Below, piece by piece: positions 1-64,000 of a stretch of 64,000 nt of DNA. The stretch is from Clostridiales bacterium FE2011 (GTDB taxonomy: Bacteria; Bacillota; Clostridia; Christensenellales; Aristaeellaceae). The stretch spans positions 248,001 to 312,000 of the forward strand of contig CP069418.1 of NCBI GenBank assembly GCA_017569305.1. The letters run 5' to 3'. Within the stretch, counting starts at the first letter, position 1, and each line of letters starts with the position of its first letter. Made by a program: the position numbers and the translations under genes. Below the pieces are notes generated by a model. It made no database searches, was not told the DNA's origin, and was given only the letters and a program-made list of their open reading frames with translations.

Positions 1-718
1 CGCAAATTCTTCCGCCGGGTTTCAGACAGTCTGTCAGGTCCTTTAACGCCTGTTCCAACGGTTTGAGTTCATCATTCACGGCAATACGGACCGCCTGGAA
101 AGTCCGCCGGGCCGGATGACCGTCATCTTTCCTGCGTACAGCCTTCGGAATCGCAGCGTCAACAGCATGTACAAGATCAAAGGTGGTTTCAAAAGGCTTT
201 TCCGCCCTGTGTTCACAGATAATACGTGCTATACGGGCCGCCCATTTCTCTTCGCCGTAGTCCCGGATGACTTCCATAATTTCCCGTTCGTCCGCCGTAT
301 TCAGGAAGTCCGCGGCTGTCATTGTCTGGCGCTGATCCATGCGCATATCCAGCGGAGCATCCTCATGATAGCTGAATCCCCTTTCGGCCGTATCCAGCTG
401 GGGACTCGATACACCCAGATCCAGCAGGGCGCCGTCCAGGGCCTCTGCTCCTGCTTCTTCCAGCAGCTTTTTCGCGTCATGGAAATTGCCGCGGATCGCG
501 GTGAATCCCGGATAGTCCTTCAGTCGTTCCGATGCGGCCAGGATCGCGTTTTCATCCCGGTCGATCCCGTACAGGCGTGCTGTTCCGCCGGAGGCCTTCA
601 GGATCGCGCCACTGTGGCCGCCGCCGCCCAGCGTACCGTCGCAGTATACGCCGTCCGGCTGAACGTTCATCCACTCCAGTACTTCATTTAACAGTACCGG
701 TTCATGCTTGAACTCCAT
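1..718 (-). CDS. rsmH: 16S rRNA (cytosine1402-N4)-methyltransferase RsmH, partial
   Basis: This is the N-terminal part (about 239 residues) of the SAM-dependent enzyme that methylates N4 of C1402 in the 30S decoding centre; the C-terminus lies beyond the left edge. On the minus strand the protein opens MEFKHEPVLLNE, followed by the glycine-rich SAM loop DGTLGGGGHSG, then ALLDLGVSSPQLD and GFSYHEDAPLDMRMD, all typical of RsmH. I chose the ATG ending at 718 because it gives the usual family N-terminus. The in-frame ATG at 727 sits only 3 nt from the AAAGG that would serve as ribosome site. folC lies upstream on the same strand, separated by a heptamer repeat array. Confidence 0.93.
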   Translation of the reverse strand, partial: MEFKHEPVLLNEVLEWMNVQPDGVYCDGTLGGGGHSGAILKASGGTARLYGIDRDENAILAASERLKDYPGFTAIRGNFHDAKKLLEEAGAEALDGALLDLGVSSPQLDTAERGFSYHEDAPLDMRMDQRQTMTAADFLNTADEREIMEVIRDYGEEKWAARIARIICEHRAEKPFETTFDLVHAVDAAIPKAVRRKDDGHPARRTFQAVRIAVNDELKPLEQALKDLTDCLKPGGRIC

Positions 719-757
719 TGCGTTCATCTACCTTTCGCTTGAACCTTTGATTCAAGC

Positions 758-820
758 AACTATTCACTCTTCACTCAAAACTCTTAACTCTGAATTCTGA
801 ATTCTTAATTCTGAATTCCT
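758..820 (+). repeat. Heptamer repeat array (9 units)
   Basis: Nine 7-bp units run without a gap. They begin with AACTATT and CACTCTT, drift to AACTCTT and end as AATTCTG variants. The last unit ends on the base next to the folC stop codon (821). It belongs to the dispersed family described in the findings, with general form (A/C)A(C/G/T)T(A/C/T)(T/A)N. Confidence 0.85.
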
Positions 821-2110
821 TTATGGATCCAGCCCCAGTTCGCTCCTCATTGCCCCGATAAAGTACAGGCTTCCCGTTGCCAGGATCAGTCCGTCTTCAC
901 CGGCCAGCTTCCCGGCAGTTTCCAGTCCTTCCTTCAAACTGTTCGCCGCACGGGCTTTCATTCCCTTCCCGCGCAGCAATTCGGCCAGTTCTTCCGCTTT
1001 CATAGCCCGGGGGCTGTCAGGCGTCACCGTCACCGCGGTATCGGTTACAGAAGCAAGTCCGCCCAGCATTTCTTCGGACAGTTTTTCCTTCAGCACGCCG
1101 GTCAGCAGCACCTTCCTTTTTCCGGAAAGATGCTCCTGTACATACCGGTTGAAAGCAGCGATTCCCTGTGCGTTATGGGCACCGTCCATGACCACGTTCC
1201 CGCACCATTCCAGCCGTCCCGGCCAGAAAGCGTTTCCGAGTCCGCTGATCACAGCCTCTTCCGGCACACGAATTCCCTGCTTCTCCAGTTCCTCCAGGAC
1301 GCAGAGCACCACCAGGGCATTCACCGTCTGGTGCTCACCCGACAGGGAGATTCTCAGGTTTGTCCACACGCGGTTTCCTGTCTTATAATCCGCAATGGTA
1401 TACCGTGCATTGGCTTCCCGGATCCTGATCTGCTCCTTTTCCGGAATAATCAGGGGCGCTTCTTCTTTTTCTGCCCGGGCGTTCAGCACTTCCCGAACTT
1501 CTTTTTCCTCCGGAGGATAACAGACTACAGGTACCCCGTATTTGATGATGCCTGCCTTTTCACCCGCGATCTCTGTCAGGGTATTACCGAGATACTGCAT
1601 ATGATCCATACCGATTGCCGTAATGGCACAGACAGTCGGATTCGGTATAGCATTGGTCGGATCAAGCCGTCCGCCCATTCCCGTCTCCGATATGATCAGC
1701 TCCGCTTTTTCAGCCTGGAACGTATGAAACGCCAGGGCAGTACCCAGTTCAAATGGCGTGCAGTGATAATCCAGCTCCCTTTTAAGCTTCTCCGCCGCGT
1801 CCAGCGTTTCGTTACCATAATGTGCAAGCTGTTCCGCTGTAATCGGTTTTCCGTTCAGCCGGATCCGCTCATTGTACGTTTGCAGGAAGGGAGAGGTATA
1901 CATGCCTGTCCTGTATCCTGCCGCTGTCAGCACGCTGTTCAACATGGCACAGACGCTTCCCTTTCCGTTTGTACCGGCCACATGGATCACCGGACAAGCC
2001 GGCCATGCCTGTAAAGTCTCAAGCAGGGCTGCGGTATTCCGCAGCCCCTGCTTGTCTCCGTCCCCCAGGGCGGAATGTATTTCGTTTACAACCTCTTCGG
2101 CAGTTCTCAT
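821..2110 (-). CDS. folC: Folylpolyglutamate synthase / dihydrofolate synthase
   Basis: Cytosolic Mur-ligase-fold enzyme of 429 residues that adds glutamate to dihydropteroate or to reduced folates, retaining them in the cell. Visible motifs are the ATP loop HVAGTNGKGSVCAML (residues about 43-57), ISETGMGGRLDPTNA, the DH block ITAIGMDHMQYLG and GEKAGIIK, and a C-terminal VMDGAHNAQGI (Mur-ligase domain 2). The length is normal for the family. The start codon overlaps the valS stop by 4 bp (ATGA), so the two are translationally coupled. The folate theme returns at 59.8-60.7 kb, where folT carries a tetrahydrofolate riboswitch. Confidence 0.95.
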   Translation of the reverse strand: MRTAEEVVNEIHSALGDGDKQGLRNTAALLETLQAWPACPVIHVAGTNGKGSVCAMLNSVLTAAGYRTGMYTSPFLQTYNERIRLNGKPITAEQLAHYGNETLDAAEKLKRELDYHCTPFELGTALAFHTFQAEKAELIISETGMGGRLDPTNAIPNPTVCAITAIGMDHMQYLGNTLTEIAGEKAGIIKYGVPVVCYPPEEKEVREVLNARAEKEEAPLIIPEKEQIRIREANARYTIADYKTGNRVWTNLRISLSGEHQTVNALVVLCVLEELEKQGIRVPEEAVISGLGNAFWPGRLEWCGNVVMDGAHNAQGIAAFNRYVQEHLSGKRKVLLTGVLKEKLSEEMLGGLASVTDTAVTVTPDSPRAMKAEELAELLRGKGMKARAANSLKEGLETAGKLAGEDGLILATGSLYFIGAMRSELGLDP

Positions 2111-4761
2111 AGATTCTCTTTCAGTTCCGCAATGCGGTTTTCCAGTGCGGCAGCCTTCGACTTCGCAGCTTCCAGCTTATCCTTCTCCTGCTGCACCAGC
2201 TGCGCCGGTGCCTTGGCCAGGAAGCCCTGGTTGTTCAGCATGCCGTTGGAACGGGCCATTTCCTTCTTCAGGTTTTCCAGTTCCTTGGTCAGCCGTGCAA
2301 CTTCCTTCTCAAAGTCCACCAGATCACCCAGCGGGATGAAAAGCTCACCGGCCGCCACCACGGCAGACACATTCTTGCCTGTGGCGTCGCTGCGGTCAGA
2401 AATCAGTTCCACCTGCTCAGCGCCGGCCAGCTTCTTGAAGTAGCCTTCGCCGCCCTTCAGCGTATCGGTCCAGCCGTCCGCCGGCAGCAGCATCAGATGG
2501 GTACGCTTGGACGGCATCACGTTCATCTCGCTGCGCAGGTTCCGGATCGTGCGGATGATTTCCATCACGCCCTGCATCTTTTCTTCATCCCCGGCGAACA
2601 CATACGCTTCATTGTATTCCGGCCAGCTCTGAAGCATCAGGAAGCCTTCGCTGCCGGGCAGATACTTGTAAACCTGTTCGGTCAGGAAAGGCATGAAGGG
2701 ATGCAGCAGCTTCAGCAGGTTTTCCAGCACAAACAGCAGCACAGCCTTCACGGTTTCCTTGCTTTCGCCTTCTTCGCCCAGCAGGCGGGACTTGCTCAGC
2801 TCAATATACCAGTCACAGAATTCGCTCCAGGCGAAGTCATAGATCTTCGTGGCAGCCAGGCCGAAGTCGCCGTCCTCCATATGCTCGGAGATATCCTTCA
2901 CTGCCTCCTGCAGCCTGGTCAGGATCCACTTGTCCGCAGTCTCCAGCTTCGCGGGATCAAAGGCTTTCCGCTCGTTTACGTTCATCAGTACAAAGCGGCT
3001 GGCGTTCCACACCTTGTTGGCAAAGTTCCGGGCAGCCTCCACCTTGTCCTTGCCGTAGCGGGTATCATTGCCGGGGCTCACGCCCATTACCAGGCTGAAG
3101 CGCAGCGCGTCGGTACCGTATTCGTCAATAACCTCCAGCGGATCTATGCCGTTGCCCAGGGATTTGGACATCTTCCGTCCCTGTTCATCCCGCACCAGGC
3201 CGTGGATCAGCACCGTCTCAAAGGGTGTCTCACCCATGTTCTCGATACCGGCAACCATCATCCGGGAAACCCAGAAAGTAATAATATCCCAGCCCGTCAC
3301 CAGCATACTGGTGGGATAGAAGTATTTCAGATCTTCCGTGTTGTCCGGCCATCCCAGGGTGGAGAAAGGCCACAGGGCGGAGGAGAACCAGGTATCAAGC
3401 ACGTCCTCATCCTGGCGCAGCTTGCCGCCGCACTTCGGGCAGACTGTCGGATCCTCGCGGCTCACGATCTGTTCGCCGCAGTCATCGCAATACCACACCG
3501 GAATCCGGTGTCCCCACCACAGCTGACGGCTGATACACCAGTCGCGGATGTTTTCCATCCAGTTATAGTACATTTTGCTGAACCGTTCCGGCACAAACTT
3601 CGTCCGGCCTTCCCGCACAGCGGCAATAGCTGGTTCAGCCAGAGTCTTCATCTTCACGAACCACTGTTCGCTCAGCCGTGGTTCCACAGGCGTATTCCCG
3701 TGGCGGTAGCAGAAGCCCACATTATGGCTGTAGTCTTCAACCTTCACCAGCAGCCCCAGCTTCTCCAGTTCTTCAACCACGGCCTTCCGGCATTCCATGG
3801 GATCCATGCCGGCAAAGCGTCCGGCATTCTCGTTCATGGTGCCGTCGTCGTTGGTCACCGTGATAATCTCCAGGTTGTGCCGCTGGGCCACTTCAAAGTC
3901 GTTCGGGTCATGGGCGGGAGTCATCTTCACCGCGCCGGTGCCGAACTCTTTTTCCACATAATCATCCGCGACCACTGGAATTTCCTTGTTCACGATGGGC
4001 AGGATCACTTTCTTTCCCACCAGGTTCGTATACCGTTCATCGGCAGGGTTCACGGCCACGCCGGTATCACCCAGCATGGTTTCAGGCCGGGTAGTGGCCA
4101 CCACGACGCCTTCGCTTCCGTCGGCGCCGGGATAACGGATATGCCACAGGTGGCTGGCCACATCCTTGTATTCCACTTCCGCGTCGCTGATGGCGCTCTG
4201 GCAGGCGGGACACCAGTTGATCATCCGGTTTCCGCGGTAGATCAGTCCCTTTTCATACAGACGGACAAACACCTCACGCACAGCGCGGCTGCAGCCCTCA
4301 TCCATGGTGAAGCGTTCCCGGCTCCAGTCGCAGCTGATACCCATCTTCCGCTGCTGGTGTACAATTCGTCCGCCGTATTCTTTCTTCCAGTTCCAGGCGC
4401 GTTCCAGGAAAGCTTCCCGGCCGATCCCCTCTTTGGTCAGGCCTTCTTTCCGCATGGCTTCCACAATCCTGACCTCTGTCGCGATGGCGGCATGGTCAGT
4501 ACCGGGCAGCCACAGGGTGGGATCACCCTTCATCCGGTGATAACGGATCGGGGCATCCTGCATGATGCAGTCCATGGCATGGCCCATATGCAGCTGGCCG
4601 GTAATATTGGGCGGAGGCATAACGATGGTGAATGGTTTCTTTCCCTCAACCCTGTGCGCGGTAAACGCGCCGGATTCTTCCCAGGCTTTATAGATGTCAG
4701 CTTCGATCTCCTGTGGATTGAACCGTGTCGCCATATCGGCGCCGCTCATTTTCTTCTCCAT
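2107..4761 (-). CDS. valS: Valyl-tRNA synthetase
   Basis: Class Ia aminoacyl-tRNA synthetase of 884 residues charging tRNA-Val, full length for the bacterial enzyme. It has the HIGH motif as NITGQLHMGHAM near residue 55, the CP1 editing region (TTRPETMLGDTGVAVNP), the KMSKS motif as GRKMSKSLGNG around residue 530, the anticodon-binding domain, and the C-terminal coiled coil rich in Lys/Glu from about residue 815. GGGAGGAT precedes the ATG. It lies 98 bp downstream of rpmF. I saw no T-box leader in that gap, only a terminator-like hairpin, so expression appears to depend on read-through from the yceD-rpmF promoter or on an unseen promoter. Confidence 0.97.
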   Translation of the reverse strand: MEKKMSGADMATRFNPQEIEADIYKAWEESGAFTAHRVEGKKPFTIVMPPPNITGQLHMGHAMDCIMQDAPIRYHRMKGDPTLWLPGTDHAAIATEVRIVEAMRKEGLTKEGIGREAFLERAWNWKKEYGGRIVHQQRKMGISCDWSRERFTMDEGCSRAVREVFVRLYEKGLIYRGNRMINWCPACQSAISDAEVEYKDVASHLWHIRYPGADGSEGVVVATTRPETMLGDTGVAVNPADERYTNLVGKKVILPIVNKEIPVVADDYVEKEFGTGAVKMTPAHDPNDFEVAQRHNLEIITVTNDDGTMNENAGRFAGMDPMECRKAVVEELEKLGLLVKVEDYSHNVGFCYRHGNTPVEPRLSEQWFVKMKTLAEPAIAAVREGRTKFVPERFSKMYYNWMENIRDWCISRQLWWGHRIPVWYCDDCGEQIVSREDPTVCPKCGGKLRQDEDVLDTWFSSALWPFSTLGWPDNTEDLKYFYPTSMLVTGWDIITFWVSRMMVAGIENMGETPFETVLIHGLVRDEQGRKMSKSLGNGIDPLEVIDEYGTDALRFSLVMGVSPGNDTRYGKDKVEAARNFANKVWNASRFVLMNVNERKAFDPAKLETADKWILTRLQEAVKDISEHMEDGDFGLAATKIYDFAWSEFCDWYIELSKSRLLGEEGESKETVKAVLLFVLENLLKLLHPFMPFLTEQVYKYLPGSEGFLMLQSWPEYNEAYVFAGDEEKMQGVMEIIRTIRNLRSEMNVMPSKRTHLMLLPADGWTDTLKGGEGYFKKLAGAEQVELISDRSDATGKNVSAVVAAGELFIPLGDLVDFEKEVARLTKELENLKKEMARSNGMLNNQGFLAKAPAQLVQQEKDKLEAAKSKAAALENRIAELKENL

Positions 4762-4781
4762 GGTAATCCTCCCTCATTCCC

Positions 4782-4822
4782 GTAAATAGAAGAAACAGCC
4801 CCGACCCTGATGGGCGGAGCTG
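4782..4822 (-). terminator. Terminator-like hairpin between rpmF and valS
   Basis: On the minus strand AGCTCCGCCC pairs imperfectly (9 of 10, one G-U) with GGGTCGGGGCT around an ATCA loop, followed by the T-rich stretch TTTCTTCTATTT. It could end or attenuate transcription from the ribosomal-protein promoter before valS. Confidence 0.5.
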
Positions 4823-4859
4823 CGATTCTTTAATCCTTGGCCAAAAATGCAGTCGACAA

Positions 4860-5054
4860 TCAGGCGTTCTTCTCTTCGTCCTTATTGACGACGACCTGGA
4901 CGCCGTTATAATAACCGCAATTCTTGCACACGCGATGAGACAGTTTCATCTGACCGCACTGCGGGCACTTGCCGATTCCCGGCAGTGTGAGCTTCCAGTT
5001 AGCGCGGCGGCTGTGCTTGCGAGCCTTAGAGATTTTCCCCTTCGGAAGAGCCAT
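4860..5054 (-). CDS. rpmF: 50S ribosomal protein L32
   Basis: A 64-residue component of the large ribosomal subunit. It begins [19 protein letters not shown], the conserved L32 N-terminus, and contains a four-cysteine zinc ribbon (CPQCG ... CKNCGYY). It starts 3 bp after the stop of the DUF177 gene. The DUF177-rpmF pair is conserved across bacteria, and in Bacillus the neighbour is ylbM (tmcAL), which is also close by here at 7.1 kb. Confidence 0.97.
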
Positions 5055-5057
5055 GAT

Positions 5058-5549
5058 TCACACCTCCTCATTGTCTTGAAGCAATTGCTGCAGTCCTGCG
5101 AACGGATATTGAACGCCCGGTTCGGAAGGAACTGCTTCCGGGTCCCTGTATTCAAAGCCCGGACAATCCTCTCTGCAGAGAAAGCGGATCGGCAGAGCCA
5201 TGACGGCGTATGACATAACCAGCTTGTCCAGCAGGATCTCATGCCCTTCATAGGCAAAGATCTCGTTATCCTCCTGATCGCCGTTCCTGTGGAACACCTC
5301 GTCGAATACGTTTTCGACTTCGGCCTGTGCGTCCTCAAGACAATTGGCGCAGTGAGCGTGGGCAATGGTCTTCAGCTTGCCTCTCACCGAGATGTTTCCG
5401 TCTTCATCTGACAGGAACACGCCTTCCACGGCGCAGTCGTCAATCCTGACGGTGTCACCGCTGATCTCCTGATCCGCAATGGCCTGCAGACCCGAGAAAA
5501 GGTACTCCTGTCCGGGATGGGATAAAGCATTCGATACGTCAAGCTTCAT
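5058..5549 (-). CDS. yceD: DUF177 (YceD/YlbN-like) protein
   Basis: A 163-residue cytosolic protein of the DUF177 family, which is linked to large-subunit/23S rRNA accumulation in bacteria and plastids, with a mechanism that is not settled. Two cysteine pairs are visible: HCANC at about residues 91-95 and CREDCPGF near 144-151, the usual metal-binding pattern. It is the first gene of the yceD-rpmF-valS-folC run and lies under a near-perfect promoter 30-60 bp upstream. Confidence 0.88.
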   Translation of the reverse strand: MKLDVSNALSHPGQEYLFSGLQAIADQEISGDTVRIDDCAVEGVFLSDEDGNISVRGKLKTIAHAHCANCLEDAQAEVENVFDEVFHRNGDQEDNEIFAYEGHEILLDKLVMSYAVMALPIRFLCREDCPGFEYRDPEAVPSEPGVQYPFAGLQQLLQDNEEV

Positions 5550-5577
5550 GTCCTCACCTCAAAAGTGACCATTTGGT

Positions 5578-5606
5578 ATTATAATTCGATGCAAATCGTT
5601 TGTCAA
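5578..5606 (-). promoter_or_regulatory. Sigma-A promoter of the yceD-rpmF operon
   Basis: Minus strand: TTGACA (5601-5606) and TATAAT (5578-5583), both exact consensus, with a 17-bp spacer. This is the strongest promoter match in the window, as expected for a ribosomal-protein operon. Confidence 0.9.
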
Positions 5607-5633
5607 CAAAGAATTTGCGCCGATTTTTCTCCC

Positions 5634-5663
5634 GTTTCACCCGGCGTTTTTTCCGGGTGAAAC
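5634..5663. other. Perfect 11-bp inverted repeat between ackA and yceD
   Basis: GTTTCACCCGG and its exact complement flank an 8-nt loop (CGTTTTTT). It lies between the ackA stop and the yceD promoter. It may be the ackA terminator, although neither side carries a clear T tract outside the stem. Confidence 0.6.
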
Positions 5664-5682
5664 CGGAGATAAAGTAACTACT

Positions 5683-5702
5683 AATTATGCATAATGCATT
5701 AA
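5683..5702 (+). repeat. Heptamer-like AT repeat
   Basis: About three 7-bp units (AATTATG, CATAATG, CATTAAT) end directly at the ackA stop codon. It is a degenerate member of the heptamer family and also forms an AT-rich palindrome around ATGCAT. Confidence 0.5.
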
Positions 5703-6941
5703 TTAATTGTCTCTGACCTTCCCGGTGGTGACCAGGTCCAGTGTATCCCGTGCAATCATGATTTCCTCATTTGTGGGAATCACGCAGACCGTAACCTTGC
5801 TGTCATCCGCGGAGATCACCGCTTCCTTGCGGGTCTTGTTCTTCTCGGTATCGATCTTGGCGCCCATGAATTCAAGGCCGTCGATCACCTGGGCACGCAG
5901 GTCGGCGTTGTTCTCGCCGATACCGGCGGTGAACACGATGATGTCCACACCGCCCATGGCGGCTGCATAGGAACCGATATACTTCTTGATGCCGTAGATC
6001 AGCATATCCTGGGCCAGCTTCGCGTTCGGGTCGCCCTTGCTTGCCAGGTCGTCAATATCCCGGCAGTCGCTGCTCTTGCCGCTGATGCCCAGCAGACCGC
6101 TCTTCTTGTTCATCATGGTCAGCACTTCGTCCACGCTGATCGGATGGCCTACGGGAGTGCCGTCATCGTTCAGGGGATTGTTGGCGATAAACTGCACAAC
6201 TGCGGGATCGCAGCTGCCGCAGCGGGTGCCCATCAGAAGGCCTTCCAGGGGCGTCAGGCCCATGGAGGTATCCTGGCACTTGCCGTCCATCACGGCGCTC
6301 AGGCTGGAACCGTTGCCCAGGTGGCAGATGATGATCTTTTTGCCGATGGGGCTGATTCCCAGGAATTCGCATACGCGGCGGCTCACATAGCGATGGCTGG
6401 TGCCATGGAAGCCGTAACGGCGCACATGCAGTTTCTCTTCATACATTTTCGGCACGCCGTACATATAAGCCTTGGGCGGCATGGTCTGATGGAAAGCGGT
6501 ATCGAACACCGCCACCTGGGGAGTGCCCTTCATGACCTTTTCGCAGGCTTCAATACCCATCAGGTTGGCAGGATTGTGCAGCGGTCCCAGTGGGAAGCAG
6601 TCACGGATCGCCTGTTTCGCGGCGTCATTCACAATAACAGAGGCCGTGAACGCGCTGCCGCCGTGCAGCACCCGATGGCCGACAGCACCGATTTCATCAG
6701 TGCTCTTGATCACGCCGAACTCCGGATCCTGCAGGATCTTGAGCATCAGCTGTGCAGCGGCTTCATGGTCCGGGATCTCCTGTGCGATCTCAGTCTTTTT
6801 GTCACCGGCGCTGTGCTTCAGCTTGCTGCCCTCAATGCCGATACGTTCGACCAGGCCCTTGGCCAGCTCCTTCTCGCCGTCCATGTCGATCAGCTGATAC
6901 TTCAGGGAAGAAGAACCTGCGTTCACAACCAGAATTTTCAT
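5703..6941 (-). CDS. ackA: Acetate kinase
   Basis: A 412-residue cytosolic enzyme of the ASKHA superfamily that interconverts acetyl phosphate + ADP with acetate + ATP, giving substrate-level ATP in fermentation. It begins MKILVVNAGSSSLKYQL. Other signatures are GHRVLHGG, VAVFDTAFHQTMP, RYGFHGTSHRYV, ICHLGNGSS and VFTAGIGENN. The length is standard. No phosphotransacetylase gene is adjacent. The divergent neighbour tmcAL uses acetate directly for tRNA modification, which may explain the pairing. Confidence 0.97.
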   Translation of the reverse strand: MKILVVNAGSSSLKYQLIDMDGEKELAKGLVERIGIEGSKLKHSAGDKKTEIAQEIPDHEAAAQLMLKILQDPEFGVIKSTDEIGAVGHRVLHGGSAFTASVIVNDAAKQAIRDCFPLGPLHNPANLMGIEACEKVMKGTPQVAVFDTAFHQTMPPKAYMYGVPKMYEEKLHVRRYGFHGTSHRYVSRRVCEFLGISPIGKKIIICHLGNGSSLSAVMDGKCQDTSMGLTPLEGLLMGTRCGSCDPAVVQFIANNPLNDDGTPVGHPISVDEVLTMMNKKSGLLGISGKSSDCRDIDDLASKGDPNAKLAQDMLIYGIKKYIGSYAAAMGGVDIIVFTAGIGENNADLRAQVIDGLEFMGAKIDTEKNKTRKEAVISADDSKVTVCVIPTNEEIMIARDTLDLVTTGKVRDN

Positions 6942-6982
6942 ACTTGTTTCCAGCTCCTTTGATTATTTCAGAATCACACTTT

Positions 6983-7011
6983 ATTATACTCCCGATTTGC
7001 TTGAAAAGAAA
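6983..7011 (-). promoter_or_regulatory. Putative ackA promoter
   Basis: Minus strand TATAAT (6983-6988) lies 42 bp upstream of the ATG. The matching -35 region (about 7006-7011, TTTCTT) is weak. Confidence 0.5.
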
Positions 7012-7094
7012 GCCCTAAAATGCTACTATGCAATGTATACGGGATGTAAATGAAATCATTCATTTGACATTTTGAGAGAAGGGTTGGTGTTCGC

Positions 7095-8264
7095 ATGAAG
7101 ATCCTCGGCGTCGTCGCGGAGTATGATCCTTTTCACAACGGACACCTGTATCATTTAACGGAAGCTGTCAGGCGCGTCTCGCCTGATCTGGTTTTTGTCG
7201 TCCTCTCCCCCTGTTTCAAGCAGCGCGGGGAGCTTTCCCTGCTGTCTCCGCTGGACCGTGCCCGCCTTGCGCTGGAAGCCGGTGCGGATGCTGTCTTCTC
7301 CCTTCCTGTTCTCTGGACGGTCCGGGATGCGGAGCACTACGCGCTGGGTGCTGTTTCCCTGCTTTCCCGGCTTGGGGTAACAGACCTGGCCTTCGGAGCT
7401 GAAACAGCGGATGTATCCCTGCTTCTCCGGGCTGCCGGCCTGCTGGAGGATCCCTCGCCCGCATTCAGTGCTTTGCTGAAAGAAAAGCTTTCTTCCGGTG
7501 CGGGCTATCCTGCTGCCCTCTCCGGCGCCTTCTCTTCTGTGTTTCCGGAAGCCGAAGGCCTGCTTGACAGTCCCAACAATATCCTGGCTGTCTGTTATCT
7601 CCGTGCAGCGCTGCGCCTGAATCTGTCGCTTCGGCCTGTGATCATCCCGCGGTCAGGCAGCTATCACGCTGCGGGAATCGATCCCGTTTCCCCGTCTGCG
7701 TCCGCCATTCGGGACAGTCTGCTTCGCGGAAGCTATGCCGCTGCGTTTGAAGCTGTTCCTTCATATACTGCAGACTTGCTGCGCCGCCGTTTCCTGGAAG
7801 GCCGCGTCCCTGACGGGCGCATCCTGGACGCTGTGCTGCTGTCCCGTCTTCGTGCCATGTCAGAGGAGGAATACAGTCTCCTTCCGGATCTCTCTGAGGG
7901 CATGGAAAACGCTGTGCGTTCAGCAGCCGCCGTTTCCCGTACCCGGGAGGAACTGATCTCTGCCCTGTCCGGCAGGCGTTATCCGGCAGCCCGCATCAGC
8001 CGCCTGTGCGCCTCTGTCCTGCTGGGCATTACGAAGAACGATACCGAAAACACGCCTCTTCCGGATCATGCATTGCTTCTTGGCTTACGGAAACGTCCGG
8101 AAATGACAGCCCTTTGGAAATCGCTTCCCGTTCCGGTAATCACTTCTTTTACCGAATGGAAGAAAGCGGCCTCTCCTTCAGATCTGGCTGCCTGGCGTCT
8201 CTGGGCCCAGTGTTCCGGTCTTCCTGATACCCTTCCATTCACCGAAAAGCTGATTTCCATATAA
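7095..8264 (+). CDS. tmcAL: tRNA(Met) cytidine acetate ligase (TmcAL/YlbM family)
   Basis: A 389-residue nucleotidyltransferase-fold protein. The family forms N4-acetylcytidine at the wobble base of elongator tRNA-Met, using acetate and ATP. The diagnostic start GVVAEYDPFHNGHLYHL carries the HxGH-like ATP motif, followed by VVLSPCFKQRGE and GADAVFSLP. SPNNILAVCYLRAA in the middle is also typical. It is divergent from ackA with 153 bp between the starts. Proximity to yceD and rpmF matches the ylbM-ylbN-rpmF order of Bacillus. It ends in its own terminator. Confidence 0.9.
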   Translation: MKILGVVAEYDPFHNGHLYHLTEAVRRVSPDLVFVVLSPCFKQRGELSLLSPLDRARLALEAGADAVFSLPVLWTVRDAEHYALGAVSLLSRLGVTDLAFGAETADVSLLLRAAGLLEDPSPAFSALLKEKLSSGAGYPAALSGAFSSVFPEAEGLLDSPNNILAVCYLRAALRLNLSLRPVIIPRSGSYHAAGIDPVSPSASAIRDSLLRGSYAAAFEAVPSYTADLLRRRFLEGRVPDGRILDAVLLSRLRAMSEEEYSLLPDLSEGMENAVRSAAAVSRTREELISALSGRRYPAARISRLCASVLLGITKNDTENTPLPDHALLLGLRKRPEMTALWKSLPVPVITSFTEWKKAASPSDLAAWRLWAQCSGLPDTLPFTEKLISI

Positions 8265-8297
8265 AAACGAGGACCTTCCGGCCCTCGTTTAGTTTTG
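8265..8297 (+). terminator. Intrinsic terminator of tmcAL
   Basis: AAACGAGG and CCTCGTTT arms surround the loop ACCTTCCGGC, followed by AGTTTTGT. It starts right after the stop codon. Confidence 0.85.
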
Positions 8298-8311
8298 TCT
8301 GTTTCTTTCAC

Positions 8312-8430
8312 ATCTGTCTTTAGACAGATATTTCACATTGAGCCTTCAGGCTCAATATTTCATGTTCGCATCGCGAACATTTCACATCCGCCATATGGCG
8401 GATATTTCATTATTTTGTCGAAGACAAAAT
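8312..8430 (+). repeat. Array of five hairpins separated by ATTTCA(C/T)
   Basis: Five short perfect inverted repeats with unrelated sequences follow one another: 8312-8329 (loop TTTA), 8337-8356 (loop TTCA), 8362-8380 (loop ATC), 8386-8403 (no loop) and 8412-8430 (loop GAA). Their arms end in AT, and the spacers all reduce to ATTTCAC or ATTTCAT. The last hairpin uses the final codons and stop of the minus-strand FAD gene. Similar arrays lie at 53515-53638 and 60804-60924. Confidence 0.9.
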
Positions 8431-9795
8431 TGTTCTGGCCACATGCACTCCGCTTGCGCTGGCATGCGACAGGCTGTGGGTTACTCCGCTGCCGTCACCG
8501 ATCACATACAGGCCGGGATAGGCCGTTTCAAGGTTTTCATCCAGCTGCACTTCCATGTTGTAGAACTTGACCTCAACGCCATAGAGCAGTGTATCGTCAT
8601 TGGCAGTGCCGGGTGCGATCTTGTCCAGGGCATAGATCATCTCGATGATGCCGTCCAGGATCCTCTTCGGGATCACCAGGCTCAGGTCGCCCGGTGTCGC
8701 CGCCAGGGTCGGCGTCACAAAGGAATCGGCAATACGTCCCGGGGTGCTTCTCCGTCCCCGGACCAGGTCGCCGAAGCGCTGCACAATCACACCGCCGCCC
8801 AGCATATTGCTCAGCCGGGCGATGGATTCGCCGTAGCCGTTGGAATCCTTGAACGGCTCAGAGAAATGCTTGCTCACCAGCAGCGCGAAATTCGTGTTTT
8901 CCGTGTGCTTTGCCGGATCTTCATAGCTGTGTCCGTTCACCGTCACGATTCCGTTGGTGTTTTCGCTGACCACCGCGCCGTGAGGATTCATACAGAAGGT
9001 ACGCACCAGGTCTTCAAACTTTTCTGTCCGGTAGACAATTTTGCTCTCGTACAGTTCATCTGTCAGATGGCTGAAAACCTGGGCAGGCAGTTCCACCCGT
9101 ACGCCGATGTCCACCCGGTTGCTCTTGGTGGGAATTCCCATTTCCCGGCATACGCCTTCCATCCATTTGCTGCCGCTCCGGCCGACGGAGATAACGCAAT
9201 GAGACGCCGTATAGCTTTTCCCGTCATCCATCGTGACGCGGTAGTTTTCACCTTCCCGCTTCACGGAGGCCACCGGTGCCTCAAAGAAGAAATCCACCTT
9301 ATCCTTCAGGTCGTTATACAGGTTATCCAGCACCACATAGTTGATATCTGTTCCCAGATGGCGTACCTGTGCGTCCAGCAGGTGCAGCCCGTTCTGCAGG
9401 CAGGTTTTGCGGATAGCGGTATTGGCGGTGGAGTATAGCTTGGTTCCTTCTCCGCCGTATTTCAGGTTGATCTCATCCACATAGCGCATCAGCTCCAGCG
9501 CGCGTTTCTTCCCCACATGTTCATGCAGGCTGCCGCCGAAGTCGTTGGTAATGTTGTATTTTCCGTCAGAAAAAGCGCCCGCTCCGCCGAATCCGCTCAT
9601 AATGGAGCAGGTCTTGCAGCGGATGCAGGACTTAACCTTGTCACCGTCAATGGGGCATTTGCGTCTGTCCAGTTTTCTGCCCAGCTCAAACACAGCCACC
9701 TTCATCGGCTTCTCTGCTTTTTCGGTCAGCTCATAAGCTGTAAAAATGCCTCCGGGGCCCGCCCCGATAATCAGCACATCATAATCCGTCATCAT
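8410..9795 (-). CDS. FAD-dependent dehydrogenase, COG2509-like
   Basis: A 461-residue cytosolic flavoprotein of the uncharacterised COG2509 type. The FAD dinucleotide motif VLIIGAGPGGIFTAYEL is at residues 7-23, followed by a cysteine-rich loop (CPIDG ... CIRCKTC, residues about 43-61) and SGFGGAGAFSDGKYN. The C-terminal YVIGDGSGVTHSLSHASASG closes the FAD fold. The natural substrate is unknown for the family. A longer paralogue lies at 45008-46633 and lacks this cysteine cluster. GGAAAG lies 8 nt before the ATG. The 3' end folds into a hairpin that includes the stop codon. Confidence 0.85.
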   Translation of the reverse strand: MMTDYDVLIIGAGPGGIFTAYELTEKAEKPMKVAVFELGRKLDRRKCPIDGDKVKSCIRCKTCSIMSGFGGAGAFSDGKYNITNDFGGSLHEHVGKKRALELMRYVDEINLKYGGEGTKLYSTANTAIRKTCLQNGLHLLDAQVRHLGTDINYVVLDNLYNDLKDKVDFFFEAPVASVKREGENYRVTMDDGKSYTASHCVISVGRSGSKWMEGVCREMGIPTKSNRVDIGVRVELPAQVFSHLTDELYESKIVYRTEKFEDLVRTFCMNPHGAVVSENTNGIVTVNGHSYEDPAKHTENTNFALLVSKHFSEPFKDSNGYGESIARLSNMLGGGVIVQRFGDLVRGRRSTPGRIADSFVTPTLAATPGDLSLVIPKRILDGIIEMIYALDKIAPGTANDDTLLYGVEVKFYNMEVQLDENLETAYPGLYVIGDGSGVTHSLSHASASGVHVARTILSSTK

Positions 9796-9975
9796 TTTCC
9801 GGTCTTTCCTTGCTTTAGTCCGGCAGAACGGATTCCCGTCCGGTCCCGGCGGATAAATTATACCATTGACCCGGTAAAAAGGAAAGCAAATCCGCGCAGG
9901 TCACGGGATGCTCCGGATATGTTTCATTCTTTTCAGAATTGTTTCATCTTTTTGTCGAATTTACGAATTTCCTCT

Positions 9976-10003
9976 TTCATCTTTTTCATTAATGTATTAT
10001 AAT
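9976..10003 (+). promoter_or_regulatory. Putative promoter of the LCP operon
   Basis: TATAAT at 9998-10003 lies 42 bp before the start at 10046. The -35 region upstream (TTTCAT) is weak, and the flanks are AT-rich. Confidence 0.5.
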
Positions 10004-10045
10004 TAAAGGTGAATCTTCAGTTATCCCAAAGGAGTGTATTCGTCC

Positions 10046-11206
10046 ATGCGGAAACTTTTAGCACTGATTATGATCTTGCTGCTGCTCCCTCTTCCCCTGG
10101 CTGTGGCAGAAGAGTCAGCCGACCTTGCTGTTCCGACTCCTACGCTTTCGCCTGAAGAGTGGGGAAAAAAGAAACTTCCCCATGAGCGTCAGCCGGAGCA
10201 TATCGAAGTAGTCCCCATGGATGAACTGCCCCCTGTTGTGGAAGGACAGCATCACTATCTTCTGCTGTGTATTGACCAGTGGAAGAGGGATCCCCGTCCG
10301 GACAACTCAAAGCCGCCGACCCTGCACGGCCTGCGTCGTGATATGTATGGCAATACAGACGGTATTATGCTCGTCACCCTGGATACGCGTGCGCACCGTA
10401 TTATGCTGACCTCCATCATCCGGGATGCGATCATTCGTAAAATCGACTCCACGGAGAAGGAAGAAAAGCACGGCCGAATCAATTACGTTTACAATGATAA
10501 TGGACCTGAAGCCCTGTGCCAGACAATCAGCCAGCACCTGGGCGTACGGGTCGAAAAATATATCATGTTCACGTGGAGACAGCTGGCCAATATCATCGAC
10601 TATATGGGCGGCGTACAGATTACCCTGAACACGCAGAGCGAAATCAGGAAGCTACAGGGCGTAATCTGGGAAGGCACCGTGTTTGATCCGAACGGAAATG
10701 ACCTGTACAACAACGGCAAGCATCCGACAGGGGTATATACTTTCAAAAACCCCGAAGGCAAGGTCATTGATTATCACTCCGATAAGATCGACAAAAAAAC
10801 TGCCGGTGTTTCCGCGGTCGTCTACATGCGGATCCGGAAGGACAGCTCCGAAGGGGATCTGATGCGCACCCAGCGCGCCCGGAATGTCATACAGGCCCTG
10901 TCGAAAAAATGTAAAGCAATGACCTGGGATGAGGCACAGGGCCTGGCCAACAATCTTCTGGAAAACAACAACAAGACCAATATGAACCTGAACGAGATCA
11001 TCGAAGCTGCCAAGTACGCTTACGAACTTCGTGAATGCACCATCGAAGAGATGCGGATCCCCCACGAGGATATAGCCCGTCGTCCGATCCTGTTCTGTGA
11101 GATGCTGGCGCAGGAAATCAACTGGCCTTACTGTCGGGAAGCTTTCCAGGAATACCTGCAGAACAGCTTCCTTGTCGCGGATGATGAGGACGATGATGAC
11201 TTTTAA
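10046..11206 (+). CDS. LytR-CpsA-Psr (LCP) family protein
   Basis: A 386-residue exported protein. The signal peptide MRKLLALIMILLLLPLPLAVA (residues 1-21) is followed by an LCP domain at about residues 65-290. Signatures are YLLLCIDQW, NTDGIMLVTLDTRAHRIMLTSIIRD (the SxxRD loop) and RINYVYNDNGPEALCQTI. LCP enzymes attach wall polymers such as teichoic acid or capsule to peptidoglycan using lipid-linked donors. The protein ends in an acidic tail. A GTG further upstream falls inside the AAGGAG ribosome site, so I chose the ATG at 10046. It is the first gene of a three-gene envelope set, with 16 bp to the next gene. Confidence 0.85.
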   Translation: MRKLLALIMILLLLPLPLAVAEESADLAVPTPTLSPEEWGKKKLPHERQPEHIEVVPMDELPPVVEGQHHYLLLCIDQWKRDPRPDNSKPPTLHGLRRDMYGNTDGIMLVTLDTRAHRIMLTSIIRDAIIRKIDSTEKEEKHGRINYVYNDNGPEALCQTISQHLGVRVEKYIMFTWRQLANIIDYMGGVQITLNTQSEIRKLQGVIWEGTVFDPNGNDLYNNGKHPTGVYTFKNPEGKVIDYHSDKIDKKTAGVSAVVYMRIRKDSSEGDLMRTQRARNVIQALSKKCKAMTWDEAQGLANNLLENNNKTNMNLNEIIEAAKYAYELRECTIEEMRIPHEDIARRPILFCEMLAQEINWPYCREAFQEYLQNSFLVADDEDDDDF

Positions 11207-11222
11207 TCTTTAGGAGAATGCC

Positions 11223-13034
11223 ATGAAATGTCCCGAATGCGGTCAATGGAACCGCGCATCCATGCCTCACTGTATAAAATGCGGCGCGCCGCTGAATATT
11301 GACGGAGCCTCAAAATTACAGTGGAAGGATACGCTGAAGGACAGCGGTCCTTCCACGGCGTATTTACGTGCCGATGAATTCGGCCAGGTGGATTCCACCC
11401 CTGACGCCCGTGATCAGCTTGCCGGTGAAATGCAGGAACTGAAAAAGCGCAAGCATGAAGGTGCCGAGCGTCAGCGCCGTCTGAGCAAAAGCACAGCCTC
11501 ACGTCCTGAACCCGAAGTCGTTGTCACAGAGGATTCTGCGGAATATACCCGTCGGGTCCGCCGGGTTGAAGAGCCTGTGACCGCGATCCGGGTCCAGCCG
11601 GTTTCCCGCAATGAAAAAGCCCGCCGTGAACAGTCTGAAATCTGGAATCGGGTCCGTTTTATGGATGAAAACGGGGCTTTTGTGGAAAGCCACACCTATG
11701 ATCCCGTTCCTGCCGGCGGATATGGCTACAGCCAGGGAACCGGATCCTGGCACCTGGCCGGGCCGCTGAGCAAAAACATGACCCCTGCTCCTGAAAGGAA
11801 AAAAGGAATCATGAAAATACTGATTATGCTGCTGGTTGTCGCCCTGCTGGTCACAGGCGGATACTTCGGATACCGGTACCTCGCCAGTCAGGACAAGCCT
11901 GATTATAACAAAGACGCCATCATTACCGCTTCGCTGCTTGATGACCTGCCTGCCCACACAATCCTGATCCCGGGCGAGGAGGGCACCACCATTTATGTCC
12001 GTGAGCTGCACGCCAGCTATGTTGTCATGAATGGCTTTGCAACCATCGAGGTGGCGGACCATACCTGGTACGACAACCTGGAAGGTGCCCTGGAGGAGAC
12101 CATGGACGTCACCATGACGCCTTTCCTGAAAACAGCATCCGGCAAACAGACGCCGCTGCCGCTGATCACCTACCCGATCACCATTCCCATCAGTCCGATT
12201 TCCCTGGAAACACCGGAGAGCCTGTACAAAGAAGTTTCCACTACCATGTACTCCATCAAGTTCACGGTCCGGCCCGATTCCCGCATCACAATCAATGGTG
12301 ATGATTATTCAGACATCGTCAATGATGAAACCGGTGAAGTGGTATACAATGCCACGGTACAGCCCATCGGCGTCAATCCCTATGTCATTAAGGTCCGCTC
12401 CCGTTACTGCCGTGAAAACACAATCAATGTGACCCTCTACCGCGAAAAGCAGGAAATCCCGCTTGACCTGGCCGTCGGCACAATCGGCAGCACGGACAAG
12501 AATGTGATGAAGGTTACTGCAACCACGCTGCCCGGCTCCGAGGTTCATATTCTTTCACCCTATTCTGACTTCGATATCACTGAGCTGAACACCACCGGAA
12601 AGTTCTCCTTCATTGCTATTTTCAAAGAGGTAGGCGAAAACACCATCACCATCACCTCTTCGCGCGAAGGTATGAAAACCTCCGTTGTCAACCACAAGGT
12701 GTATTATGTCCCCCGGCCGGAGGAATATACTCCGAAAGCCTGGGCGCTCACTCCTGAAGGCTATTCCGAACTGCTCAACAACATCAAGGTCCGGGCTGAA
12801 AAGCACCAGATCTATGTGGTCAAGGGAACAGTCAAGGATATCAACAACGAGAAACCGCTGCAGGTCGTAATCAACACCAGCGAGGATGGAAAATCCCAGC
12901 CGGTGATTGTGGAATGCCCGGAGCAGTCCAAGTTCCGCTGGGAAAAGGGAAAATATTACCGGATTTATGCGGATGTATCCGGTGTGTATGACAACATGCC
13001 CGTGCTGATTGCCCGTTACAGCTATCTTAAATAA
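11223..13034 (+). CDS. Zinc-ribbon membrane protein with beta-rich extracellular region
   Basis: 603 residues. An N-terminal zinc ribbon (CPECG ... CIKCG, residues 3-21) is followed by a charged cytoplasmic stretch, one membrane segment at about 198-218 (KILIMLLVVALLVTGGYFGY) and roughly 380 extracellular residues. Repeated beta-sandwich-like blocks (PDSRITINGDDY, LPGSEVHILSPYSDFDI) suggest PEGA/Ig-like folds. The last 110 residues (VRAEKHQIYVVKGTVKDI) look like an OB-type domain, similar in outline to the end of the secreted protein at 57.3 kb. I do not recognise a specific function. Its position between LCP and DUF3298 genes suggests an envelope or surface-sensing role. The architecture echoes the protein at 19.3 kb. 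Confidence 0.75.
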   Translation: MKCPECGQWNRASMPHCIKCGAPLNIDGASKLQWKDTLKDSGPSTAYLRADEFGQVDSTPDARDQLAGEMQELKKRKHEGAERQRRLSKSTASRPEPEVVVTEDSAEYTRRVRRVEEPVTAIRVQPVSRNEKARREQSEIWNRVRFMDENGAFVESHTYDPVPAGGYGYSQGTGSWHLAGPLSKNMTPAPERKKGIMKILIMLLVVALLVTGGYFGYRYLASQDKPDYNKDAIITASLLDDLPAHTILIPGEEGTTIYVRELHASYVVMNGFATIEVADHTWYDNLEGALEETMDVTMTPFLKTASGKQTPLPLITYPITIPISPISLETPESLYKEVSTTMYSIKFTVRPDSRITINGDDYSDIVNDETGEVVYNATVQPIGVNPYVIKVRSRYCRENTINVTLYREKQEIPLDLAVGTIGSTDKNVMKVTATTLPGSEVHILSPYSDFDITELNTTGKFSFIAIFKEVGENTITITSSREGMKTSVVNHKVYYVPRPEEYTPKAWALTPEGYSELLNNIKVRAEKHQIYVVKGTVKDINNEKPLQVVINTSEDGKSQPVIVECPEQSKFRWEKGKYYRIYADVSGVYDNMPVLIARYSYLK

Positions 13035-13050
13035 GACAGGAGCTACTCTG

Positions 13051-13803
13051 ATGAAGCGTTTTCTTTCTTTACTGCTGATCCTTGTCCTGTCAGTGCTCCC
13101 GGCCCTGGCAGATCCGCTTCCCATGCTGGAGGATTACGCGGAAGATCTTGTCGTTCCTTATGATGAGTCGGATCCTTCCGCGGGCGTTTTTTCCTACAGT
13201 TACCGCTATCCCCATGTGGATGAGAATGCGGAAGGCGGCATGGGAATCAATGTGTTCTTCTCTGAACTGCTGGACTATGAAAACGAATTTATTGTTCCCA
13301 TGATCCAGGACGCCTATGTGGGCAGCGATACTTCAACAATGATTTCCTATACGGTCACCTGCAATAATGATGATTATTTCTCCGTGTTAATCCGTACAGA
13401 AAAAAACATTCCGGATCATTCACAGGTTACGTGGAAAGGGCATGTCTTTTCCAGGAAAAACGGTATAAGCGGATCCACTTATTCACTGCCCATGCTGCTC
13501 GGAATCCTTTCCCCGACTGAAAACGACGAATGGCTTCAGGAGTATCAGACAGAAAAAGCCGAAACGCTGGTGCGGCAGATGGTCTGGAGCATGATTGAAG
13601 ATAATGCCGGCGATGTCGACTACAATGGCCTTTCAGAAGAAGATCTGGATTCATTTTTCTTCCCGTCCGAAGACTTCTTCCTGGATGAGAACGGTGATCC
13701 TGTTTTCTATCTGCAGCCTTATGATATTCTGGACGAAGTGCCTGAGGGAACGGATCTTTTCACCTTCCCCATTGCCCTGGAGGACATTTTGGACGAACTG
13801 TAA
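13051..13803 (+). CDS. Secreted DUF3298/RsiV-like protein
   Basis: A 250-residue exported protein with signal peptide MKRFLSLLLILVLSVLPALA. The mature part follows the DUF3298 pattern: early FSYSYRYPHVDE, then a long strand-rich middle, and an ending SEDFFLDENGDPVFYLQPYDI, which is the usual DUF3298 finish. The family includes the extracellular lysozyme-binding part of RsiV, but no anti-sigma segment or membrane anchor is present here. The start at 13051 follows GACAGGAGC with good spacing and gives a clean signal peptide. It is the third gene of the LCP set. Confidence 0.75.
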   Translation: MKRFLSLLLILVLSVLPALADPLPMLEDYAEDLVVPYDESDPSAGVFSYSYRYPHVDENAEGGMGINVFFSELLDYENEFIVPMIQDAYVGSDTSTMISYTVTCNNDDYFSVLIRTEKNIPDHSQVTWKGHVFSRKNGISGSTYSLPMLLGILSPTENDEWLQEYQTEKAETLVRQMVWSMIEDNAGDVDYNGLSEEDLDSFFFPSEDFFLDENGDPVFYLQPYDILDEVPEGTDLFTFPIALEDILDEL

Positions 13804-13822
13804 ACAGTACAGAAAAAGTCCA

Positions 13823-13850
13823 TGCATTTTTGGCCTGCCGGGCGTATAAT
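13823..13850 (+). promoter_or_regulatory. Putative ilvE promoter
   Basis: TATAAT at 13845-13850, 35 bp upstream of the ATG, with a weak -35 (TGCATT at 13823-13828). Confidence 0.5.
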
Positions 13851-13885
13851 ATCTCCAATCATTTTATGGGAAAGAAGGAACGTAC

Positions 13886-14953
13886 ATGCTGGACATCAAA
13901 GTAACGCTTTCACAGAATCTCAAACAGAAACCCGCGGACGAGTCTGCCCTCGGTTTCGGCCGGATTTTTACCGACCATATGTTCCTGATGGACTATGAAC
14001 AGGGTGTCGGCTGGAACAACGCCCGCATCGTACCCTACGCTGATTTTTCGCTGGATCCTGCCGCCATGGTTCTCCATTACGGCCAGGCCATTTTTGAAGG
14101 AACCAAATGCTATCGTCGTGCTGACGGCGGTCTGCAGCTCTTCCGTCCCCAGGCCAACCTCGCCCGCATGACCCGCAGCGCAGAGCGCATGGGCATGCCC
14201 GCCCTGGATGAGGAAACCGCCCTGGAAGGCCTGAAGCAGCTGGTTCGTATTGAGGAAGCCTGGGTTCCGCACCGGGACGGCACTTCCCTCTACATTCGCC
14301 CCACCATGATCTCCATGGATGTCGGCCTGGGTGTGCATGCTTCCAAAAAGTATCTGTTCTATATCATCCTCAGCCCCGTGGGTGCCTACTATAAAGAGGG
14401 TCTGAAGCCCGTCAGCATCTATGTTGAGGATGCTTACGTGCGTGCGGTTCGCGGCGGCGTTGGCTTTACCAAATGCGCCGGCAACTACGCGGCCTCCATT
14501 CTCGCCGGTGACGTTGCCGAGAAGAAGGGTTTCTCCCAGGTGCTGTGGCTGGACGGTGTGGAGCAGAAGTACGTTGAGGAAGTCGGCTCCATGAACATGA
14601 TGTTCGCCTACGGCAACAAGATTGTCACCCCCAAACTGAACGGCTCCATCCTCCCCGGCATCACCCGTGACAGCGTGCTGACGCTTGCCCGCTCCATGGG
14701 TTATGAAGCCGAGGAAGAACGCCTGGATATCAATGAAATCTTTGCTGACGCTAAATCCGGCAAGCTGACTGAAGCCTTCGGCACCGGCACTGCCGCGGTC
14801 ATCAGCCCCGTTGGCACCCTGGCCATGAAGGATGAAAAGATCACCATCGGTGACGGCGGAATCGGTAAGGTCGCCCAGAGCCTGTATGATACACTTACCG
14901 GGATCCAGTACGGCCGTCTGGAAGACAAATTCGGCTGGATCATCAAACTGTAA
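13886..14953 (+). CDS. ilvE: Branched-chain amino acid aminotransferase
   Basis: A 355-residue PLP fold-type IV enzyme that transfers the amino group between Leu/Ile/Val and 2-oxoglutarate. It contains LHYGQAIFEGTKCYRRADG and RPQANLARM, both typical of the longer BCAT II type. The PLP lysine is in VGFTKCAGNYAAS near residue 197. EEVGSMNMMFAY and LNGSILPGITRDSVLTLA follow. The length is normal. AAGGA precedes the ATG by 6 nt, and it probably has its own promoter. Confidence 0.95.
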   Translation: MLDIKVTLSQNLKQKPADESALGFGRIFTDHMFLMDYEQGVGWNNARIVPYADFSLDPAAMVLHYGQAIFEGTKCYRRADGGLQLFRPQANLARMTRSAERMGMPALDEETALEGLKQLVRIEEAWVPHRDGTSLYIRPTMISMDVGLGVHASKKYLFYIILSPVGAYYKEGLKPVSIYVEDAYVRAVRGGVGFTKCAGNYAASILAGDVAEKKGFSQVLWLDGVEQKYVEEVGSMNMMFAYGNKIVTPKLNGSILPGITRDSVLTLARSMGYEAEEERLDINEIFADAKSGKLTEAFGTGTAAVISPVGTLAMKDEKITIGDGGIGKVAQSLYDTLTGIQYGRLEDKFGWIIKL

Positions 14954-14974
14954 TTCGAAAGGAATCCAACCTCA

Positions 14975-16021
14975 ATGTTGAGGCAAACCAATACCCGCTC
15001 CCTTCACTGGGCTGACAAGACCATGAGCGTTCTGCGGGCAGATCAGCTGGAGGCCTGCGAGAAAGATCTCGCAGGCCTTCCTTCCCGTTGCCTTTTTGAA
15101 CCTGACTGCAGCGATGTGGATGCAGAAAAGCTGTATGATATTTCCTTTTTCGCGGAGGAAGACCGCAAATCTGCCGGCCGGGCTGTCCATCCTGTGCTCC
15201 ATACGGTAGAGGAGCTTCGGAACCGCGTACTTCATTCTTTTGCCCAGGAAGCTGCCCTGCTCTCCGTGGAAGAACATGATCTCCTTGTACGTGTCATGCT
15301 CTTTGGCGGCCGAACTCCGCTCAATGACTGGAATGAACTGATCCCTGCCCGGGGATTGGTACGCCGTCTCTGGTGCCGCGTGGAAAACGTAGGTTCCAAT
15401 GCCGTCCTGATCCTTCCCTCCCAGCTTTGCGCTACCGTCCTCATGCTCCTGGCCGGGGACAGTCACCGGGATGTCAGGACAATCGTGGAACAGGTACATG
15501 AAAGAATAGACAATACCCTCTATCTCCTTGGAGCCGTGCAGGCTTCCGGCCCTGCGCGTGACATGCTCGCCCTCCTGAAAGGTACCTTTGCCGAAAACAG
15601 GCCTGATCTGGTTGATCGTTTCCTGGTTTCCGGCTATGATTATGTATATAACCGTTCCGGCAGTCTGCTGCTGATTCATCCGGGTCTGGCAGATCCGGAA
15701 CGGATGATGGATATTTCCTATGCCGAAATGGATCCTGAAGCCCTTTCCAAAGCCTCCGAAAGTATCAACGACCTGGAATCTCCCCTGTATGAGCAGATGC
15801 TTTCCGTCATTCAGGGTGCCACCCGTCCCGAAATCACACCGGAAGACGCTGTGGAAGATCTGATTATCCTTGCCAAACAGGAAGTCCCCTGGAAAGACAT
15901 GCTTGAAGTTCTCTCTTCCCTCCTGATCTGTCAGCCCACATCTGAAATGCGGTCCGCCCTGAAGGACCTGTGTGACCGTGTGCCCCGCTGGCTGGATCTG
16001 AGCACCTCGCAGGTACAGTAA
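14975..16021 (+). CDS. Conserved-looking protein of unknown function
   Basis: 348 residues that I do not recognise. It has no signal peptide and no clear membrane segment; the composition is that of an alpha-rich soluble protein. A hydrophobic stretch (SNAVLILPSQLCATVLMLLAG, about 147-167) looks buried rather than transmembrane. The C-terminal third (EITPEDAVEDLIILAKQEV) is helical. GAAAGGAAT lies 9 nt before the ATG. It sits between ilvE and the pseudouridine synthase, whose start follows its stop by 1 bp, so the two are likely cotranscribed. Confidence 0.7.
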   Translation: MLRQTNTRSLHWADKTMSVLRADQLEACEKDLAGLPSRCLFEPDCSDVDAEKLYDISFFAEEDRKSAGRAVHPVLHTVEELRNRVLHSFAQEAALLSVEEHDLLVRVMLFGGRTPLNDWNELIPARGLVRRLWCRVENVGSNAVLILPSQLCATVLMLLAGDSHRDVRTIVEQVHERIDNTLYLLGAVQASGPARDMLALLKGTFAENRPDLVDRFLVSGYDYVYNRSGSLLLIHPGLADPERMMDISYAEMDPEALSKASESINDLESPLYEQMLSVIQGATRPEITPEDAVEDLIILAKQEVPWKDMLEVLSSLLICQPTSEMRSALKDLCDRVPRWLDLSTSQVQ

Positions 16022-16022
16022 T

Positions 16023-16907
16023 ATGCCGCTGAAAGAAATAATCATCCCCAGGGACGCTGTCGGACAGCGTGTAGCGGACTATCTTCGTTCCGCGCTCCCG
16101 GATCTTCCGGAGAGTGTGCTTCGGCGTATCTTTGCTTCCCGGGATGTAAAGCTTGACAGTATCCGGGTTTCCCGTGATCAGCGGCTGCAGGAAGGGCAGT
16201 GCCTGAAAATCTATATACCTGACGCTTCAGCCGGCAGTTCTTCTGCCGCCCCCTCCCTGTCTGTTGTATATGAGGATGACGACGTGCTTCTGGTGAACAA
16301 GCGTGCCGGCATCAGTGTGGAGCCGGATGCCCGCGGCGGTGTCACCCTGACGGATCTGTGCCTGGAATATGTCCGCCGGAACAACCCGGACGCTTTCCCT
16401 CCTGCTGCCTGTCACCGTCTGGACAATAAAACCTGCGGATTGTGTCTTTTTGCGAAAAACCAGCAGGCGCTTGATATCCTGCAGGACGTATTCCGCAGCC
16501 GCAAACTGGAAAAATATTATGTCTGTCTCGTTCGGGGAATCATGAAACCTCCGGAGGCCGTTTGTCACGCCTGGCTTGTAAAGGATGCGCTTCATGCCCG
16601 GGTACGTATCACGGATCATCAGGAACCGGGGGCGAAGCCTGTCACCACTGGTTATGAAACGCTGGAAAGCGGTCCTGTTTCCCGTCTCCGCGTGCATCTG
16701 ATTACCGGCCGCACCCATCAGATCAGGGCTCACCTGGCTGCCCTGGGACATCCGCTGCTGGGTGACGATCTTTACGGGGACCGCGATTTCAATCGCCGGG
16801 AAAAAGCCCGCAGCCTGAAACTCTGTGCTGTCTCTCTCACCATTGACACCGATGGCCGTCTTCCCGCCCTCGACGGCAAAACTTTCACCATCTACCCGCC
16901 GTTTTAA
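16023..16907 (+). CDS. RluA-family pseudouridine synthase
   Basis: A 294-residue enzyme converting uridine to pseudouridine in rRNA or tRNA. The N-terminal 60 residues resemble an S4 RNA-binding domain (VADYLRSALPDLPESVLRRIF). The catalytic motif is present as CHRLDNKTCGLCLFAK around residue 130, with the aspartate in HRLD. VYEDDDVLLVNKRAGISVEP and RLRVHLITGRTHQIRAHLAALGHP-like motifs confirm RluA type. The substrate position cannot be told from sequence alone. Its TAA forms the first two bases of a heptamer array. Confidence 0.9.
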   Translation: MPLKEIIIPRDAVGQRVADYLRSALPDLPESVLRRIFASRDVKLDSIRVSRDQRLQEGQCLKIYIPDASAGSSSAAPSLSVVYEDDDVLLVNKRAGISVEPDARGGVTLTDLCLEYVRRNNPDAFPPAACHRLDNKTCGLCLFAKNQQALDILQDVFRSRKLEKYYVCLVRGIMKPPEAVCHAWLVKDALHARVRITDHQEPGAKPVTTGYETLESGPVSRLRVHLITGRTHQIRAHLAALGHPLLGDDLYGDRDFNRREKARSLKLCAVSLTIDTDGRLPALDGKTFTIYPPF

Positions 16908-16954
16908 TTCATCATTCATCATTCACAATTCATCATTCCGAATTGTGAATTTTC
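16906..16954 (+). repeat. Heptamer repeat array (7 units)
   Basis: Seven gapless 7-bp units, of AATTCAT/CATTCAT type, begin inside the stop codon of the pseudouridine synthase gene. Confidence 0.85.
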
Positions 16955-16969
16955 TTTTTGTTTTAAAAC

Positions 16970-17007
16970 TCGAAACGTTTGCATTTTCTTTTGTGACCAT
17001 ATATAAT
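16970..17007 (+). promoter_or_regulatory. Promoter with cre/LacI-type operator for the alpha-galactosidase
   Basis: TATAAT at 17002-17007 pairs with TTGCAT at 16979-16984 (17-bp spacer). Overlapping the -35 is a 14-mer at 16970-16983 with central AAACGTTT. It matches the CcpA site consensus TGWAARCGYTWNCA at 12 of 14 positions. A LacI-family repressor or catabolite control is likely. Confidence 0.6.
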
Positions 17008-17028
17008 TGTGTTCATATAAGACACTAT

Positions 17029-17063
17029 AATTCTGAATTCATAATTCTGAATTCTGAATTACA
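17029..17063 (+). repeat. Heptamer repeat array (5 units) in the GH27 leader
   Basis: Five gapless units of AATTCTG type lie between the promoter and the ribosome site of the alpha-galactosidase, and so are transcribed as 5' leader. Confidence 0.9.
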
Positions 17064-17079
17064 ATATGAGGTGAATACC

Positions 17080-18270
17080 ATGCTTGCTTCTCTTCCCCCT
17101 CTCGGATGGAATTCCTGGAATACTTTTGGTGAGCATATCAGCGACGCACTGATCCGTGAAATGGCCGATTTTATGGTGGATCAGGGCTGGCTGGCTGCCG
17201 GTTATAACTATCTGGTCATCGATGACTGCTGGTCCCTCCGTGATCGGGATGAAAACGGCCTGCTTGTTCCTGATCCGGAGAAATTCCCTCATGGGATGAA
17301 GGATCTGGCGGATTATGTTCATAGCAAAGGGCTTAAATTCGGAATGTATTCCTGCGCAGGTGTCATGACCTGTGCCGGCTACCCTTCCAGCTATGATCAC
17401 GAATTCGTGGATGCGCAGACCTTTGCATCCTGGGGCGTGGACTTCCTGAAATACGATTTCTGCAATTTCCCGGAATCCGGGGACTGCCGCAACCGTTATC
17501 AGACCATGGCCATGGCGCTGAAAGCCTCCGGCCGGGATATTCTTTTCTCCGCCTGTAACTGGGGACGTCATGATCCCTGGAAATGGATGCGCAGCCGGGG
17601 TGCCCATATGTACCGTTCCACCGGGGATATCATGGATAATTATGTTTCTTTCACTGATATCTTCAAATCCCAGCTGGAAAACCTCTGCATGAGCGGTACA
17701 GACTGCTTCAATGATATGGACATGCTCACTGTGGGAATGTGCGGCAAAGGCAACGTCGGTTTTGGCAAGGTATGCACCTATGAAGAATACCGTATGCAGT
17801 TTGCCCTATGGTGCCTCTGCGGCGTCCCCCTGATGATGGGTGCGGATCTCCGTTCCCTGAAGCCGGAATACGTTGCGCTCATGCAGAATAAAGACCTTCT
17901 CCGGATTGACCAGGATGAAGAATGCCGGCCTCCCTTCCTGATCCGCCGCGGTTCTGTCATTACGTCCAATCCGGAGCCGAAGGAAGGTGAATTCCCCTGG
18001 CGTGAACTTCCGGATTCATCTTTCACTCTGTTCCGTCACCTGTCCGGAGGCGAATTTGCCCTCGCCTTCGTCAACCTTTCCGAAGCGGAAACCTGCATGC
18101 ATTGCGAACTCGTTGACCTGGGGCTGCCTGTTTCCTCCGGCTTCGCTCTGGAAGTCCGTGATGCCTTTACCGGAGAAGCTCTTGGCAGGAAGTCTGATTA
18201 CTTCAATCCCACAGTTCCCGGCCATGATATGAAGCTCTATCTTTGCTCCCTGGTGCCTGCCCGTGGCTGA
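17080..18270 (+). CDS. Alpha-galactosidase, glycoside hydrolase family 27
   Basis: A 396-residue cytosolic (no signal peptide) retaining glycosidase, likely acting on imported raffinose-type or galactomannan oligosaccharides. It opens PPLGWNSWNTFG, the GH27 signature. NYLVIDDCW, GLKFGMYSCAGVMTCAGYPSS, then WGVDFLKYDFCN (nucleophile Asp in KYD, about residue 127) and YRSTGDIMDNY (probable acid/base Asp) follow. A longer upstream reading frame would run through the promoter and heptamer array; ATG 17080 with ATGAGGTG upstream is the true start. The likely carbon-source control is described under the promoter entry. Confidence 0.93.
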   Translation: MLASLPPLGWNSWNTFGEHISDALIREMADFMVDQGWLAAGYNYLVIDDCWSLRDRDENGLLVPDPEKFPHGMKDLADYVHSKGLKFGMYSCAGVMTCAGYPSSYDHEFVDAQTFASWGVDFLKYDFCNFPESGDCRNRYQTMAMALKASGRDILFSACNWGRHDPWKWMRSRGAHMYRSTGDIMDNYVSFTDIFKSQLENLCMSGTDCFNDMDMLTVGMCGKGNVGFGKVCTYEEYRMQFALWCLCGVPLMMGADLRSLKPEYVALMQNKDLLRIDQDEECRPPFLIRRGSVITSNPEPKEGEFPWRELPDSSFTLFRHLSGGEFALAFVNLSEAETCMHCELVDLGLPVSSGFALEVRDAFTGEALGRKSDYFNPTVPGHDMKLYLCSLVPARG

Positions 18271-18466
18271 TCAGGATAGATGCGTTCGCTGCGGTGTCCT
18301 CCTGACAAAGGATGAAACAGCGCTGACCCGGAAACTGATTAACCGTGGTGCCACAGAATTCTTCTGTCTTTCCTGCCTTGCAGCCCATTTCCAGCTTTCC
18401 GAGGACATCCTTCGCAAAAAGATCGAAGAATTCAAAGCCATGGGCTGTACCCTGTTTAACCCCTGA
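18263..18466 (+). CDS. Small four-cysteine protein, possibly zinc-binding
   Basis: 67 residues. The N-terminal CVRCG (7-11) and FFCLSCLA (34-41) cysteine pairs could bind zinc. The C-terminal half (LSEDILRKKIEEFKAMGCTLF) is helical. Such short proteins occur widely in Clostridia without known function. The GTG start overlaps the end of the alpha-galactosidase by 8 bp, which implies translational coupling, although no good ribosome site is seen. A strong terminator follows. Confidence 0.7.
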   Translation: MADQDRCVRCGVLLTKDETALTRKLINRGATEFFCLSCLAAHFQLSEDILRKKIEEFKAMGCTLFNP

Positions 18467-18472
18467 AAAATC

Positions 18473-18513
18473 AAGGACGGTGAAGTGAAACTTCACCGTC
18501 CTTATATTTTTAA
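18473..18513 (+). terminator. Intrinsic terminator
   Basis: AAGGACGGTGAAG and CTTCACCGTCCTT form a 13-bp perfect stem with loop TGAAA, followed by ATATTTTT. Confidence 0.92.
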
Positions 18514-18546
18514 GTTTTAAGTTTTCAGTCTTAATTATTCATTGAG
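18512..18546 (+). repeat. Heptamer repeat array (5 units)
   Basis: Gapless units AAGTTTT (twice), CAGTCTT, AATTATT, CATTGAG. The stop codon of the minus-strand amidohydrolase (18535-18537) lies inside the array, so the array encodes the last residues of that protein. Confidence 0.85.
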
Positions 18547-19323
18547 AAGATTCTTTGCATTCAGGCAAAGAATCTTCTCATTTTCCTCCTCCGTCAGTCC
18601 CAGCCTGTGGAACCGTTCCAGTTCTTCTGAGGGAACCCACATCGGATAATCCGCACCGAAAAGCACCCGTTCCCTGCTGTGGCAGCGGATAATCCTCCGT
18701 GCTTCTTCCGGTTTCAGTGCGTAAAGGGAACTTGACGTGTCCACATAGACATTTTCATATCCAGTCAGCATGCTGCACGCGTCGTCCCATTCGCTCCATC
18801 CTCCCAGGTGGGCACAGACGCATACCAGTTTCGGAAATGCGTCCAGCACCTTTTTCATACGCCGGGGATTGGAGTATTGAAATCTTGGGTCACCGGTATG
18901 GATAATAATCGGCAGTTCACCCTCAATTGCTGCGAACATCTCCATAGCAGCCGGACTGTCCAGGGCAAACTTCTGCATATCCGGATGGATCTTCAGGCCT
19001 TTCAGCCCCATTCCCCTGATCTCCCGGATCAGGCCCGGAATATCTTCGCAGTCCGGATGAATGGCGCCGAACCCTGTCAGGCGGTCAGGATGCTGCTTTA
19101 CCGTGTCTGCGATAAAACGGTTTATGGATTCAACATAATGAGGTGTCAGTGCGACTGAATGGATACAGGCATGTTCGATCCCTGCCTCCTGTTCCTTTTC
19201 AAGCAATTGTCCGACAGTACCTTCCAGGCGCACCGGCATCTGATAGAACGCTCCGATACTGCCGGATGCTTTTCCTGCGATCGGATCAGGAAAAACATGC
19301 GCATGAATATCTGTTATCTGCAT
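18535..19323 (-). CDS. Amidohydrolase-2 family metal hydrolase
   Basis: A 262-residue TIM-barrel enzyme of the ACMSD-like amidohydrolase group. It starts MQITDIHAHVFPDP with the HxH metal site, has IHTGD near the middle (third metal histidine in IIIHTGDP), CVCAHLGGW, and the final metal aspartate in LFGADYPMW. These enzymes are decarboxylases or hydrolases of varied small molecules, and the substrate is not predictable here. It is the last gene of a minus-strand run and starts 26 bp after the TPR protein. Its last 13 codons contain a 15-bp perfect inverted repeat. Confidence 0.85.
   Translation of the reverse strand: MQITDIHAHVFPDPIAGKASGSIGAFYQMPVRLEGTVGQLLEKEQEAGIEHACIHSVALTPHYVESINRFIADTVKQHPDRLTGFGAIHPDCEDIPGLIREIRGMGLKGLKIHPDMQKFALDSPAAMEMFAAIEGELPIIIHTGDPRFQYSNPRRMKKVLDAFPKLVCVCAHLGGWSEWDDACSMLTGYENVYVDTSSSLYALKPEEARRIIRCHSRERVLFGADYPMWVPSEELERFHRLGLTEEENEKILCLNAKNLLNE
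18543..18580 (-). terminator. 15-bp perfect palindrome made by the last codons of the amidohydrolase
   Basis: Arms 18543-18557 and 18566-18580 are exact complements around an 8-nt loop. Both arms are coding (EKILCLNAKNLL). It is followed on the minus strand by the heptamer array rather than by a classic T tract. Confidence 0.65.
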
Positions 19324-19349
19324 CGTGTCCCGGGATTCCTTTCAATCCT

Positions 19350-21281
19350 TTATTTCGGAATATACCGGTACTCGATTTCCTTCACCGTACCGTTATCATT
19401 CAGATAGTATTTCAGCTGGTGCCACGTTCCGTCCACACGAATACGGTACCGGATGGAGTTTTCTTTTGCCAGGTACTTGCCGTCAGAAAGATTGTCCAGA
19501 TGATACAGTCCCCGGTTGCCGCTGGCGCTTGCCACCTGTCCCATATCCCTGAACTTGCCGATAACGTAGTCTTTCGGATCTCCAACACCCGTATCACGCG
19601 GCGCCTTGAACGTCGATTTATCATTGAAACGCAGTTCAACCAGGACCCAGGTCTTTTTATTCAGGTTCATCACCGCATATCCCCACGGATACTCGAATTT
19701 CCGGAGTGCCGTAGTGAATCCGCTGTTCTTCGGGGTTTCGATCTCAACTTCCTGTCCCTGTCCGTATTCAGCCTGGAATGCCTGCATAGTGGTCTTGTTC
19801 AGGTCCAGTCCGCTGACCTTTTCTTCAATATCCCACGCTGTAAGGGGATACGGCTTGACCTCAATTTTGTAGCTGACTTCCTGGACTTGCGATTCCTTGC
19901 CGTATTGGTTTACAGCGATAGCCTTGATTGTAACCTTATGTCCGGTGGGAAGCAGAACAGGTTCCCCGGTATACTCCGGGCTGTCCTCATTTGGGGTGGA
20001 TCCGTCAACGGTGTAATAAATCCTGATATCGTCGTCCTTCTCATTGTCCTTGCCGGGCCTGAGGGATACCTTCTTCCTGGTTTTGTAGGCGCCCGGTGCA
20101 AGTCCCACCTGGGGCATCTGGGGAGAAGGCATAATAATCTTGTAGGTTCCCTTGATCTCGTCCGATACCAGCTCGCCGTTTACAGCAACCGCCCGCAGGT
20201 TCCACGTTCCCTCGTCGAGCAGTTTTTTCTCCGTGAACAGTATGCCGTCCTGGGGAAGTTTTGCATGCTCCTCATCTTCAAAAGTATAATAAACGTCGTA
20301 TCCCTGGGTGGAGTACAGAGTCAGCAATACTTTTTTCTCTTTGAATCCGCCGACAGGATCCACAACCGGCACCTCCGGCAGCAGGTCCCTGCGCTGCGTC
20401 TGGAATGTGCTTTCACCTGTATTGTCATAGGCTTTTTTCATCAGGTCGCCTGCTGCAGCCAGCTTGCCGTCGTTCAGCAGGATCCGGATACGGTTGATAT
20501 ATGCTTCAGGCCGGGACGGAGTTCCTTCATAAATATACTCGTAAAGCTTTGCCGCGTCCTCTGTCCGTCCGGCTGCTTCATATGCGCTTCCCAGCATCAG
20601 CATGCCGTCCACGTCGACATGCTTTTCCAGTTCATCCTGCAGCATTGCCTTTTCAAAGCTTTCGATGGCGCCGTCAATGTCGCCGTTGTCCATCAGGTCT
20701 TCACCGACAGACCACAGGGCTGCAGAAGTTGCTTCCCTGCCCAGGCGGGCCATGACCTTCTGACCGCCCTCTGTCTTTTTAAGGAACAGCCAGCTTCCGC
20801 CGATAATCATAGCCAGAAGCACAACTCCGGCGATGGCAATCTTCATCCAGTTCACCATCTTCAGCCGTTTTCCGCCGCCTTGTTCAATCCATTCGGTATA
20901 GGCCCTGGCCTGTTCACGGATATCATCATTCTCGTCATATACGGTTCTGCGCCGTCTTTCAAAGACGACCTCTTCCCCGCCTTCTTCTCCGGCAATTTCC
21001 GATTCGGAGATCCTGTAGTCCGGGAAATTTTCCTCGTCCTCCCGTTCATCTTTCAGCGCAGGCATTTCCACCGTCGCCCGGCTTGCGCCGCTGCGGCGTC
21101 TTCTCTTGATCTCCATGGTCCTTTCGGCAGCCTCATGGATCGCCTGCCTGGCCCGTTTGCCCTGTCGGATGGCCTCCGCGCCGCTGTAAGGCGCGTCTGT
21201 GCCGGTGGTCAGGATTTCTCCGCATTCCGGGCAGACTGTCTCTTCCTTTTCCGCATAATATCCGCATCTGGGACACAGCAT
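19350..21281 (-). CDS. Zinc-ribbon membrane protein with TPR and chitobiase-C-like domains
   Basis: 643 residues. The N-terminal zinc ribbon (CPRCG ... CPECG, residues 3-19) is followed by a basic/acidic cytoplasmic linker, one membrane segment (MKIAIAGVVLLAMIIGGSWLFL, about 144-165) and TPR-like helices (MLMLGSAYEAAGRTEDAAKLYEYI). Two chitobiase/hexosaminidase C-terminal-type beta modules follow; the second is the clear YYTVDGSTPNEDSPEYTGEPV. The remaining C-terminal region looks beta-rich. The function is unknown. The plan of cytoplasmic zinc ribbon, one membrane pass and an extracytoplasmic beta-rich region matches the protein at 11.2 kb, so the two probably have related envelope jobs. Confidence 0.78.
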   Translation of the reverse strand: MLCPRCGYYAEKEETVCPECGEILTTGTDAPYSGAEAIRQGKRARQAIHEAAERTMEIKRRRRSGASRATVEMPALKDEREDEENFPDYRISESEIAGEEGGEEVVFERRRRTVYDENDDIREQARAYTEWIEQGGGKRLKMVNWMKIAIAGVVLLAMIIGGSWLFLKKTEGGQKVMARLGREATSAALWSVGEDLMDNGDIDGAIESFEKAMLQDELEKHVDVDGMLMLGSAYEAAGRTEDAAKLYEYIYEGTPSRPEAYINRIRILLNDGKLAAAGDLMKKAYDNTGESTFQTQRRDLLPEVPVVDPVGGFKEKKVLLTLYSTQGYDVYYTFEDEEHAKLPQDGILFTEKKLLDEGTWNLRAVAVNGELVSDEIKGTYKIIMPSPQMPQVGLAPGAYKTRKKVSLRPGKDNEKDDDIRIYYTVDGSTPNEDSPEYTGEPVLLPTGHKVTIKAIAVNQYGKESQVQEVSYKIEVKPYPLTAWDIEEKVSGLDLNKTTMQAFQAEYGQGQEVEIETPKNSGFTTALRKFEYPWGYAVMNLNKKTWVLVELRFNDKSTFKAPRDTGVGDPKDYVIGKFRDMGQVASASGNRGLYHLDNLSDGKYLAKENSIRYRIRVDGTWHQLKYYLNDNGTVKEIEYRYIPK

Positions 21282-21318
21282 CTCCGGCAGCCTCCTTTCA
21301 GGTCATAATGATTTACGG

Positions 21319-22155
21319 TCAATTCATGTCCAGATCCCGGAGTGCTTCATACTCAGGATCGTCGTCATAGGTACGCTCCGGGCATACGCCGCCCAGTTCC
21401 TCAATTGCGTTCCTGATTTCAATAAACGTCAGGTAAGGCAGTTTCTCTTCCTCTGCCGCCGCCATCAGTTCGGGCAGGGCTCGGTCGTCTCCCAGCTTCG
21501 CCAGGTATCCGGCAAAAAGGGCTCTGCGCTCTTTCCGTTCCTTGAAAAGCTTGATTGCCAGTTTATAAATCAGGTCATTTCCGGGGAAATGGGACAGCAC
21601 TTCCAACAGTGCTTCTTCTCCTGCCGCATTGGCTTTGGGAAGCTCCTGCAGAATGGGCTGAACCACACATTCTCCCATTGCTGTCAGGCTTTCCAGGGCA
21701 TTGTCTTTCAGCTCGTCTTTTCCTTCCCGGTCCAGCTGCCAGGTAATATACAGCATCTTCGGCAGGACGCTTTCCATCTCCCTCAGGAGATTGATGGCAA
21801 TCATCTTCGCTTCTTCAGTTGCTTCTTCGTCCTTCAGCAGTTCCAGCAGCCTTTTTTCACAGGGCCGGCCGACCGTGGTAATCTGCTCCATCAGCAGATC
21901 CGGAACCGGTGCTCCCTCTTCACAGTACTGTGCAAGCCAGTCCACCAGGACCTTCGGATCCTCAAACTGGGTAAAATAGGCACCCGGGGTAACATTGCCG
22001 AGCCACTTCGCCCTGGTATTCAGGAATGCCACATAAATCCTGGGCATATCCTCTTCCATATCGTCAAAAGTTTCATACTGATCCTGATGACTCTTCATCC
22101 AGTCAGACATGAAATCAGCAAATCGTTCATCAAAGTTGATAATCGGCATTTTCAT
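21319..22155 (-). CDS. HEAT-repeat-like protein of unknown function
   Basis: 278 residues, acidic and almost all helical. Tandem helix pairs such as EEAKMIAINLLREMESVLPK, NALESLTAMGECVVQPILQELP and EALLEVLSHFPGNDLI resemble HEAT/armadillo repeats. There is no signal peptide or membrane segment. It starts inside the end of hslO (4-bp ATGA overlap, GGAGG 7 nt upstream) and is therefore coupled to the redox chaperone. A protein-binding role is likely, but the partner cannot be inferred. Confidence 0.7.
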   Translation of the reverse strand: MKMPIINFDERFADFMSDWMKSHQDQYETFDDMEEDMPRIYVAFLNTRAKWLGNVTPGAYFTQFEDPKVLVDWLAQYCEEGAPVPDLLMEQITTVGRPCEKRLLELLKDEEATEEAKMIAINLLREMESVLPKMLYITWQLDREGKDELKDNALESLTAMGECVVQPILQELPKANAAGEEALLEVLSHFPGNDLIYKLAIKLFKERKERRALFAGYLAKLGDDRALPELMAAAEEEKLPYLTFIEIRNAIEELGGVCPERTYDDDPEYEALRDLDMN

Positions 22156-23024
22156 TTTTTTGCCTCCTTCAGCATAGCCTTCAGCTGTTCAGTCGTGAAG
22201 AAATACTTCCCGTGACAGAAATGGCAGACCAGCTCGGCTCCTTCATCATCGTCGATCAGGGACTGCAGATCCTTGGCGCCCATGGAAATCAGGGCCTTCT
22301 CCATCCGCTCCCTGCTGCATGTGCAGGTATAGGAGATCGGCGTTCTCTCCAGGATCTTCGGTTCCATACCCCGGAACCAGTCCTCACAAAGCTGCTCAAT
22401 CGGGGCGAAAGTCATTTCCCGGCTGATGTCCGCGAACATGGGGCTTCTCAGCTCCAGCTGGTCAATGATCTCGTCAGGGCATCCCGGCAGGGGCTGTATC
22501 AGCAGGCCGCCGGCCTTCAGCACGGTTTCACCGCTGACAAGCACGCCCAGTGCCACCAGGGAAGGCTGCTGTTCTGATACCGTAAAATACTGGGCAAAGT
22601 CCATGGCGATTTCTCCGCTCACCAGTTCGCTCTGTCCGATATAGTTTTTCCGCAGCGCAAGATCCTTGATCACGCTCATCCGTCCGTGATGTCCGACGGC
22701 GCCGCCGACGTCCAGCTTGCCGTCCTCCCGCAGCGGAAGTTCCACTTGCGGATTGTCAGCACAGGCACGGATTTTTCCATGGTCCGCTACAGCCACCAGC
22801 GTGCCCATCGGTCCGTCGCCCTTGATCGTGACAGTAACGTTCTCCTCTTCCCCCTTCATCATGATTCCCAGCATCGCTGTTCCGGTCATCAGCCGGCCCA
22901 GTGCCGCTGTACACACAGGGGTTGTCGCGTGAATATCTGCGCAGCGCTGTACGGTCTCTGTGGTTTCACAGAGCATCACCCGCACCTGTCCGTTGCACAG
23001 GTCAATTTGCAGCATCTCGTCCAT
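22152..23024 (-). CDS. hslO: Hsp33 redox-regulated chaperonin
   Basis: A 290-residue cytosolic holdase that becomes active when its zinc-bound cysteines are oxidised. The four cysteines are present near the C-terminus as CTCSRERM and CHFCHGKYFF. N-terminal features (DIHATTPVCTAALGRLMTGTAMLG) are typical. A longer reading frame would start at 23051, but ATG 23024 follows AGAGG with 6-nt spacing and gives the family N-terminus MDEMLQIDLCNGQVR. The heptamer array 23049-23076 lies just upstream. Confidence 0.94.
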   Translation of the reverse strand: MDEMLQIDLCNGQVRVMLCETTETVQRCADIHATTPVCTAALGRLMTGTAMLGIMMKGEEENVTVTIKGDGPMGTLVAVADHGKIRACADNPQVELPLREDGKLDVGGAVGHHGRMSVIKDLALRKNYIGQSELVSGEIAMDFAQYFTVSEQQPSLVALGVLVSGETVLKAGGLLIQPLPGCPDEIIDQLELRSPMFADISREMTFAPIEQLCEDWFRGMEPKILERTPISYTCTCSRERMEKALISMGAKDLQSLIDDDEGAELVCHFCHGKYFFTTEQLKAMLKEAKK

Positions 23025-23048
23025 AATATTCCTCTTCTCAGTAACCAT

Positions 23049-23076
23049 CATTATTCATTATTAATTGTTAATTGCT
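23049..23076 (+). repeat. Heptamer repeat array (4 units)
   Basis: CATTATT (twice), AATTGTT and AATTGCT without gaps, between hslO and the methyltransferase gene. Confidence 0.75.
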
Positions 23077-23087
23077 TCCACGCAATG

Positions 23088-23120
23088 CTGTGAAGTATGC
23101 CAAAGGCATTTACTTCACAG
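23088..23120 (-). terminator. Palindrome spanning the methyltransferase stop codon
   Basis: CTGTGAAGTA (23088-23097) and TACTTCACAG (23111-23120) are exact complements. An inner TGCC/GGCA pair closes the AAA loop, with a 2-nt bulge. The right arm is the last codons (PVK, stop) of the methyltransferase. Confidence 0.6.
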
Positions 23121-23856
23121 GATTCGTGGCAGCTATGTGCCATCTCTCATCCTGTTCCTTGGCGGCATTCAGCGATCCGTTGGAATACATGCACACAGCC
23201 CGGAATCCGGCCTTCCAGAGCACTTCCTTCAGGGTATCCATGCTCCAGGCCTTCTGCGTCTGGTGCTCTTCCATCCTGCGGTATCTGCCGTCGTTTTCCC
23301 GCACAAAAAAGCACAAATCCAGGTTAACCGTCTGTGATCTTTCGTGCCAGGTGTTCTGCCACAGATAGGTTACGTCGTCCCGGTCTTCATACATCAGCCC
23401 GGAACACAGGATGTTCTTCAGTTTGTAAGGGGTGGATACATCAAAAATCAATGCTCCGCCCGGCAGAATGGATCTTTTGGCCGCCCGGAAGAATCCCAGC
23501 AGGTCTTCCTCCGTCAGCAGGTAATTCACTCCGTCACAGGTAGCCAGCACCGCGTCCACAGGCTTATGGAGATTCAGGCTCCTCATATCCTGCTGCACAA
23601 ATGGTATCGCGATTCCGTTTTTCCGGGCTTTCTGGGCCGCCTGCCACAGCATTTCCCGGCTTATGTCCACGCCTGTCATCTGAAAGCCGCGCTTCTGCAG
23701 CGGCAGGGTCAGGCTTCCGGTTCCGCAGGCGCATTCACATATCTTGCCGCTGCGTATTCCGTAAATCGAAAGCAGGCGGGCATAGTGGTCCGCCCAGCCT
23801 TCGTAATTGACGTCATCCATCAATTCGTCATATAGTTCTGCAAATCCCTGGTACAT
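23110..23856 (-). CDS. Class I SAM-dependent methyltransferase
   Basis: A 248-residue Rossmann-type methyltransferase. It has MYQGFAELYDELMDDVNYEGWADHY, SAM motif I as CECACGTGSLTLPL, and post-I acidic MTGVDISREML. VDAVLATCDGVNYLL (motif IV) and FDVSTPYKLKN follow. The family is widespread in Firmicutes and the substrate is unknown. It starts 2 bp after the YesL-like gene stop, so the two are cotranscribed. Confidence 0.88.
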   Translation of the reverse strand: MYQGFAELYDELMDDVNYEGWADHYARLLSIYGIRSGKICECACGTGSLTLPLQKRGFQMTGVDISREMLWQAAQKARKNGIAIPFVQQDMRSLNLHKPVDAVLATCDGVNYLLTEEDLLGFFRAAKRSILPGGALIFDVSTPYKLKNILCSGLMYEDRDDVTYLWQNTWHERSQTVNLDLCFFVRENDGRYRRMEEHQTQKAWSMDTLKEVLWKAGFRAVCMYSNGSLNAAKEQDERWHIAATNPVK

Positions 23857-23858
23857 GA

Positions 23859-24896
23859 TCAGTTATCCGTTTCCCCTTCCGCGGCTTCATCTTCTTCGTC
23901 TTCGTCATCTTCCGGCTTGTAGATGCCCTGGTTGACCTTAGCACCCTCAATCCGCGGATTGATGTACTTGTCAAACACCGCGTTGGTATAGCTGGCGGTA
24001 ATAAAGCGGCTGATGGAGAAACCGATCAGGGCATAATAGGCAAACAGGATCATCATGCCGATCATCGGATTCCAGAACCAGATCAGCAGTCCGCCGATCA
24101 GGGCAGGAACGCAATGCAGCAGCCGGATTGCGACGCTCATGGGAAGACGGGCCACACCAAGCAGCAGGCCGTTCCGGATAACGTCCTTTGTCTTCAGTTC
24201 ATAGGTGACCACCAGCGGATGCATATAGGTAATGCTGATGGACCAGATGATTCCAACCAGGACAACAAGCACCTGCGGAACCATCATAATCATATTGTTC
24301 TGAGCCAGCTGTCCGTAAAAGCGCCATCCGACATAAGCTGCTGTCGGCAGGATGGAAGTAATCAGAGACAACACCAGGGACTGTTTCCAGTTTGCTTTGA
24401 CCGCGTCCTTGAAATCTGTCCAGATAAACGCATGCTCATCCCGCGCCCAGTTCCGGGTGATATAGCTCAGTCCTGCTGTAAACGGCCCGGTAATGGCAAT
24501 ACAGGGAATCAGCAGGAGCAGCATACGGAACACCGTACCGTCCAGCATATCCCCGAGATTGACGTCAGCGTTCTTGAGTTCATTAAACTGCTCTTCCGTA
24601 ATGCTGACTTCCTGTTCGTTCTGGGTCACCTGTTCAACAAAGCCTGCATAATCGTTCTGTTCAACCAGCATCAGGTTGCTGGTGGTGGACAGGATATTGG
24701 TAAAGGAAAACATGATCACCAGCATCGCCGGCAGAAAGATGAGCATATACAGAAGATTAATCCTGCACAATGCGCTCAGCCGTGTTTTGAGTGTGTCCCT
24801 GAACAGCTGGCGCCTGTTCTGAGGCAGATCTTCTTTCCGGAAATCGCCTTTTCCGCTCTTCCCGTAATAGTAGTTGTTCATCATTCTACCAAACAT
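23859..24896 (-). CDS. YesL/DUF624-like multi-spanning membrane protein
   Basis: 345 residues with about six membrane helices. The first is INLLYMLIFLPAMLVIMFSF (about 46-65). An extracellular loop of about 45 residues follows, then GPFTAGLSYITRNWARDEHAFIW-type YesL sequence and further helices to about residue 300. The C-terminus is strongly acidic (DEDEEDEAAEGE). The role of the family is not established. It is preceded by pgcA (53 bp) and followed by the methyltransferase (2 bp). Confidence 0.75.
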   Translation of the reverse strand: MFGRMMNNYYYGKSGKGDFRKEDLPQNRRQLFRDTLKTRLSALCRINLLYMLIFLPAMLVIMFSFTNILSTTSNLMLVEQNDYAGFVEQVTQNEQEVSITEEQFNELKNADVNLGDMLDGTVFRMLLLLIPCIAITGPFTAGLSYITRNWARDEHAFIWTDFKDAVKANWKQSLVLSLITSILPTAAYVGWRFYGQLAQNNMIMMVPQVLVVLVGIIWSISITYMHPLVVTYELKTKDVIRNGLLLGVARLPMSVAIRLLHCVPALIGGLLIWFWNPMIGMMILFAYYALIGFSISRFITASYTNAVFDKYINPRIEGAKVNQGIYKPEDDEDEEDEAAEGETDN

Positions 24897-24949
24897 GTCT
24901 TTCTATCTCCCTTGCAATCTGTAGATACTGGATTTCTTTTGCTTATGGA

Positions 24950-26668
24950 TTAGTTCATCAGGCGTTTGCTTGCCTCGCACAGGGCTTCGCTCAACGCTTC
25001 CGCTTCTGCTTTCCCGGCAGCATTGGCATTGATATAAAGCTTGATCTTGGGTTCTGTGCCGGAAGGTCTGACGCAAACCCAGTTGCCTTTTTCCAGTTCA
25101 AAATACAGCACGTCGGATACTGGCAGACCGGTCGGCGTTTCCTGTCCGTTCTCTGTGCGGATGCCCTTCAGATAATCCCGGACTGCGGTTACCTTCAGTC
25201 CTGCAATTTCCTTTGGCGGCTGAGCACGCAGGTTGCTCATGATTTCCTTCATCCGGGTCAGTCCGTCCTTGCCGGGCAGCGTTGTGGAAACCACGCTGTT
25301 GGCATAGTATCCGTATTCCTTGAAAATCTCCTGGATCCGGTCATAGAACGTGATTCCCTCTGCCATGCATGCGCAGGCGACCTCACTGACCAGCAGGCTC
25401 GCGTTCACGCCGTCCTTATCCCGTACAAAGGTGCTGGAAAGGAAGCCGTAGCTTTCCTCAAAACCGAACAGGAAGGTGTGATCTCCCTTGTCCATAAACT
25501 GCTGGATCTTCTCGCCGATGAACTTGAAGCCTGTCAGGGTTTCAAAAATGGATACTCCGAAGCTTTCACAGATTTTATTCGCCAGGCTCGTGGAAACAAT
25601 ACTCTTGACTGCGGCACCGTCCTTCGGCAGCTTTCCGGCCTTCTTCAGGCTGGAAAGGATGTAGTGCAGAAGCACGCAGCCGATCTGGTTTCCGCTCAGC
25701 AGATGCCATTCTCCCTGTCCGTCCTTGACGGCCACGCCCAGGCGGTCACAGTCCGGATCTGTGGCGAAGATCACGTTCGCGTTCACCTCGGCTGCCAGCT
25801 TGAACGCCAGTTCATAGGCTCCGGGATCTTCCGGGTTCGGAACCTTGATTGTGCTGAAGTTCGGATCAGGCATTTCCTGTTCCTTCACAACAGCCACATT
25901 GGTCAGGCCGATTTCCTTCAGCAGGCGGCGGACCGGCACATTGCCGCTGCCGTGCAGGGGCGTGTAAACAATATTCAGCTTCGAGCCTTCCGTCCGGAGC
26001 AGTTCCGGATTGATGCTCAGTGTTTTGACCCGCTCGATATAGTCATCGTCCACTTCCTTGTTGCCGATGATTTTCAGCAGGCCCTTGTCCAGTGCTTCCT
26101 GCTCATTCATCAGTACGCAGTCTGTATATTTCGTGGAACGGATCACCCGGGTAATACCTTCAGCGGCCTCCGGGCCAACCTGTGCGCCGTCTTCTCCATA
26201 CACTTTATAACCGTTATACTGCGGAGGATTATGACTGGCTGTAATGACCACGCCTGCCTTAGCATGCAGATGGCGCACCGCAAAGCTCAGTACCGGTACC
26301 GGGCGAAGCGCGTCAAACAGATAGGCCGGCACGCCTTCTGCACACAGCACCAGCGCTGTATCCTTTGCGAATTCTGCGCTGCACCGGCGGCTGTCATAAG
26401 CAATAACAACGCCGCGTTTTGCTTCTTCCGGGTTTTCAAGCAGATAGCCTGCCAGGCCCTTGGTTGCGCGCCGGACGTTGTATTTATTCATCCGGTTCAT
26501 GCCGGCTCCGAGCACGCCTCTCATGCCCGCGGTTCCGAAGCTCAGCTCCGTATAGAAGCGGTCTTCCATTTCCTTTTCGTCTTCGCTGATGGCTTTCAGC
26601 TCACGGATCGTATCCTGGTCATCCGCAAAGTCCCGCAGCCACTGCTCATAGTTCTCACGAATTGTCAT
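24950..26668 (-). CDS. pgcA: Phospho-sugar mutase (phosphoglucomutase type)
   Basis: A 572-residue cytosolic alpha-D-phosphohexomutase interconverting glucose 1- and 6-phosphate (possibly mannose), supplying nucleotide sugars for the envelope. The phosphoserine loop is VVITASHNPPQYNGYKVY near residue 140, the metal loop ATDPDCDRLGVAV near 305, the sugar-binding GFEESYGFL, and phosphate loop RPSGTEPKIKLYI at the end. The length matches the PgcA/YhxB group. It has its own strong promoter. Confidence 0.93.
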   Translation of the reverse strand: MTIRENYEQWLRDFADDQDTIRELKAISEDEKEMEDRFYTELSFGTAGMRGVLGAGMNRMNKYNVRRATKGLAGYLLENPEEAKRGVVIAYDSRRCSAEFAKDTALVLCAEGVPAYLFDALRPVPVLSFAVRHLHAKAGVVITASHNPPQYNGYKVYGEDGAQVGPEAAEGITRVIRSTKYTDCVLMNEQEALDKGLLKIIGNKEVDDDYIERVKTLSINPELLRTEGSKLNIVYTPLHGSGNVPVRRLLKEIGLTNVAVVKEQEMPDPNFSTIKVPNPEDPGAYELAFKLAAEVNANVIFATDPDCDRLGVAVKDGQGEWHLLSGNQIGCVLLHYILSSLKKAGKLPKDGAAVKSIVSTSLANKICESFGVSIFETLTGFKFIGEKIQQFMDKGDHTFLFGFEESYGFLSSTFVRDKDGVNASLLVSEVACACMAEGITFYDRIQEIFKEYGYYANSVVSTTLPGKDGLTRMKEIMSNLRAQPPKEIAGLKVTAVRDYLKGIRTENGQETPTGLPVSDVLYFELEKGNWVCVRPSGTEPKIKLYINANAAGKAEAEALSEALCEASKRLMN

Positions 26669-26741
26669 GTTTTTACCGCCTTTCCTTTCTTCCGACCGGT
26701 TCCCTCAGTTTACATTGATATATGCGGAAAACCGCATGTTA

Positions 26742-26770
26742 ATTATAATTTTTTTCCCTCTTCTTGACAA
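26742..26770 (-). promoter_or_regulatory. pgcA promoter
   Basis: Minus strand TTGTCA (26765-26770), 17-bp spacer, TATAAT (26742-26747). A small hairpin (ATGCGG AAAA CCGCAT, 26722-26737) lies in the leader. Confidence 0.8.
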
Positions 26771-26792
26771 GCGCAAACAACAGAAACAAAAC

Positions 26793-26820
26793 GGAACACT
26801 GACATATCCGTCAATGTTCC
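26793..26820 (-). terminator. Palindrome over the acpS stop codon
   Basis: Eleven-base arms (26793-26803 and 26810-26820) pair with one G-U around a 6-nt loop. The coding arm includes the last codons and the TGA. On the minus strand it is followed by GTTTTGTTTC, so it can act as terminator. Confidence 0.7.
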
Positions 26821-27176
26821 TGCTCCCTTACGCAAACCGCCGCGGAAATGCCGCCGTCATGGGATACAGACAGGAGGAAGGAGTCGTTACCGCTCATCTC
26901 TGCAGCTTTCCCTGTCAGTCTGTATCCGGGTTTTCCCGCTTCATCATGGACTACTTCAATTTCTTTCAGGTCAAATGTGATTCCTGTTCCCAGGGCTTTG
27001 GCCAGTGCCTCCTTGGCCGCATAGATCCCGGCGGCTGTCTGGCTGGCTGTTTTCCCTTTTGACCGGATATATCCGGCTTCCGCTTCTGTAAAGTACCGGT
27101 TCAGGAACCGGTCATTCTCAAGCAGTTTATCCATCCTGGATATCTCACACAGATCCAGGCCCAGCCCTTTGATCAT
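26811..27176 (-). CDS. acpS: Holo-[acyl-carrier-protein] synthase
   Basis: A 121-residue enzyme transferring 4'-phosphopantetheine from CoA to acyl carrier protein. It shows MIKGLGLDLCEISRMDKLL with the metal-binding aspartate, and AGIYAAKEALAKALGTG with the catalytic region. SVSHDGGISAAVC ends the fold. The start at 27176 is preceded by AAAGGAGAG with 7-nt spacing; the longer frame to 27224 has no ribosome site. It is adjacent to pgcA, upstream of pgcA's own promoter. Confidence 0.93.
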   Translation of the reverse strand: MIKGLGLDLCEISRMDKLLENDRFLNRYFTEAEAGYIRSKGKTASQTAAGIYAAKEALAKALGTGITFDLKEIEVVHDEAGKPGYRLTGKAAEMSGNDSFLLSVSHDGGISAAVCVREQEH

Positions 27177-27257
27177 GCTGTTTCTCTCCTTTGTCTGCAT
27201 GCATGCGGACATTCTATACTGCATTCCGTGGCTAACCCATCCGAATCATACCACACC

Positions 27258-27286
27258 TTGCGGTTTTCATCAATTACAGGTATAAT
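27258..27286 (+). promoter_or_regulatory. Promoter of the MoxR operon
   Basis: TTGCGG (27258-27263), 17-bp spacer, TATAAT (27281-27286). A structured leader (27300-27340) follows, in which TCAGAGA/TCTCTGA enclose an inner ACCG/CGGT pair. Confidence 0.75.
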
Positions 27287-27360
27287 AACTTAGTATGTTT
27301 CAGAGATGTACGAACCGCAATTTCGGTGGTGAGTCTCTGATCTCATCATTTTTATTTTTC

Positions 27361-27392
27361 AGGTTTTAGTCTTAAGTTTTAAGTTTTTCATT
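27361..27392 (+). repeat. Heptamer repeat array in the MoxR leader
   Basis: About four AAGTTTT/AGTCTTA-type units, two of them stretched by one T, run into the GGGAGG ribosome site of the MoxR gene. Confidence 0.7.
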
Positions 27393-27404
27393 GGGAGGTT
27401 TCCT

Positions 27405-28349
27405 ATGATCAATCCCGGCAGAATGGTCCTCGCCCTGCAGCAGAACATCAGCAAAGCTGTCGTCGGCAAGGAAGAAGCCATTGAATATGCCCTCATCGCT
27501 CTGCTGTGCAAAGGTCATGTTTTGATCGAAGACGTTCCCGGCGTGGGTAAAACCACCCTGGCCAGCGCCCTCGCCCGTTCTCTGGACTGTTCCTTCCGCA
27601 GGATTCAGTTCACGCCTGACCTGATGCCTTCTGACGTTACCGGTTTCACCATGGTCAATTTCCAGACCGGTGAAATGGAGTTCAAAGAGGGCGCCGTGAT
27701 GAGCCAGATCGTCCTTGCGGATGAAATCAACCGTACCAGCCCCAAAACCCAGTCCGCCCTGCTCGAGGTCATGGAAGAGCATCAGGTCACTGTGGACGGC
27801 GTCACTCATCCGCTTCCCCAGCCCTTTATTGTACTTGCCACCCAGAACCCCGGTGAATTCGTCGGTACCTATCCCCTGCCGGAGGCGCAGGTAGACCGTT
27901 TCTTCCTGCGAATCTCTATCGGTTATCCGACTGTCGAGCAGGAAATGGACGTCCTGGAGCGCTACAGCGGTTCCGTCATCCCCATGACAACGATCGAACC
28001 CATCTGTTCAGCCCAGGACGTACTGGCCATGCAGGAGCAGGTCACTACCGTCTACTGTTCTCCGGAAATCCGGAATTATGTTGCTTCCCTCGCCGCTGCC
28101 ACGCGGAATGATCCCGCCTTCTCACTCGGCGCTTCCACCCGTGCCGCAATTGCCCTGATTCGCGGCGCCCAGGCCTGTGCCATGCTGGATGACCGGGATT
28201 TTGTTCTGCCTGAGGATGTACAGCACATGTTCCTTCCGGTTATGGCCCACAGGATGATTCTCTCCCCCGAAGCCAAGATGAAAGGAATTCCTGCGGAGCA
28301 GTTTCTGCTGACAACCCTGCAGAATACCACCGTTCCCGTAAAATTATGA
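27405..28349 (+). CDS. MoxR-family AAA+ ATPase
   Basis: A 314-residue cytosolic ATPase, thought to act as a chaperone that activates partner proteins. Walker A is EDVPGVGKTTLASAL near residue 45, Walker B IVLADEINRTSPKTQSALLEVMEEHQVT near 110, sensor ATQNP near 148. It is the first gene of the conserved MoxR-DUF58-transglutaminase set. Its stop overlaps the next start by 4 bp. Confidence 0.93.
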   Translation: MINPGRMVLALQQNISKAVVGKEEAIEYALIALLCKGHVLIEDVPGVGKTTLASALARSLDCSFRRIQFTPDLMPSDVTGFTMVNFQTGEMEFKEGAVMSQIVLADEINRTSPKTQSALLEVMEEHQVTVDGVTHPLPQPFIVLATQNPGEFVGTYPLPEAQVDRFFLRISIGYPTVEQEMDVLERYSGSVIPMTTIEPICSAQDVLAMQEQVTTVYCSPEIRNYVASLAAATRNDPAFSLGASTRAAIALIRGAQACAMLDDRDFVLPEDVQHMFLPVMAHRMILSPEAKMKGIPAEQFLLTTLQNTTVPVKL

Positions 28350-29497
28350 AACTGAAGCTTACCCTGCCCATCGCTGTATTTCTGACGCTGCTGACGGTTG
28401 CCATCTGCACCGGCAGTCAGCTTTTTTTACTGCTTTCCATCCTGATCCTGCTGATCCTGGCCGGTGCTGTCATTGCGGTGCTCTGGGCATCCGCCACGCT
28501 GGAAGTGGAAGGCGCACTCTCCGGAGAAACCGTCCGGCGCGGCGATGATGTGGTTTTGAGCCTGCGGGTCCGTCATCGCGGACTCATTCCGGTTGCGCCG
28601 CTGCTTCTGGAATTGTCGGATCCTGTCGGCAACCGTGACCGGGATGTCCGTCTGAAAAACATGCCCCATCGTCTCCAGAGCATGAAGCTGCCGATCCACG
28701 CTTCCCATGTGGGCGTATTCTCGGTCGGTCTTCATTCCTGTACGGTGGAAGACCTGCTCGGGCTGGTTCAGCGGCGGATTGTGCTTCGCAAAACCTCCTT
28801 CGAACTTGTGGTTCTTCCCCAGACCTTCGACGTGGAACCGTTGAAGCTCGCTCCCGGGGATCCCGGCAGTGAACTCATGTCCAGGGCAACGGAAGACCTG
28901 AATGCTCCCTCGGACATCCGCAGTTATCAGCCCGGGGATGCTATGAAAAAAATCCACTGGAAGCTTTCCATGCGCAAGCGTGAACTGGTTGTCCGCAAAT
29001 TTGACGAGCCGATTCTTCAGGACGTGCTGGTTCTCATGGATTGTTCCCCGCCGCCCTCCTGGGGACATGCCCGGGCAGGAGCGGATATCCGTGACGCCAT
29101 GCTCGAAACTGCCGCGTCCATCATTACCTCCCAGACAGTTACGGATCATCAGATCCGCATGCCGCTCCCGGGGAAGCATCCTGTGGATGTGGATAAGAGT
29201 ATGGGGCTGCCTATTGCCATGGATTATCTGGCCCGTGTGGAATTTTCTGAAACAGATCGTTTTGAGCGGGTTCTTTCCATGGAAAGCAGCCGTCTCCGGA
29301 AGGTTGGCTGTGTTGTCATCATCTCTGCCCGGCTGAATATTCCCATGGTGGATATCATGATCCGTATGCATCGGGCCGGCCCGAATATCCGCCTCTACCT
29401 TGTCACCTTTGCCCCGGATGATGAAAATGTCCTGCCTCTCATTGCTCGTTTGCGTGAAGCAGGTTTGGAAGTATCTTACGTGACTCCGGACACGTAA
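28346..29497 (+). CDS. DUF58 domain protein
   Basis: 383 residues. Two N-terminal membrane segments (about 6-20 and 24-42) are followed by a beta-rich region and the DUF58 core SDIRSYQPGDAMKKIHWKLSMRKRELVVRKFDEP around residues 190-225, then a von Willebrand A-like C-terminal half. The family works with MoxR ATPases and transglutaminases in an undefined envelope process. The last codons form a 16-bp hairpin with one mismatch (29467-29506). Confidence 0.88.
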   Translation: MKLKLTLPIAVFLTLLTVAICTGSQLFLLLSILILLILAGAVIAVLWASATLEVEGALSGETVRRGDDVVLSLRVRHRGLIPVAPLLLELSDPVGNRDRDVRLKNMPHRLQSMKLPIHASHVGVFSVGLHSCTVEDLLGLVQRRIVLRKTSFELVVLPQTFDVEPLKLAPGDPGSELMSRATEDLNAPSDIRSYQPGDAMKKIHWKLSMRKRELVVRKFDEPILQDVLVLMDCSPPPSWGHARAGADIRDAMLETAASIITSQTVTDHQIRMPLPGKHPVDVDKSMGLPIAMDYLARVEFSETDRFERVLSMESSRLRKVGCVVIISARLNIPMVDIMIRMHRAGPNIRLYLVTFAPDDENVLPLIARLREAGLEVSYVTPDT

Positions 29498-29506
29498 GAC
29501 ACTTCC
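29467..29506 (+). terminator. Palindrome spanning the end of the DUF58 gene
   Basis: Arms 29467-29482 and 29491-29506 are complementary at 15 of 16 positions around an 8-nt loop. The TAA at 29495-29497 lies in the right arm. A heptamer array follows directly. Confidence 0.6.
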
Positions 29507-29566
29507 AACTCTACACTCTTCACTGCCGCTTTAACGGCAACTCTTCACTCTCCACTCATCACTATC
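29507..29566 (+). repeat. Split heptamer array (3 + 4 units)
   Basis: AACTCTA/CACTCTT-type units (29507-29527) and a second block (29539-29566) are separated by the 11-bp GCTTTAACGGC. TGCCG/CGGCA at 29524-29539 can pair across the gap. An inverted piece of the array (AGTGAAGAGTGAT) follows near 29575. Confidence 0.75.
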
Positions 29567-29648
29567 CCGTGACCAGTGAAGAGTGATCAGCTAATCACTT
29601 AATCAGGCCGAATCAAAGATTCGTCTGATTGGAAAGGAGCCCCCTGAC

Positions 29649-31913
29649 ATGAGCGAATCCCTTCGTCCCCGTCTGATCCATGCCCTTCTGTCGCTTCTGC
29701 TGTCAGTCGGTCTCCTGTTCCCCCTGCTGGGTATTCTGGATCCGGCTTTACCATCTCCTGTTCTGATCCTCTGGATCGCGGTCATCATCCTGTTGTTTGA
29801 ACTGGCGTCCCTCAAACGCGTCATCAGTTTTGCCGCGGCCGGAGCTGCCTTTATCCTTTTACTCTTCTGGCTTTTTGCAATGGGCGGAATGCTTACAGTT
29901 TCTGACGCAGCGATGGCCATTGTCCTTCGCTGCAACAACATCCGTACGGCAATTCCCCTGGTTGCTTCTTCTGTCACGGCTCTCCTGACAGTGTTAACGA
30001 CGCTGATCTGCTGTTTTGCCTGCCTGCGCGGCGCGTCTTTCCTTCCGTCGTCAATCCTCTGCTTCGGCATGATACTGTTGATTTACCTTTCCGGAGCCCG
30101 TGAACTGATTCCCTGGTTCATGCCTGCGCTGATTGCGCTGCTCCTGATCCTGATGACAGAACGTTTCCCTGAAACGTCGATTCCGCAGCTTATTCCCCTT
30201 GTCGTGCTGCTTGTTGCCGCTGCTTTCCTGCTGGCAGGCAATGGTGCCGGACAAAACCCGCTCCGCCAGAAAGCGGATGAACTGCGCCAGGCTGTTCTGG
30301 ATCGGCTGTTCTTCACCGAACCCCGGGACATTTTCTCCCTTTCTTCTGAGAACTACTATCCTGAAGGACAGGATCAGCTGGGCGGCAAACCGAATCCGTC
30401 CAATCATCCTGTCATGAAGGTTTCAACACCCCGCACTGTTTATCTGCGCGGCGTCATCCTGAACGAGTATACCGGTCGCAGCTGGATAAACACGACTGAC
30501 AGACGCCGTTATCTCCGCCAGTCTTCCAGGCTTGCCGATCTTCGTGCAGCGCTGTTTGATGAAGCCCTTCCGCCGCTGAATATCCGAAATGCCCTGTGTG
30601 ATCCCGTTACCATTTCCGTACGGATGCTCAGTGATGATGACAGTAATGCTTCCACCCAGTTTTCCTCCACCCTTTTTGTTCCCCAGCGGGTCAGGGACCT
30701 GATCCCGGGCGGAGATCTGGTACCGTACTTCAACAACTCTTCTGAACTATTTGTCACCCGGAATCTCCAGCCCGGTGATACTTACACTGTATCCGCGCCC
30801 ATCTTCCTGGCCGGCGACTCCGGCCTCGGCACCCTGATAGAAGTCTGCTCCACGATGGAGGATAGTGCGTACGATAAAATCGTCCAGACCTATACAACAC
30901 TTCCTGCTCATCTGGAAGGGGTCGTTTATTCCATGGCTCGTGAAGCCTCCTCTGTTGCTGCTTCACCCTATGATAAGGCGCTGGCGCTTCGTTCCTGGCT
31001 TAGCCGCAGTTATCGTTATACGCTGGATGTTCAGCCCCAATCTCCGGATATGGATTTTGTTACTACTTTCCTCCTGGATACCAAGGAAGGCTACTGCACC
31101 TACTTTGCTTCCGCCATGACGGTTCTGTGCCGTATGATCGGCCTTCCGGCCCGATATGTGGAAGGATATGTTGCTGAACCCGACGCAAACAGCCAGGCCC
31201 TCGTTACGGGTCTTTCCGCCCACGCCTGGACCGAAGTCTATTTTAAAGGTTTCGGCTGGCTTACCTTTGACGCCACGCCCAGGCACAGCAGCAGCGGCAG
31301 TCAGGATAACGCCAATTCTCCTTCTTCTCCCGATCCTGCTCCGACGCCCGAACCGGAACCGCCGGAATCTTCCCCGGACGAAAACGAACCGACGCCCGAA
31401 CCGGAACCGCCGGAAAATTCCGATGATTCCTCCGACAATCCTGATTCTTCACCGCCTTCACCTGACCCCGATACGGATACAGATTCACCTGAATCCCCCG
31501 GTTCATTCCCCTGGCTTCTCTTATTGCTCCTGCTGCTTCTGGCTGCTCTGATCCTCAGGATCCGTCTGACAGACCCTGCCGTTCGTGACAAGCGCGCCAA
31601 ATCAGAATCCCAGCGTTTTGACATCTGGTCCGGTGAAATTGCAGATCTGTTATATGCAGAAAACCTTTCCCGCCGTTCCGGTGAAACGCCCATGGCCTAT
31701 GGCCGTCGGATTGACCGTGCCTCCCATTTCAATGTTTCCCTGAATCCTGTGGGAGAATGCATTTCCTGGATTCGTTATTCCCCTGCCGAAGTAACTGAAG
31801 CTGAGACCACCATTCTCCGGGATACCGCCGTTCTCCTGAAGGGCGACCTTTCCCGTCCTGCCCGTCTCCGCTATCTCCTTCGCAGAATAATCAATAAACG
31901 CTCACAGTTCTAA
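29649..31913 (+). CDS. Transglutaminase-like membrane protein (DUF3488/DUF4129 type)
   Basis: 754 residues. The N-terminal 200 residues hold about six membrane helices, followed by an extracellular transglutaminase core near residues 430-540. Its Cys-His-Asp triad is in KEGYCTYFASAMTVLCR, SAHAWTEVYF and WLTFDATP. A proline/glutamate/aspartate-rich linker (about 545-615), a second membrane segment (FPWLLLLLLLLLAALILRI) and a cytoplasmic C-terminal domain complete it. It probably acts with MoxR and DUF58 as a membrane peptidase or crosslinking system. The start lies 151 bp after DUF58, beyond repeat elements, with AAAGGAG upstream. Confidence 0.88.
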   Translation: MSESLRPRLIHALLSLLLSVGLLFPLLGILDPALPSPVLILWIAVIILLFELASLKRVISFAAAGAAFILLLFWLFAMGGMLTVSDAAMAIVLRCNNIRTAIPLVASSVTALLTVLTTLICCFACLRGASFLPSSILCFGMILLIYLSGARELIPWFMPALIALLLILMTERFPETSIPQLIPLVVLLVAAAFLLAGNGAGQNPLRQKADELRQAVLDRLFFTEPRDIFSLSSENYYPEGQDQLGGKPNPSNHPVMKVSTPRTVYLRGVILNEYTGRSWINTTDRRRYLRQSSRLADLRAALFDEALPPLNIRNALCDPVTISVRMLSDDDSNASTQFSSTLFVPQRVRDLIPGGDLVPYFNNSSELFVTRNLQPGDTYTVSAPIFLAGDSGLGTLIEVCSTMEDSAYDKIVQTYTTLPAHLEGVVYSMAREASSVAASPYDKALALRSWLSRSYRYTLDVQPQSPDMDFVTTFLLDTKEGYCTYFASAMTVLCRMIGLPARYVEGYVAEPDANSQALVTGLSAHAWTEVYFKGFGWLTFDATPRHSSSGSQDNANSPSSPDPAPTPEPEPPESSPDENEPTPEPEPPENSDDSSDNPDSSPPSPDPDTDTDSPESPGSFPWLLLLLLLLLAALILRIRLTDPAVRDKRAKSESQRFDIWSGEIADLLYAENLSRRSGETPMAYGRRIDRASHFNVSLNPVGECISWIRYSPAEVTEAETTILRDTAVLLKGDLSRPARLRYLLRRIINKRSQF

Positions 31914-31937
31914 AACTGTGAGCGTTTATTTATTATT
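31896..31937 (+). terminator. Terminator with the stop codon in its loop
   Basis: AAACGCTCACAGTT (31896-31909, coding) pairs perfectly with 31914-31927. The loop CTAA contains the TAA stop of the transglutaminase gene. ATTTATTATT follows. Confidence 0.9.
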
Positions 31938-31939
31938 CT

Positions 31940-31967
31940 AACTCTACACTCTTCACTCTTCAGTTGC
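31940..31967 (+). repeat. Heptamer repeat array (4 units)
   Basis: AACTCTA, CACTCTT (twice), CAGTTGC, right after the transglutaminase terminator. Confidence 0.8.
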
Positions 31968-31989
31968 GGAGTCATCTGTGCTTCAGACT

Positions 31990-32182
31990 GATCTGTCGGC
32001 ACTTTAGTGCCGGTAACAGATCGTCCATGCAGGCGTCAGCGCTTTAGCGCTGTTAACGCCGAGCCATCCACTGCTAATGCCTATCCGCAAGCTCAATGGT
32101 CGTGACTCCCCACTGGGGAGCTCACTCCCTTTCGCTTGACCTCAGCTCTGACAAAATATCTGCCACTGGCAGTTGTCAGAGC
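31990..32182. repeat. Cluster of structured hairpins in a gene-free region
   Basis: The 367-bp gap 31914-32280 has no gene. It holds hairpins of one shape: an outer stem, an asymmetric bulge, a 5-bp GC-rich apical stem and a 3-4 nt loop. They are 31990-32022 (GATCTGT, C, GGCAC, TTTA loop, bulge GGTA), 32032-32060 (GGCGT, C, AGCGC, TTTA loop, bulge GTTA), 32103-32126 (apical CTCCCC/GGGGAG, loop ACT) and 32145-32182 (outer GCTCTGACAA, bulge AATAT, apical CTGCC/GGCAG). A fifth member is at 59054-59088. Confidence 0.8.
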
Positions 32183-32186
32183 TTCG

Positions 32187-32258
32187 CCCATGCTACAGCC
32201 GTCCATTTCTGCGAGCTGTAAGCGATGGAGAAATGGAATACGGCGATCGCAAAGTTTT
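32187..32258. repeat. 72-bp dispersed element, copy 1
   Basis: It is nearly identical to 59087-59158, differing only in the central loop. The ends CCCATGCTACAGCCGT and ACGGCGATCGCAAAGTTTT are conserved, and the middle can form a stem (CCATTTCT/AGAAATGG). Confidence 0.85.
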
Positions 32259-32272
32259 CAGTTTTCATTGGT
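32252..32272 (+). repeat. Heptamer repeat array (3 units)
   Basis: AAGTTTT, CAGTTTT, CATTGGT at the end of the 72-bp element, just before the 3' end of the metal hydrolase gene. Confidence 0.7.
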
Positions 32273-32280
32273 AATGCTTT

Positions 32281-32931
32281 TCACCGCATCACGCTGAACA
32301 GCATTACCCTTGCCTGGCATTCCATATCTTCTTTTGTCACCCGGACTGCTTCAGCGCCCTGGCAGATCTCTTTTGTATCATAGAGTTCCAGAAATGCTTC
32401 CGGTCCGCTGATCGGCCATTCCTGGTTGTATTCCGTCTTGTAATGCATCGGCAGGATCAGGCGTGCGTTCAGCTGATCTGCAATCTGCTTTGCCTGGTCA
32501 GCGTCAATGGTATAAAAGCCGCCTACAGGGATCATAAGCACGTCCGGGTTCTTCAGTTGCTCCAGCTGTGCCTCATCCAGCGGGCATCCCAGGTCGCCAA
32601 GATGCACGACCCGCAGTCCTTCTGCCTCAATCAGGAACAGCAGGGTTTCACCCCGTTTGCTTCCCTGCTCATCATCATGAAATCCCTTCAGGGCCGTCAC
32701 CTTCACGTCAGGTTCCGGCGTGTATTGTCCGGCCTTGTCGATGACCCTCGGTTCCCCTTTCAGGTTCTCCACAGCGTCATGATCATGATGGTGATGGGAA
32801 ACAAGCGCGATATCCGCCGCTGTTTTATGAAGCGGATAACCACAGGATGCGTCATACGGATCGGTCACAATCCTGACGCCGCTTTCCGTAACAATCAGAA
32901 ATTCCGCGTGTCCGATGTGCTGAATCAGCAT
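32281..32931 (-). CDS. Metallo-beta-lactamase-fold hydrolase
   Basis: A 216-residue enzyme of the UlaG-like branch. The metal motif is ALVSHHHHDHDAVENL (HxHxDH type, residues about 42-56); VVHLGDLGC and LPMHYKTEYN supply the remaining ligands. There is no signal peptide. Substrates of this branch range from lactonised sugars to phospho-compounds, and this one is unknown. It starts 6 bp after the upstream gene of unknown function. Confidence 0.87.
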   Translation of the reverse strand: MLIQHIGHAEFLIVTESGVRIVTDPYDASCGYPLHKTAADIALVSHHHHDHDAVENLKGEPRVIDKAGQYTPEPDVKVTALKGFHDDEQGSKRGETLLFLIEAEGLRVVHLGDLGCPLDEAQLEQLKNPDVLMIPVGGFYTIDADQAKQIADQLNARLILPMHYKTEYNQEWPISGPEAFLELYDTKEICQGAEAVRVTKEDMECQARVMLFSVMR

Positions 32932-32937
32932 GGTTTC

Positions 32938-33423
32938 TCATTCCTTTCGTCCTGTAAAATAAATCCGGTTTACAGCCGGCAGCGGCTCTCCGCGCCTGAG
33001 ACGTTCAGCCCAGTCCCGATGAATACAGGCACAGGCCGCCTCATATTGCTTTTCGCCCTCTTCTCCTGCTTTGATCAGCATTCTTTGTACAGGTTCAGGT
33101 TCTTCAACAGCCTGTTTTTCATGCCTGTCCAGCAGGCTCAGGCAGCAGGCTGCTTCCGGTCCAGGCGGCCCGTCATACCAACCTTCAGGAGGTTCCCCGG
33201 CCGGTTTTCTCATCAGGATCCAGCCTTTCTCCTCTGTATACTCCCATCCTGCATTCACGATTGCCTGCAGGAAAAGAGTCTGGTTTTCTTTATCGCTGAC
33301 AGCCGGAAGATCCGTTGAATACAGCCAGTCATCCGGCAGGCTTCTGCGAAGCACCGGTTTTCTGGCTGTCTGTGGAATCTGCATCATTTCCTGCAGTTCC
33401 TTTCTCAGGGCATTCATCCGCAT
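32938..33423 (-). CDS. Hypothetical protein
   Basis: 161 residues that I do not recognise. It is soluble, charged and has no signal peptide. The N-terminal 60 residues are basic, followed by NAGWEYTEEKGWILMRKPAGEPPEGWYDGPPG, a tryptophan/proline-rich stretch, and a helical C-terminus. It lies 4 bp after capA and 6 bp before the hydrolase gene, so it is part of the same transcript. GGAG lies 11 nt before the ATG; a second ATG is two codons in. Confidence 0.65.
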   Translation of the reverse strand: MRMNALRKELQEMMQIPQTARKPVLRRSLPDDWLYSTDLPAVSDKENQTLFLQAIVNAGWEYTEEKGWILMRKPAGEPPEGWYDGPPGPEAACCLSLLDRHEKQAVEEPEPVQRMLIKAGEEGEKQYEAACACIHRDWAERLRRGEPLPAVNRIYFTGRKE

Positions 33424-33427
33424 CGTG

Positions 33428-34738
33428 TTACTGTCTCCGTTCAGTCACAGGGGATCCCTGCAGGACGTTTTCCACTGTATTGGCAGAATCCGCCATTTTC
33501 TTCCGCTGTTCATTGTCCATACCGTCCGGAATCGTGCTGTTGGACGCGATACAGTGATAATAGTATCTTCCGTCCTGCTTATACTTCCAGGTATAAACCG
33601 GGGTATACTCCGGCCGCAGGATGTCAACGCCGCCCTGACCGTCGCTCTGTAAGGTCACATGCAGCAGGTATCCGGAAACCCGTTTGGTATTGGTCCGGTC
33701 TCCGCTCAGCAGCGTTCCGAGACTCCAGATACACAGAACGTTCTTTCCGTTGCTTCCTGTGATATATTCAGCTGTCTGGGGCACGTGGCTTCCATTCCCG
33801 ACAATCAGGTCTGCACCGGCCTGGGCAATGCTTTCAGCCAGCTGTCTCTGGCTGCGGTCAGGATCCTTGCCGTTCTTTCCCCAGTTCAGCAGGACAATCA
33901 CCGCCTCGGCCCCCTGTGCCCTGGCGGAAGTAATATCCTCTGTAATCCGCGATAGTTCCGCCGCCGGAATCAGTCCGTCCGTTCCGTCTTTGGCCATGCT
34001 CTTCCGCGTCTTGGAAGATATCGTATCCGTGTATTGCAGAAATGCCGTTTTCACGCCGCCTGCATTCGTTGTCGTAAAGATGCTGTCCTCTGTCCTGCCG
34101 ATACCGGTTGCCTGGATCTGCTGTTCGTCCAGCACCTGCAGTGTGGCTTCCATACCGCTTCTCCCGGCGGCATATGCCTGTGAAAATCCGCAGGCAGCCA
34201 CGCTGAACCCGGCTTCCTTCAGCAGGGAAACTGCCGACGCCGGCGCTACATTGTCATTGGCTTTATGCTCGTCGCTGAGGATGTTTTCCAGGAAAACACA
34301 GCTCACGTCCGCCTTTACATAGGGGCTCAGCAGCATCATCACGTCGGAATAGTCCGTCATCTTTGCGTCTGCGTTCCAGCTGTTCTTCCGGACCTCGCCG
34401 GACAGCGAGATACTTCCGCCGAACGTCAGGGTACAGGATGCGCTGGCGGTTTCGGGAACCGCTTTCTCCTCAGCAGCAGGTTTTACTGTCACTGTCGCGG
34501 TCTGTACGCTGTTTTCCTGTTCAGGCTTCCTGGTTTCTGTCGTTTTCATCCCGTCATCCGGTGAAAATGTTTCCTGGAGTTCCAGAACGCTCATCTGAAG
34601 CTTGCTCAGATCCACCGTTGCGCCGGAGGATAATCTGCCCAGAACAGCCGCGGAGCCCAGGAGAACAATCGCCAGCAGTCCAACCATGAATTTGGTGCCG
34701 GCTGAAAACTTCCGTTTGGGTCTCTTTCCGCGTCCCAT
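33428..34738 (-). CDS. CapA-family (PGA_cap) envelope protein
   Basis: 436 residues. A short basic N-terminus and one membrane segment (FMVGLLAIVLLGSAAVLGRL, about 17-36) anchor a linker and an extracellular calcineurin-like CapA domain (about 100-400). Matches include CTLTFGGSISLS, MLLSPYVKADVSCVFLENILS, IVLLNWGKNGKDPDRSQRQLAESIAQAGADLIVGNGSHV and NVLCIWSLGTLLS. The family is linked to poly-gamma-glutamate capsule synthesis. The usual metal-site aspartate (GD) is replaced by GG, so catalysis is uncertain. AGGAGGG lies before the ATG. Confidence 0.85.
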   Translation of the reverse strand: MGRGKRPKRKFSAGTKFMVGLLAIVLLGSAAVLGRLSSGATVDLSKLQMSVLELQETFSPDDGMKTTETRKPEQENSVQTATVTVKPAAEEKAVPETASASCTLTFGGSISLSGEVRKNSWNADAKMTDYSDVMMLLSPYVKADVSCVFLENILSDEHKANDNVAPASAVSLLKEAGFSVAACGFSQAYAAGRSGMEATLQVLDEQQIQATGIGRTEDSIFTTTNAGGVKTAFLQYTDTISSKTRKSMAKDGTDGLIPAAELSRITEDITSARAQGAEAVIVLLNWGKNGKDPDRSQRQLAESIAQAGADLIVGNGSHVPQTAEYITGSNGKNVLCIWSLGTLLSGDRTNTKRVSGYLLHVTLQSDGQGGVDILRPEYTPVYTWKYKQDGRYYYHCIASNSTIPDGMDNEQRKKMADSANTVENVLQGSPVTERRQ

Positions 34739-34796
34739 GTTCTGTCCCTCCTTTCCTCGTATCGGTTGATGATCCGATGGATATCTCAGGATTCCC

Positions 34797-34904
34797 TTAT
34801 CTCAGCACATATGTCAGGATAATGGAAAAAAGCAGTACGCCCGCTGTCGCAAGGGCGACAATTCTGGCCATTCTGGTTCTTGTACTCTGCTTTTTGTTCG
34901 TCAT
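34797..34904 (-). CDS. 35-residue single-pass membrane protein
   Basis: Read directly on the minus strand: a basic N-terminus MTNKKQSTRTRMAR followed by one hydrophobic helix IVALATAGVLLFSIILTYVL. AAGGAG lies 11 nt before the ATG and TATAAT sits about 40 bp upstream. capA starts 58 bp downstream on the same strand. Small N-in membrane peptides of this kind are easily missed, and the function is unknown. Confidence 0.65.
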   Translation of the reverse strand: MTNKKQSTRTRMARIVALATAGVLLFSIILTYVLR

Positions 34905-34943
34905 GGTGATATATGCTCCTTCCTGTCTGCAGCAGTTGCATCG

Positions 34944-34972
34944 ATTATATCATGACACCCTGAAAAGGGAAA
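34944..34972 (-). promoter_or_regulatory. Putative promoter of the small membrane protein / capA operon
   Basis: Minus strand TATAAT at 34944-34949, with only a weak -35 near 34967-34972. It overlaps the tail of the upstream terminator. Confidence 0.45.
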
Positions 34973-34998
34973 GAGGAGACCGCTTCCGGCGGTCTCCT
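34963..34998 (-). terminator. Terminator of the SH3b protein gene
   Basis: AGGAGACCGC and GCGGTCTCCT form a 10-bp stem with a 5-nt loop. On the minus strand it is followed by CTTTCCCTTTTC. Confidence 0.85.
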
Positions 34999-35032
34999 CC
35001 CTTTATTGAATCCGGCTTAATCCGGTTCCCGT

Positions 35033-38000
35033 TTATGCTTCGGGTGTCTGGTCAGAATCACCGCTTCTGCTGCGGCGGGGTCTGGATTCTCCGCCTTCCG
35101 GTTTGAAACTGGCTGTGTAAGCCGATTCCTCATCCGATCCGGATCTGGTATAGCGTCCGTACGGATTCTTAGTGCCGGTTCCGTATGGCTTTCCGTTACT
35201 GGTTCCGTTGGAAGGTGTGGTCGGCGTTACCCTGGGCTTTGTTGTGCCAGCGCTGCCCGTATAGTTTCCGGTCCGTACCCTGGCAGCATTCTGTGCGGAA
35301 GCAGCATTGGCTGTCCCTGTTCCGTTACCGGCACCGGGCCGTTCTGCTGTTCTGGGCTTGTTCTGCTGCGCCGCTCTGTTCTGCTGTGCGACACGCTTCT
35401 GGGCCATTCTCTGGGCTGCTTTCCGTTTGCGTTCACGCTGCAGGTACCAGTAGTATCCGCCGCCAGCGCCGGCAGCCAGTACCAGGCCGGCAGCAACCCA
35501 TCCGGCTCCGCCGCCTGTGCTCTGTTCCTGCGGGAACTCAGTGATTTCTTCTGTTGCAAGAGGTTCAGGAGACTGGGAAGGTTCTTCAGTAGCCAGCTCA
35601 GTCTTGCCTTCAATATAGGCCATGGCCCTGTCCACAACCGCGGCAGGATCAGCAGCGTCTTTATAGAACTTCTCCAGTTCCATCTTCAGCTCTTCCTGCT
35701 TCAGCGTTCCTGCCTTCACCTGATCGATCAGGGAGTTGACGAACTCATTGTTCTCAAACTCATTTTCAGGCAGCGGTTCAGGTGTGGCAAACGGATCAAA
35801 CGGTTTGTAGCTTACAGCGGCTCCTGCGGCGGGATTCACCCACTCGCTGACCTTCTGGTCCTCAGCGGTTACGATACCGGTGGGGCTGCCGGTTGTGGTC
35901 GGAGAAGATCCTGCGTTGCTGTTCGCTGTACTCTGGGCGCTGTTGTTGGCCAGGCCCTCTCTGTACTTGTCAGACTTCAGGAACTGTTCTGCTTCGCTGA
36001 CCGTCATCTGTTTAAAGTATTTGCCGTTCAGGTAACCCATCTGGCCGTCGTAGGAAACCTTATACCAGGTTTCGCCGTCAGCCTGCACAGATCCGTAAAC
36101 GATGAATGTCGCGTAACGCTTCATCAGGCGGATTCTTCTGGAACTGGAACTGGGTTCTGTCCGGAAGTTCACCGCGTCTGTCGTCACATAGCCATAGCAG
36201 CTCAGTTCGTTCGGATCATAGGTATAGGGTGCGATTGTCACGTTGGGGATCGGGGTTTCCTGCGGCTGCAGCATCTCTTCGTAAGCTGCCATTTCTCCGT
36301 AGGACATAATCCGGATCAGGTCAGCGCGGACGTAGCCCCACTTACCGTCATGCTCGATTTCATGCCAGGCAATACCGTCCTGGTAGATCTGGCCGTAAAC
36401 ATACACAATCTTGTTGACCGGAAGCTCTTCCTTGATCGCGCTTGCTGCAGTCGGTCTTTCACGTACCGGAATACCGTCACCGATGGTGATTCCGTATCCG
36501 CTGCGCTGCGGAGGCTCCTGTGTCGGAGCAACCGGCGTCGGAGCGGGCACCGGAGTATCTGTCGGTACGAACGGCGTATCCGTCGGGGGTGCAGTCGGAG
36601 GATCGGTCGGCGGCGTGGTCGGCGTGGCAGTCGGCGGCGCGGTCGGAGGATCTGTCGGGGCCGGAGTGTCTGTCGGGACAGGCGTTGCTGTCGGCGGCTC
36701 AGTCGGGGGATCCGTCGGAGCCGGAGTGTCAGTCGGGACAGGCGTTGCTGTCGGGAAGAACTCCTCTCTGTTATATACGGGTGCAGGACTGGATTGTGCC
36801 TGATCCCATGCCTTGCTGTCTTCTTCAGTCAGGGCATCCAGGTACTCTGTCATGATGTATCCGGGTTTACCGTTCACCAGTGCGTATGTCCAGACCTCGT
36901 TATTGTCATATTCCTTGGTATGGATCATGTATACGTAGGTGTTTTTACCCAGCTGGCTCAGTTTGCTGGACTTGGTGCTGGGATCCTTGCGGAAGAACAC
37001 CTTGCTGTTTGTCTTACCGTAGCGGTTCATCATCTCGCCCACCGGAATTTCGGGAGCGGGCGTTTCCACCTCAGGCTGACTGGCAGCAGGCTGATCCGTC
37101 TCAGGTTTGTCGGTTTCCGGATTGTTGCTTTCGGGAGTTCCGATGCCGGTCTCGCCGTTTTCGGGTACGTTGGCTTCAGGATTGTTGTTTTCTGTTGTGT
37201 TGGTTTCGGGAGTATTGCTTTCAGGTGCACTTGCTTCGGGTTCACTGCTTTCAGGAGTTCCGATGCCGGTCTCGCCGTTTTCAGGTACGTTGGCTTCGGG
37301 ATTACTGGCTTCAGGTTCAGCAGGTGCCGGTTCTGCGGCAGGTTCTTCCGGCTGCGGGAACAGCTCTGCCTCCGTCATCACAGGAGCGCGGGTCGGCTGA
37401 ATGCTGTCCCACTCATCGCTGTCCTGCTGTGTCAGTGCACTCAGGAATTCTGTTTTAATATAGCCTCTCCGCCCGTTCACCTCAACGTACGTCCAGCTTT
37501 CGCCGGCGCTGTTCTGGTCCGCGCGGTACATATAGACGTGGATTCCCTTGTCAAGCCGTGCAAGTTCCTTGCCCTTTTTGTCCGGCTGTTCGCGAAGCGC
37601 AAGCTTTCCAGCATTGGTGAGGCCGTAACGGTTCATCATTTCACCGTCAACAATCACAGGAGCTTCTGTAACCGTTACAGGTTCCTGCTCAGCGGCGGGG
37701 GCAGGCTCAGCTGCGGGTTCGGGTTCAGCGGCAGGTACAGGCTCGGCTGCGGGAGCAGGCTCGGCTGCGGGTTCCGGTTCAGCAGCAGGAGCAGGCTCTG
37801 CGACGGGTTCCGGTTCAGCAGCGGGAGCAGGCTCTGCGACGGGTTCCGGTTCAGCAGCGGGAGCAGGTTCTGCGACGGGTTCCGGTTCAGCGGCAGGCGC
37901 AGGATCCGCGGCAGGTTCCGGTTCAGCTGCGGGAGCAGGCTCCGCGGCAGGTTCCGGTTCAGCTGCGGGAGCAGGCTCCGCGGCAGGTTCCGGTTCAGCT

Positions 38001-39244
38001 GCGGGAGCAGGTTCCGCGGCGGGTTCCGGCTCAGCGGCAGGCGTGGGGAATACTTCCTCGTATGTATAGATGTGTGCCGGAATCGGCTGGGCATTGTTGT
38101 ATGCGTCACTGTCCTCAGTTGTCAGCACAGTGATGAATTCGCTCATCAGATAACCGGTATGACCTTCTGCTTCAACCAGCGTCCATACTTCTCCGGCGCT
38201 GTTGACGTCGGTATAGATCAGGTAAACCATCGTATCCGGAGCAAGTTCTCCGTATTTGCCGGCGTTTTTGCTCGGTTCCTGGCGGTAATTGACCTTTGCA
38301 GTCGTCTTGCCGTAACGGTTGATGATTTCTCCGATCGGCATCACAGGCGCTTCCGTAGGTACTTCCGTCTGCACCTCGGGTTCCGGCTCGGTATAGGTTT
38401 CCGGTTCAGGCTGCGGCTCGGTATAGGTTTCCGGTTCAGGCTGCGGCTCGGTGTAGGGTTCCGGTTCGGGCTGCGGCTCGGTGTAGGGTTCCGGTTCGGG
38501 CTGCGGCTCGGTATAAGGTTCCGGTTCGGGCTGCGGCTCAGTGTAGGGTTCCGGTTCGGGCTGCGGCTCAGTGTAGGGTTCCGGTTCGGGCTGCGGCTCG
38601 GTATAAGGTTCCGGTTCGGGCTGCGGCTCAGTGTAGGGTTCCGGTTCGGGCTGCGGCTCAGTATAGGGTTCCGGTTCGGGCTGCGGCTCGGTGTAGGGTT
38701 CCGGTTCAGGCTGCGGCTCAGTATAGGGTTCCGGTTCCGGCTGCGGCTCGGTATAGGGTTCAGGTTCGGGCTCTGTATACGGTTCCGGTTCTTCCGGTGC
38801 CGGCATCGGCTGGGCAGTTACTGTGGAAATATACAGATAGAACACTTCCGTCATGCCGGTTTCCGGATCCGTTGCGGATACAGGAATACAGCTGACGCCG
38901 TCCATATATTCTCCTGCGTCTGTCACGCCTGCCAGTATGCTGCCGGGTTCGGGAGAATACTGATATTCATGTGCAGGATGGATGACTGAAAAAGTGAGTC
39001 CGTCCAGCGGAGCGTCCGCGGGAATCTGTACCCAGAAACAGCCTTCTCCCGCCTCAGTTTCTGCGGCTGGGAAGGCAGCAGCACTCTGCATAACGCCCAT
39101 GCTGTCATACCAGCTGAGATTGATCTGCAATGCCGCCCAGTCAGCGCTTGCGGCTGAAGCCAAGGGCAGTGCGGAAAGTGCCAGCAGCAGAGCTGCCAGC
39201 AGTGCTGTCGCTCTTTTCAGGATCCATTGATGCTTGATCGTCAT
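35033..39244 (-). CDS. Giant SH3b-domain surface protein with low-complexity linkers
   Basis: 1403 residues. The signal peptide is [21 protein letters not shown] (about 11-31). Five bacterial SH3 domains lie at about 305-370, 535-605, 738-805, 915-975 and 1015-1080, each with the pattern YGxTxxxxxxRxxP ... W ... GYxxxEF. They are joined by repeats rich in Glu/Pro ([10 protein letters not shown]), Ala/Glu/Pro ([12 protein letters not shown]) and Thr/Pro. A membrane segment at about 1246-1268 ([21 protein letters not shown]) is followed by a basic cytoplasmic tail. SH3b domains usually bind peptidoglycan stem peptides; the rigid acidic linkers would span the wall. No LPxTG motif is seen. AGGAGG lies 9 nt before the ATG. 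Confidence 0.85.
36536..36760. repeat. Thr/Pro-coding low-complexity repeat
   Basis: Tandem GC-rich units encode [20 protein letters not shown] inside the SH3b protein gene. Confidence 0.75.
37685..38045. repeat. Ala/Glu/Pro-coding 36-bp repeat
   Basis: About ten 36-bp units encoding [12 protein letters not shown] lie between SH3b domains 1 and 2. Units differ by a few synonymous or Ala/Val changes. Confidence 0.85.
38391..38790. repeat. 30-bp tandem repeat encoding [10 protein letters not shown]
   Basis: Fourteen YTEP-containing units, most 30 bp long and nearly identical at the DNA level, sit upstream of SH3b domain 1. Such units are prone to copy-number change. Confidence 0.9.
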
Positions 39245-39292
39245 AATCCGGTCCTCCTGAATTGTATGTGATGTATGTAACAGCTCCCGGAT

Positions 39293-39321
39293 ATTGTACC
39301 GCCGTCAGGCAGCCGTGTCAA
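39293..39321 (-). promoter_or_regulatory. Promoter of the SH3b protein gene
   Basis: Minus strand TTGACA (39316-39321), 17-bp spacer, TACAAT (39293-39298), about 50 bp before the ATG. Confidence 0.82.
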
Positions 39322-39406
39322 TGAAACCGGGCGCTGAAGGCCGCTGCGTTTCCCGGAAGGAAAAGCCGCGGGAACCGTCGAAAGAAGAAGGACATAACCA
39401 ATTATA

Positions 39407-39429
39407 GAAACGGACTGTCCGTCCGTTTC
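39407..39429. promoter_or_regulatory. 9-bp dyad upstream of the GNAT gene
   Basis: GAAACGGAC and GTCCGTTTC flank TGTCC, 23 bp before the GNAT start. It could be an operator or a leader hairpin. It partly overlaps a possible -10 (TATAGA). Confidence 0.45.
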
Positions 39430-39451
39430 ATTCCCGAAAGGGTTTGTTTGT

Positions 39452-40120
39452 ATGAGTTTTTTATGGAGCCGCTTCCTGGCCGCGCCGAAAAATCCGGATG
39501 GTTTTATGTCTCCGCCGGCCTTCTTTTACCGTCTGCCTGAGCTGGAAACTGAAGATCTGATCCTCCGCAAGCCTCGTATGCGAGACGCGAAGGATATCTT
39601 TCGTTATGCCTCGGACCCGGAAGTGGCGCGTTATGTCCTTTGGGAGCCTCACCGCAGTGTCTCCGAAACCGCTTCATTTGTCCGGGATCTGCGTGTCCGA
39701 ATCCGGGCAGGTTATCCTTCTTCCTGGGTTGTGACCCTCCGGGAAACCGGCCTTGTCATCGGCACCATCGGTTTCGTCTGGTACTCCACCGATAACAACG
39801 CGGCGGAACTGGGCTACAGTTTCTCCCGGGAATACTGGAATCACGGCTATGCCACCCAGGCCCTGCGTGCCGTGATTGACTGTCTCTTTTCTTCCCTGCC
39901 CCTGAACCGTCTGGAAGCCCAGCATGATGTCCGCAATCCGGCCAGCGGCCGGGTAATGCAGAAATGCGGCCTCACACAGGAAGGGATCCTGCGGGGCCGC
40001 ATTATGAACAAAGGAGAATATATCGATACTGCGCTGTACTCCGTTCTTCGTTCAGACTGGGAAAAAGGCTCAGCGGTAGGCACTCATCCGGCGCTTGAAG
40101 ACGTCTTCCCTGGCCACTGA
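39452..40120 (+). CDS. GNAT-family N-acetyltransferase
   Basis: 222 residues of the RimJ/RimL-like type that acetylate amino groups. ELETEDLILRKPRMRDAKDIFRYASDPEV starts the domain, YSTDNNAAELGYSFSREYWNHGYATQALRAVIDC is the acetyl-CoA binding segment, and LEAQHDVRNPASGRVMQKCGL closes it. The substrate is unknown. The 3' end overlaps the convergent flavin reductase gene by 51 bp. Confidence 0.88.
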   Translation: MSFLWSRFLAAPKNPDGFMSPPAFFYRLPELETEDLILRKPRMRDAKDIFRYASDPEVARYVLWEPHRSVSETASFVRDLRVRIRAGYPSSWVVTLRETGLVIGTIGFVWYSTDNNAAELGYSFSREYWNHGYATQALRAVIDCLFSSLPLNRLEAQHDVRNPASGRVMQKCGLTQEGILRGRIMNKGEYIDTALYSVLRSDWEKGSAVGTHPALEDVFPGH

Positions 40121-40684
40121 CCAGCCGAAGAATCCCATCACTTCACCCAGTTTCTGATACAGGCCGTGGCTGTAGGCAATCAGCCCGGCTTTTTCCAGAT
40201 GCAGGCTTCCGCCGGCGTCCAGGAGATCCTCCCGTACCATCACGGAAACAACCTCACCCACAAACATATCGTGGCTGCCCAGTTCCAGTGTGTGCCGCAC
40301 CTTGCAGCACAGGCTCACAGGTGCGCCCTCAACTGCCGGGGCAGTATCCAGTCCTTCCGCCTGAATATAATTCAATCCGGTTTCCTTTGCCTTGTCTGTG
40401 TCCCTGCCGCTTTTTACGCCGCACAGGTCCACGGGACGGGCCATTTTTTCATCCACAAGGTTCACAACAAATTCACCGGATGCGCTGATCAGGCCGTGTG
40501 AATAACGTTCCTTCCGGATGCTGACGGATACCATCGGCGGATCGGAATTGACCGTTCCCGCCCAGGCAACGGTAATCATATTGCAGTTTTCCGGCCTTTC
40601 CGGATCTCCACAGCTGACAAGCACCACAGGGGCGGGATTCAGCAGTGTGGAAGGCGGCAGAATCTGATAGCTGTACTTATCCAT
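40070..40684 (-). CDS. Flavin reductase / flavoredoxin-like FMN-binding protein
   Basis: 204 residues with the FMN-binding split-barrel fold. PAPVVLVSCGDPERPENCNMITVAWAGTVNSDPPMVSVSIRKERYSHGLI is the FMN site, followed by FVVNLV and LGSHDMFVGEVVSV. The family transfers electrons from NAD(P)H or partner proteins to flavin. The last 17 codons overlap the end of the GNAT gene on the opposite strand. Confidence 0.88.
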   Translation of the reverse strand: MDKYSYQILPPSTLLNPAPVVLVSCGDPERPENCNMITVAWAGTVNSDPPMVSVSIRKERYSHGLISASGEFVVNLVDEKMARPVDLCGVKSGRDTDKAKETGLNYIQAEGLDTAPAVEGAPVSLCCKVRHTLELGSHDMFVGEVVSVMVREDLLDAGGSLHLEKAGLIAYSHGLYQKLGEVMGFFGWSVAREDVFKRRMSAYR

Positions 40685-40700
40685 AATCTCTTTCCACTCC

Positions 40701-40728
40701 TTGAAGATTCATGGATTTAGTGTATAAT
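40701..40728 (+). promoter_or_regulatory. Promoter of the phosphoesterase gene
   Basis: TTGAAG (40701-40706), 16-bp spacer, TATAAT (40723-40728), 43 bp before the start. Confidence 0.65.
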
Positions 40729-40771
40729 ATTTCTGTTATGCAGTCAATTTTTCTGAAGGAGATGATGAGGG

Positions 40772-41707
40772 ATGAACGCGTACCGTGGAAAACATGTTTC
40801 TTCCGCTTCCCGCCGTTCCGGTCCCTCCTTCCGCCGCGGCCGTCATCAGGTGCGGAACCGTCATCGTCGTCGCTGGCTGATCTTCCTGATCGTGCTGCTC
40901 ATTCTGATGATCTGTTATCCCCTGGTGGAGGCGCGTCTTCTCCAGACAGAAAACAAGACCCTTCAGAGTGATGATTTCCCGATAGAAGCAAACAATCTCC
41001 GTGTGGTTTATCTCAGTGATATTCATTACGGCTTCTGGTTCTCTGACGCGGATCTGAGCCGTCTGATCGGCCGGATCAATTCCCTCCGTCCTGACCTGCT
41101 GCTCTTCGGGGGAGATTATGCCACCGATAACGAAACCGCCATTAAGTTCTTCCGCACTTTGCAGAAACAGGGAACTATCCACTCCCGTTACGGCATCTAC
41201 GGTGTCATCGGTGAAGCTGACCGCGGAGAATCTGACGCCACCTGCAAGCAGCTGACAGAGGCCATGACCAATGCCGGCGTTGTCCCGCTGGTCAACAAAG
41301 TCGCCCCTGTAAATATCGCCGGCCGGCAGATCTTCATTGCAGGCCTGGACGACAAGCTGACCGGCAAACCGGATATTAAAGGCGTTGCCAAATCTGTCAA
41401 TGCCGGCGACTATGTGATTCTGCTCTGCCATAACCCTTCCGTCATTCAGGAAGCCCAGGTGGCTGTGGATGCTTCCGGAAACCTCAGCTGGTTTGATCTG
41501 GGGCTGTTCGGCCACACGCATGCCGGACAGATGGCTTTCTTCTCTACCGCATTGAATATTGCGGAAGATGTTCCGGACAGATACCGCAGCGGATGGCTGA
41601 AGGAAAACCGGGTGGATCTCCTGATTTCTCCCGGCATCGGTACCTCAGTATTCCCAGGCAGGCTTTTCTGTTTCCCCACGATTCACTGCATTACGATCAC
41701 TTACTGA
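40772..41707 (+). CDS. Membrane-anchored metallophosphoesterase
   Basis: 311 residues. A very basic N-terminus is followed by a membrane anchor (WLIFLIVLLILMICYPLVEA, about 35-54) and an extracellular calcineurin-like domain. Metal motifs are VVYLSDIHYG, LLFGGDYATDNE, LLCHNPSV and LFGHTHAGQM. The family includes UDP-sugar or lipid phosphatases; the usual GNHD is replaced by IGEADRGE. The ECF operon follows 26 bp later. Confidence 0.87.
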   Translation: MNAYRGKHVSSASRRSGPSFRRGRHQVRNRHRRRWLIFLIVLLILMICYPLVEARLLQTENKTLQSDDFPIEANNLRVVYLSDIHYGFWFSDADLSRLIGRINSLRPDLLLFGGDYATDNETAIKFFRTLQKQGTIHSRYGIYGVIGEADRGESDATCKQLTEAMTNAGVVPLVNKVAPVNIAGRQIFIAGLDDKLTGKPDIKGVAKSVNAGDYVILLCHNPSVIQEAQVAVDASGNLSWFDLGLFGHTHAGQMAFFSTALNIAEDVPDRYRSGWLKENRVDLLISPGIGTSVFPGRLFCFPTIHCITITY

Positions 41708-41733
41708 TTTCTGACTGATAGAAAGGAACTGAC

Positions 41734-42588
41734 ATGCGCTCCGATACCCGCGTTCAGCTGAACGATGTATCCTATTCCTATGAAGAGCAGGCGGCGCCTG
41801 CTCTTTCCGACGTCTCTGCGGTCATTCAGCCGGGAGAATTCGTCGCGGTGCTGGGTCATAACGGCTCCGGCAAATCCACAATGGCCAAGCTTCTGAATGC
41901 GTTGTATATCCCGACAGAAGGTAATGTCCTGGTCTGCGGTTACAACACCCGTGAAGAAAAATACGTCTGGGAAATCCGCCAGCGTGCAGGCATGATCTTC
42001 CAGAATCCCGATAACCAGATTGTTGCCACTGTCGTCAAGGAAGATGTGGCTTTCGGCCTGGAAAATCTCGGCGTCCCCACAGAGGAAATGCTTCCCCGCA
42101 TTGAAAGTGCCCTTTCCGCCGTACGCATGAGCAAATATGCCGATAAAGCGCCCCATCTGCTGTCCGGCGGCCAGAAACAGCGTGTTGCCATCGCCGGCAT
42201 CCTGGCCATGGAACCTTCCGTAATCATCGCGGATGAGGCAACGGCAATGCTGGATCCTTCCGGACGCAAGGAAGTGCTCGAGACCATCCGCACGCTGAAC
42301 CGCCAGAAAGGCATTACTGTGGTCTGGATCACCCATTTCATGGAAGAGGCCGCCCTGGCCGACCGTGTTCTGGTCGTAACCGATGGAAAGATCCGCCTTT
42401 CTGGCACTCCTGCCGAGGTTTTCGACCGGGTGGATGAGATGCGGGAAATGCATCTTGACGTTCCCCATATGACTGCGCTTGCGGGTGAGCTCCGTGTGGA
42501 AGGTATGCCCCTGAAACCCGGTATCCTGACCGTGGATGAGTTTGTTGAGGAGGTGGAAAGACTATGCCCATTGAAGTCAGCCACCTGA
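41734..42588 (+). CDS. ecfA1: Energy-coupling factor transporter ATPase EcfA1
   Basis: 284 residues, an ATP-binding subunit of the ECF vitamin transporter. Walker A is GHNGSGKSTMAKLLN, the Q-loop FQNPDNQIVATVVKEDVAFGLENLG is characteristic of EcfA, signature LLSGGQKQRVAIAGILAM, Walker B VIIADEATAML. It overlaps the next gene by 25 bp. The S components use this shared module; folT at 59.8 kb is one candidate client. Confidence 0.95.
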   Translation: MRSDTRVQLNDVSYSYEEQAAPALSDVSAVIQPGEFVAVLGHNGSGKSTMAKLLNALYIPTEGNVLVCGYNTREEKYVWEIRQRAGMIFQNPDNQIVATVVKEDVAFGLENLGVPTEEMLPRIESALSAVRMSKYADKAPHLLSGGQKQRVAIAGILAMEPSVIIADEATAMLDPSGRKEVLETIRTLNRQKGITVVWITHFMEEAALADRVLVVTDGKIRLSGTPAEVFDRVDEMREMHLDVPHMTALAGELRVEGMPLKPGILTVDEFVEEVERLCPLKSAT

Positions 42589-43427
42589 CCCATTGCTATT
42601 CCGAGGGAAGCGCCCTACGGACGGTAGCCCTGGATGATGTTTCTTTCCGGATCGAAAACGGAGAATTTGTCGGGATCATCGGCCATACCGGCAGCGGTAA
42701 ATCTACCCTCGTACAGCATCTCAACGGCCTGCTCAAGCCCACCTCCGGCCAGGTTCTGGTTGACGGTGAGGACCTGAACGGTGAGCATGTCAATCGTCGT
42801 GCCCTGCGTCAGCGGATCGGCTTGGTTTTCCAGTATCCTGAATATCAGCTTTTTGAGGAGACCGTTGCGAAGGATATCGCTTTCGGCCCGAAAAACCAGG
42901 GACTGTCCGCTGCCGAAATTAATGAGCGGGTTCGTTATGCCATGGAATGCGTTCATCTGGATTATCAGAAATATGCCGAACGCAGTCCCTTTGAGCTGTC
43001 CGGCGGCCAGATGCGCCGTGTTGCCATTGCCGGCGTCCTGGCCATGAAGCCTTCGGTCCTGATTCTGGATGAACCGACCGCAGGCCTGGATCCCCGCGGC
43101 CGTGACAGGATCCTGGGCATGCTGGAAGAGCTCCACGCCCGGGAAAATGTTACCATCCTGATGGTTTCCCACAGCATGGATGATATGGCCCGCCTGGCCA
43201 GCCGCCTGATCGTCATGAGCGACGGAAAAGTCGTCGCTGACGGGACACCCCGTGAAATCTTCATGCAGGAAGAAATGATGACCTCCATCGGCCTGGATAT
43301 CCCGGAGGCTGCGCGTCTTTGCGCGCGTCTCCGCGCTAAGGGGTATGACCTGCCCGCAGATCTGTTCCGTCCGGAACAGCTGAAGGAACAGCTGCTCCGC
43401 ATATGGAAGGAGGGATCCGCGTGCTGA
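42564..43427 (+). CDS. ecfA2: Energy-coupling factor transporter ATPase EcfA2
   Basis: 287 residues, the partner ATPase. Walker A is GHTGSGKSTLVQHLNG, Q-loop FQYPEYQLFEETVAKDIAFGPKNQG (the EcfA2 form), signature ELSGGQMRRVAIAGVLAM, Walker B VLILDEPTAGLD. The order ecfA1-ecfA2-ecfT-truA is the common Firmicutes arrangement. Confidence 0.95.
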   Translation: MPIEVSHLTHCYSEGSALRTVALDDVSFRIENGEFVGIIGHTGSGKSTLVQHLNGLLKPTSGQVLVDGEDLNGEHVNRRALRQRIGLVFQYPEYQLFEETVAKDIAFGPKNQGLSAAEINERVRYAMECVHLDYQKYAERSPFELSGGQMRRVAIAGVLAMKPSVLILDEPTAGLDPRGRDRILGMLEELHARENVTILMVSHSMDDMARLASRLIVMSDGKVVADGTPREIFMQEEMMTSIGLDIPEAARLCARLRAKGYDLPADLFRPEQLKEQLLRIWKEGSAC

Positions 43428-44224
43428 ACAATATCACCATGGGTCAGTACTATCCGGTGGACAGTAAAATCCATCGCCTGGATCCCCGGATCAAGCTGAT
43501 TCTGACCATTGTATTCATCGTCATTGTTTTCATGGCCAAAACCTTCCTTGGCTATGCGGTCATTCTGGGTTTTGTATGGCTTACCGCCCGTCTGGCCAAC
43601 GTTCCTTTCCGCATGCTCCTGCGCGGGCTGAAGCCTTTGCGCATCATTATCATCCTGACCTTCCTGCTGAACCTTTTCTTCACCACAGGCGAAACCGTCT
43701 GGGTTCAGTTCTGGGTCATACGGATTACGAAGGAAGGTTTCCTGCAGGCTGCGTTCTATTCCCTGCGGCTGATCTTCCTGGTTATCGGCACCAGCCTGCT
43801 GACCCTCACTACTTCCCCCGTTTCCCTGTCCGACGGAATTGAAATTTTGCTTTCCCCGCTGAAAGTCATTCATTTCCCGGCCCATGAGCTGGCCATGATG
43901 ATGACCATTGCGCTGCGTTTCATTCCCACCCTGCTGGAGGAAACGGACAAGATCATGAAGGCCCAGATGGCCCGCGGCGCGGATTTTGAAAGCGGCAACC
44001 TGCTTTCCCGTGCAAAGGCAATGGTGCCGCTGCTTGTACCGTTGTTTGTCAGTGCCTTCCGCCGTGCCGGTGATCTGGCCATGGCTATGGAAAGCCGCTG
44101 CTACCACGGCGGTGAAGGACGTACCCGTTTACGTGTCCTGAAACTGACCCGGAACGACTGGATCGCCTGCGGCGCGATGGCTGTTCTGCTTGCGTTGATA
44201 ATACTGGAGGGAATCATCTTTTGA
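43421..44224 (+). CDS. ecfT: Energy-coupling factor transporter transmembrane protein EcfT
   Basis: 267 residues with five to six membrane helices, joining the ATPases to S components. LHRLDPRIKL-like start (KIHRLDPRIKLILTIVFIVIVF) is typical; the coupling motifs AQMARGADFES and AMESRCYHGGEGRTRL (the two Ala-Arg-Gly-type signatures) are present. An ATG at 43403 is in frame, but AGGAGG lies 7 nt before the GTG at 43421, so I chose that. It overlaps ecfA2 by 7 bp and truA by 4 bp. Confidence 0.92.
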   Translation: MLNNITMGQYYPVDSKIHRLDPRIKLILTIVFIVIVFMAKTFLGYAVILGFVWLTARLANVPFRMLLRGLKPLRIIIILTFLLNLFFTTGETVWVQFWVIRITKEGFLQAAFYSLRLIFLVIGTSLLTLTTSPVSLSDGIEILLSPLKVIHFPAHELAMMMTIALRFIPTLLEETDKIMKAQMARGADFESGNLLSRAKAMVPLLVPLFVSAFRRAGDLAMAMESRCYHGGEGRTRLRVLKLTRNDWIACGAMAVLLALIILEGIIF

Positions 44225-45024
44225 AACGGATCCTGCTGACAGTGGAATATGACGGTACCGCCTATGCCGGCTGGCAGCGTCAGATCAATGGTCTGGCAGT
44301 CCAGCAGGTACTGGAGGAAGCGCTTTCTTCTGCCTGCGGTCATCCGGTTACCGTTACCGGTGCTTCCCGTACGGATGCCGGTGTACACGCGCTGGATCAG
44401 AAGGTTCACTTTGATACAAGCAGTACGATTCCCCCGGATAAATATCCCTTTGTGCTGAATACGATGCTTCCGCCGGATATCCGGGTGCTGGAAGGCCGGG
44501 AAGTCCCGACAGATTTCCATGCCCGTTTCCTGACCGCCGGCAAAACCTATACCTACCGGATCTGGAATGCCCGTCATGCCAGCGCGCTTCAACGTAACAC
44601 CCACTGGCACGTTCCCGTTCCGCTGGATGAGAAGCCTGTTCGCCAGGCACTCCTGACCCTGCCCGGAAAGCATGATTTTGCCGCCTTCCAGGCCTCCGGC
44701 GGTACAGCCAAAACCACCATCCGTACCCTGCACTCCGCTGATCTTGAAGTCCGGGGCAGCGAATGGATCCTGACTGTCAGCGGCGACGCGTTCCTGTACA
44801 ACATGGTCCGGATTATCGCAGGTACCCTTGTGGAAATCGGCCTCGGCAAATTCGGTCCTGATGCCTTCACCAGGGCTTTTGAAACACTGGATCGTCTCGC
44901 TCTTGGCATGACAGCTCCGGCTCATGGTCTTGAGCTGACCCAGGTCCGCTACCCTGAAAAGGCCTTTACCAATCCAGATTCTGTAAAGTGGCACGAGGAA
45001 GAAAAAAATGGTTCGACTGACTAA
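44221..45024 (+). CDS. truA: tRNA pseudouridine(38-40) synthase TruA
   Basis: 267 residues. The catalytic aspartate lies in GASRTDAGVHALDQKVHFDT near residue 52. It opens KRILLTVEYDGTAYAGWQRQ and has FLYNMVRIIAGTLVEIGLGK. The start is TTG, overlapping the ecfT stop (TTGA), with GGAGG upstream. It overlaps the following FAD gene by 17 bp. Confidence 0.94.
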   Translation: MKRILLTVEYDGTAYAGWQRQINGLAVQQVLEEALSSACGHPVTVTGASRTDAGVHALDQKVHFDTSSTIPPDKYPFVLNTMLPPDIRVLEGREVPTDFHARFLTAGKTYTYRIWNARHASALQRNTHWHVPVPLDEKPVRQALLTLPGKHDFAAFQASGGTAKTTIRTLHSADLEVRGSEWILTVSGDAFLYNMVRIIAGTLVEIGLGKFGPDAFTRAFETLDRLALGMTAPAHGLELTQVRYPEKAFTNPDSVKWHEEEKNGSTD

Positions 45025-46633
45025 TCTGAAAGTCCCTCTGGATTATACAGAGGACTCTTTGAAAACCATTCTTCTCAAAAAACTGAAGCTGAATCCGTCT
45101 GATCTTATCTCCTTTTCCGTCACCAGGCGCAGTATCGACGCACGGGATAAGCAGGACGTTCATTTTGTTCTTTCTCTTGATTTGTCCCTGAAAAATGAAA
45201 CCGGTGCCCTTCGGAAAAATAAAAATCTCTCCCCCATTTCTGCTTCTCGCAGTCATAATAATTCTGAATTCTTAATTCTGAATTCTGAATTAGGCCAGCG
45301 CCGACAACAAAAGGCATCGCCTTTGGTTGTCGGCGCCGGCCCGGCCGGTCTGTTTGCCGCGCTGACCCTGGCCCGTGCGGGAGCCTGCCCGGTTCTGATT
45401 GAACGCGGAAAACCTGTGGATCGGCGTACCAATGACGTCAATACCATGCAGGAGCAGGGCGTCCTGGATCCCGATTCAAACGTCCAGTACGGTGAAGGCG
45501 GGGCCGGAGCTTTCTCAGATGGCAAACTGACCTGCGGGATCAAGAGTCCCCATGTCCGGAACATTCTGGAAACCTTCGTTTCCCACGGTGCACCGGAAGA
45601 GATTCTCATTGACCAGAAGCCGCATATCGGCACCGACCGCCTGAAAGGTGTTGTGGCGTCTATCCGAGAGGAAATCATCCGTCTTGGCGGCACGGTTCAT
45701 TTTGAAACCCGCCTGGAAAAACTGATTATCCGCGGCAGCCACGTTGAGGGCGCAGTCATCTCCTGCAACGGTGAAACCCGTGAATTCCTCACGGATACAA
45801 TCCTGCTTTGCATCGGTCACTCTGCCCGGGATACGGTTCAGACGCTTTTCAGCCAGGGGCTTCGCATGGAGCAGAAACCCTTTGCCATGGGCGTCCGGAT
45901 TGAACATCCCCGCGCTTTCATTGACCGCTCCCAGTATGGTTCCTTTGCCGGTCATCCTGCCCTGGGCGCAGCCTCCTATAAGCTGATCTGTCATACACCG
46001 GACGGCCGGGGCGTCTATACCTTTTGTATGTGTCCCGGAGGAGAAGTGATCGCTGCGGCGTCCCAGCCCGGCGGAGTCGTCACCAACGGTATGAGTTTCC
46101 ATGCCCGTGATGGAGTAAACAGCAACTCTGCCCTTCTGGTGGGCGTCAGGCCCCAAGACTTTGGAGATGATCATCCCCTGGCTGGCTTCATTCTCCAGCG
46201 CAGTATTGAAAAAGCAGCCTACCGTGCCGGAGGCGGCGGGTTTATTGCGCCGGCCCAGCGCGTCGGGGATTTCCTGGAAAACCGGACTTCAGTCTCTTTT
46301 GGAGAAGTAATCCCCTCTTATCGTCCCGGAGTAGTCCCGGCGGATCTGCGTGCTGTTCTGCCTGACTGGATCGTCGAAGACCTGAAGAAAGGCATTCGCG
46401 CCATGAATGCCCAGCTTTCCGGTTTTGCCAATCCGGATGCTGTCCTGACGGGGCCGGAAACGCGTTCCTCTTCTCCTGTACGGATCAGCCGTAATCCCCT
46501 TGGAGAAGCCGAGGATCTCCGCGGGCTCTATCCCGTCGGCGAGGGTGCCGGTTATGCAGGCGGTATCGTTTCTGCCGCCGCGGACGGCATCACCGCCGCC
46601 CTTCATGTTCTGTCTGCCAATGACCTGATCTGA
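45008..46633 (+). CDS. FAD-dependent dehydrogenase, COG2509-like, with repeat-derived insert
   Basis: 541 residues, the second COG2509-type flavoprotein here. A small N-terminal domain (1-70, MVRLTNLKVPLDYTEDSLK) precedes the FAD motif LVVGAGPAGLFAALTLARAG near 108-127, then YGEGGAGAFSDGKLTCGI, and LYPVGEGAGYAGGIVSAAADG at the end. Between the two domains lies an insert (about residues 76-104) encoded by a heptamer array (45260-45294) plus one arm of a hairpin (45298-45336). The frame stays open through it. GAGGAAG precedes the ATG. The substrate is unknown. Confidence 0.87.
   Translation: MVRLTNLKVPLDYTEDSLKTILLKKLKLNPSDLISFSVTRRSIDARDKQDVHFVLSLDLSLKNETGALRKNKNLSPISASRSHNNSEFLILNSELGQRRQQKASPLVVGAGPAGLFAALTLARAGACPVLIERGKPVDRRTNDVNTMQEQGVLDPDSNVQYGEGGAGAFSDGKLTCGIKSPHVRNILETFVSHGAPEEILIDQKPHIGTDRLKGVVASIREEIIRLGGTVHFETRLEKLIIRGSHVEGAVISCNGETREFLTDTILLCIGHSARDTVQTLFSQGLRMEQKPFAMGVRIEHPRAFIDRSQYGSFAGHPALGAASYKLICHTPDGRGVYTFCMCPGGEVIAAASQPGGVVTNGMSFHARDGVNSNSALLVGVRPQDFGDDHPLAGFILQRSIEKAAYRAGGGGFIAPAQRVGDFLENRTSVSFGEVIPSYRPGVVPADLRAVLPDWIVEDLKKGIRAMNAQLSGFANPDAVLTGPETRSSSPVRISRNPLGEAEDLRGLYPVGEGAGYAGGIVSAAADGITAALHVLSANDLI
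45260..45294 (+). repeat. Heptamer array inside a coding region
   Basis: Five gapless AATTCTG/AATTCTT-type units encode NNSEFLILNSELG in frame inside the FAD dehydrogenase. Confidence 0.92.
45298..45336. repeat. 18-bp inverted repeat inside the FAD dehydrogenase gene
   Basis: Arms 45298-45315 and 45319-45336 match at 17 of 18 positions around an ATC loop. The right arm encodes the start of the FAD motif, and the left arm is its inverted near-copy. Confidence 0.85.
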
Positions 46634-46640
46634 TAAATAG

Positions 46641-46680
46641 AAAGGCCGCCGGAGCTATCATCGCTCCGGCGGCCTTTGTT
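46641..46680. terminator. Bidirectional terminator between convergent genes
   Basis: AAAGGCCGCCGGAGC and its exact complement form a 15-bp stem with loop TATCATC. The A-start and T-end serve both strands. Confidence 0.93.
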
Positions 46681-46687
46681 ATGTTTC

Positions 46688-48061
46688 TTATTTGAAATTG
46701 CTGGCTCCGCCGTCAATCGAGGCAGCAGTACCAATCTGCGGTTTGGTATCTTTGGAGTACAGCGTAATCAGCATATCGCGTGACGCTACTTCACCGGGTT
46801 TTTCATTGACTTCCCGTGCAATGTCATACGCGGACTGGAACTTGGAAACAGCGGCAACGGTGTTCTTTCCGTAATCGCCGTCCACCTTTCCGGGATCGTA
46901 TCCCAGTTCCTTCAGCCGCTTCTGCATATATCTGACATTTGCACCCTTGTCGCCCTTCTTCAGCGGCAGGTAAATATCAAAGTTAACGCAGATCGGAGCG
47001 TCGTCAGCGAACAGCTTGTTCTGCACCTTCTTTGTGATGTAGTCGTGGCTCTTCACAGCGATGGCTTCACAGAACAAATCAATAGCAACCTGTGTATCGG
47101 TGCCGTACTTGCCGTCAACCGATCCAACCGGATATCCCAGATCTGCCAGCCGCTTCTGGATTTTCTTAACCGTGTTGCCCCGGGCGCCGTAATGAACGGT
47201 TCCATCGTCATCAATAAGGCTTTCCTGGGACGTCGTCTTTGGGGTAGCGGTCGGCTTGGGTGTCGCTGTCGGTTTTGCGGTTTCCGCCGGTTTCGGAGTG
47301 TCAGTGGCGGCGGGCTTCATTGTCGCCGCTTCTTCAGCCACGCCGGATTCGATCACCCAGCTGCCGTCCTTTGCCCGTGTATAACGGTACAGCGCCCCGT
47401 TCGTCTTACAGGCCGCCTGGGTCTGTGTGCTCATGGCTTCCTGTTCTTCCGTCGTTCCATCCACAAGATTCATCACAATCACGCGATGATCTGCCGCGGT
47501 CACAACCACGGCATCCTTGCTCGCCGTCACATACAGCGGTTCAGGAATCGTTCTTCCCGTCAGCCGGGCCGCGTTGGCGTCCCGGCTTCCAACGGTAAGG
47601 GGCTGCATATCACTCTGCATGGGGCTTACCCGCAGCAGATAAAGCTCGCCCATCTTTTCAGTATAATAAAGGAAAGTGCCGTCGCTTACAGCCTGGAGCG
47701 CAGACTTGGAAATCGTTGCGCCATTCAGCTTCAGCACGCCTTCCGCGCTCAGTTCCACCCGGGTATCCTGCGGAAGTTCAGCCGTCTGATCAACAGTCCG
47801 GCTGCCGGTGCCGTCTTTTTTCACTGCAATGGTCCGGCCGTCTTTGGTCTGGCAGATCAGCTCGTCTTTGGTCATCTGCAGCAGATCGGACATCTCCAGG
47901 GGCATCTGGGAGATACGTCCTTCTGCGTTCTGCAGATACAGATAATTGTTTTCAGCGATCCATGCGGTCGCTTCAGTGTCTGTGATGATCGGATCTGCAC
48001 AGGCGGCTGTGCACACGATGCAGAGGATCATCAGGGCAGCCAAAAAGAACTGTTTCTTCAT
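46688..48061 (-). CDS. Secreted protein with two peptidoglycan-binding domains
   Basis: 457 residues. The signal sequence is MKKQFFLAALMILCIVCTAACA; LIxC-like residues allow a lipoprotein but a true lipobox is unclear. A beta-rich region of about 220 residues (WIAENNYLYLQNAEGRISQM) is followed by a Thr/Pro linker and two PG_binding_1 repeats (GNTVKKIQKRLADLGYPVGSVDGKYG and GANVRYMQKRLKELGYDPGKVDGDYG). It probably sits in the wall; no catalytic domain is seen. GGAGGA lies 6 nt before ATG 48061, which I prefer to the upstream start. Confidence 0.87.
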   Translation of the reverse strand: MKKQFFLAALMILCIVCTAACADPIITDTEATAWIAENNYLYLQNAEGRISQMPLEMSDLLQMTKDELICQTKDGRTIAVKKDGTGSRTVDQTAELPQDTRVELSAEGVLKLNGATISKSALQAVSDGTFLYYTEKMGELYLLRVSPMQSDMQPLTVGSRDANAARLTGRTIPEPLYVTASKDAVVVTAADHRVIVMNLVDGTTEEQEAMSTQTQAACKTNGALYRYTRAKDGSWVIESGVAEEAATMKPAATDTPKPAETAKPTATPKPTATPKTTSQESLIDDDGTVHYGARGNTVKKIQKRLADLGYPVGSVDGKYGTDTQVAIDLFCEAIAVKSHDYITKKVQNKLFADDAPICVNFDIYLPLKKGDKGANVRYMQKRLKELGYDPGKVDGDYGKNTVAAVSKFQSAYDIAREVNEKPGEVASRDMLITLYSKDTKPQIGTAASIDGGASNFK

Positions 48062-48162
48062 ATGGAATCCTCCTCCCACTACATATTAGACGATAAGAAG
48101 GATGTGTTTATTGCAATGATGCAAAAAAATTTTCAATGTTTATATTTTCGTAACAAAAGCAG

Positions 48163-48852
48163 TTATTGGGCAAGCATCTGCAATGCTTCTTCCCGTGTTA
48201 TCAGTTCTGCTGACAGCTGATGAGGAAGGCAGATAATCATATTCCACAGGATCCGGTCTTCCCGGTTTTCCAGCGTCACTTCACCCTGGTTCACGCAGTC
48301 ATGTCCCTCACAGTTTGCGTCTTCCATCCGGAAGCCGTTGGGCGTCAGGTGAAGCACGTTTACAAATTCAGAACCGTCAGCCAGTTTTGTCCGGATGGTT
48401 TTGCTGTACTCCCCCTCCAGCGGCAGGGGCAGCAGACCGATGGGATTCGGCATTCTGACCAGAACGTAGGCAATGGAAGGATCATCATCCGTAATCTGCA
48501 CCAGGAACGGCTGATCCGTCGCTTCCGCTTCTGCTTTATTATCTTTCTTTTCTGCAACCGGAACCTCTGTTTTTTCTGGTTCAGCATTTAATTCTGAATT
48601 CTGAATTCTGAATTCTGAATTATCATTCTCTTCTGCAGCAGGAGCTTCCGTATTTTCCGGTTCAGCAGTTAATACAGGAACTTCTTTTATATCTGTGGAA
48701 GGAACTGCTGTACTAACGTTCTCAGCATTTAATTCTGAATTCTGAATTCTGGATTCTGAATTGTTATTGCTGTTATTCAACAGCAATAACACTACTGCTG
48801 CAATAACAGCAATAACAACCACAGCTCCTGCAATCAAATACTTTTTCTTCAT
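48163..48852 (-). CDS. NusG_II domain membrane protein with heptamer-encoded linkers
   Basis: 229 residues. An N-terminal membrane anchor (YLIAGAVVVIAVIAAVVLLLL, 5-25) is followed by an extracellular Asn/Glu/Ala-rich linker of about 90 residues and a NusG domain II-like fold (GFRMEDANCEGHDCVNQGEV ... MIICLPHQLSAELI). NusG_II proteins commonly neighbour ApbE and flavin-based electron transfer genes. The linker contains the same 11-residue sequence twice with one change (NSESRIQNSEL / NSEFRIQNSEL), each encoded by a heptamer array and followed by NAE. The ApbE stop is 13 bp upstream. Confidence 0.85.
   Translation of the reverse strand: MKKKYLIAGAVVVIAVIAAVVLLLLNNSNNNSESRIQNSELNAENVSTAVPSTDIKEVPVLTAEPENTEAPAAEENDNSEFRIQNSELNAEPEKTEVPVAEKKDNKAEAEATDQPFLVQITDDDPSIAYVLVRMPNPIGLLPLPLEGEYSKTIRTKLADGSEFVNVLHLTPNGFRMEDANCEGHDCVNQGEVTLENREDRILWNMIICLPHQLSAELITREEALQMLAQ
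48590..48624 (+). repeat. Heptamer array inside the NusG_II gene, copy A
   Basis: Five gapless AATTCTG units, read antisense by the gene as NSEFRIQNSEL. Confidence 0.93.
48731..48765 (+). repeat. Heptamer array inside the NusG_II gene, copy B
   Basis: Five gapless units with one GATTCTG variant, read by the gene as NSESRIQNSEL. Confidence 0.93.
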
Positions 48853-48865
48853 GGTATCTCTCCGA

Positions 48866-49858
48866 TCACTGTACCATATAGTCCCCGGCTCCGGAGGAAT
48901 AGGTTACCGTCCGGTCCTTCGCGATAAATACTGCTTCAACGCCTTCCAGGCTTTCGATCAGTTCAAGTCCTTTTTCTGTTCCAAGTACGAAAGCTGTCGT
49001 GGACAACGCGTCTCCTTCCATGGAGCTTTCGGAAAAAATGGTTACCGAAGCCAGTTCGTTCTGTACCGGCCAGCCAGTTTCCGCGGAAAGCAGGTGATGA
49101 TATCTTACACCGTCCAGATCAAAACCGCGTTCGTAAGTTCCGCTGGTCACCGTTGATCCGCCCTTATTCAGGGAGATGAGCATATATTCACCGGTCTGTT
49201 TATCAATATCCTGAATACCTACTCTCCAGGATGTTCCGTCCGGCTTTGTGTTTCCGATTGCCACAATGTTGCCGCCAAAGGAAAGAATCGCGTATTTCAC
49301 GCCCCGTTCCTTCAGGTATGCCTTCACCCGGTCAGCGATATATCCTTTGGCAATGCCGCCCAGGTCTATCATCATTCCTTCCGGCAGCGTGACTTGATTT
49401 CCTTCCAGCTTCATCCTGGTATAATCCACCAGTTCAGCTGCTTTGGCGATGGCTTCTGCATCCGGCAGTTCATGCGGCTCTTTGGTGAAATTCCACATGG
49501 TGGATACCGGTGCGATGGTCACGTCAAAAGCTCCGCCGGATTTTCCGCTTATTTCCTGTGCGCAGCGCAGGATATTCATCGTATCATCCGACACTTCAAC
49601 CGGTTCACCCTTGGCGTGATTAATCCGCCATACGTCGCTTCCTTCAATGGTACGGGACAGCATCTGCTCATACCGTCCGCATTCCTCCAGTGCGTCTTTC
49701 AGCACCTGCTTGTCTTCTGTATAAGCGGTCAGGGTGATTACCGTATCCAGGTAGAAGCCAACCTCTGAAAGCTTCGGCGGAATCTTTTCTTCTGCGCATC
49801 CGCTGCACAGCATCATCACTGCAAGCAGCACAGCCCCAATCTTACATATCCTTTTCAA
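48866..49858 (-). CDS. apbE: FAD:protein FMN transferase (ApbE), lipoprotein
   Basis: 330 residues. A lipoprotein signal with lipobox LCSGC anchors it outside the membrane. It covalently attaches FMN from FAD to Ser/Thr in Dxx[ST]GA[ST] sites. Motifs: FDVTIAPVSTMWNF, MIDLGGIAKGYIADRV, ILSFGGNIVAIG, ETGWPVQNE-type region (SAETGWPVQNELASVTI) and the metal site GDALSTTAFVLG. The TTG at 49858 follows GGAGG by 5 nt; the ATG at 49870 overlaps that ribosome site. Its likely target is the flavoprotein at 50.96 kb. Confidence 0.93.
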   Translation of the reverse strand: MKRICKIGAVLLAVMMLCSGCAEEKIPPKLSEVGFYLDTVITLTAYTEDKQVLKDALEECGRYEQMLSRTIEGSDVWRINHAKGEPVEVSDDTMNILRCAQEISGKSGGAFDVTIAPVSTMWNFTKEPHELPDAEAIAKAAELVDYTRMKLEGNQVTLPEGMMIDLGGIAKGYIADRVKAYLKERGVKYAILSFGGNIVAIGNTKPDGTSWRVGIQDIDKQTGEYMLISLNKGGSTVTSGTYERGFDLDGVRYHHLLSAETGWPVQNELASVTIFSESSMEGDALSTTAFVLGTEKGLELIESLEGVEAVFIAKDRTVTYSSGAGDYMVQ

Positions 49859-49887
49859 TGTTTCCTCCATATATGAATCAGACCATT

Positions 49888-49915
49888 AATTCTTCATTTT
49901 TCATTCTTCATTAGT
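49888..49915 (+). repeat. Heptamer array overlapping the end of the Gx gene
   Basis: AATTCTT, CATTTTT, CATTCTT, CATTAGT. The stop (49894-49896) and last codons of the minus-strand gene lie within it. Confidence 0.8.
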
Positions 49916-50577
49916 TTCAGTGCTGTCAGCACCCTGTCCGTTACCACGCCCGTCAGGCAGCCCACAGCAGCTCCGATACCGATCAGCGCGGGAAGATAGC
50001 TGATCAGAAGTCTGGTGTTGTTCATCACAAGGCAGGCCATCAGCACCTGTCCGATATTGTGGGTCACTGCCCCGGCCAGGGAAGTTCCCATCACCGGAGT
50101 GACGATGCCCTGATGGGTCAGGATCAGAACCGCAATTCCTGCAATAAACGCCAGTCCGATCAGGATGACGGTAACCAGCATTTCTCCCTGGGGATTTCTG
50201 TTTTTACCCAGCAGGTAAATCTCCGCCGCGGCGGTCAGCAGGATCGTGGCAACAGCGCCGGCTTCCGGCTTTTTCCGGAGCAGCAGCATAACAATAAGGC
50301 TCAGCACGCCGCCGGACAGGCTGAACAGGATAGCGGACAGCGATCCGAAGAGAAAACCGGACAGCACGACTTTTGTCAGCATCAGCGCGACACAGCTTTT
50401 CCAGTCCATCAGGTAAACAGCATAAAGCAATACCGTATTGGCAAGCCCCAGCTTGATACCGGGAAGCACTCCTCCCAGAAGAGCTGAAACCGGTATCGCC
50501 CTGTCCATCAGGCCCAGCACCAGCGCGAGCGCTGTCAGCAGGCCGAACCGGGCGATTTTCTGTGTCTGCGGTCTCAA
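49894..50577 (-). CDS. Gx transporter family protein (heptaprenyl diphosphate synthase component I-like)
   Basis: 227 residues with five or six membrane helices (ALVLGLMDRAIPVSALLGGVLPGIKLGLANTVLLYAVYLM is the family signature). Despite the old name it resembles ECF S-type membrane proteins. In many Firmicutes it accompanies NusG_II and ApbE genes in flavin- or quinone-linked extracellular electron transfer loci. The ligand is not known. It is first in the minus-strand run Gx-apbE-NusG_II. Confidence 0.83.
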   Translation of the reverse strand: MRPQTQKIARFGLLTALALVLGLMDRAIPVSALLGGVLPGIKLGLANTVLLYAVYLMDWKSCVALMLTKVVLSGFLFGSLSAILFSLSGGVLSLIVMLLLRKKPEAGAVATILLTAAAEIYLLGKNRNPQGEMLVTVILIGLAFIAGIAVLILTHQGIVTPVMGTSLAGAVTHNIGQVLMACLVMNNTRLLISYLPALIGIGAAVGCLTGVVTDRVLTALKLMKNEK

Positions 50578-50611
50578 GGATTTTCCTCCTCTGTGTTTTC
50601 AGTAACGATAT

Positions 50612-50640
50612 ATTATAACTATTTTGTACTTTTCAGGCAA
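50612..50640 (-). promoter_or_regulatory. Promoter of the Gx-apbE-NusG_II operon
   Basis: Minus strand TTGCCT (50635-50640), 17-bp spacer, TATAAT (50612-50617). Confidence 0.75.
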
Positions 50641-50717
50641 CAGGTCCTTTATGCATGTTTATTCACAGGCTTTGCCCGCTTCTTTGTTCTCTCTTGCATA
50701 TACTTTTTCCATATGCT

Positions 50718-50744
50718 GGCAGGTATATTTTTTTTATACCTGCC
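50718..50744. other. 10-bp hairpin with all-T loop in the divergent intergenic region
   Basis: The 383-bp gap between the Gx gene and the flavoprotein has no gene. It holds both promoters and this perfect GGCAGGTATA/TATACCTGCC stem with a T7 loop, upstream of both -35 regions; its role is unclear. Confidence 0.6.
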
Positions 50745-50864
50745 GGGTAAAACACGTAACGATTCTCTTTTGTTGTCCTGAAAATCGTCTTGAGCCCTTA
50801 TATTTCATCTGTTTTTGTTCATTTGTTGTCAATATGTAACCCTTCACGAATTTGTTTTTTCAAG

Positions 50865-50918
50865 TTGACGTAACCGGTTCAAAAAGCGTAAAATAAAATA
50901 CACAGATTATACATCTGT
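50865..50918 (+). promoter_or_regulatory. Promoter of the flavoprotein reductase with two dyads
   Basis: TTGACG (50865-50870), 18-bp spacer, TAAAAT (50889-50894). The spacer contains AACCGGTT. ACAGAT/ATCTGT (50902-50918) lies over the likely transcription start. Either dyad could be an operator. Confidence 0.65.
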
Positions 50919-50960
50919 CAAAATCCATATTTCACTCTATAGGAAAGGATGAGGAATCCC

Positions 50961-53423
50961 ATGAAGAAACTTGTTGCTCTTCTCCTGTCCTTCTGCCTGC
51001 TTTTCGGCATGCTGGCCGTGGCTTCTGCTGACGCGGAAACCAAGACCGGTGCTGCCCAGGGTTTCGGCAGCGAGGTGAAAGTGACCGTTACCGTTGAAGA
51101 CGGTAAGATCACTGCCCTCGACGTGGACGACAAGGGAGAAACCTATCCTGTAGCCCGTGAAGACAGCGTTGAAAAAGTCATCGCTGCCATCATCGAGGCG
51201 AATGGAACCGAAGGTGTGGACGTCAACACCGGTGCCACCTTCACCTGCACCGCTGTTGTGAACGCTGTCAACGCGGCCCTGGCGGAAGCTGCCGATGCTC
51301 CCGCTGCTGAACTGGCTTTCACTGCCGGTACTTATGAAGCGACCGCTTACGGCTACAACGGCAATGTGACTGCCAATGTGACCTTCTCCGAATCCAAGCT
51401 CGAAGCGATCGAAATCACCGCTTCCGTTGAAACCGCTCATGTGGGCGATGTCGCTTATGACATCATGATCCCCGAAATGATCGAAGCCAACGGTTCCGGC
51501 GTGGACGGCGTTTCCGGCGCCACCTTCACCAGCCGTGCCCTGCGCACGATCGTGAATGATGCTGCCGAGCAGGCTGCCTGCACCAATCTGGATGCCTTCA
51601 AGGCCGCCAAGATTGAGCATACCGCCCAGGATGCCATCGACGTGACCGCTGACGTGGTCGTGGTCGGTGCCGGCGGTGCTGGTATCGCTGCCGCTGCTCA
51701 GGCTACCCAGAACGGTAACTCCGTTCTGGTCATCGAAAAGAACGCTGAAGTCGGCGGTAACACGCTGGTTTCCGGCGGTCAGTTCCAGTCTGTGATGCCC
51801 TACGTCGTTTGGGATCCGGCCGATCCGGATGCTGAAACCGGCGTGTATGCCCACAACGGACAGACCTACAACAAGTATAAGTCCGTCCAGGGCTGCATCA
51901 ACGAGCTCAAGATGATCCTGAACTGGAGCGAAGAGCCCTTTGATGAAGAGTTCTACAAAGAGAACGAGTTCGTGGCCGGTGATGCTGCTGAGCTGAGCAA
52001 GCATGGCGTGCATCAGGAATACCTGCCCGTTCTGCAGGAACTGAAGAAAGAGATTCAGGCTTATCTGGACTGGGCACAGCCCAAGCTGGATGCCGGCATC
52101 CCCGAGAATCAGCTGGCTCTGTTCTCCACCCTGAACCTCCACATCTTCCAGACCTACTACGGCGGTCTGCGCCAGAGCGCTGACAAGTCCCAGTGGATCT
52201 ACGGCGACATCGACCTGGTCAAGCAGTTCATCAACGACGGCCAGGGCCTGAAGGAGTGGCTGGAAGACCAGGGCGCTCACTTCCTCGAAGATCAGCAGAA
52301 CACCCTGATCGGTGCTCTATGGTATCGTGAAAATGAGTATGAACCGCAGGATGGCAACTGGGGCACCTACTTTGTTGGCCCGGTTAAGACCATCGGCGAA
52401 GACAACATCATGCTGCGTACCACCGCCACCGATCTGATCATCGAAGACGGCAAAGTTACCGGCGTGAAGGCGACCCGCTATGACGGCACCGAAGTGACTG
52501 CTCATGCCACCAAGGGCGTCGTGCTGGCCACCGGCGGCTATGCTGCCAACATCAATCTGGTACTCGAGAACAACATCTACTGGGATACTCAGTACCTGAC
52601 CACCTCCACCAAGACCACCAACCGTTCTTCTCAGGTTGGCGATGGTATCGTTATGGCTGAGAAAGCCGGCGCCGCTACTACCGGCATGGGCTTCACCCAG
52701 CTGATGCCCATCTCCTGGGTTGACAACGGCAACCTGGCCTTCGGCGGCGGTAACTACGCCTGCTGGATCAACCCCACCACCGGACATCGTTTCGTGGATG
52801 AAGGTTCTGAACGTGACGTGCTGTCCCTGGCTGAATTCCGTAACGGTATTGTGAAGAACAACACACCTGGTGTGTTTGTTGAAATCTACAACGCCGCTCA
52901 GAAAGTTCCCGGACCGCCCACCGCTCAGCTGCAGCCGACCGACTTCACCGGCCGTTACTATCACATCAAGGGCACCGTGGAAGCTCTGACCGCTCTGTTT
53001 GCGGATCCTGAGTTCGAAGGTGTCACCGCTGATCCCGCCACCGTGCTGGAGACCGTTAAGGCTTATGACCAGGCTGTCATGGGTCTGGGCGAGTATCCGG
53101 ACGTTGGCAAGGGCATCGCTTCCCGCACCATCGGTAACGTGGATAAGACCGAAGACGGCAAGTACATTCCGGATACCTACAATCTGGAAGATACTGACCT
53201 GATCGTCCGTCTGATGGCTCCTTCCACCCACCACACCATGGGCGGTATCGTGGTTGATACACAGCGTCATGTGCTGAATGCTGACGGCGCCATCATCCCC
53301 GGCCTCTACGCTGCGGGTGAAGTCACCGGCGGTATCCACGGCGGTAACCGTCTGGGCGGCAACGCGATCGTTGAGATCTTCGTTTCCGGCCGTACCGCTG
53401 CGAACACCATCGCTGCTGAATAA
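50961..53423 (+). CDS. Secreted flavoprotein reductase: two FMN_bind domains plus FAD_binding_2
   Basis: 820 residues. Signal peptide MKKLVALLLSFCLLFGMLAVASA; two FMN_bind domains (about 28-110 and 120-205) with ApbE-type attachment motifs DVNTGAT (Thr near residue 90) and DGVSGAT (near 185). A fumarate-reductase-type FAD domain begins at ADVVVVGAGGAGIAAAAQ (about 230) and ends HHTMGGIVVDT ... GLYAAGEVTGGIHGGNRLGGNAIVE. The active-site His and Arg of the family are present in HHTMGG and GGNRLGG. The acceptor is unknown (urocanate, fumarate, cinnamate-like or other). GGAAAGGATGAGG precedes ATG 50961. No heme motif CxxCH is present, so electrons must arrive through FMN. Confidence 0.92.
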   Translation: MKKLVALLLSFCLLFGMLAVASADAETKTGAAQGFGSEVKVTVTVEDGKITALDVDDKGETYPVAREDSVEKVIAAIIEANGTEGVDVNTGATFTCTAVVNAVNAALAEAADAPAAELAFTAGTYEATAYGYNGNVTANVTFSESKLEAIEITASVETAHVGDVAYDIMIPEMIEANGSGVDGVSGATFTSRALRTIVNDAAEQAACTNLDAFKAAKIEHTAQDAIDVTADVVVVGAGGAGIAAAAQATQNGNSVLVIEKNAEVGGNTLVSGGQFQSVMPYVVWDPADPDAETGVYAHNGQTYNKYKSVQGCINELKMILNWSEEPFDEEFYKENEFVAGDAAELSKHGVHQEYLPVLQELKKEIQAYLDWAQPKLDAGIPENQLALFSTLNLHIFQTYYGGLRQSADKSQWIYGDIDLVKQFINDGQGLKEWLEDQGAHFLEDQQNTLIGALWYRENEYEPQDGNWGTYFVGPVKTIGEDNIMLRTTATDLIIEDGKVTGVKATRYDGTEVTAHATKGVVLATGGYAANINLVLENNIYWDTQYLTTSTKTTNRSSQVGDGIVMAEKAGAATTGMGFTQLMPISWVDNGNLAFGGGNYACWINPTTGHRFVDEGSERDVLSLAEFRNGIVKNNTPGVFVEIYNAAQKVPGPPTAQLQPTDFTGRYYHIKGTVEALTALFADPEFEGVTADPATVLETVKAYDQAVMGLGEYPDVGKGIASRTIGNVDKTEDGKYIPDTYNLEDTDLIVRLMAPSTHHTMGGIVVDTQRHVLNADGAIIPGLYAAGEVTGGIHGGNRLGGNAIVEIFVSGRTAANTIAAE

Positions 53424-53447
53424 TCCAATCCTTTCCTGGTTTTCTTT

Positions 53448-53482
53448 CCCCGCTGCCTTCGGGCAGCGGGGATTTTTCTTTG
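53448..53482 (+). terminator. Intrinsic terminator of the flavoprotein gene
   Basis: CCCCGCTGCC TTCG GGCAGCGGGG followed by ATTTTTCTTT. Confidence 0.95.
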
Positions 53483-53514
53483 CTCTTTACTATTATTCAT
53501 AAACATAAAAACAC

Positions 53515-53638
53515 ATCCGACCCATAGGGTCGGATATTTCACATTTGTCTTCCGATAAAATTGTCATCCTGAGCAAGCGGTACGCAGGGAGCGCAGTCGA
53601 AGGATCTCCATTTCAAAGCAACAGCGTTGCTTTGAAAT
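53515..53638 (+). repeat. Hairpin string with ATTTCAC spacer
   Basis: A 9-bp hairpin (53515-53535, loop ATA) is followed by ATTTCAC. After the dispersed motif at 53561-53609 comes a 13-bp perfect hairpin (53610-53638, loop AGC) whose arms start ATTTCA. Confidence 0.8.
53561..53609 (+). repeat. TTGTCATCCTGAGC-type dispersed repeat
   Basis: A sequence beginning TTGTCATCCTGAGC and ending CGAAGGATCTCC. This REP-like motif is seen between genes in many unrelated bacteria; here it sits inside the hairpin string. Confidence 0.7.
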
Positions 53639-53647
53639 ATATCATTG

Positions 53648-53715
53648 GAATAATCCTATATAACAAAACAGCCCCGGCGTTTCCGCCGGGGACTGTGTTG
53701 TATATAGGATTATTC
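53648..53715. terminator. 68-bp long hairpin over the EF-G-like stop codon
   Basis: Outer arms of 15 bp (53648-53662, 53701-53715) and an inner GC stem (CCCCGGCG/CGCCGGGG, loop TTTC) give an almost continuous stem of about 30 bp. The right arm contains the stop and last codons of the minus-strand gene. Confidence 0.85.
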
Positions 53716-55797
53716 TTCTTCGTCGTCCTCGATCTTCGCGTTGGCAATGATCTTCTGGGCTTCAACCTGAGGCACTTCTTCATAGCGTTCAAACTTCATG
53801 GAGAAGGAGCCTCTCGCCTGCGTCATGGAGCGCAGGTCGGTAGCGTACTTGAACATTTCAGCCAGGGGCGCTTCCGCTTCCAGCTGCTGCATGCCGTTCA
53901 CCTGGTTCATACCCATGATGCGGCCGCGGCGCTTGTTCATGTCGCCCATGATATCGCCCATGTACTCGTTGGGAACCAGCACGTCAACGTGCATGATCGG
54001 CTCCAGAAGCACGGGGCTCGCTTCCATACAGCCCTTCTTGTAGGCGATACGGGCAGCGGTCTTGAAAGCCATTTCAGAGGAGTCTACCGGATGGTAGGAT
54101 CCGTCGTACAGCTTCGCATGCAGATGCACCATCGGATAGCCGGCCAGGACACCCTTCACGATATTCTCGCGCAGGCCCTTTTCAACGCTGGGGATGAAGT
54201 TCCGCGGAACCACACCGCCGACGACTGCATCTTCAAACTCGAAGTCTGCGTCGCTGTCAGTGATGGGGCTGAACTCGATCCACACGTCACCGAACTGTCC
54301 GTGACCGCCGGTCTGCTTCTTATGACGGCCCTGGACCTTAACGGTCTTGCGGATGGTTTCACGATACGGGATCTTGGGATCCTGCAGCACGGCGTTGGCA
54401 CCGAACTTGGAAGCCAGCTTGTTCTTGATCACGTCCAGATGCATTTCGCCCTGGCCGCTCAGTTCGGTTTCAGTGGTCTCAGCATTCTTTTCAATCTTGA
54501 TGGAAGGATCTTCTTCCGCCAGACGGTTCAGGCCGCTGAACACCTTATCTTCTTCACCCTGCTTCGCGGCGAATACAGCCTTGGAGATGCAGGGAGCCGG
54601 GAACTCGATTGTCGGATAGATAATCGGGTTGTTCGGGTCGCACAGCGTATCACCGGTAGAGGTGAACTGCAGCTTTGCCAGGGCGCCCAGGTCGCCGGCA
54701 TGAAGCTTATCAACGTTGGTCTGCTTATTGCCCTTCAGGGTGAACACGCCGCCGGCCTTCTCGGTCTTTTCCTTGTTGGCGTTATACAGCTGCGTGGCGG
54801 AAGTCAGCATACCGGAGAAGATCCGGAACAGGCTCAGCTTTCCGACGAAGGGGTCAGCGATGGTCTTGAACACCAGGGCGGAGAAGGGTTCCTCGTCCTT
54901 GCAGACGCGCTGGATCTCTTCACCGTTCTTGGGGTTCTTACCGGTCTGGAACAGGCCTTCATGAGCAGGAGAAGGCAGATACTTGGCCATCAGGTCCAGC
55001 GTACGGGCGATACCCACGCCGGTCACGGCGGAGCAGGCCACGACGGGAACGATGCTGCCGTCCTTCATGCCCTTGCGGAAACCGGCCATGATTTCATCAT
55101 AGGTCAGTTCTTCGCCTTCCAGGTACTTCATCATCAGATCGTCGTCAGCGGCGGCAGCCTGTTCGGTCAGATATTCGAAAGCTTCGTTTACTTCTGCTTC
55201 CAGCTCTGCGGGCATCGGAACTTCCAGGCTCTTCTTGTAAGCACCTTCATAGGCTTTCTTTTCCAGAACGTTCACAACGCCCCGGAAGCTTGCGCCCTGT
55301 CCGAGAGGCAGCAGGATCGGCACCACGCTGGAGCCGTACTTTTCACGAAGCTGGGTAGTCACTTTTTCAAAGTTGGCATGCTCACGGTCCATCTGGTTCA
55401 CGATGAACATACGGCCAAGATTGTGAGCACCCGCATAATCCCAAGCCTTTTCGGCGCCGACGCTCAGGCCGTTCACGCCACCGACCACGATAACCGCGGT
55501 CTCGATCACGCGCAGGGGCCCCATCAGTTCGCCGATGAAATCAAAATAACCGGGTACGTCGATGACGTTGATAACCTTTCCATTCCAGGGGATAGGAGCA
55601 TAGGAAGCGCTGATGGAAAAGCCGCGCTTTTTCTCCTCGGGATCAAAGTCGGAAACTGTGGTACCGTCCTCCACTTTGCCCTGACGGTCCGTCATGCCGG
55701 CAGCGAAGAGCATCGCCTCGGTCAGCGTGGTCTTGCCCTCGCTGCCATGCCCCATGAAGGCAACGTTACGAATGTTACTGGTTGCGAATTCAGCCAT
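53710..55797 (-). CDS. Elongation factor G-like translational GTPase (EF-G paralogue)
   Basis: 695 residues with the full EF-G domain layout. G1 is FMGHGSEGKTTL, G3 is IDVPGYFDF and G4 is VNQMDREHA. Canonical EF-G has DTPGHVDF and NKMD, so the catalytic His is replaced by Tyr and the G4 Lys by Gln. Domain IV/V blocks (KQTGGHGQFGDVWIEFSP, RRGRIMGMNQVNGMQQLEAEAPLAEMFKYATDLRSMTQARG) are intact. This matches a known clade of Clostridia EF-G paralogues with unknown job. ATG 55797 has AAGGAGG at good spacing; the ATG at 55806 is 1 nt from it. Confidence 0.88.
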   Translation of the reverse strand: MAEFATSNIRNVAFMGHGSEGKTTLTEAMLFAAGMTDRQGKVEDGTTVSDFDPEEKKRGFSISASYAPIPWNGKVINVIDVPGYFDFIGELMGPLRVIETAVIVVGGVNGLSVGAEKAWDYAGAHNLGRMFIVNQMDREHANFEKVTTQLREKYGSSVVPILLPLGQGASFRGVVNVLEKKAYEGAYKKSLEVPMPAELEAEVNEAFEYLTEQAAAADDDLMMKYLEGEELTYDEIMAGFRKGMKDGSIVPVVACSAVTGVGIARTLDLMAKYLPSPAHEGLFQTGKNPKNGEEIQRVCKDEEPFSALVFKTIADPFVGKLSLFRIFSGMLTSATQLYNANKEKTEKAGGVFTLKGNKQTNVDKLHAGDLGALAKLQFTSTGDTLCDPNNPIIYPTIEFPAPCISKAVFAAKQGEEDKVFSGLNRLAEEDPSIKIEKNAETTETELSGQGEMHLDVIKNKLASKFGANAVLQDPKIPYRETIRKTVKVQGRHKKQTGGHGQFGDVWIEFSPITDSDADFEFEDAVVGGVVPRNFIPSVEKGLRENIVKGVLAGYPMVHLHAKLYDGSYHPVDSSEMAFKTAARIAYKKGCMEASPVLLEPIMHVDVLVPNEYMGDIMGDMNKRRGRIMGMNQVNGMQQLEAEAPLAEMFKYATDLRSMTQARGSFSMKFERYEEVPQVEAQKIIANAKIEDDEEE

Positions 55798-56010
55798 TGT
55801 TGTCATTCCTCCTTATTTATTTAAACGATAATCATCCCGCTTTCCGAATTCGCGAAAAGCCGGATCAATAGCTAAATGAGAGTATACCATATTCAGGTAC
55901 AAAAGAAAAGGAAAAATATATTTTTCGGTCAGTTCTAAGCCAGAAAACCAATGTTGCCGCAGTCTCCGGCGGCTGATTAATCTTTTTCGCGGCCGCAGCC
56001 GCTTATTCTT

Positions 56011-56045
56011 AAGTCTTAAGTTTTCAGTTTTAAGTATTCATTAAA
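56011..56045 (+). repeat. Heptamer repeat array (5 units)
   Basis: AAGTCTT, AAGTTTT, CAGTTTT, AAGTATT, CATTAAA, running into the murI palindrome. Confidence 0.85.
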
Positions 56046-56087
56046 TGGAAAAGGCTGCTGAATCATTCATTCAGCAGCTTTTCCATT
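56044..56087 (-). terminator. Palindrome with the murI stop codon at its loop
   Basis: Nineteen base pairs with one bulged G: AATGGAAAA/TTTTCCATT and GCTGCTGAAT/ATTCAGCAGC. The TGA (56063-56065) is at the edge of the 5-nt loop, and one arm encodes the last residues MEKLLNE. Confidence 0.75.
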
Positions 56088-56815
56088 AGTTTAATTTCCC
56101 TCTCTCCCCCGCTTGTCTGCAGCTCCACACTTCCGGGGCCTTCATCGTTCAGCAGGTTTTCCCTGTCCAGCACTCTTCTCAGTTGGCGGGCTGTACCCGC
56201 GTTTCCGTCAGTAATGGCAATCCGTTCCGGCAGCAGTTCCCGGATCATATCCTTCAGGAACACATAATGCGTGCAGCCAAGTACGACTGCGTCCACCTTT
56301 TCTGCCGGATACCGGGCAAACAGTTCTTTCAGGTATTGCAGAGCGCCATCCCTGTCATCTGCCTCCACCAGTTCCATCAATCCGGGACAAGGCACTTTCA
56401 CCGCACCTTCTCCATACTGCTTCATCAGGTTTTCAAACTTCTCCTGATGCAGTGTCAGCGGCGTAGCCAGTACCAGCACACTGCCGTTCTTTCTCATCCT
56501 GGCGGCAGGCTTCAGGGCAGGTTCCATTCCAACCACAGGAATGGTCAGTTCTTCCCGCAGAACAGCCGCAGCTGCTCCTGTAGCGGTATTGCATGCAATC
56601 ACCAGCGCCTTGATATGCTGCTCTGTCAGTTTATCAACCACATTCCTCACGCATCCAATAACCTCTTCAGTGCTCTTGGTTCCGTAAGGGGCATTTGCCA
56701 TGTCTCCGTAATAGATAAAGCGCTCATCCGGAAGTTCGCGGACCATTTCACGCAGGGTGCTGATTCCTCCCACCCCGCTGTCCAGAACTCCGATCGGATC
56801 GCGCTTTTGATTCAT
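56063..56815 (-). CDS. murI: Glutamate racemase
   Basis: 250 residues. It supplies D-glutamate for peptidoglycan. The two catalytic cysteines are in VIACNTATGAAAA (about 70) and VVLGCTHYVFL (about 181). It starts with IGVLDSGVGGISTLRE. AGAGG lies 8 nt before ATG 56815; the TTG two codons upstream is less likely. Its stop lies in a long palindrome. Confidence 0.95.
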   Translation of the reverse strand: MNQKRDPIGVLDSGVGGISTLREMVRELPDERFIYYGDMANAPYGTKSTEEVIGCVRNVVDKLTEQHIKALVIACNTATGAAAAVLREELTIPVVGMEPALKPAARMRKNGSVLVLATPLTLHQEKFENLMKQYGEGAVKVPCPGLMELVEADDRDGALQYLKELFARYPAEKVDAVVLGCTHYVFLKDMIRELLPERIAITDGNAGTARQLRRVLDRENLLNDEGPGSVELQTSGGEREIKLMEKLLNE

Positions 56816-56976
56816 GATCAATTCCTCTTTTGCTTCCCGTTTTCTTCGCGATATTTTATCAAATTCTCCGTCTTCTGTAAACCTCGGTTGAATTTTCCCC
56901 CTTCATGCGATATCATGACGAAGGATTTGATTTCTATTTATATACTTTCTTAATCCGTTCATGTATAAGTATATAT

Positions 56977-57010
56977 AATTATGAATTATGAATTATGAAT
57001 TGTGAATTAA
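56977..57010 (+). repeat. Heptamer array in the DUF951 leader
   Basis: AATTATG (three times), AATTGTG, AATTAAA, ending just before ATGGAG. This array has G rather than C on the plus strand and may be in reverse orientation. Confidence 0.85.
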
Positions 57011-57022
57011 ATGGAGTTATTT

Positions 57023-57235
57023 ATGATAGAAGAGATTTTAGTCGGCGACGTCATCACCACCCGTAAACCCCATCCCTGCGGATCCAATGAATGGACAGTT
57101 ATCCGCACTGGCGCCGATATCAAAATCCGTTGCAGCGGCTGCGGCCGGATTGTCATGCTGGATCGGGAAAGCTTTCTCCGCCGCCGCAAATCCGTGCTGT
57201 CACGCGGTACAAAGCAGTCTGAATCTTGCCAATAA
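57023..57235 (+). CDS. DUF951 family protein
   Basis: 70 residues. The family core GDVITTRKPHPCGSNEWTVIRTGADIKIRCSGCGRIVMLDRESF is complete, with three cysteines as a likely metal or nucleic-acid binding site. DUF951 proteins lie near parB/ychF genes in many Firmicutes and may bind RNA, but the role is unproven. ATGGAG before 57023 is the ribosome site, so I prefer this start to the ATG at 57011. Confidence 0.88.
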   Translation: MIEEILVGDVITTRKPHPCGSNEWTVIRTGADIKIRCSGCGRIVMLDRESFLRRRKSVLSRGTKQSESCQ

Positions 57236-57318
57236 ACTCTCCCCTATGCTATAATGCCTGTTGATATTTCGTCAGTTCTGTATTTGACTGATTAATCTCA
57301 GAGAAAGACGGTGATCCC

Positions 57319-58923
57319 GTGCGGAAATCGTTATTGCTCGTTCTGGTTCTTTTCCTTTTGGCCTGCTGCACATATGCTCTGGCTGACACTGAAATCACGC
57401 TGGAACCCTGTGCCGGTAAAATGTCCATTAATGAGGAAAAGTATATACTCCTGACGCCTTCCAATCTTTCCGATCATCCTGATCTGGTAAGCAGTCTCGG
57501 CATGTCCCAGGAAGATCTGCTGGCTGACTGGAAGGATCGCGGTGTACAGTTCCAGGCCTGGACCAAGAAGATGGATTCCTGTCTGGAAGTCACTGTCATC
57601 CAGGATGAAGAATCCGCCATGTATTTTGACCTGGAGCAGAAAACCCGCAAGGAACGTAACGAATATCTGAAGCTTCATAAAGGATCCGGTCGTTTTGCGC
57701 AGGACGGTTTCACCATTCTGCAGCCCGAGTGGAAAAAGCAGAAATACGGCGGAAACTTCCTCAAATTCGAATATAAGCGCACCGTAGGTGAAAAGACCTG
57801 GCGTGGTTTTGTCCGCAAAACTGTCCGCAACGGCTACACCATCATGCTGGATTATCAGACTTTTGATCGTCTCCCCCGCCGCACGGATGAGGACGCGCTG
57901 AACAAGATTGCCAATACGATTTCCTTCGAAGTCAAAGATCCCATGCAGGTAGCCCAGCAAGCCGCCCAGCAGGCTGATAACGGAGAAGATGGAACCGCTC
58001 AGTCCTTTGAAGAGATTTCCGCCCTTAAAGCCGGCATGATTAACATCTCTGTTTATCCGCCGGATCAGACCAACTCCAGCACCTTCACTGTTGAGGGAAC
58101 TTCCACCCCCGGCGGTGTGGTCACCGTCGTGGGCATGCGCATTGCAAAAACAGAAGCCCACAGGTTCAATGCAGAAGTGACCTCCAAGGGAAATTTCAAA
58201 GTCAACGTTACCCTTCCGGAAGAAGGCGTCTGGAATTTCACCATCGGGCTGGAAGCCGACGGCAAAACCTATCCCTATGAAAATGTCAAGCAGACTGAAT
58301 ATTATGCATCGCTTCTGCCTGTCACGCTCGATACACAGTTCCCCGCTGAGCTCACCTCTGATGAGATGACCATCTCCGGCACCACCGATAAAGGTGTTAC
58401 CGTTCAGTGCATCGTTCAGTGCAATGGCTCTGCCATCCTGAACAAGCAGATCAAAACCAACGGTACAGGAACCTTCAAGTTTAAGGTCTCCACTGCTGTT
58501 GAAGGCAGTTATGATTTCGTCCTGTCTTTCCAGAAGAAGGGACTCAATAACGTACGCAAGAGCTTCACAAGCACCCGTACGCTGACTGCCGCCGATAATC
58601 AGGCCCGCGCCAACACAAAGGCCATTCATCCCGCCTACAAAGCCCTGATGAACAGCATGGACAGCTATATCGGCAAAACCATGGTCTATTCCGTTCATAT
58701 TGTGAATGTGACGAATAACACAGATCAGTGGGTCATCCAGGCTGCCCTGAAAAAGAACAGGGGAACCTATTCCAACTTTGTTTACTACATTGCTGACACG
58801 GATCCCGGACTGGAACCCGGTACCAAGGTAAAGGTTTACGGCGTCTTCACCGGCGGTTACCCGGTACAGTCTGAAGAAGACATCGTCACCTTCCCCGGCT
58901 TCGACTACGTCTCCTACGAATAA
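57319..58923 (+). CDS. Secreted beta-rich protein of unknown function
   Basis: 534 residues. Signal peptide MRKSLLLVLVLFLLACCTYALA. The N-terminal 200 residues (LLTPSNLSDHPDLVSSLGM ... NKIANTISFEV) are alpha/beta. Two Ig-like modules follow (ISVYPPDQTNSSTFTVEGTSTPGGVVTVVG and the one starting LPVTLDTQFPAELTSDEMTISGTT). The last 100 residues are OB-like, as in the protein at 11.2 kb. GTG start; the ribosome site is weak. It stands alone between DUF951 and a terminator. A wall or surface role is an inference from export and fold only. Confidence 0.75.
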   Translation: MRKSLLLVLVLFLLACCTYALADTEITLEPCAGKMSINEEKYILLTPSNLSDHPDLVSSLGMSQEDLLADWKDRGVQFQAWTKKMDSCLEVTVIQDEESAMYFDLEQKTRKERNEYLKLHKGSGRFAQDGFTILQPEWKKQKYGGNFLKFEYKRTVGEKTWRGFVRKTVRNGYTIMLDYQTFDRLPRRTDEDALNKIANTISFEVKDPMQVAQQAAQQADNGEDGTAQSFEEISALKAGMINISVYPPDQTNSSTFTVEGTSTPGGVVTVVGMRIAKTEAHRFNAEVTSKGNFKVNVTLPEEGVWNFTIGLEADGKTYPYENVKQTEYYASLLPVTLDTQFPAELTSDEMTISGTTDKGVTVQCIVQCNGSAILNKQIKTNGTGTFKFKVSTAVEGSYDFVLSFQKKGLNNVRKSFTSTRTLTAADNQARANTKAIHPAYKALMNSMDSYIGKTMVYSVHIVNVTNNTDQWVIQAALKKNRGTYSNFVYYIADTDPGLEPGTKVKVYGVFTGGYPVQSEEDIVTFPGFDYVSYE

Positions 58924-58942
58924 TCCTTTCCCAAAACCAATC

Positions 58943-58985
58943 AACCGGCATCCGGATTCCCCGGCTGCCGGTTTTCATATTTTAC
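58943..58985 (+). terminator. Terminator of the secreted protein gene
   Basis: AACCGGCA and TGCCGGTT enclose a CCGG-containing loop, followed by TTCATATTTT. Confidence 0.75.
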
Positions 58986-59029
58986 ATATACTTTACTATT
59001 ATCACTTGGTATGAAAACTATAATATTTT

Positions 59030-59050
59030 AAGTCTTAAGTTTTAAGTTAT
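59030..59050 (+). repeat. Heptamer repeat array (3 units)
   Basis: AAGTCTT, AAGTTTT, AAGTTAT. Confidence 0.75.
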
Positions 59051-59053
59051 TGA

Positions 59054-59088
59054 GGAGCCATTCGCACTTTAGTGCGATATATGGCTCC
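59054..59088. repeat. Structured hairpin, fifth member
   Basis: GGAGCCAT, T bulge, CGCAC, TTTA loop, GTGCG, ATAT bulge, ATGGCTCC. It has the same shape as the hairpins at 31990 and 32032 with different bases. Confidence 0.85.
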
Positions 59089-59158
59089 CATGCTACAGCC
59101 GTCCATTTCTGCGAGTTTGTGACGATGCAGAAATGGAATACGGCGATCGCAAAGTTTT
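59087..59158. repeat. 72-bp dispersed element, copy 2
   Basis: It matches 32187-32258 except in the central loop. Here the stem CCATTTCTGC/GCAGAAATGG is perfect, with an outer CCGT/ACGG pair. Confidence 0.88.
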
Positions 59159-59172
59159 AAGTTATGAGTTAT
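59152..59172 (+). repeat. Heptamer repeat array (3 units)
   Basis: AAGTTTT, AAGTTAT, GAGTTAT directly after the 72-bp element, as in copy 1. Confidence 0.75.
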
Positions 59173-59173
59173 A

Positions 59174-59211
59174 CAAATACCGTTCTGAGTTATCGCTCAG
59201 AACGATATTTG
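59174..59211 (-). terminator. Palindrome with the nth stop codon in its loop
   Basis: Sixteen-base arms with one mismatch (59174-59189, 59196-59211). The loop TTATCG holds the stop (59190-59192), and the right arm encodes the last residues KYRSE. Confidence 0.7.
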
Positions 59212-59816
59212 CATAGCTCACTAAGCTCGCACTCCTCGCACAGCGGCCTTTGCGCCTTACAAAGCTTCCGTCCATGCCAGATCAACCAATGATGCGCACG
59301 TCCCCAGTTTTCTTTGGGGATCAGCTTTGTCATCTGTCTTTCCGTTTCCTCCACGGTATCGGCCTTGCACAGTCCCAGGCGGTTGCTCACCCGGAATACA
59401 TGGGTGTCCACCGCAAACGCGGGAATCCCGAAAGCATTGAACATCACCACGTTGGCTGTTTTCCGGCCTACACCGGGCAGCGCTGTCAGTGCCTCCATCG
59501 TATCCGGAACCTGGCCGCCGTGCTGCTCTTTGATGATCCTGCAGGCAGCGATGATATTGCCTGCCTTGCTTTTGAATCCGCAGCTTTTCACCATAGGAAA
59601 CAGTTCTTCCACCCTGGCTTCCGCCATGGCGTTCGCGTCCGGCCAGCGTTCAAACACGGCGGGAGTCACCTTGTTTACCTGCTTGTCGGTGCACTGAGCT
59701 GACAGCATAGTAGCCACAAGCATCTCATACGGATTGGAAAACACCAGCTCCGCCTTCGCTTCCGGATACATTTCCTCGAGCTTGTCGAGAATCCGTTTCT
59801 TAGTTTCCTTGTTCAT
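59190..59816 (-). CDS. nth: Endonuclease III
   Basis: 208 residues, a DNA glycosylase/AP lyase for oxidised pyrimidines. The helix-hairpin-helix and active site are ALPGVGRKTANVVMFNAFG (Lys) and AVDTHVFRVSNRLGL (Asp). The C-terminal iron-sulphur cluster motif is CKAQRPLCEECELSELC (C-x6-C-x2-C-x5-C). The length is standard. It lies 10 bp after folT and shares its transcript if the folT terminator is read through. Confidence 0.96.
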   Translation of the reverse strand: MNKETKKRILDKLEEMYPEAKAELVFSNPYEMLVATMLSAQCTDKQVNKVTPAVFERWPDANAMAEARVEELFPMVKSCGFKSKAGNIIAACRIIKEQHGGQVPDTMEALTALPGVGRKTANVVMFNAFGIPAFAVDTHVFRVSNRLGLCKADTVEETERQMTKLIPKENWGRAHHWLIWHGRKLCKAQRPLCEECELSELCKYRSER

Positions 59817-59826
59817 GTCCTGCTCC

Positions 59827-60519
59827 TTATTTGGTCAGCACATAAATCACAACAGCAGCTACTCCTATGATAGTCAGAATGACCAAAGTCACAATATTCT
59901 TTTTGGTAAAATGCAGGTTTGATATATCGCTGACTTTATATCCCAGGCTCTTGAGGGGCGGAATTAACGCGCGCAGGAACAATACAAGAAGCAATGATTC
60001 AACGGGAAACAGAACCAGGTTCTTGATCATTCTCGGCAGATTGAAAATCTTATAGGTTTTCCCCAGCATCATCTGGTAATACAGATACATGATGGGAGTC
60101 TGCAGCACAATGTTGACGAAAAAGTTTGTGCAGAAGCGGGACAGGATAACCTTTGTCACAGAAATCCTTGTCCTGTAGAAGAAGAGTGCGAATACCAGCG
60201 ATCCTGCTATCTCCGTAAAGATGAACAGAAAGAAGTAGGGCCCTGACGGGAACAGAAGCGCACCCAGCGTGTCCGATACCGCAGCGCCGGCAATGGCAAC
60301 CACTGGTCCGAAGGTCATCGCGCCGAGGGCATTTACCAGGAATTCAATACTGATTCTGAGATCAGCCGCAATATAAATACTGACCGATTTCAGTGCAATG
60401 CGAAGCGCGATCATCAGTGCGGCGAAAATCAGTGTTTTGGTGTTCTTCAGCTCTGAAGCCGCCTGCTTCCAGTATTCCTTACTGAAGGGAGTATCAAACA
60501 GTTTGATATTATTTTGCAT
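59827..60519 (-). CDS. folT: Folate ECF transporter S component (FolT-like)
   Basis: 230 residues with about six membrane helices (TLIFAALMIALRIALKSVSIYIA, NALGAMTFGPVVAIAGAAVSDTLGALLFPSGPYFFLFIFTEIAGSL). This is the folate-family S component, which captures folate and docks on EcfA1A2T. The call is supported by sequence and by the tetrahydrofolate riboswitch in its leader. GGAGG of the ribosome site lies in the right arm of the leader terminator. Confidence 0.9.
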   Translation of the reverse strand: MQNNIKLFDTPFSKEYWKQAASELKNTKTLIFAALMIALRIALKSVSIYIAADLRISIEFLVNALGAMTFGPVVAIAGAAVSDTLGALLFPSGPYFFLFIFTEIAGSLVFALFFYRTRISVTKVILSRFCTNFFVNIVLQTPIMYLYYQMMLGKTYKIFNLPRMIKNLVLFPVESLLLVLFLRALIPPLKSLGYKVSDISNLHFTKKNIVTLVILTIIGVAAVVIYVLTK

Positions 60520-60521
60520 AG

Positions 60522-60577
60522 AAAAAAGCCTCCTTTCGATTCACAGAAGAAAGTTCTTGTGATTCGCAGAGGCTTTT
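60522..60577 (-). terminator. Riboswitch expression-platform terminator
   Basis: On the minus strand AAAAGCCTC ... GAGGCTTTTTT forms a long stem (inner CGAATCACA/TGTGAATCG) ending in T6. The same arm contains AAAGGAGG, so the hairpin can both terminate and hide the ribosome site. Confidence 0.85.
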
Positions 60578-60586
60578 GCTGTAAAA

Positions 60587-60685
60587 AGCAGCGGGATGCG
60601 CATTCTCCACCGCACGGTATTCGCCGTTTCGTTTCATGGCAACTCCCCGTCCATGAACACTTTACGCGGAAAACGCTACTCTGCC
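60587..60685 (-). promoter_or_regulatory. Tetrahydrofolate riboswitch (folT RNA)
   Basis: Minus strand conserved blocks in order: GGCAGAGTAG, CCGCGTAAAGTG, GGGGAGTTGCC, ACGAA, GTGCGGTGGAG and GCGCATCCCGCTGC, matching the known class-I THF aptamer. The P3 stem TTCATGG/CCATGAA and P1 GCAG/CTGC pair. A competing GCTG/CAGC stem just after P1 could switch the terminator. Confidence 0.92.
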
Positions 60686-60736
60686 TTTACGAATCGCTCT
60701 ATATTCATCTGCCGTCTCCGGCATCTGAACATTGTG

Positions 60737-60765
60737 ATTTTACACTAACCATTGCTTCAACGCAA
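60737..60765 (-). promoter_or_regulatory. folT promoter
   Basis: Minus strand TTGCGT (60760-60765), 17-bp spacer, TAAAAT (60737-60742), about 50 bp before the riboswitch. Confidence 0.7.
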
Positions 60766-60803
60766 GCCTTCCGGCTTACTTTATCAGTAACGGTAACTGT
60801 CAC

Positions 60804-60924
60804 ATTCGTCGAAGACGAATATTTCATATGTCCCGCGGTTTCCCGCGGGACATATTTCACGTTGCGAAGCAACATTTCACATCTTAAAACGGAAAACATC
60901 TTTTCCGTTTTAAGATATTTCATT
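60804..60924 (+). repeat. Array of four hairpins separated by ATTTCA(C/T)
   Basis: Hairpins at 60804-60820 (loop GAA), 60828-60853 (11-bp arms), 60861-60873 (loop GAA) and 60881-60916 (16-bp perfect arms, loop CATC) have spacers ATTTCAT, ATTTCAC, ATTTCAC and final ATTTCATT. It fills the space between asd and the folT promoter; together with riboswitch and terminator it accounts for the gene-free 60520-60935. Confidence 0.9.
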
Positions 60925-60935
60925 TAACTTTGTGA

Positions 60936-62033
60936 TTACTTCTTGGCAACAATATAGCCTTTCCGGCACAGCAGTTCTGCAGTCAGCATTCCGCCGCCGG
61001 CGGCACCGCGGATGGTGTTGTGGCTCAGACACACAAACTTCCAGTCAAAGATCTTGTCTTCACGCAGGCGGCCGATGCTCACGCCAAAGCCGTTCTGGAA
61101 ATCCCGGTCCAGACGGGTCTGGGGACGGGACGGATCCTCGAAGTACTGCAGGAAGGGCTTGGGGGCACTCGGCAGCTCCAGGCGCTGGGCTTCGGTCTCG
61201 AAGTTGGCCCACTTCTCCAGGATCTGCTCCTTGGTCACCTTTTTGCGGAAGTTCACGGACACAGCTGCCATATGGCCGTCGCTGCAGGCAACCCGCAGGC
61301 ACTGTGCGCCGATCACGGGCTCAGCCGCATTCACGATCACCGGACCGTTGCCCTTGTCTTCCAGATGGCCCCACAGCTTCAGGGGCTCCAGCTCGCTCTT
61401 CTCATCTTCCCCGCCGATATAGGGGATCACGTTATCCACCATTTCCGGCCAGGTCTTGAAGGTCTTGCTGGCGCCGCTGATGGCCTGGTAGGTGCATACG
61501 CTCACCTGGGTGGGCTCAAACTCCAGCAGGGGGGTCAGGGCAGGCACATAGCTCTGGATGGAGCAGTTGGGCTTCACGGCGATGAAACCGTACTTGCTGC
61601 CCAGGCGCTTCCGCTGTGTTTCAATCACAGCCAGGTGATCGGCATTGATTTCCGGCACCACCATGGGCACGTCTTCAACACCGCGGCAGGCGCTGTTGTT
61701 GCTGATGATCGGGATCTCGTGCTTCGCATAGTTTTCTTCCAGCGCGCGGATCTCGTCCTTCTTCATATCCACGGCACAGAAGCAGAAGTCAACCTTCTCG
61801 CCCACTGCGTCGATATCGGACGCGTCAACAATCACCATATCCGCGGCATAGTCCGGGATCGGCCAGTCGAAGGCCCAGCGGTCACCCATTGCTTCTTTAT
61901 AGGTTTTACCGGCACTGCGGGCGGAAGCCGCCAGGCAGGTCACTTTAAACCAGGGATGATCCTTCAGCAGGGTGATAAAACGCTGTCCCACCATACCGGT
62001 GGCTCCGATGATTCCAACGCGATACTGATTCAT
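60936..62033 (-). CDS. asd: Aspartate-semialdehyde dehydrogenase (archaeal/fungal type)
   Basis: 365 residues. It reduces aspartyl phosphate to the semialdehyde for Lys/DAP, Thr and Met synthesis. NADP motif RVGIIGATGMVGQRF at 5-19; catalytic cysteine in AVKPNCSIQSYVPAL; NNSACRGVEDVPMVVPEIN is typical of the archaeal/yeast branch. GGAGGG lies 7 nt before ATG 62033; the upstream in-frame ATG runs through the promoter and is rejected. Confidence 0.94.
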   Translation of the reverse strand: MNQYRVGIIGATGMVGQRFITLLKDHPWFKVTCLAASARSAGKTYKEAMGDRWAFDWPIPDYAADMVIVDASDIDAVGEKVDFCFCAVDMKKDEIRALEENYAKHEIPIISNNSACRGVEDVPMVVPEINADHLAVIETQRKRLGSKYGFIAVKPNCSIQSYVPALTPLLEFEPTQVSVCTYQAISGASKTFKTWPEMVDNVIPYIGGEDEKSELEPLKLWGHLEDKGNGPVIVNAAEPVIGAQCLRVACSDGHMAAVSVNFRKKVTKEQILEKWANFETEAQRLELPSAPKPFLQYFEDPSRPQTRLDRDFQNGFGVSIGRLREDKIFDWKFVCLSHNTIRGAAGGGMLTAELLCRKGYIVAKK

Positions 62034-62052
62034 TACGGTACCCTCCATAGTA

Positions 62053-62075
62053 GTAAAAAACCGGGCTCGGCCCGT
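62053..62075 (-). promoter_or_regulatory. Leader hairpin with T6 tract before asd
   Basis: Minus strand CGGGC CGA GCCCG then GTTTTTT, about 20 nt before the asd start. It resembles a small attenuator. Confidence 0.5.
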
Positions 62076-62086
62076 GATTACTGTGA

Positions 62087-62115
62087 ATCTTATCACGGGC
62101 GTCTCTGTGTGTCAA
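62087..62115 (-). promoter_or_regulatory. asd promoter
   Basis: Minus strand TTGACA (62110-62115), 17-bp spacer, TAAGAT (62087-62092). A GCCCGTGAT/ATCACGGGC dyad overlaps the -10. Confidence 0.8.
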
Positions 62116-62179
62116 CCGTTTCAGGCTGTGGGTACAAGCGAAAAACAAGGCGCAGGCAGGTGCGTTCTTTCCCCTGTTC

Positions 62180-63106
62180 TTACCGCTCATTCACCCACTT
62201 GTCAAACTCCTCGTCTGTGGCCAGGACGGTATGCGTTCCGCCTACAGAATGCTCTGTTCCTTTGGCATAATCAATGCCTGAGGAAGCATAGTCATAGGCG
62301 ATGGATTTCCGCCGTTTCTCCACTTCCGGATTCGGATGCGGAATGGCGGACAGCAGGGATTTGGTATACGGATGAACCGGGTTGGAGAAGATCTCCTCCT
62401 TGGTTCCCGCCTCCACAAGATATCCCAGGTGCAGTACGCCGATCCGGTCGGAGATATACTTCACCATGCTCAGGTCATGGGCGATGAACAGATAGGCACA
62501 GGAGGTCTCCTCCTGGATATCCTTCATCAGGTTCACCACCTGGGCCTGGATGGACACGTCCAGTGCGGAAATACATTCGTCAGCGATAATCAGTTTGGGG
62601 TTCATGATCAGGGCCCTGGCAATGCCGACGCGCTGCCTCTGTCCGCCGGAAAACTGATGCGGATAGCGGGATGCGTGTTCCGGAGACAGGCCGACCTTCC
62701 GCAGCATGGCGCTGATCTGTTCCGCCCTGTCTTCCCGGGATTTGTACCGGTGATGGATATCCAGGCCTTCGCCGATGATATCAGAAACCTTTTTCCTGGG
62801 ATTCAGGGAGGCCATGGGGTCCTGGAAGATCATCTGCATGTTCTCCCGCAGGGTTTCCCTGGTTTTGCCTTCCAGCTTGCCGGTAATATCCATACCGTCG
62901 AAGATAATCTTTCCATCAGTAGGATTGTACAGGCGGATAATGCTGCGGCCGATGGTGGTCTTTCCGGATCCGGATTCTCCCACAAGTCCGTAGGTCTCTC
63001 CGGGATAAATCTCAAAGGATACGCCGTTGACAGCCTTAACGGTATAGCTGCGGGAAATCCTGAAGTGCTGCTTCAGGTTCTCCACTCTCAGAAGCGGTTC
63101 ACTCAT
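62180..63106 (-). CDS. Oligopeptide/dipeptide ABC transporter ATPase (OppF/DppF type)
   Basis: 308 residues. Walker A GLVGESGSGKTTIGRSI near 41-57, MIFQDPMASLNPRKKV Q-loop, signature QFSGGQRQRVGIARALIMNPKLIIADECISALD, and the C-terminal oligopeptide extension GTKEEIFSNPVHPYTKSLLSAIPHPNPE typical of the Opp/Dpp group. It overlaps the preceding OppD gene by 4 bp. The last 40 residues (AKGTEHSVGGTHTVLATDEEFDKWV) are longer than usual. Confidence 0.93.
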   Translation of the reverse strand: MSEPLLRVENLKQHFRISRSYTVKAVNGVSFEIYPGETYGLVGESGSGKTTIGRSIIRLYNPTDGKIIFDGMDITGKLEGKTRETLRENMQMIFQDPMASLNPRKKVSDIIGEGLDIHHRYKSREDRAEQISAMLRKVGLSPEHASRYPHQFSGGQRQRVGIARALIMNPKLIIADECISALDVSIQAQVVNLMKDIQEETSCAYLFIAHDLSMVKYISDRIGVLHLGYLVEAGTKEEIFSNPVHPYTKSLLSAIPHPNPEVEKRRKSIAYDYASSGIDYAKGTEHSVGGTHTVLATDEEFDKWVNER

Positions 63107-64000
63107 AGATATTTTGCCACCTCCTTCTGCGCCCGTTCAATCCGGGTCTTCAGCTCCGTGGGCATCTCAACCTTCGGGGCGTCGGGATGCAGCAGCCATG
63201 TCGCTGCAAAATGCGTACGTGACACCTGGAACATCGGCGGCTCTTCTTTCTCGTCGATTGCCATGGCAAACTGGTTCCGGGCTGCGAAAGCGTCTCCCTT
63301 CGGCTCATGCAGCAGGTTGGGCGGGCTTCCGGGGATGGAATACAGGCGTTCATCGTCCGTATCCAGGTCCGGCATGGAGGAAAGCAGGCCCCAGGTATAG
63401 GGATGCTTCGGCTCATAGAAGATCTCGTTGACGTTGCCCACTTCCACGATCTTTCCGGCGTACATCACGTTCACATAATCCGCCACCTTGGCCACGACTC
63501 CCAGGTCATGGGTGATATAAATGACGGAAAGCTTCATTTTCTTCTGGATATCCATGATCAGTTCCAGGATGCGCGCCTGGATGGTCACGTCCAGTGCCGT
63601 GGTAGGTTCGTCACAGATCAGGATGTCCGGATCCGCGCTCAGGGCGATGGCGATAACCACCCGCTGCCGCATACCGCCGGACAGTTGATGCGGATAGTTT
63701 TTGAACCGCTTTTCCGCTTCCGGAATACCGACCAGGTCCAGCAGCTCAATCGCCCGCTTCCGGGCGGCTTCTTTTTCCATATGCTTGTGCAGGAACATGC
63801 CTTCCATGATCTGTTTGCCGATGGTCATGGTAGGATCCAGGCTGGTCATGGGATCCTGGAATACCATGGCGATCCGCTGTCCGTTGATGTCCCGGCGCAG
63901 TTCCTTCCGGCTCAGTTTCAGCAGGTCTGTGGTGACCTCGTTGCCGTCCTTGTCCGTATAGGTATACAGGATTTCTCCGCTGTTGATGATGGCGTTGCTG
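63103..64000 (-). CDS. Oligopeptide/dipeptide ABC transporter ATPase (OppD/DppD type), partial
   Basis: The C-terminal 298 residues; the Walker A region lies beyond the right edge. The frame stays open to base 64000 ([19 protein letters not shown]). Then come [15 protein letters not shown], signature [33 protein letters not shown], and [17 protein letters not shown] with [22 protein letters not shown], the OppD C-terminal motif. The usual cysteine cluster at this point is absent (RNQFAMAI). Partner permeases are probably to the right. Confidence 0.92.

Follow-up and report, generated by a model that had tools for sequence, protein, structure and literature searches.

A 64,000-bp stretch of the Clostridiales bacterium FE2011 chromosome (G000:C1:248001-312000, hereafter the window; G000 is a single-contig genome of 3,562,493 bp) contains eighteen short arrays of 7-bp units, and raises the question of what determines the direction in which such arrays read and how they arise. 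The named relatives identified through an EF-G-like gene are mostly Clostridia MAGs, many of ruminant source, and the host of the arrays is a rumen-type bacterium. Heptamer repeats of cyanobacteria are known as STRR, and the arrays described here likewise consist of gapless tandem 7-bp units in excess over chance. The original prediction treated them as a single orientation-biased family; instead, they fall into two classes, each with its own orientation rule.

Heptamer arrays in the window and in related genomes

The arrays listed in the original prediction do exist: a scan for matches at lag 7 recovers 16 of the 18 at a score of at least 9 and 14 at a score of at least 10, and the two missed at the lower threshold are the AATTATGCATAATGCATT remnant at 5683 and the array of two to three units at 32252. 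An excess over chance was also found, with 14 lag-7 runs scoring at least 11 in the window as against none in each of 20 first-order Markov resamples. In 41 stretches of G000 (864 kb), 155 runs occur at lag 7 and at most 17 at each of lags 4-6, 8-13, and 15-20; lags 14 (120 runs) and 21 (84 runs) are also high, being multiples of 7.

The units were sorted into families by unit lists drawn up after inspection of the data. Class I comprises A (AATTCAT/AATTCAC), B (AATTCAG), and G (AATGCAT), and class II comprises the purine-rich families C (ACTTAAA), D (AGTGAAG), E (AGGTAGG), and F (AATGAAG), class II units being written on the strand that is mostly leading. The classified arrays number 264 in 80 stretches of G000, and 105 and 64 in the sister species G035 and G002 (480 kb each), after omission of the period-7 runs with fewer than two listed units (46 of 310, 4 of 109, and 10 of 74, respectively; 34 of 199 in an earlier family count); these three genomes represent one genus and have ancestry and arrays in common. 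The arrays of the window are collected in Table 1. In the three that lie in coding sequence (45260, 48590, and 48731), length differences from relatives are multiples of 3, bar one of 73, for which the anchors failed.

Table 1. Heptamer arrays in the window (window coordinates; strand as assigned; a point marks no strand)
Position	Strand	Class and units	Setting	Same site in relatives
758..818	-	Mixed; D-type ACTCTTC units passing into B-type AATTCTG units		14 nt longer in G035; flanks identical
5683..5710	.	Weak remnant		Four AATTCTG units in G002
16907..16951	+	Class I, A (AATTCAT/AATTCAC type)	Left border of promoter region; faces 17029, the pair bracketing the promoter region	G002 and G008 without both arrays of the pair; interval 56-58 bp shorter
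17029..17060	-	Class I, B (AATTCTG)	Between -10-like TATAAT and ribosome site of alpha-galactosidase-like gene	See 16907
18508..18543	-	Class II, C (TTTTAAG on plus)	Beside hairpins; overlaps 3' end of minus-strand amidohydrolase-family gene	
23048..23074	-	CATTATT type; given no family by classifier		
27349..27387	-	Class II, C	17 bp ahead of plus-strand MoxR-type AAA gene	
29507..29567	-	Class II, D (ACTCTTC)	Broken by TGCCG..CGGCA hairpin	
31941..31962	-	Class II, D		
32252..32272	-	Short C type (AAGTTTT), under scan threshold		
45260..45291	-	B	In coding sequence of FAD-dependent protein; encodes linker NSEFLILNSEL	Other heptamer units in G001 and G002
48590..48621	-	B	In small-protein coding sequence (N-terminal hydrophobic segment); encodes NSEFRIQNSEL	
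48731..48762	-	B	In same small-protein coding sequence as 48590; encodes NSESRIQNSEL	
49886..49912	-	Class II, F (CATTCTT)	Over 3' end of minus-strand gene	Class I-type units in G035
56007..56040	-	Class II, C	By terminator-like hairpin	
56977..57008	-	Class I, A (AATTATG)	Between TATAAT and ribosome site	Array absent from G008; interval in window 29 bp longer
59026..59048	-	Class II, C	One side of hairpin-rich dispersed element	
59152..59172	-	Short C type	Other side of element next to 59026..59048	

A hairpin-rich dispersed element (GCAGAAATGGAATACGGCGATCGCA and related stretches) has heptamer arrays at its ends at 31940-32252 and 59030-59152. The window also contains a THF riboswitch (60587-60685, minus strand, 86.2 bits) and a Gut-1 RNA match barely above the cut-off (8325-8412, minus strand, 50.9 versus 50 bits).

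This bacterium and its close relatives contain hundreds of short heptamer arrays at gene borders. A 32-mer of family A (at most two mismatches) has 103 matches in G000, overlapping ones counted, and is present in 9 of 61 genomes searched, comprising 9 of 37 within the genus and 0 of 24 in other genera. With a family F pattern, 9 of these 61 genomes give a match, including one from outside the genus; with a longer F pattern, 4 of 398 genomes from the phylum do so. In a viral collection, a contig whose host is not known (L285) carries facing pairs of AATGAAG-type arrays at 2419/2571, 3332/3483, and 8026/8281, and other period-7 arrays occur on many further contigs of the same collection.

Replichore polarity of class II arrays

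In the sampled stretches of G000, the GC skew reverses around 1.75 Mb and again around the contig ends; the three 16S matches are all on the plus strand, to the right of 1.75 Mb. The origin was therefore placed near 1.75 Mb, which makes the minus strand the leading strand in the window; replichore limits were judged by eye from the GC skew of sampled stretches. A dnaA match is located at G000:C1:3136510 (L126; 3.137 Mb), approximately 1.4 Mb from the GC-skew origin.

Of the 157 class II arrays sampled from three species, 144 have their purine strand on the leading strand (93/100 in G000, 24/26 in G035, and 27/31 in G002). For family F in three complete genomes, 24/26, 21/21, and 42/45 arrays agree (87/92), and the orientation flips at the GC-skew origin. 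All seven arrays of the window that were classified as class II show the plus-strand pyrimidine direction noted originally. The view that orientation is chromosomal and does not follow the genes thus holds for these asymmetric units, in the two sister species as well, and neither random orientation, nor a lack of excess, nor orientation along the adjacent gene was found for them. When arrays are sorted by flanking genes in fork order, the purine strand is leading in 28/32 lagging-lagging, 14/15 lagging-leading, 33/39 leading-lagging, and 62/64 leading-leading contexts; the first of these figures, for arrays between two lagging genes, rules out a pure gene-strand explanation.

The background purine asymmetry is real and large, and part of the class II polarity is this background. 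Purine-asymmetric 25-bp windows without arrays, taken from called intergenic gaps, are leading in 1551 cases and lagging in 619 (71%), compared with 137 and 13 for arrays (p = 1e-8). By context, in the same fork order, the leading fraction is 0.58, 0.72, 0.69, and 0.77 for these windows and 0.88, 0.93, 0.85, and 0.97 for arrays (p = 6e-4, 0.08, 0.055, and 3e-5), so that two of the four contexts are non-significant alone; the lagging-lagging comparison sets 28/32 arrays against 212/367 windows. In a looser control, 32-bp windows outside called genes and graded by purine content are leading in 77-80% (by genome) at 72% purine, 81-84% at 78%, and 84-93% at 84%, whereas class II arrays of less than 72% purine are equally polar (80/87). 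Because non-array tracts are 71% leading, and 77-93% in the looser control, class II polarity may largely be the extreme of a general purine asymmetry. This asymmetry is the main rival explanation and could make up the larger part of the polarity signal.

Of the 13 discordant class II arrays, the seven in G000 all lie at 1.73-2.35 Mb, near the origin, and the three arrays of lowest local skew among the 157 are all discordant; past inversions near the origin are possible. Polar signals of the KOPS/AIMS type combine replichore polarity with a rise in density toward the terminus. Class II arrays are replichore-polar, and no terminus-ward guidance gradient was seen in their density in the samples of G000, G035, and G002.

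Class I arrays and gene borders

In class I, the strand that reads AATTCA (or AATGCA) points outward from the abutting gene in 215 of 232 arrays (A and G 132/145, B 83/87), and border-following is weaker in class II (95/138). For this test, 145 of the 164 arrays of families A and G, 87 of the 112 of family B, and 138 of the 157 of class II were used, those without two distances or with distances within 15 bp being left out. Genes were called by our own codon-usage procedure with trimmed starts; since the arrays at 45260, 48590, and 48731 fall outside genes in these calls, coding arrays are included in some border counts. Among 103 neighbouring pairs of all classes separated by at most 300 bp, 75 face each other, 28 read in the same direction, and none face apart; where both members are class I, 58 pairs face and 6 read in the same direction. 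The gaps of A/A pairs span 72-275 bp, and many are close to 88 or to 140 bp. In 16 of 53 B arrays at 3' ends, the final AA of the stop codon TAA also belongs to the array.

The leading:lagging ratio of family A is 41:41 in G000, 23:22 in G035, and 4:0 in G002, and that of family B is 46:18, 21:9, and 15:3, respectively. The array at 56977, singled out earlier as possibly reversed, belongs to family A of class I, which has no replichore bias in G000. In all three genomes the density of class I is highest toward the origin and lowest toward the terminus (22.7/1.4, 20.0/4.3, and 15.0/2.5 arrays per 100 kb in the origin-most and terminus-most eighths), although individual middle bins in G035 and G002 exceed or fall below these values. 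The interiors bracketed by facing arrays are largely locus-specific: 54 interiors gave 20 within-genome hits, which fall among six interiors of G000 and two of G035, several with another dispersed repeat. A mobile element with a conserved body between terminal inverted repeats (MITE) was rejected on these grounds. Some interiors, e.g., at G000:1724538 and G000:2349750, contain a second, diverged dispersed repeat of the GTCATYYYGACC type.

Turnover, recurring words, and hairpins

A comparison of array lengths between strains had been proposed; of 56 array pairs between the sister species G000 and G035, 26 match in length, 13 are offset by exact multiples of 7, and 17 by other lengths. Length changes are often stepwise by whole units (13 of 30 unequal pairs). 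One G035 array is 20-21 nt longer than its own seed-like sequence. No cleanly empty array site was found between these two genomes, in which one site is shorter but aligns poorly and two are shorter in part, and hence the birth of an array was not seen. Between the same genomes, A and B arrays show higher conservation than the flanking sequence (0.97 versus 0.92 and 0.95), whereas the conservation of C, D, F, and G arrays is below that of their flanks (4, 6, 2, and 2 arrays, respectively). Different unit families occupy the same site across species at 49888, 45260, 5683, and 56977.

Fixed multi-unit words are shared by many loci and by several species of the genus, and most words of families A (91/129) and B (57/105) consist of four units. 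Exactly one CAC unit is present in 34 of 50 four-unit A words in G000 (20.8 expected) and in 22 of 28 in G035 (11.7 expected); the A words look copied and not built from independent units. Hairpins lie within 45 nt before and after the array, in word orientation, in 32/58 and 26/58 C arrays, 17/44 and 14/44 F arrays, and 7/29 and 17/29 D arrays, compared with 108 of 800 control 45-mers; the excess is small for family E (6/26 before and 5/26 after). A k-mer search outside the arrays listed only repeats of giant genes, and a repeat search in the flanks was confounded by neighbouring arrays. The giant genes, with tandem repeats of approximately 291 and 558 bp, are found at about 7,000-13,000 of L012 and in L030.

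Relation to known heptamer arrays

Dispersed intergenic heptamer arrays are already known from Xanthomonas, cyanobacteria, and Beggiatoaceae, and here they occur in two classes. The GGGAATC arrays of Xanthomonas campestris and X. axonopodis are intergenic with a mode of four units, lie near the 5' neighbouring ORF, at 28 nt on average as against 160 nt to the next ORF, and include 70 and 75 convergent inverted pairs; they are reported to have no leading/lagging preference (PMC4692102). Class I shares the four units, the proximity to the 5' neighbouring ORF, and the convergent pairs, and because of this common architecture it is filed as the same kind of array, with class II as a polar variant. 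On the other hand, the Xanthomonas unit, GGGAATC or (GGGANTN)n with G-quadruplex potential, differs from AATTCAT, AATTCAG, AATGAAG, and the other units found here, and class II is strongly replichore-biased, unlike the Xanthomonas arrays as reported.

Direct repeats of the heptamer TAACTGA occur in Beggiatoaceae, cyanobacteria, and Bacteroidetes, in many intergenic arrays with related heptamers mixed in and some against start codons, and indels between two close strains are mostly in 7-nt increments (MacGregor 2015, PMC4679880). They resemble the present arrays in being intergenic, in their mixed units, in their 7-nt steps, and in their contact with start codons; those of Maribeggiatoa lie mostly upstream of start codons in one sense, and their chromosomal arrangement is not known since the genome is not closed. 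A further likeness is that, in a Microcystis sample, eight sets between stop codons all read in one chromosomal direction, which was posed as an open question (PMC4679880). In a survey of over-represented heptameric repeats in bacteria, heptamers outnumber every other class of long repeats in most genomes (Mrazek and co-workers 2007, cited in PMC4679880 and PMC4692102), and the citing passages describe no orientation rule for them, unlike both classes here. Polymerase slippage with a contact length of 7 nt was once proposed (cited in PMC4679880). The perfect tandem repeats of Borgs, which are archaeal extrachromosomal elements, do not allow gene and replichore effects to be separated because almost every gene of a given replichore is on the same strand (PMC9879509). 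Among the titles and abstract openings retrieved by literature searches, none describes heptamer arrays of Clostridia that are oriented by replichore.

How intergenic heptamer arrays originate is not settled in the passages of these papers that were consulted. Fork polarity, the border rule shared with Xanthomonas, and the steps of 7 make this question testable: the polarity of class II points to replication, and an architecture that class I shares despite unrelated units points to a common process and not to a particular sequence.

Possible origin of the arrays

From the observed polarity, border rule, steps of 7, recurrence of words, and association with hairpins, we tentatively infer, at somewhat less than an even chance, that founding words are copied, turned over by 7-nt slippage at the replication fork, and retained at gene borders. 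A founding heptamer word would spread to new places by gene conversion or some other copying route, and the replicative polymerase may then slip by 7 nucleotides and thereby turn the word over in place. Slippage would be favored where the lagging-strand template holds a hairpin or a terminator, which would fix the strand of class II. Arrays would last only where they break nothing, namely just past stop codons, in 5' leaders, and in protein linkers. Slippage alone accounts for neither the recurrence of words nor the orientation of class I at borders, and the absence of replichore bias of family A in G000 and G035 and the small hairpin excess of family E are points against the fork model.

It is also conceivable, although rather unlikely, that composition and selection suffice, i.e., that purines prevail on the leading strand genome-wide, that the arrays are low-complexity spacers obeying this tendency, and that their orientation is silent on origin. 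Both sets of control windows lean toward the leading strand as this reading would have it; nevertheless, the arrays exceed the intergenic windows, in the lagging-lagging context included, if not significantly in two of the four contexts, and those poorer in purine are no less polar. Alternatively, the words may be selected binding or guidance sites, class II acting as polar signals to a DNA translocase or in the termination of head-on transcription (through pyrimidine-rich RNA and Rho) and class I as border sites facing a promoter. The conservation of A and B arrays above their flanks, the nearly fixed word length, and the presence of Rho agree with this idea, which we consider unlikely in view of the lower conservation of C, D, F, and G, the lack of a terminus-ward rise in class II, and the change of unit family at one site from species to species.

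A mobile element that puts ready-made words into the single-stranded lagging template in the manner of a Y1 transposase would account for fork polarity, hairpin association, and dispersed identical 32-mers, and G000 has three Y1 matches. This route is nonetheless very improbable: the one Y1 locus looked at has its own flanking repeat (GTCCCCAGTGTCCACTTTTT) and not heptamers, same-genus genomes without the A word also have Y1 genes, the A-word-bearing, incomplete genomes G005 and G017 show no Y1, no target duplication was established, and family A is without fork bias in G000 and G035. REP/BIME elements with RAYT were rejected on account of the same locus with its own repeat family and because the heptamer units are tandem and not palindromic. 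Least probable are fail-safe stops, by which a stop-bearing heptamer would close every reading frame behind a gene. Among class II arrays that follow leading-strand genes, 49 of 65 do have three-frame stops in sense (antisense 11), but among those that follow lagging-strand genes only 9 of 28 do (antisense 12), and in class I antisense exceeds sense (48 versus 15 of 87; 19 versus 7 of 34); a three-frame stop function was therefore rejected for lagging-strand genes and class I. Writing by a reverse transcriptase or a telomerase-like enzyme was likewise rejected, no RVT_1 match being found in G000, G001, G002, G008, or G035; of the nine A-word-bearing genomes, seven (G000 included) are without such a match, although G005 has four and G004 has one.

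Beyond the copying and slippage model preferred here, it is tempting to speculate that a single heptamer-writing process, operating either at the fork or at the borders of coding sequences, is common to bacteria of unrelated phyla. It would produce approximately four 7-nt units of defined polarity and any unit sequence with no reverse transcriptase, and class II would log the direction of fork passage at each site; such a generalization is distinctly unlikely.

The Y1 transposase-like gene flanked by GTCCCCAGTGTCCACTTTTT (L218, 14842-18853) lies inside a large, near-perfect inverted duplication, with arms of 890 nt (99% complementary) and 587 nt (95%).
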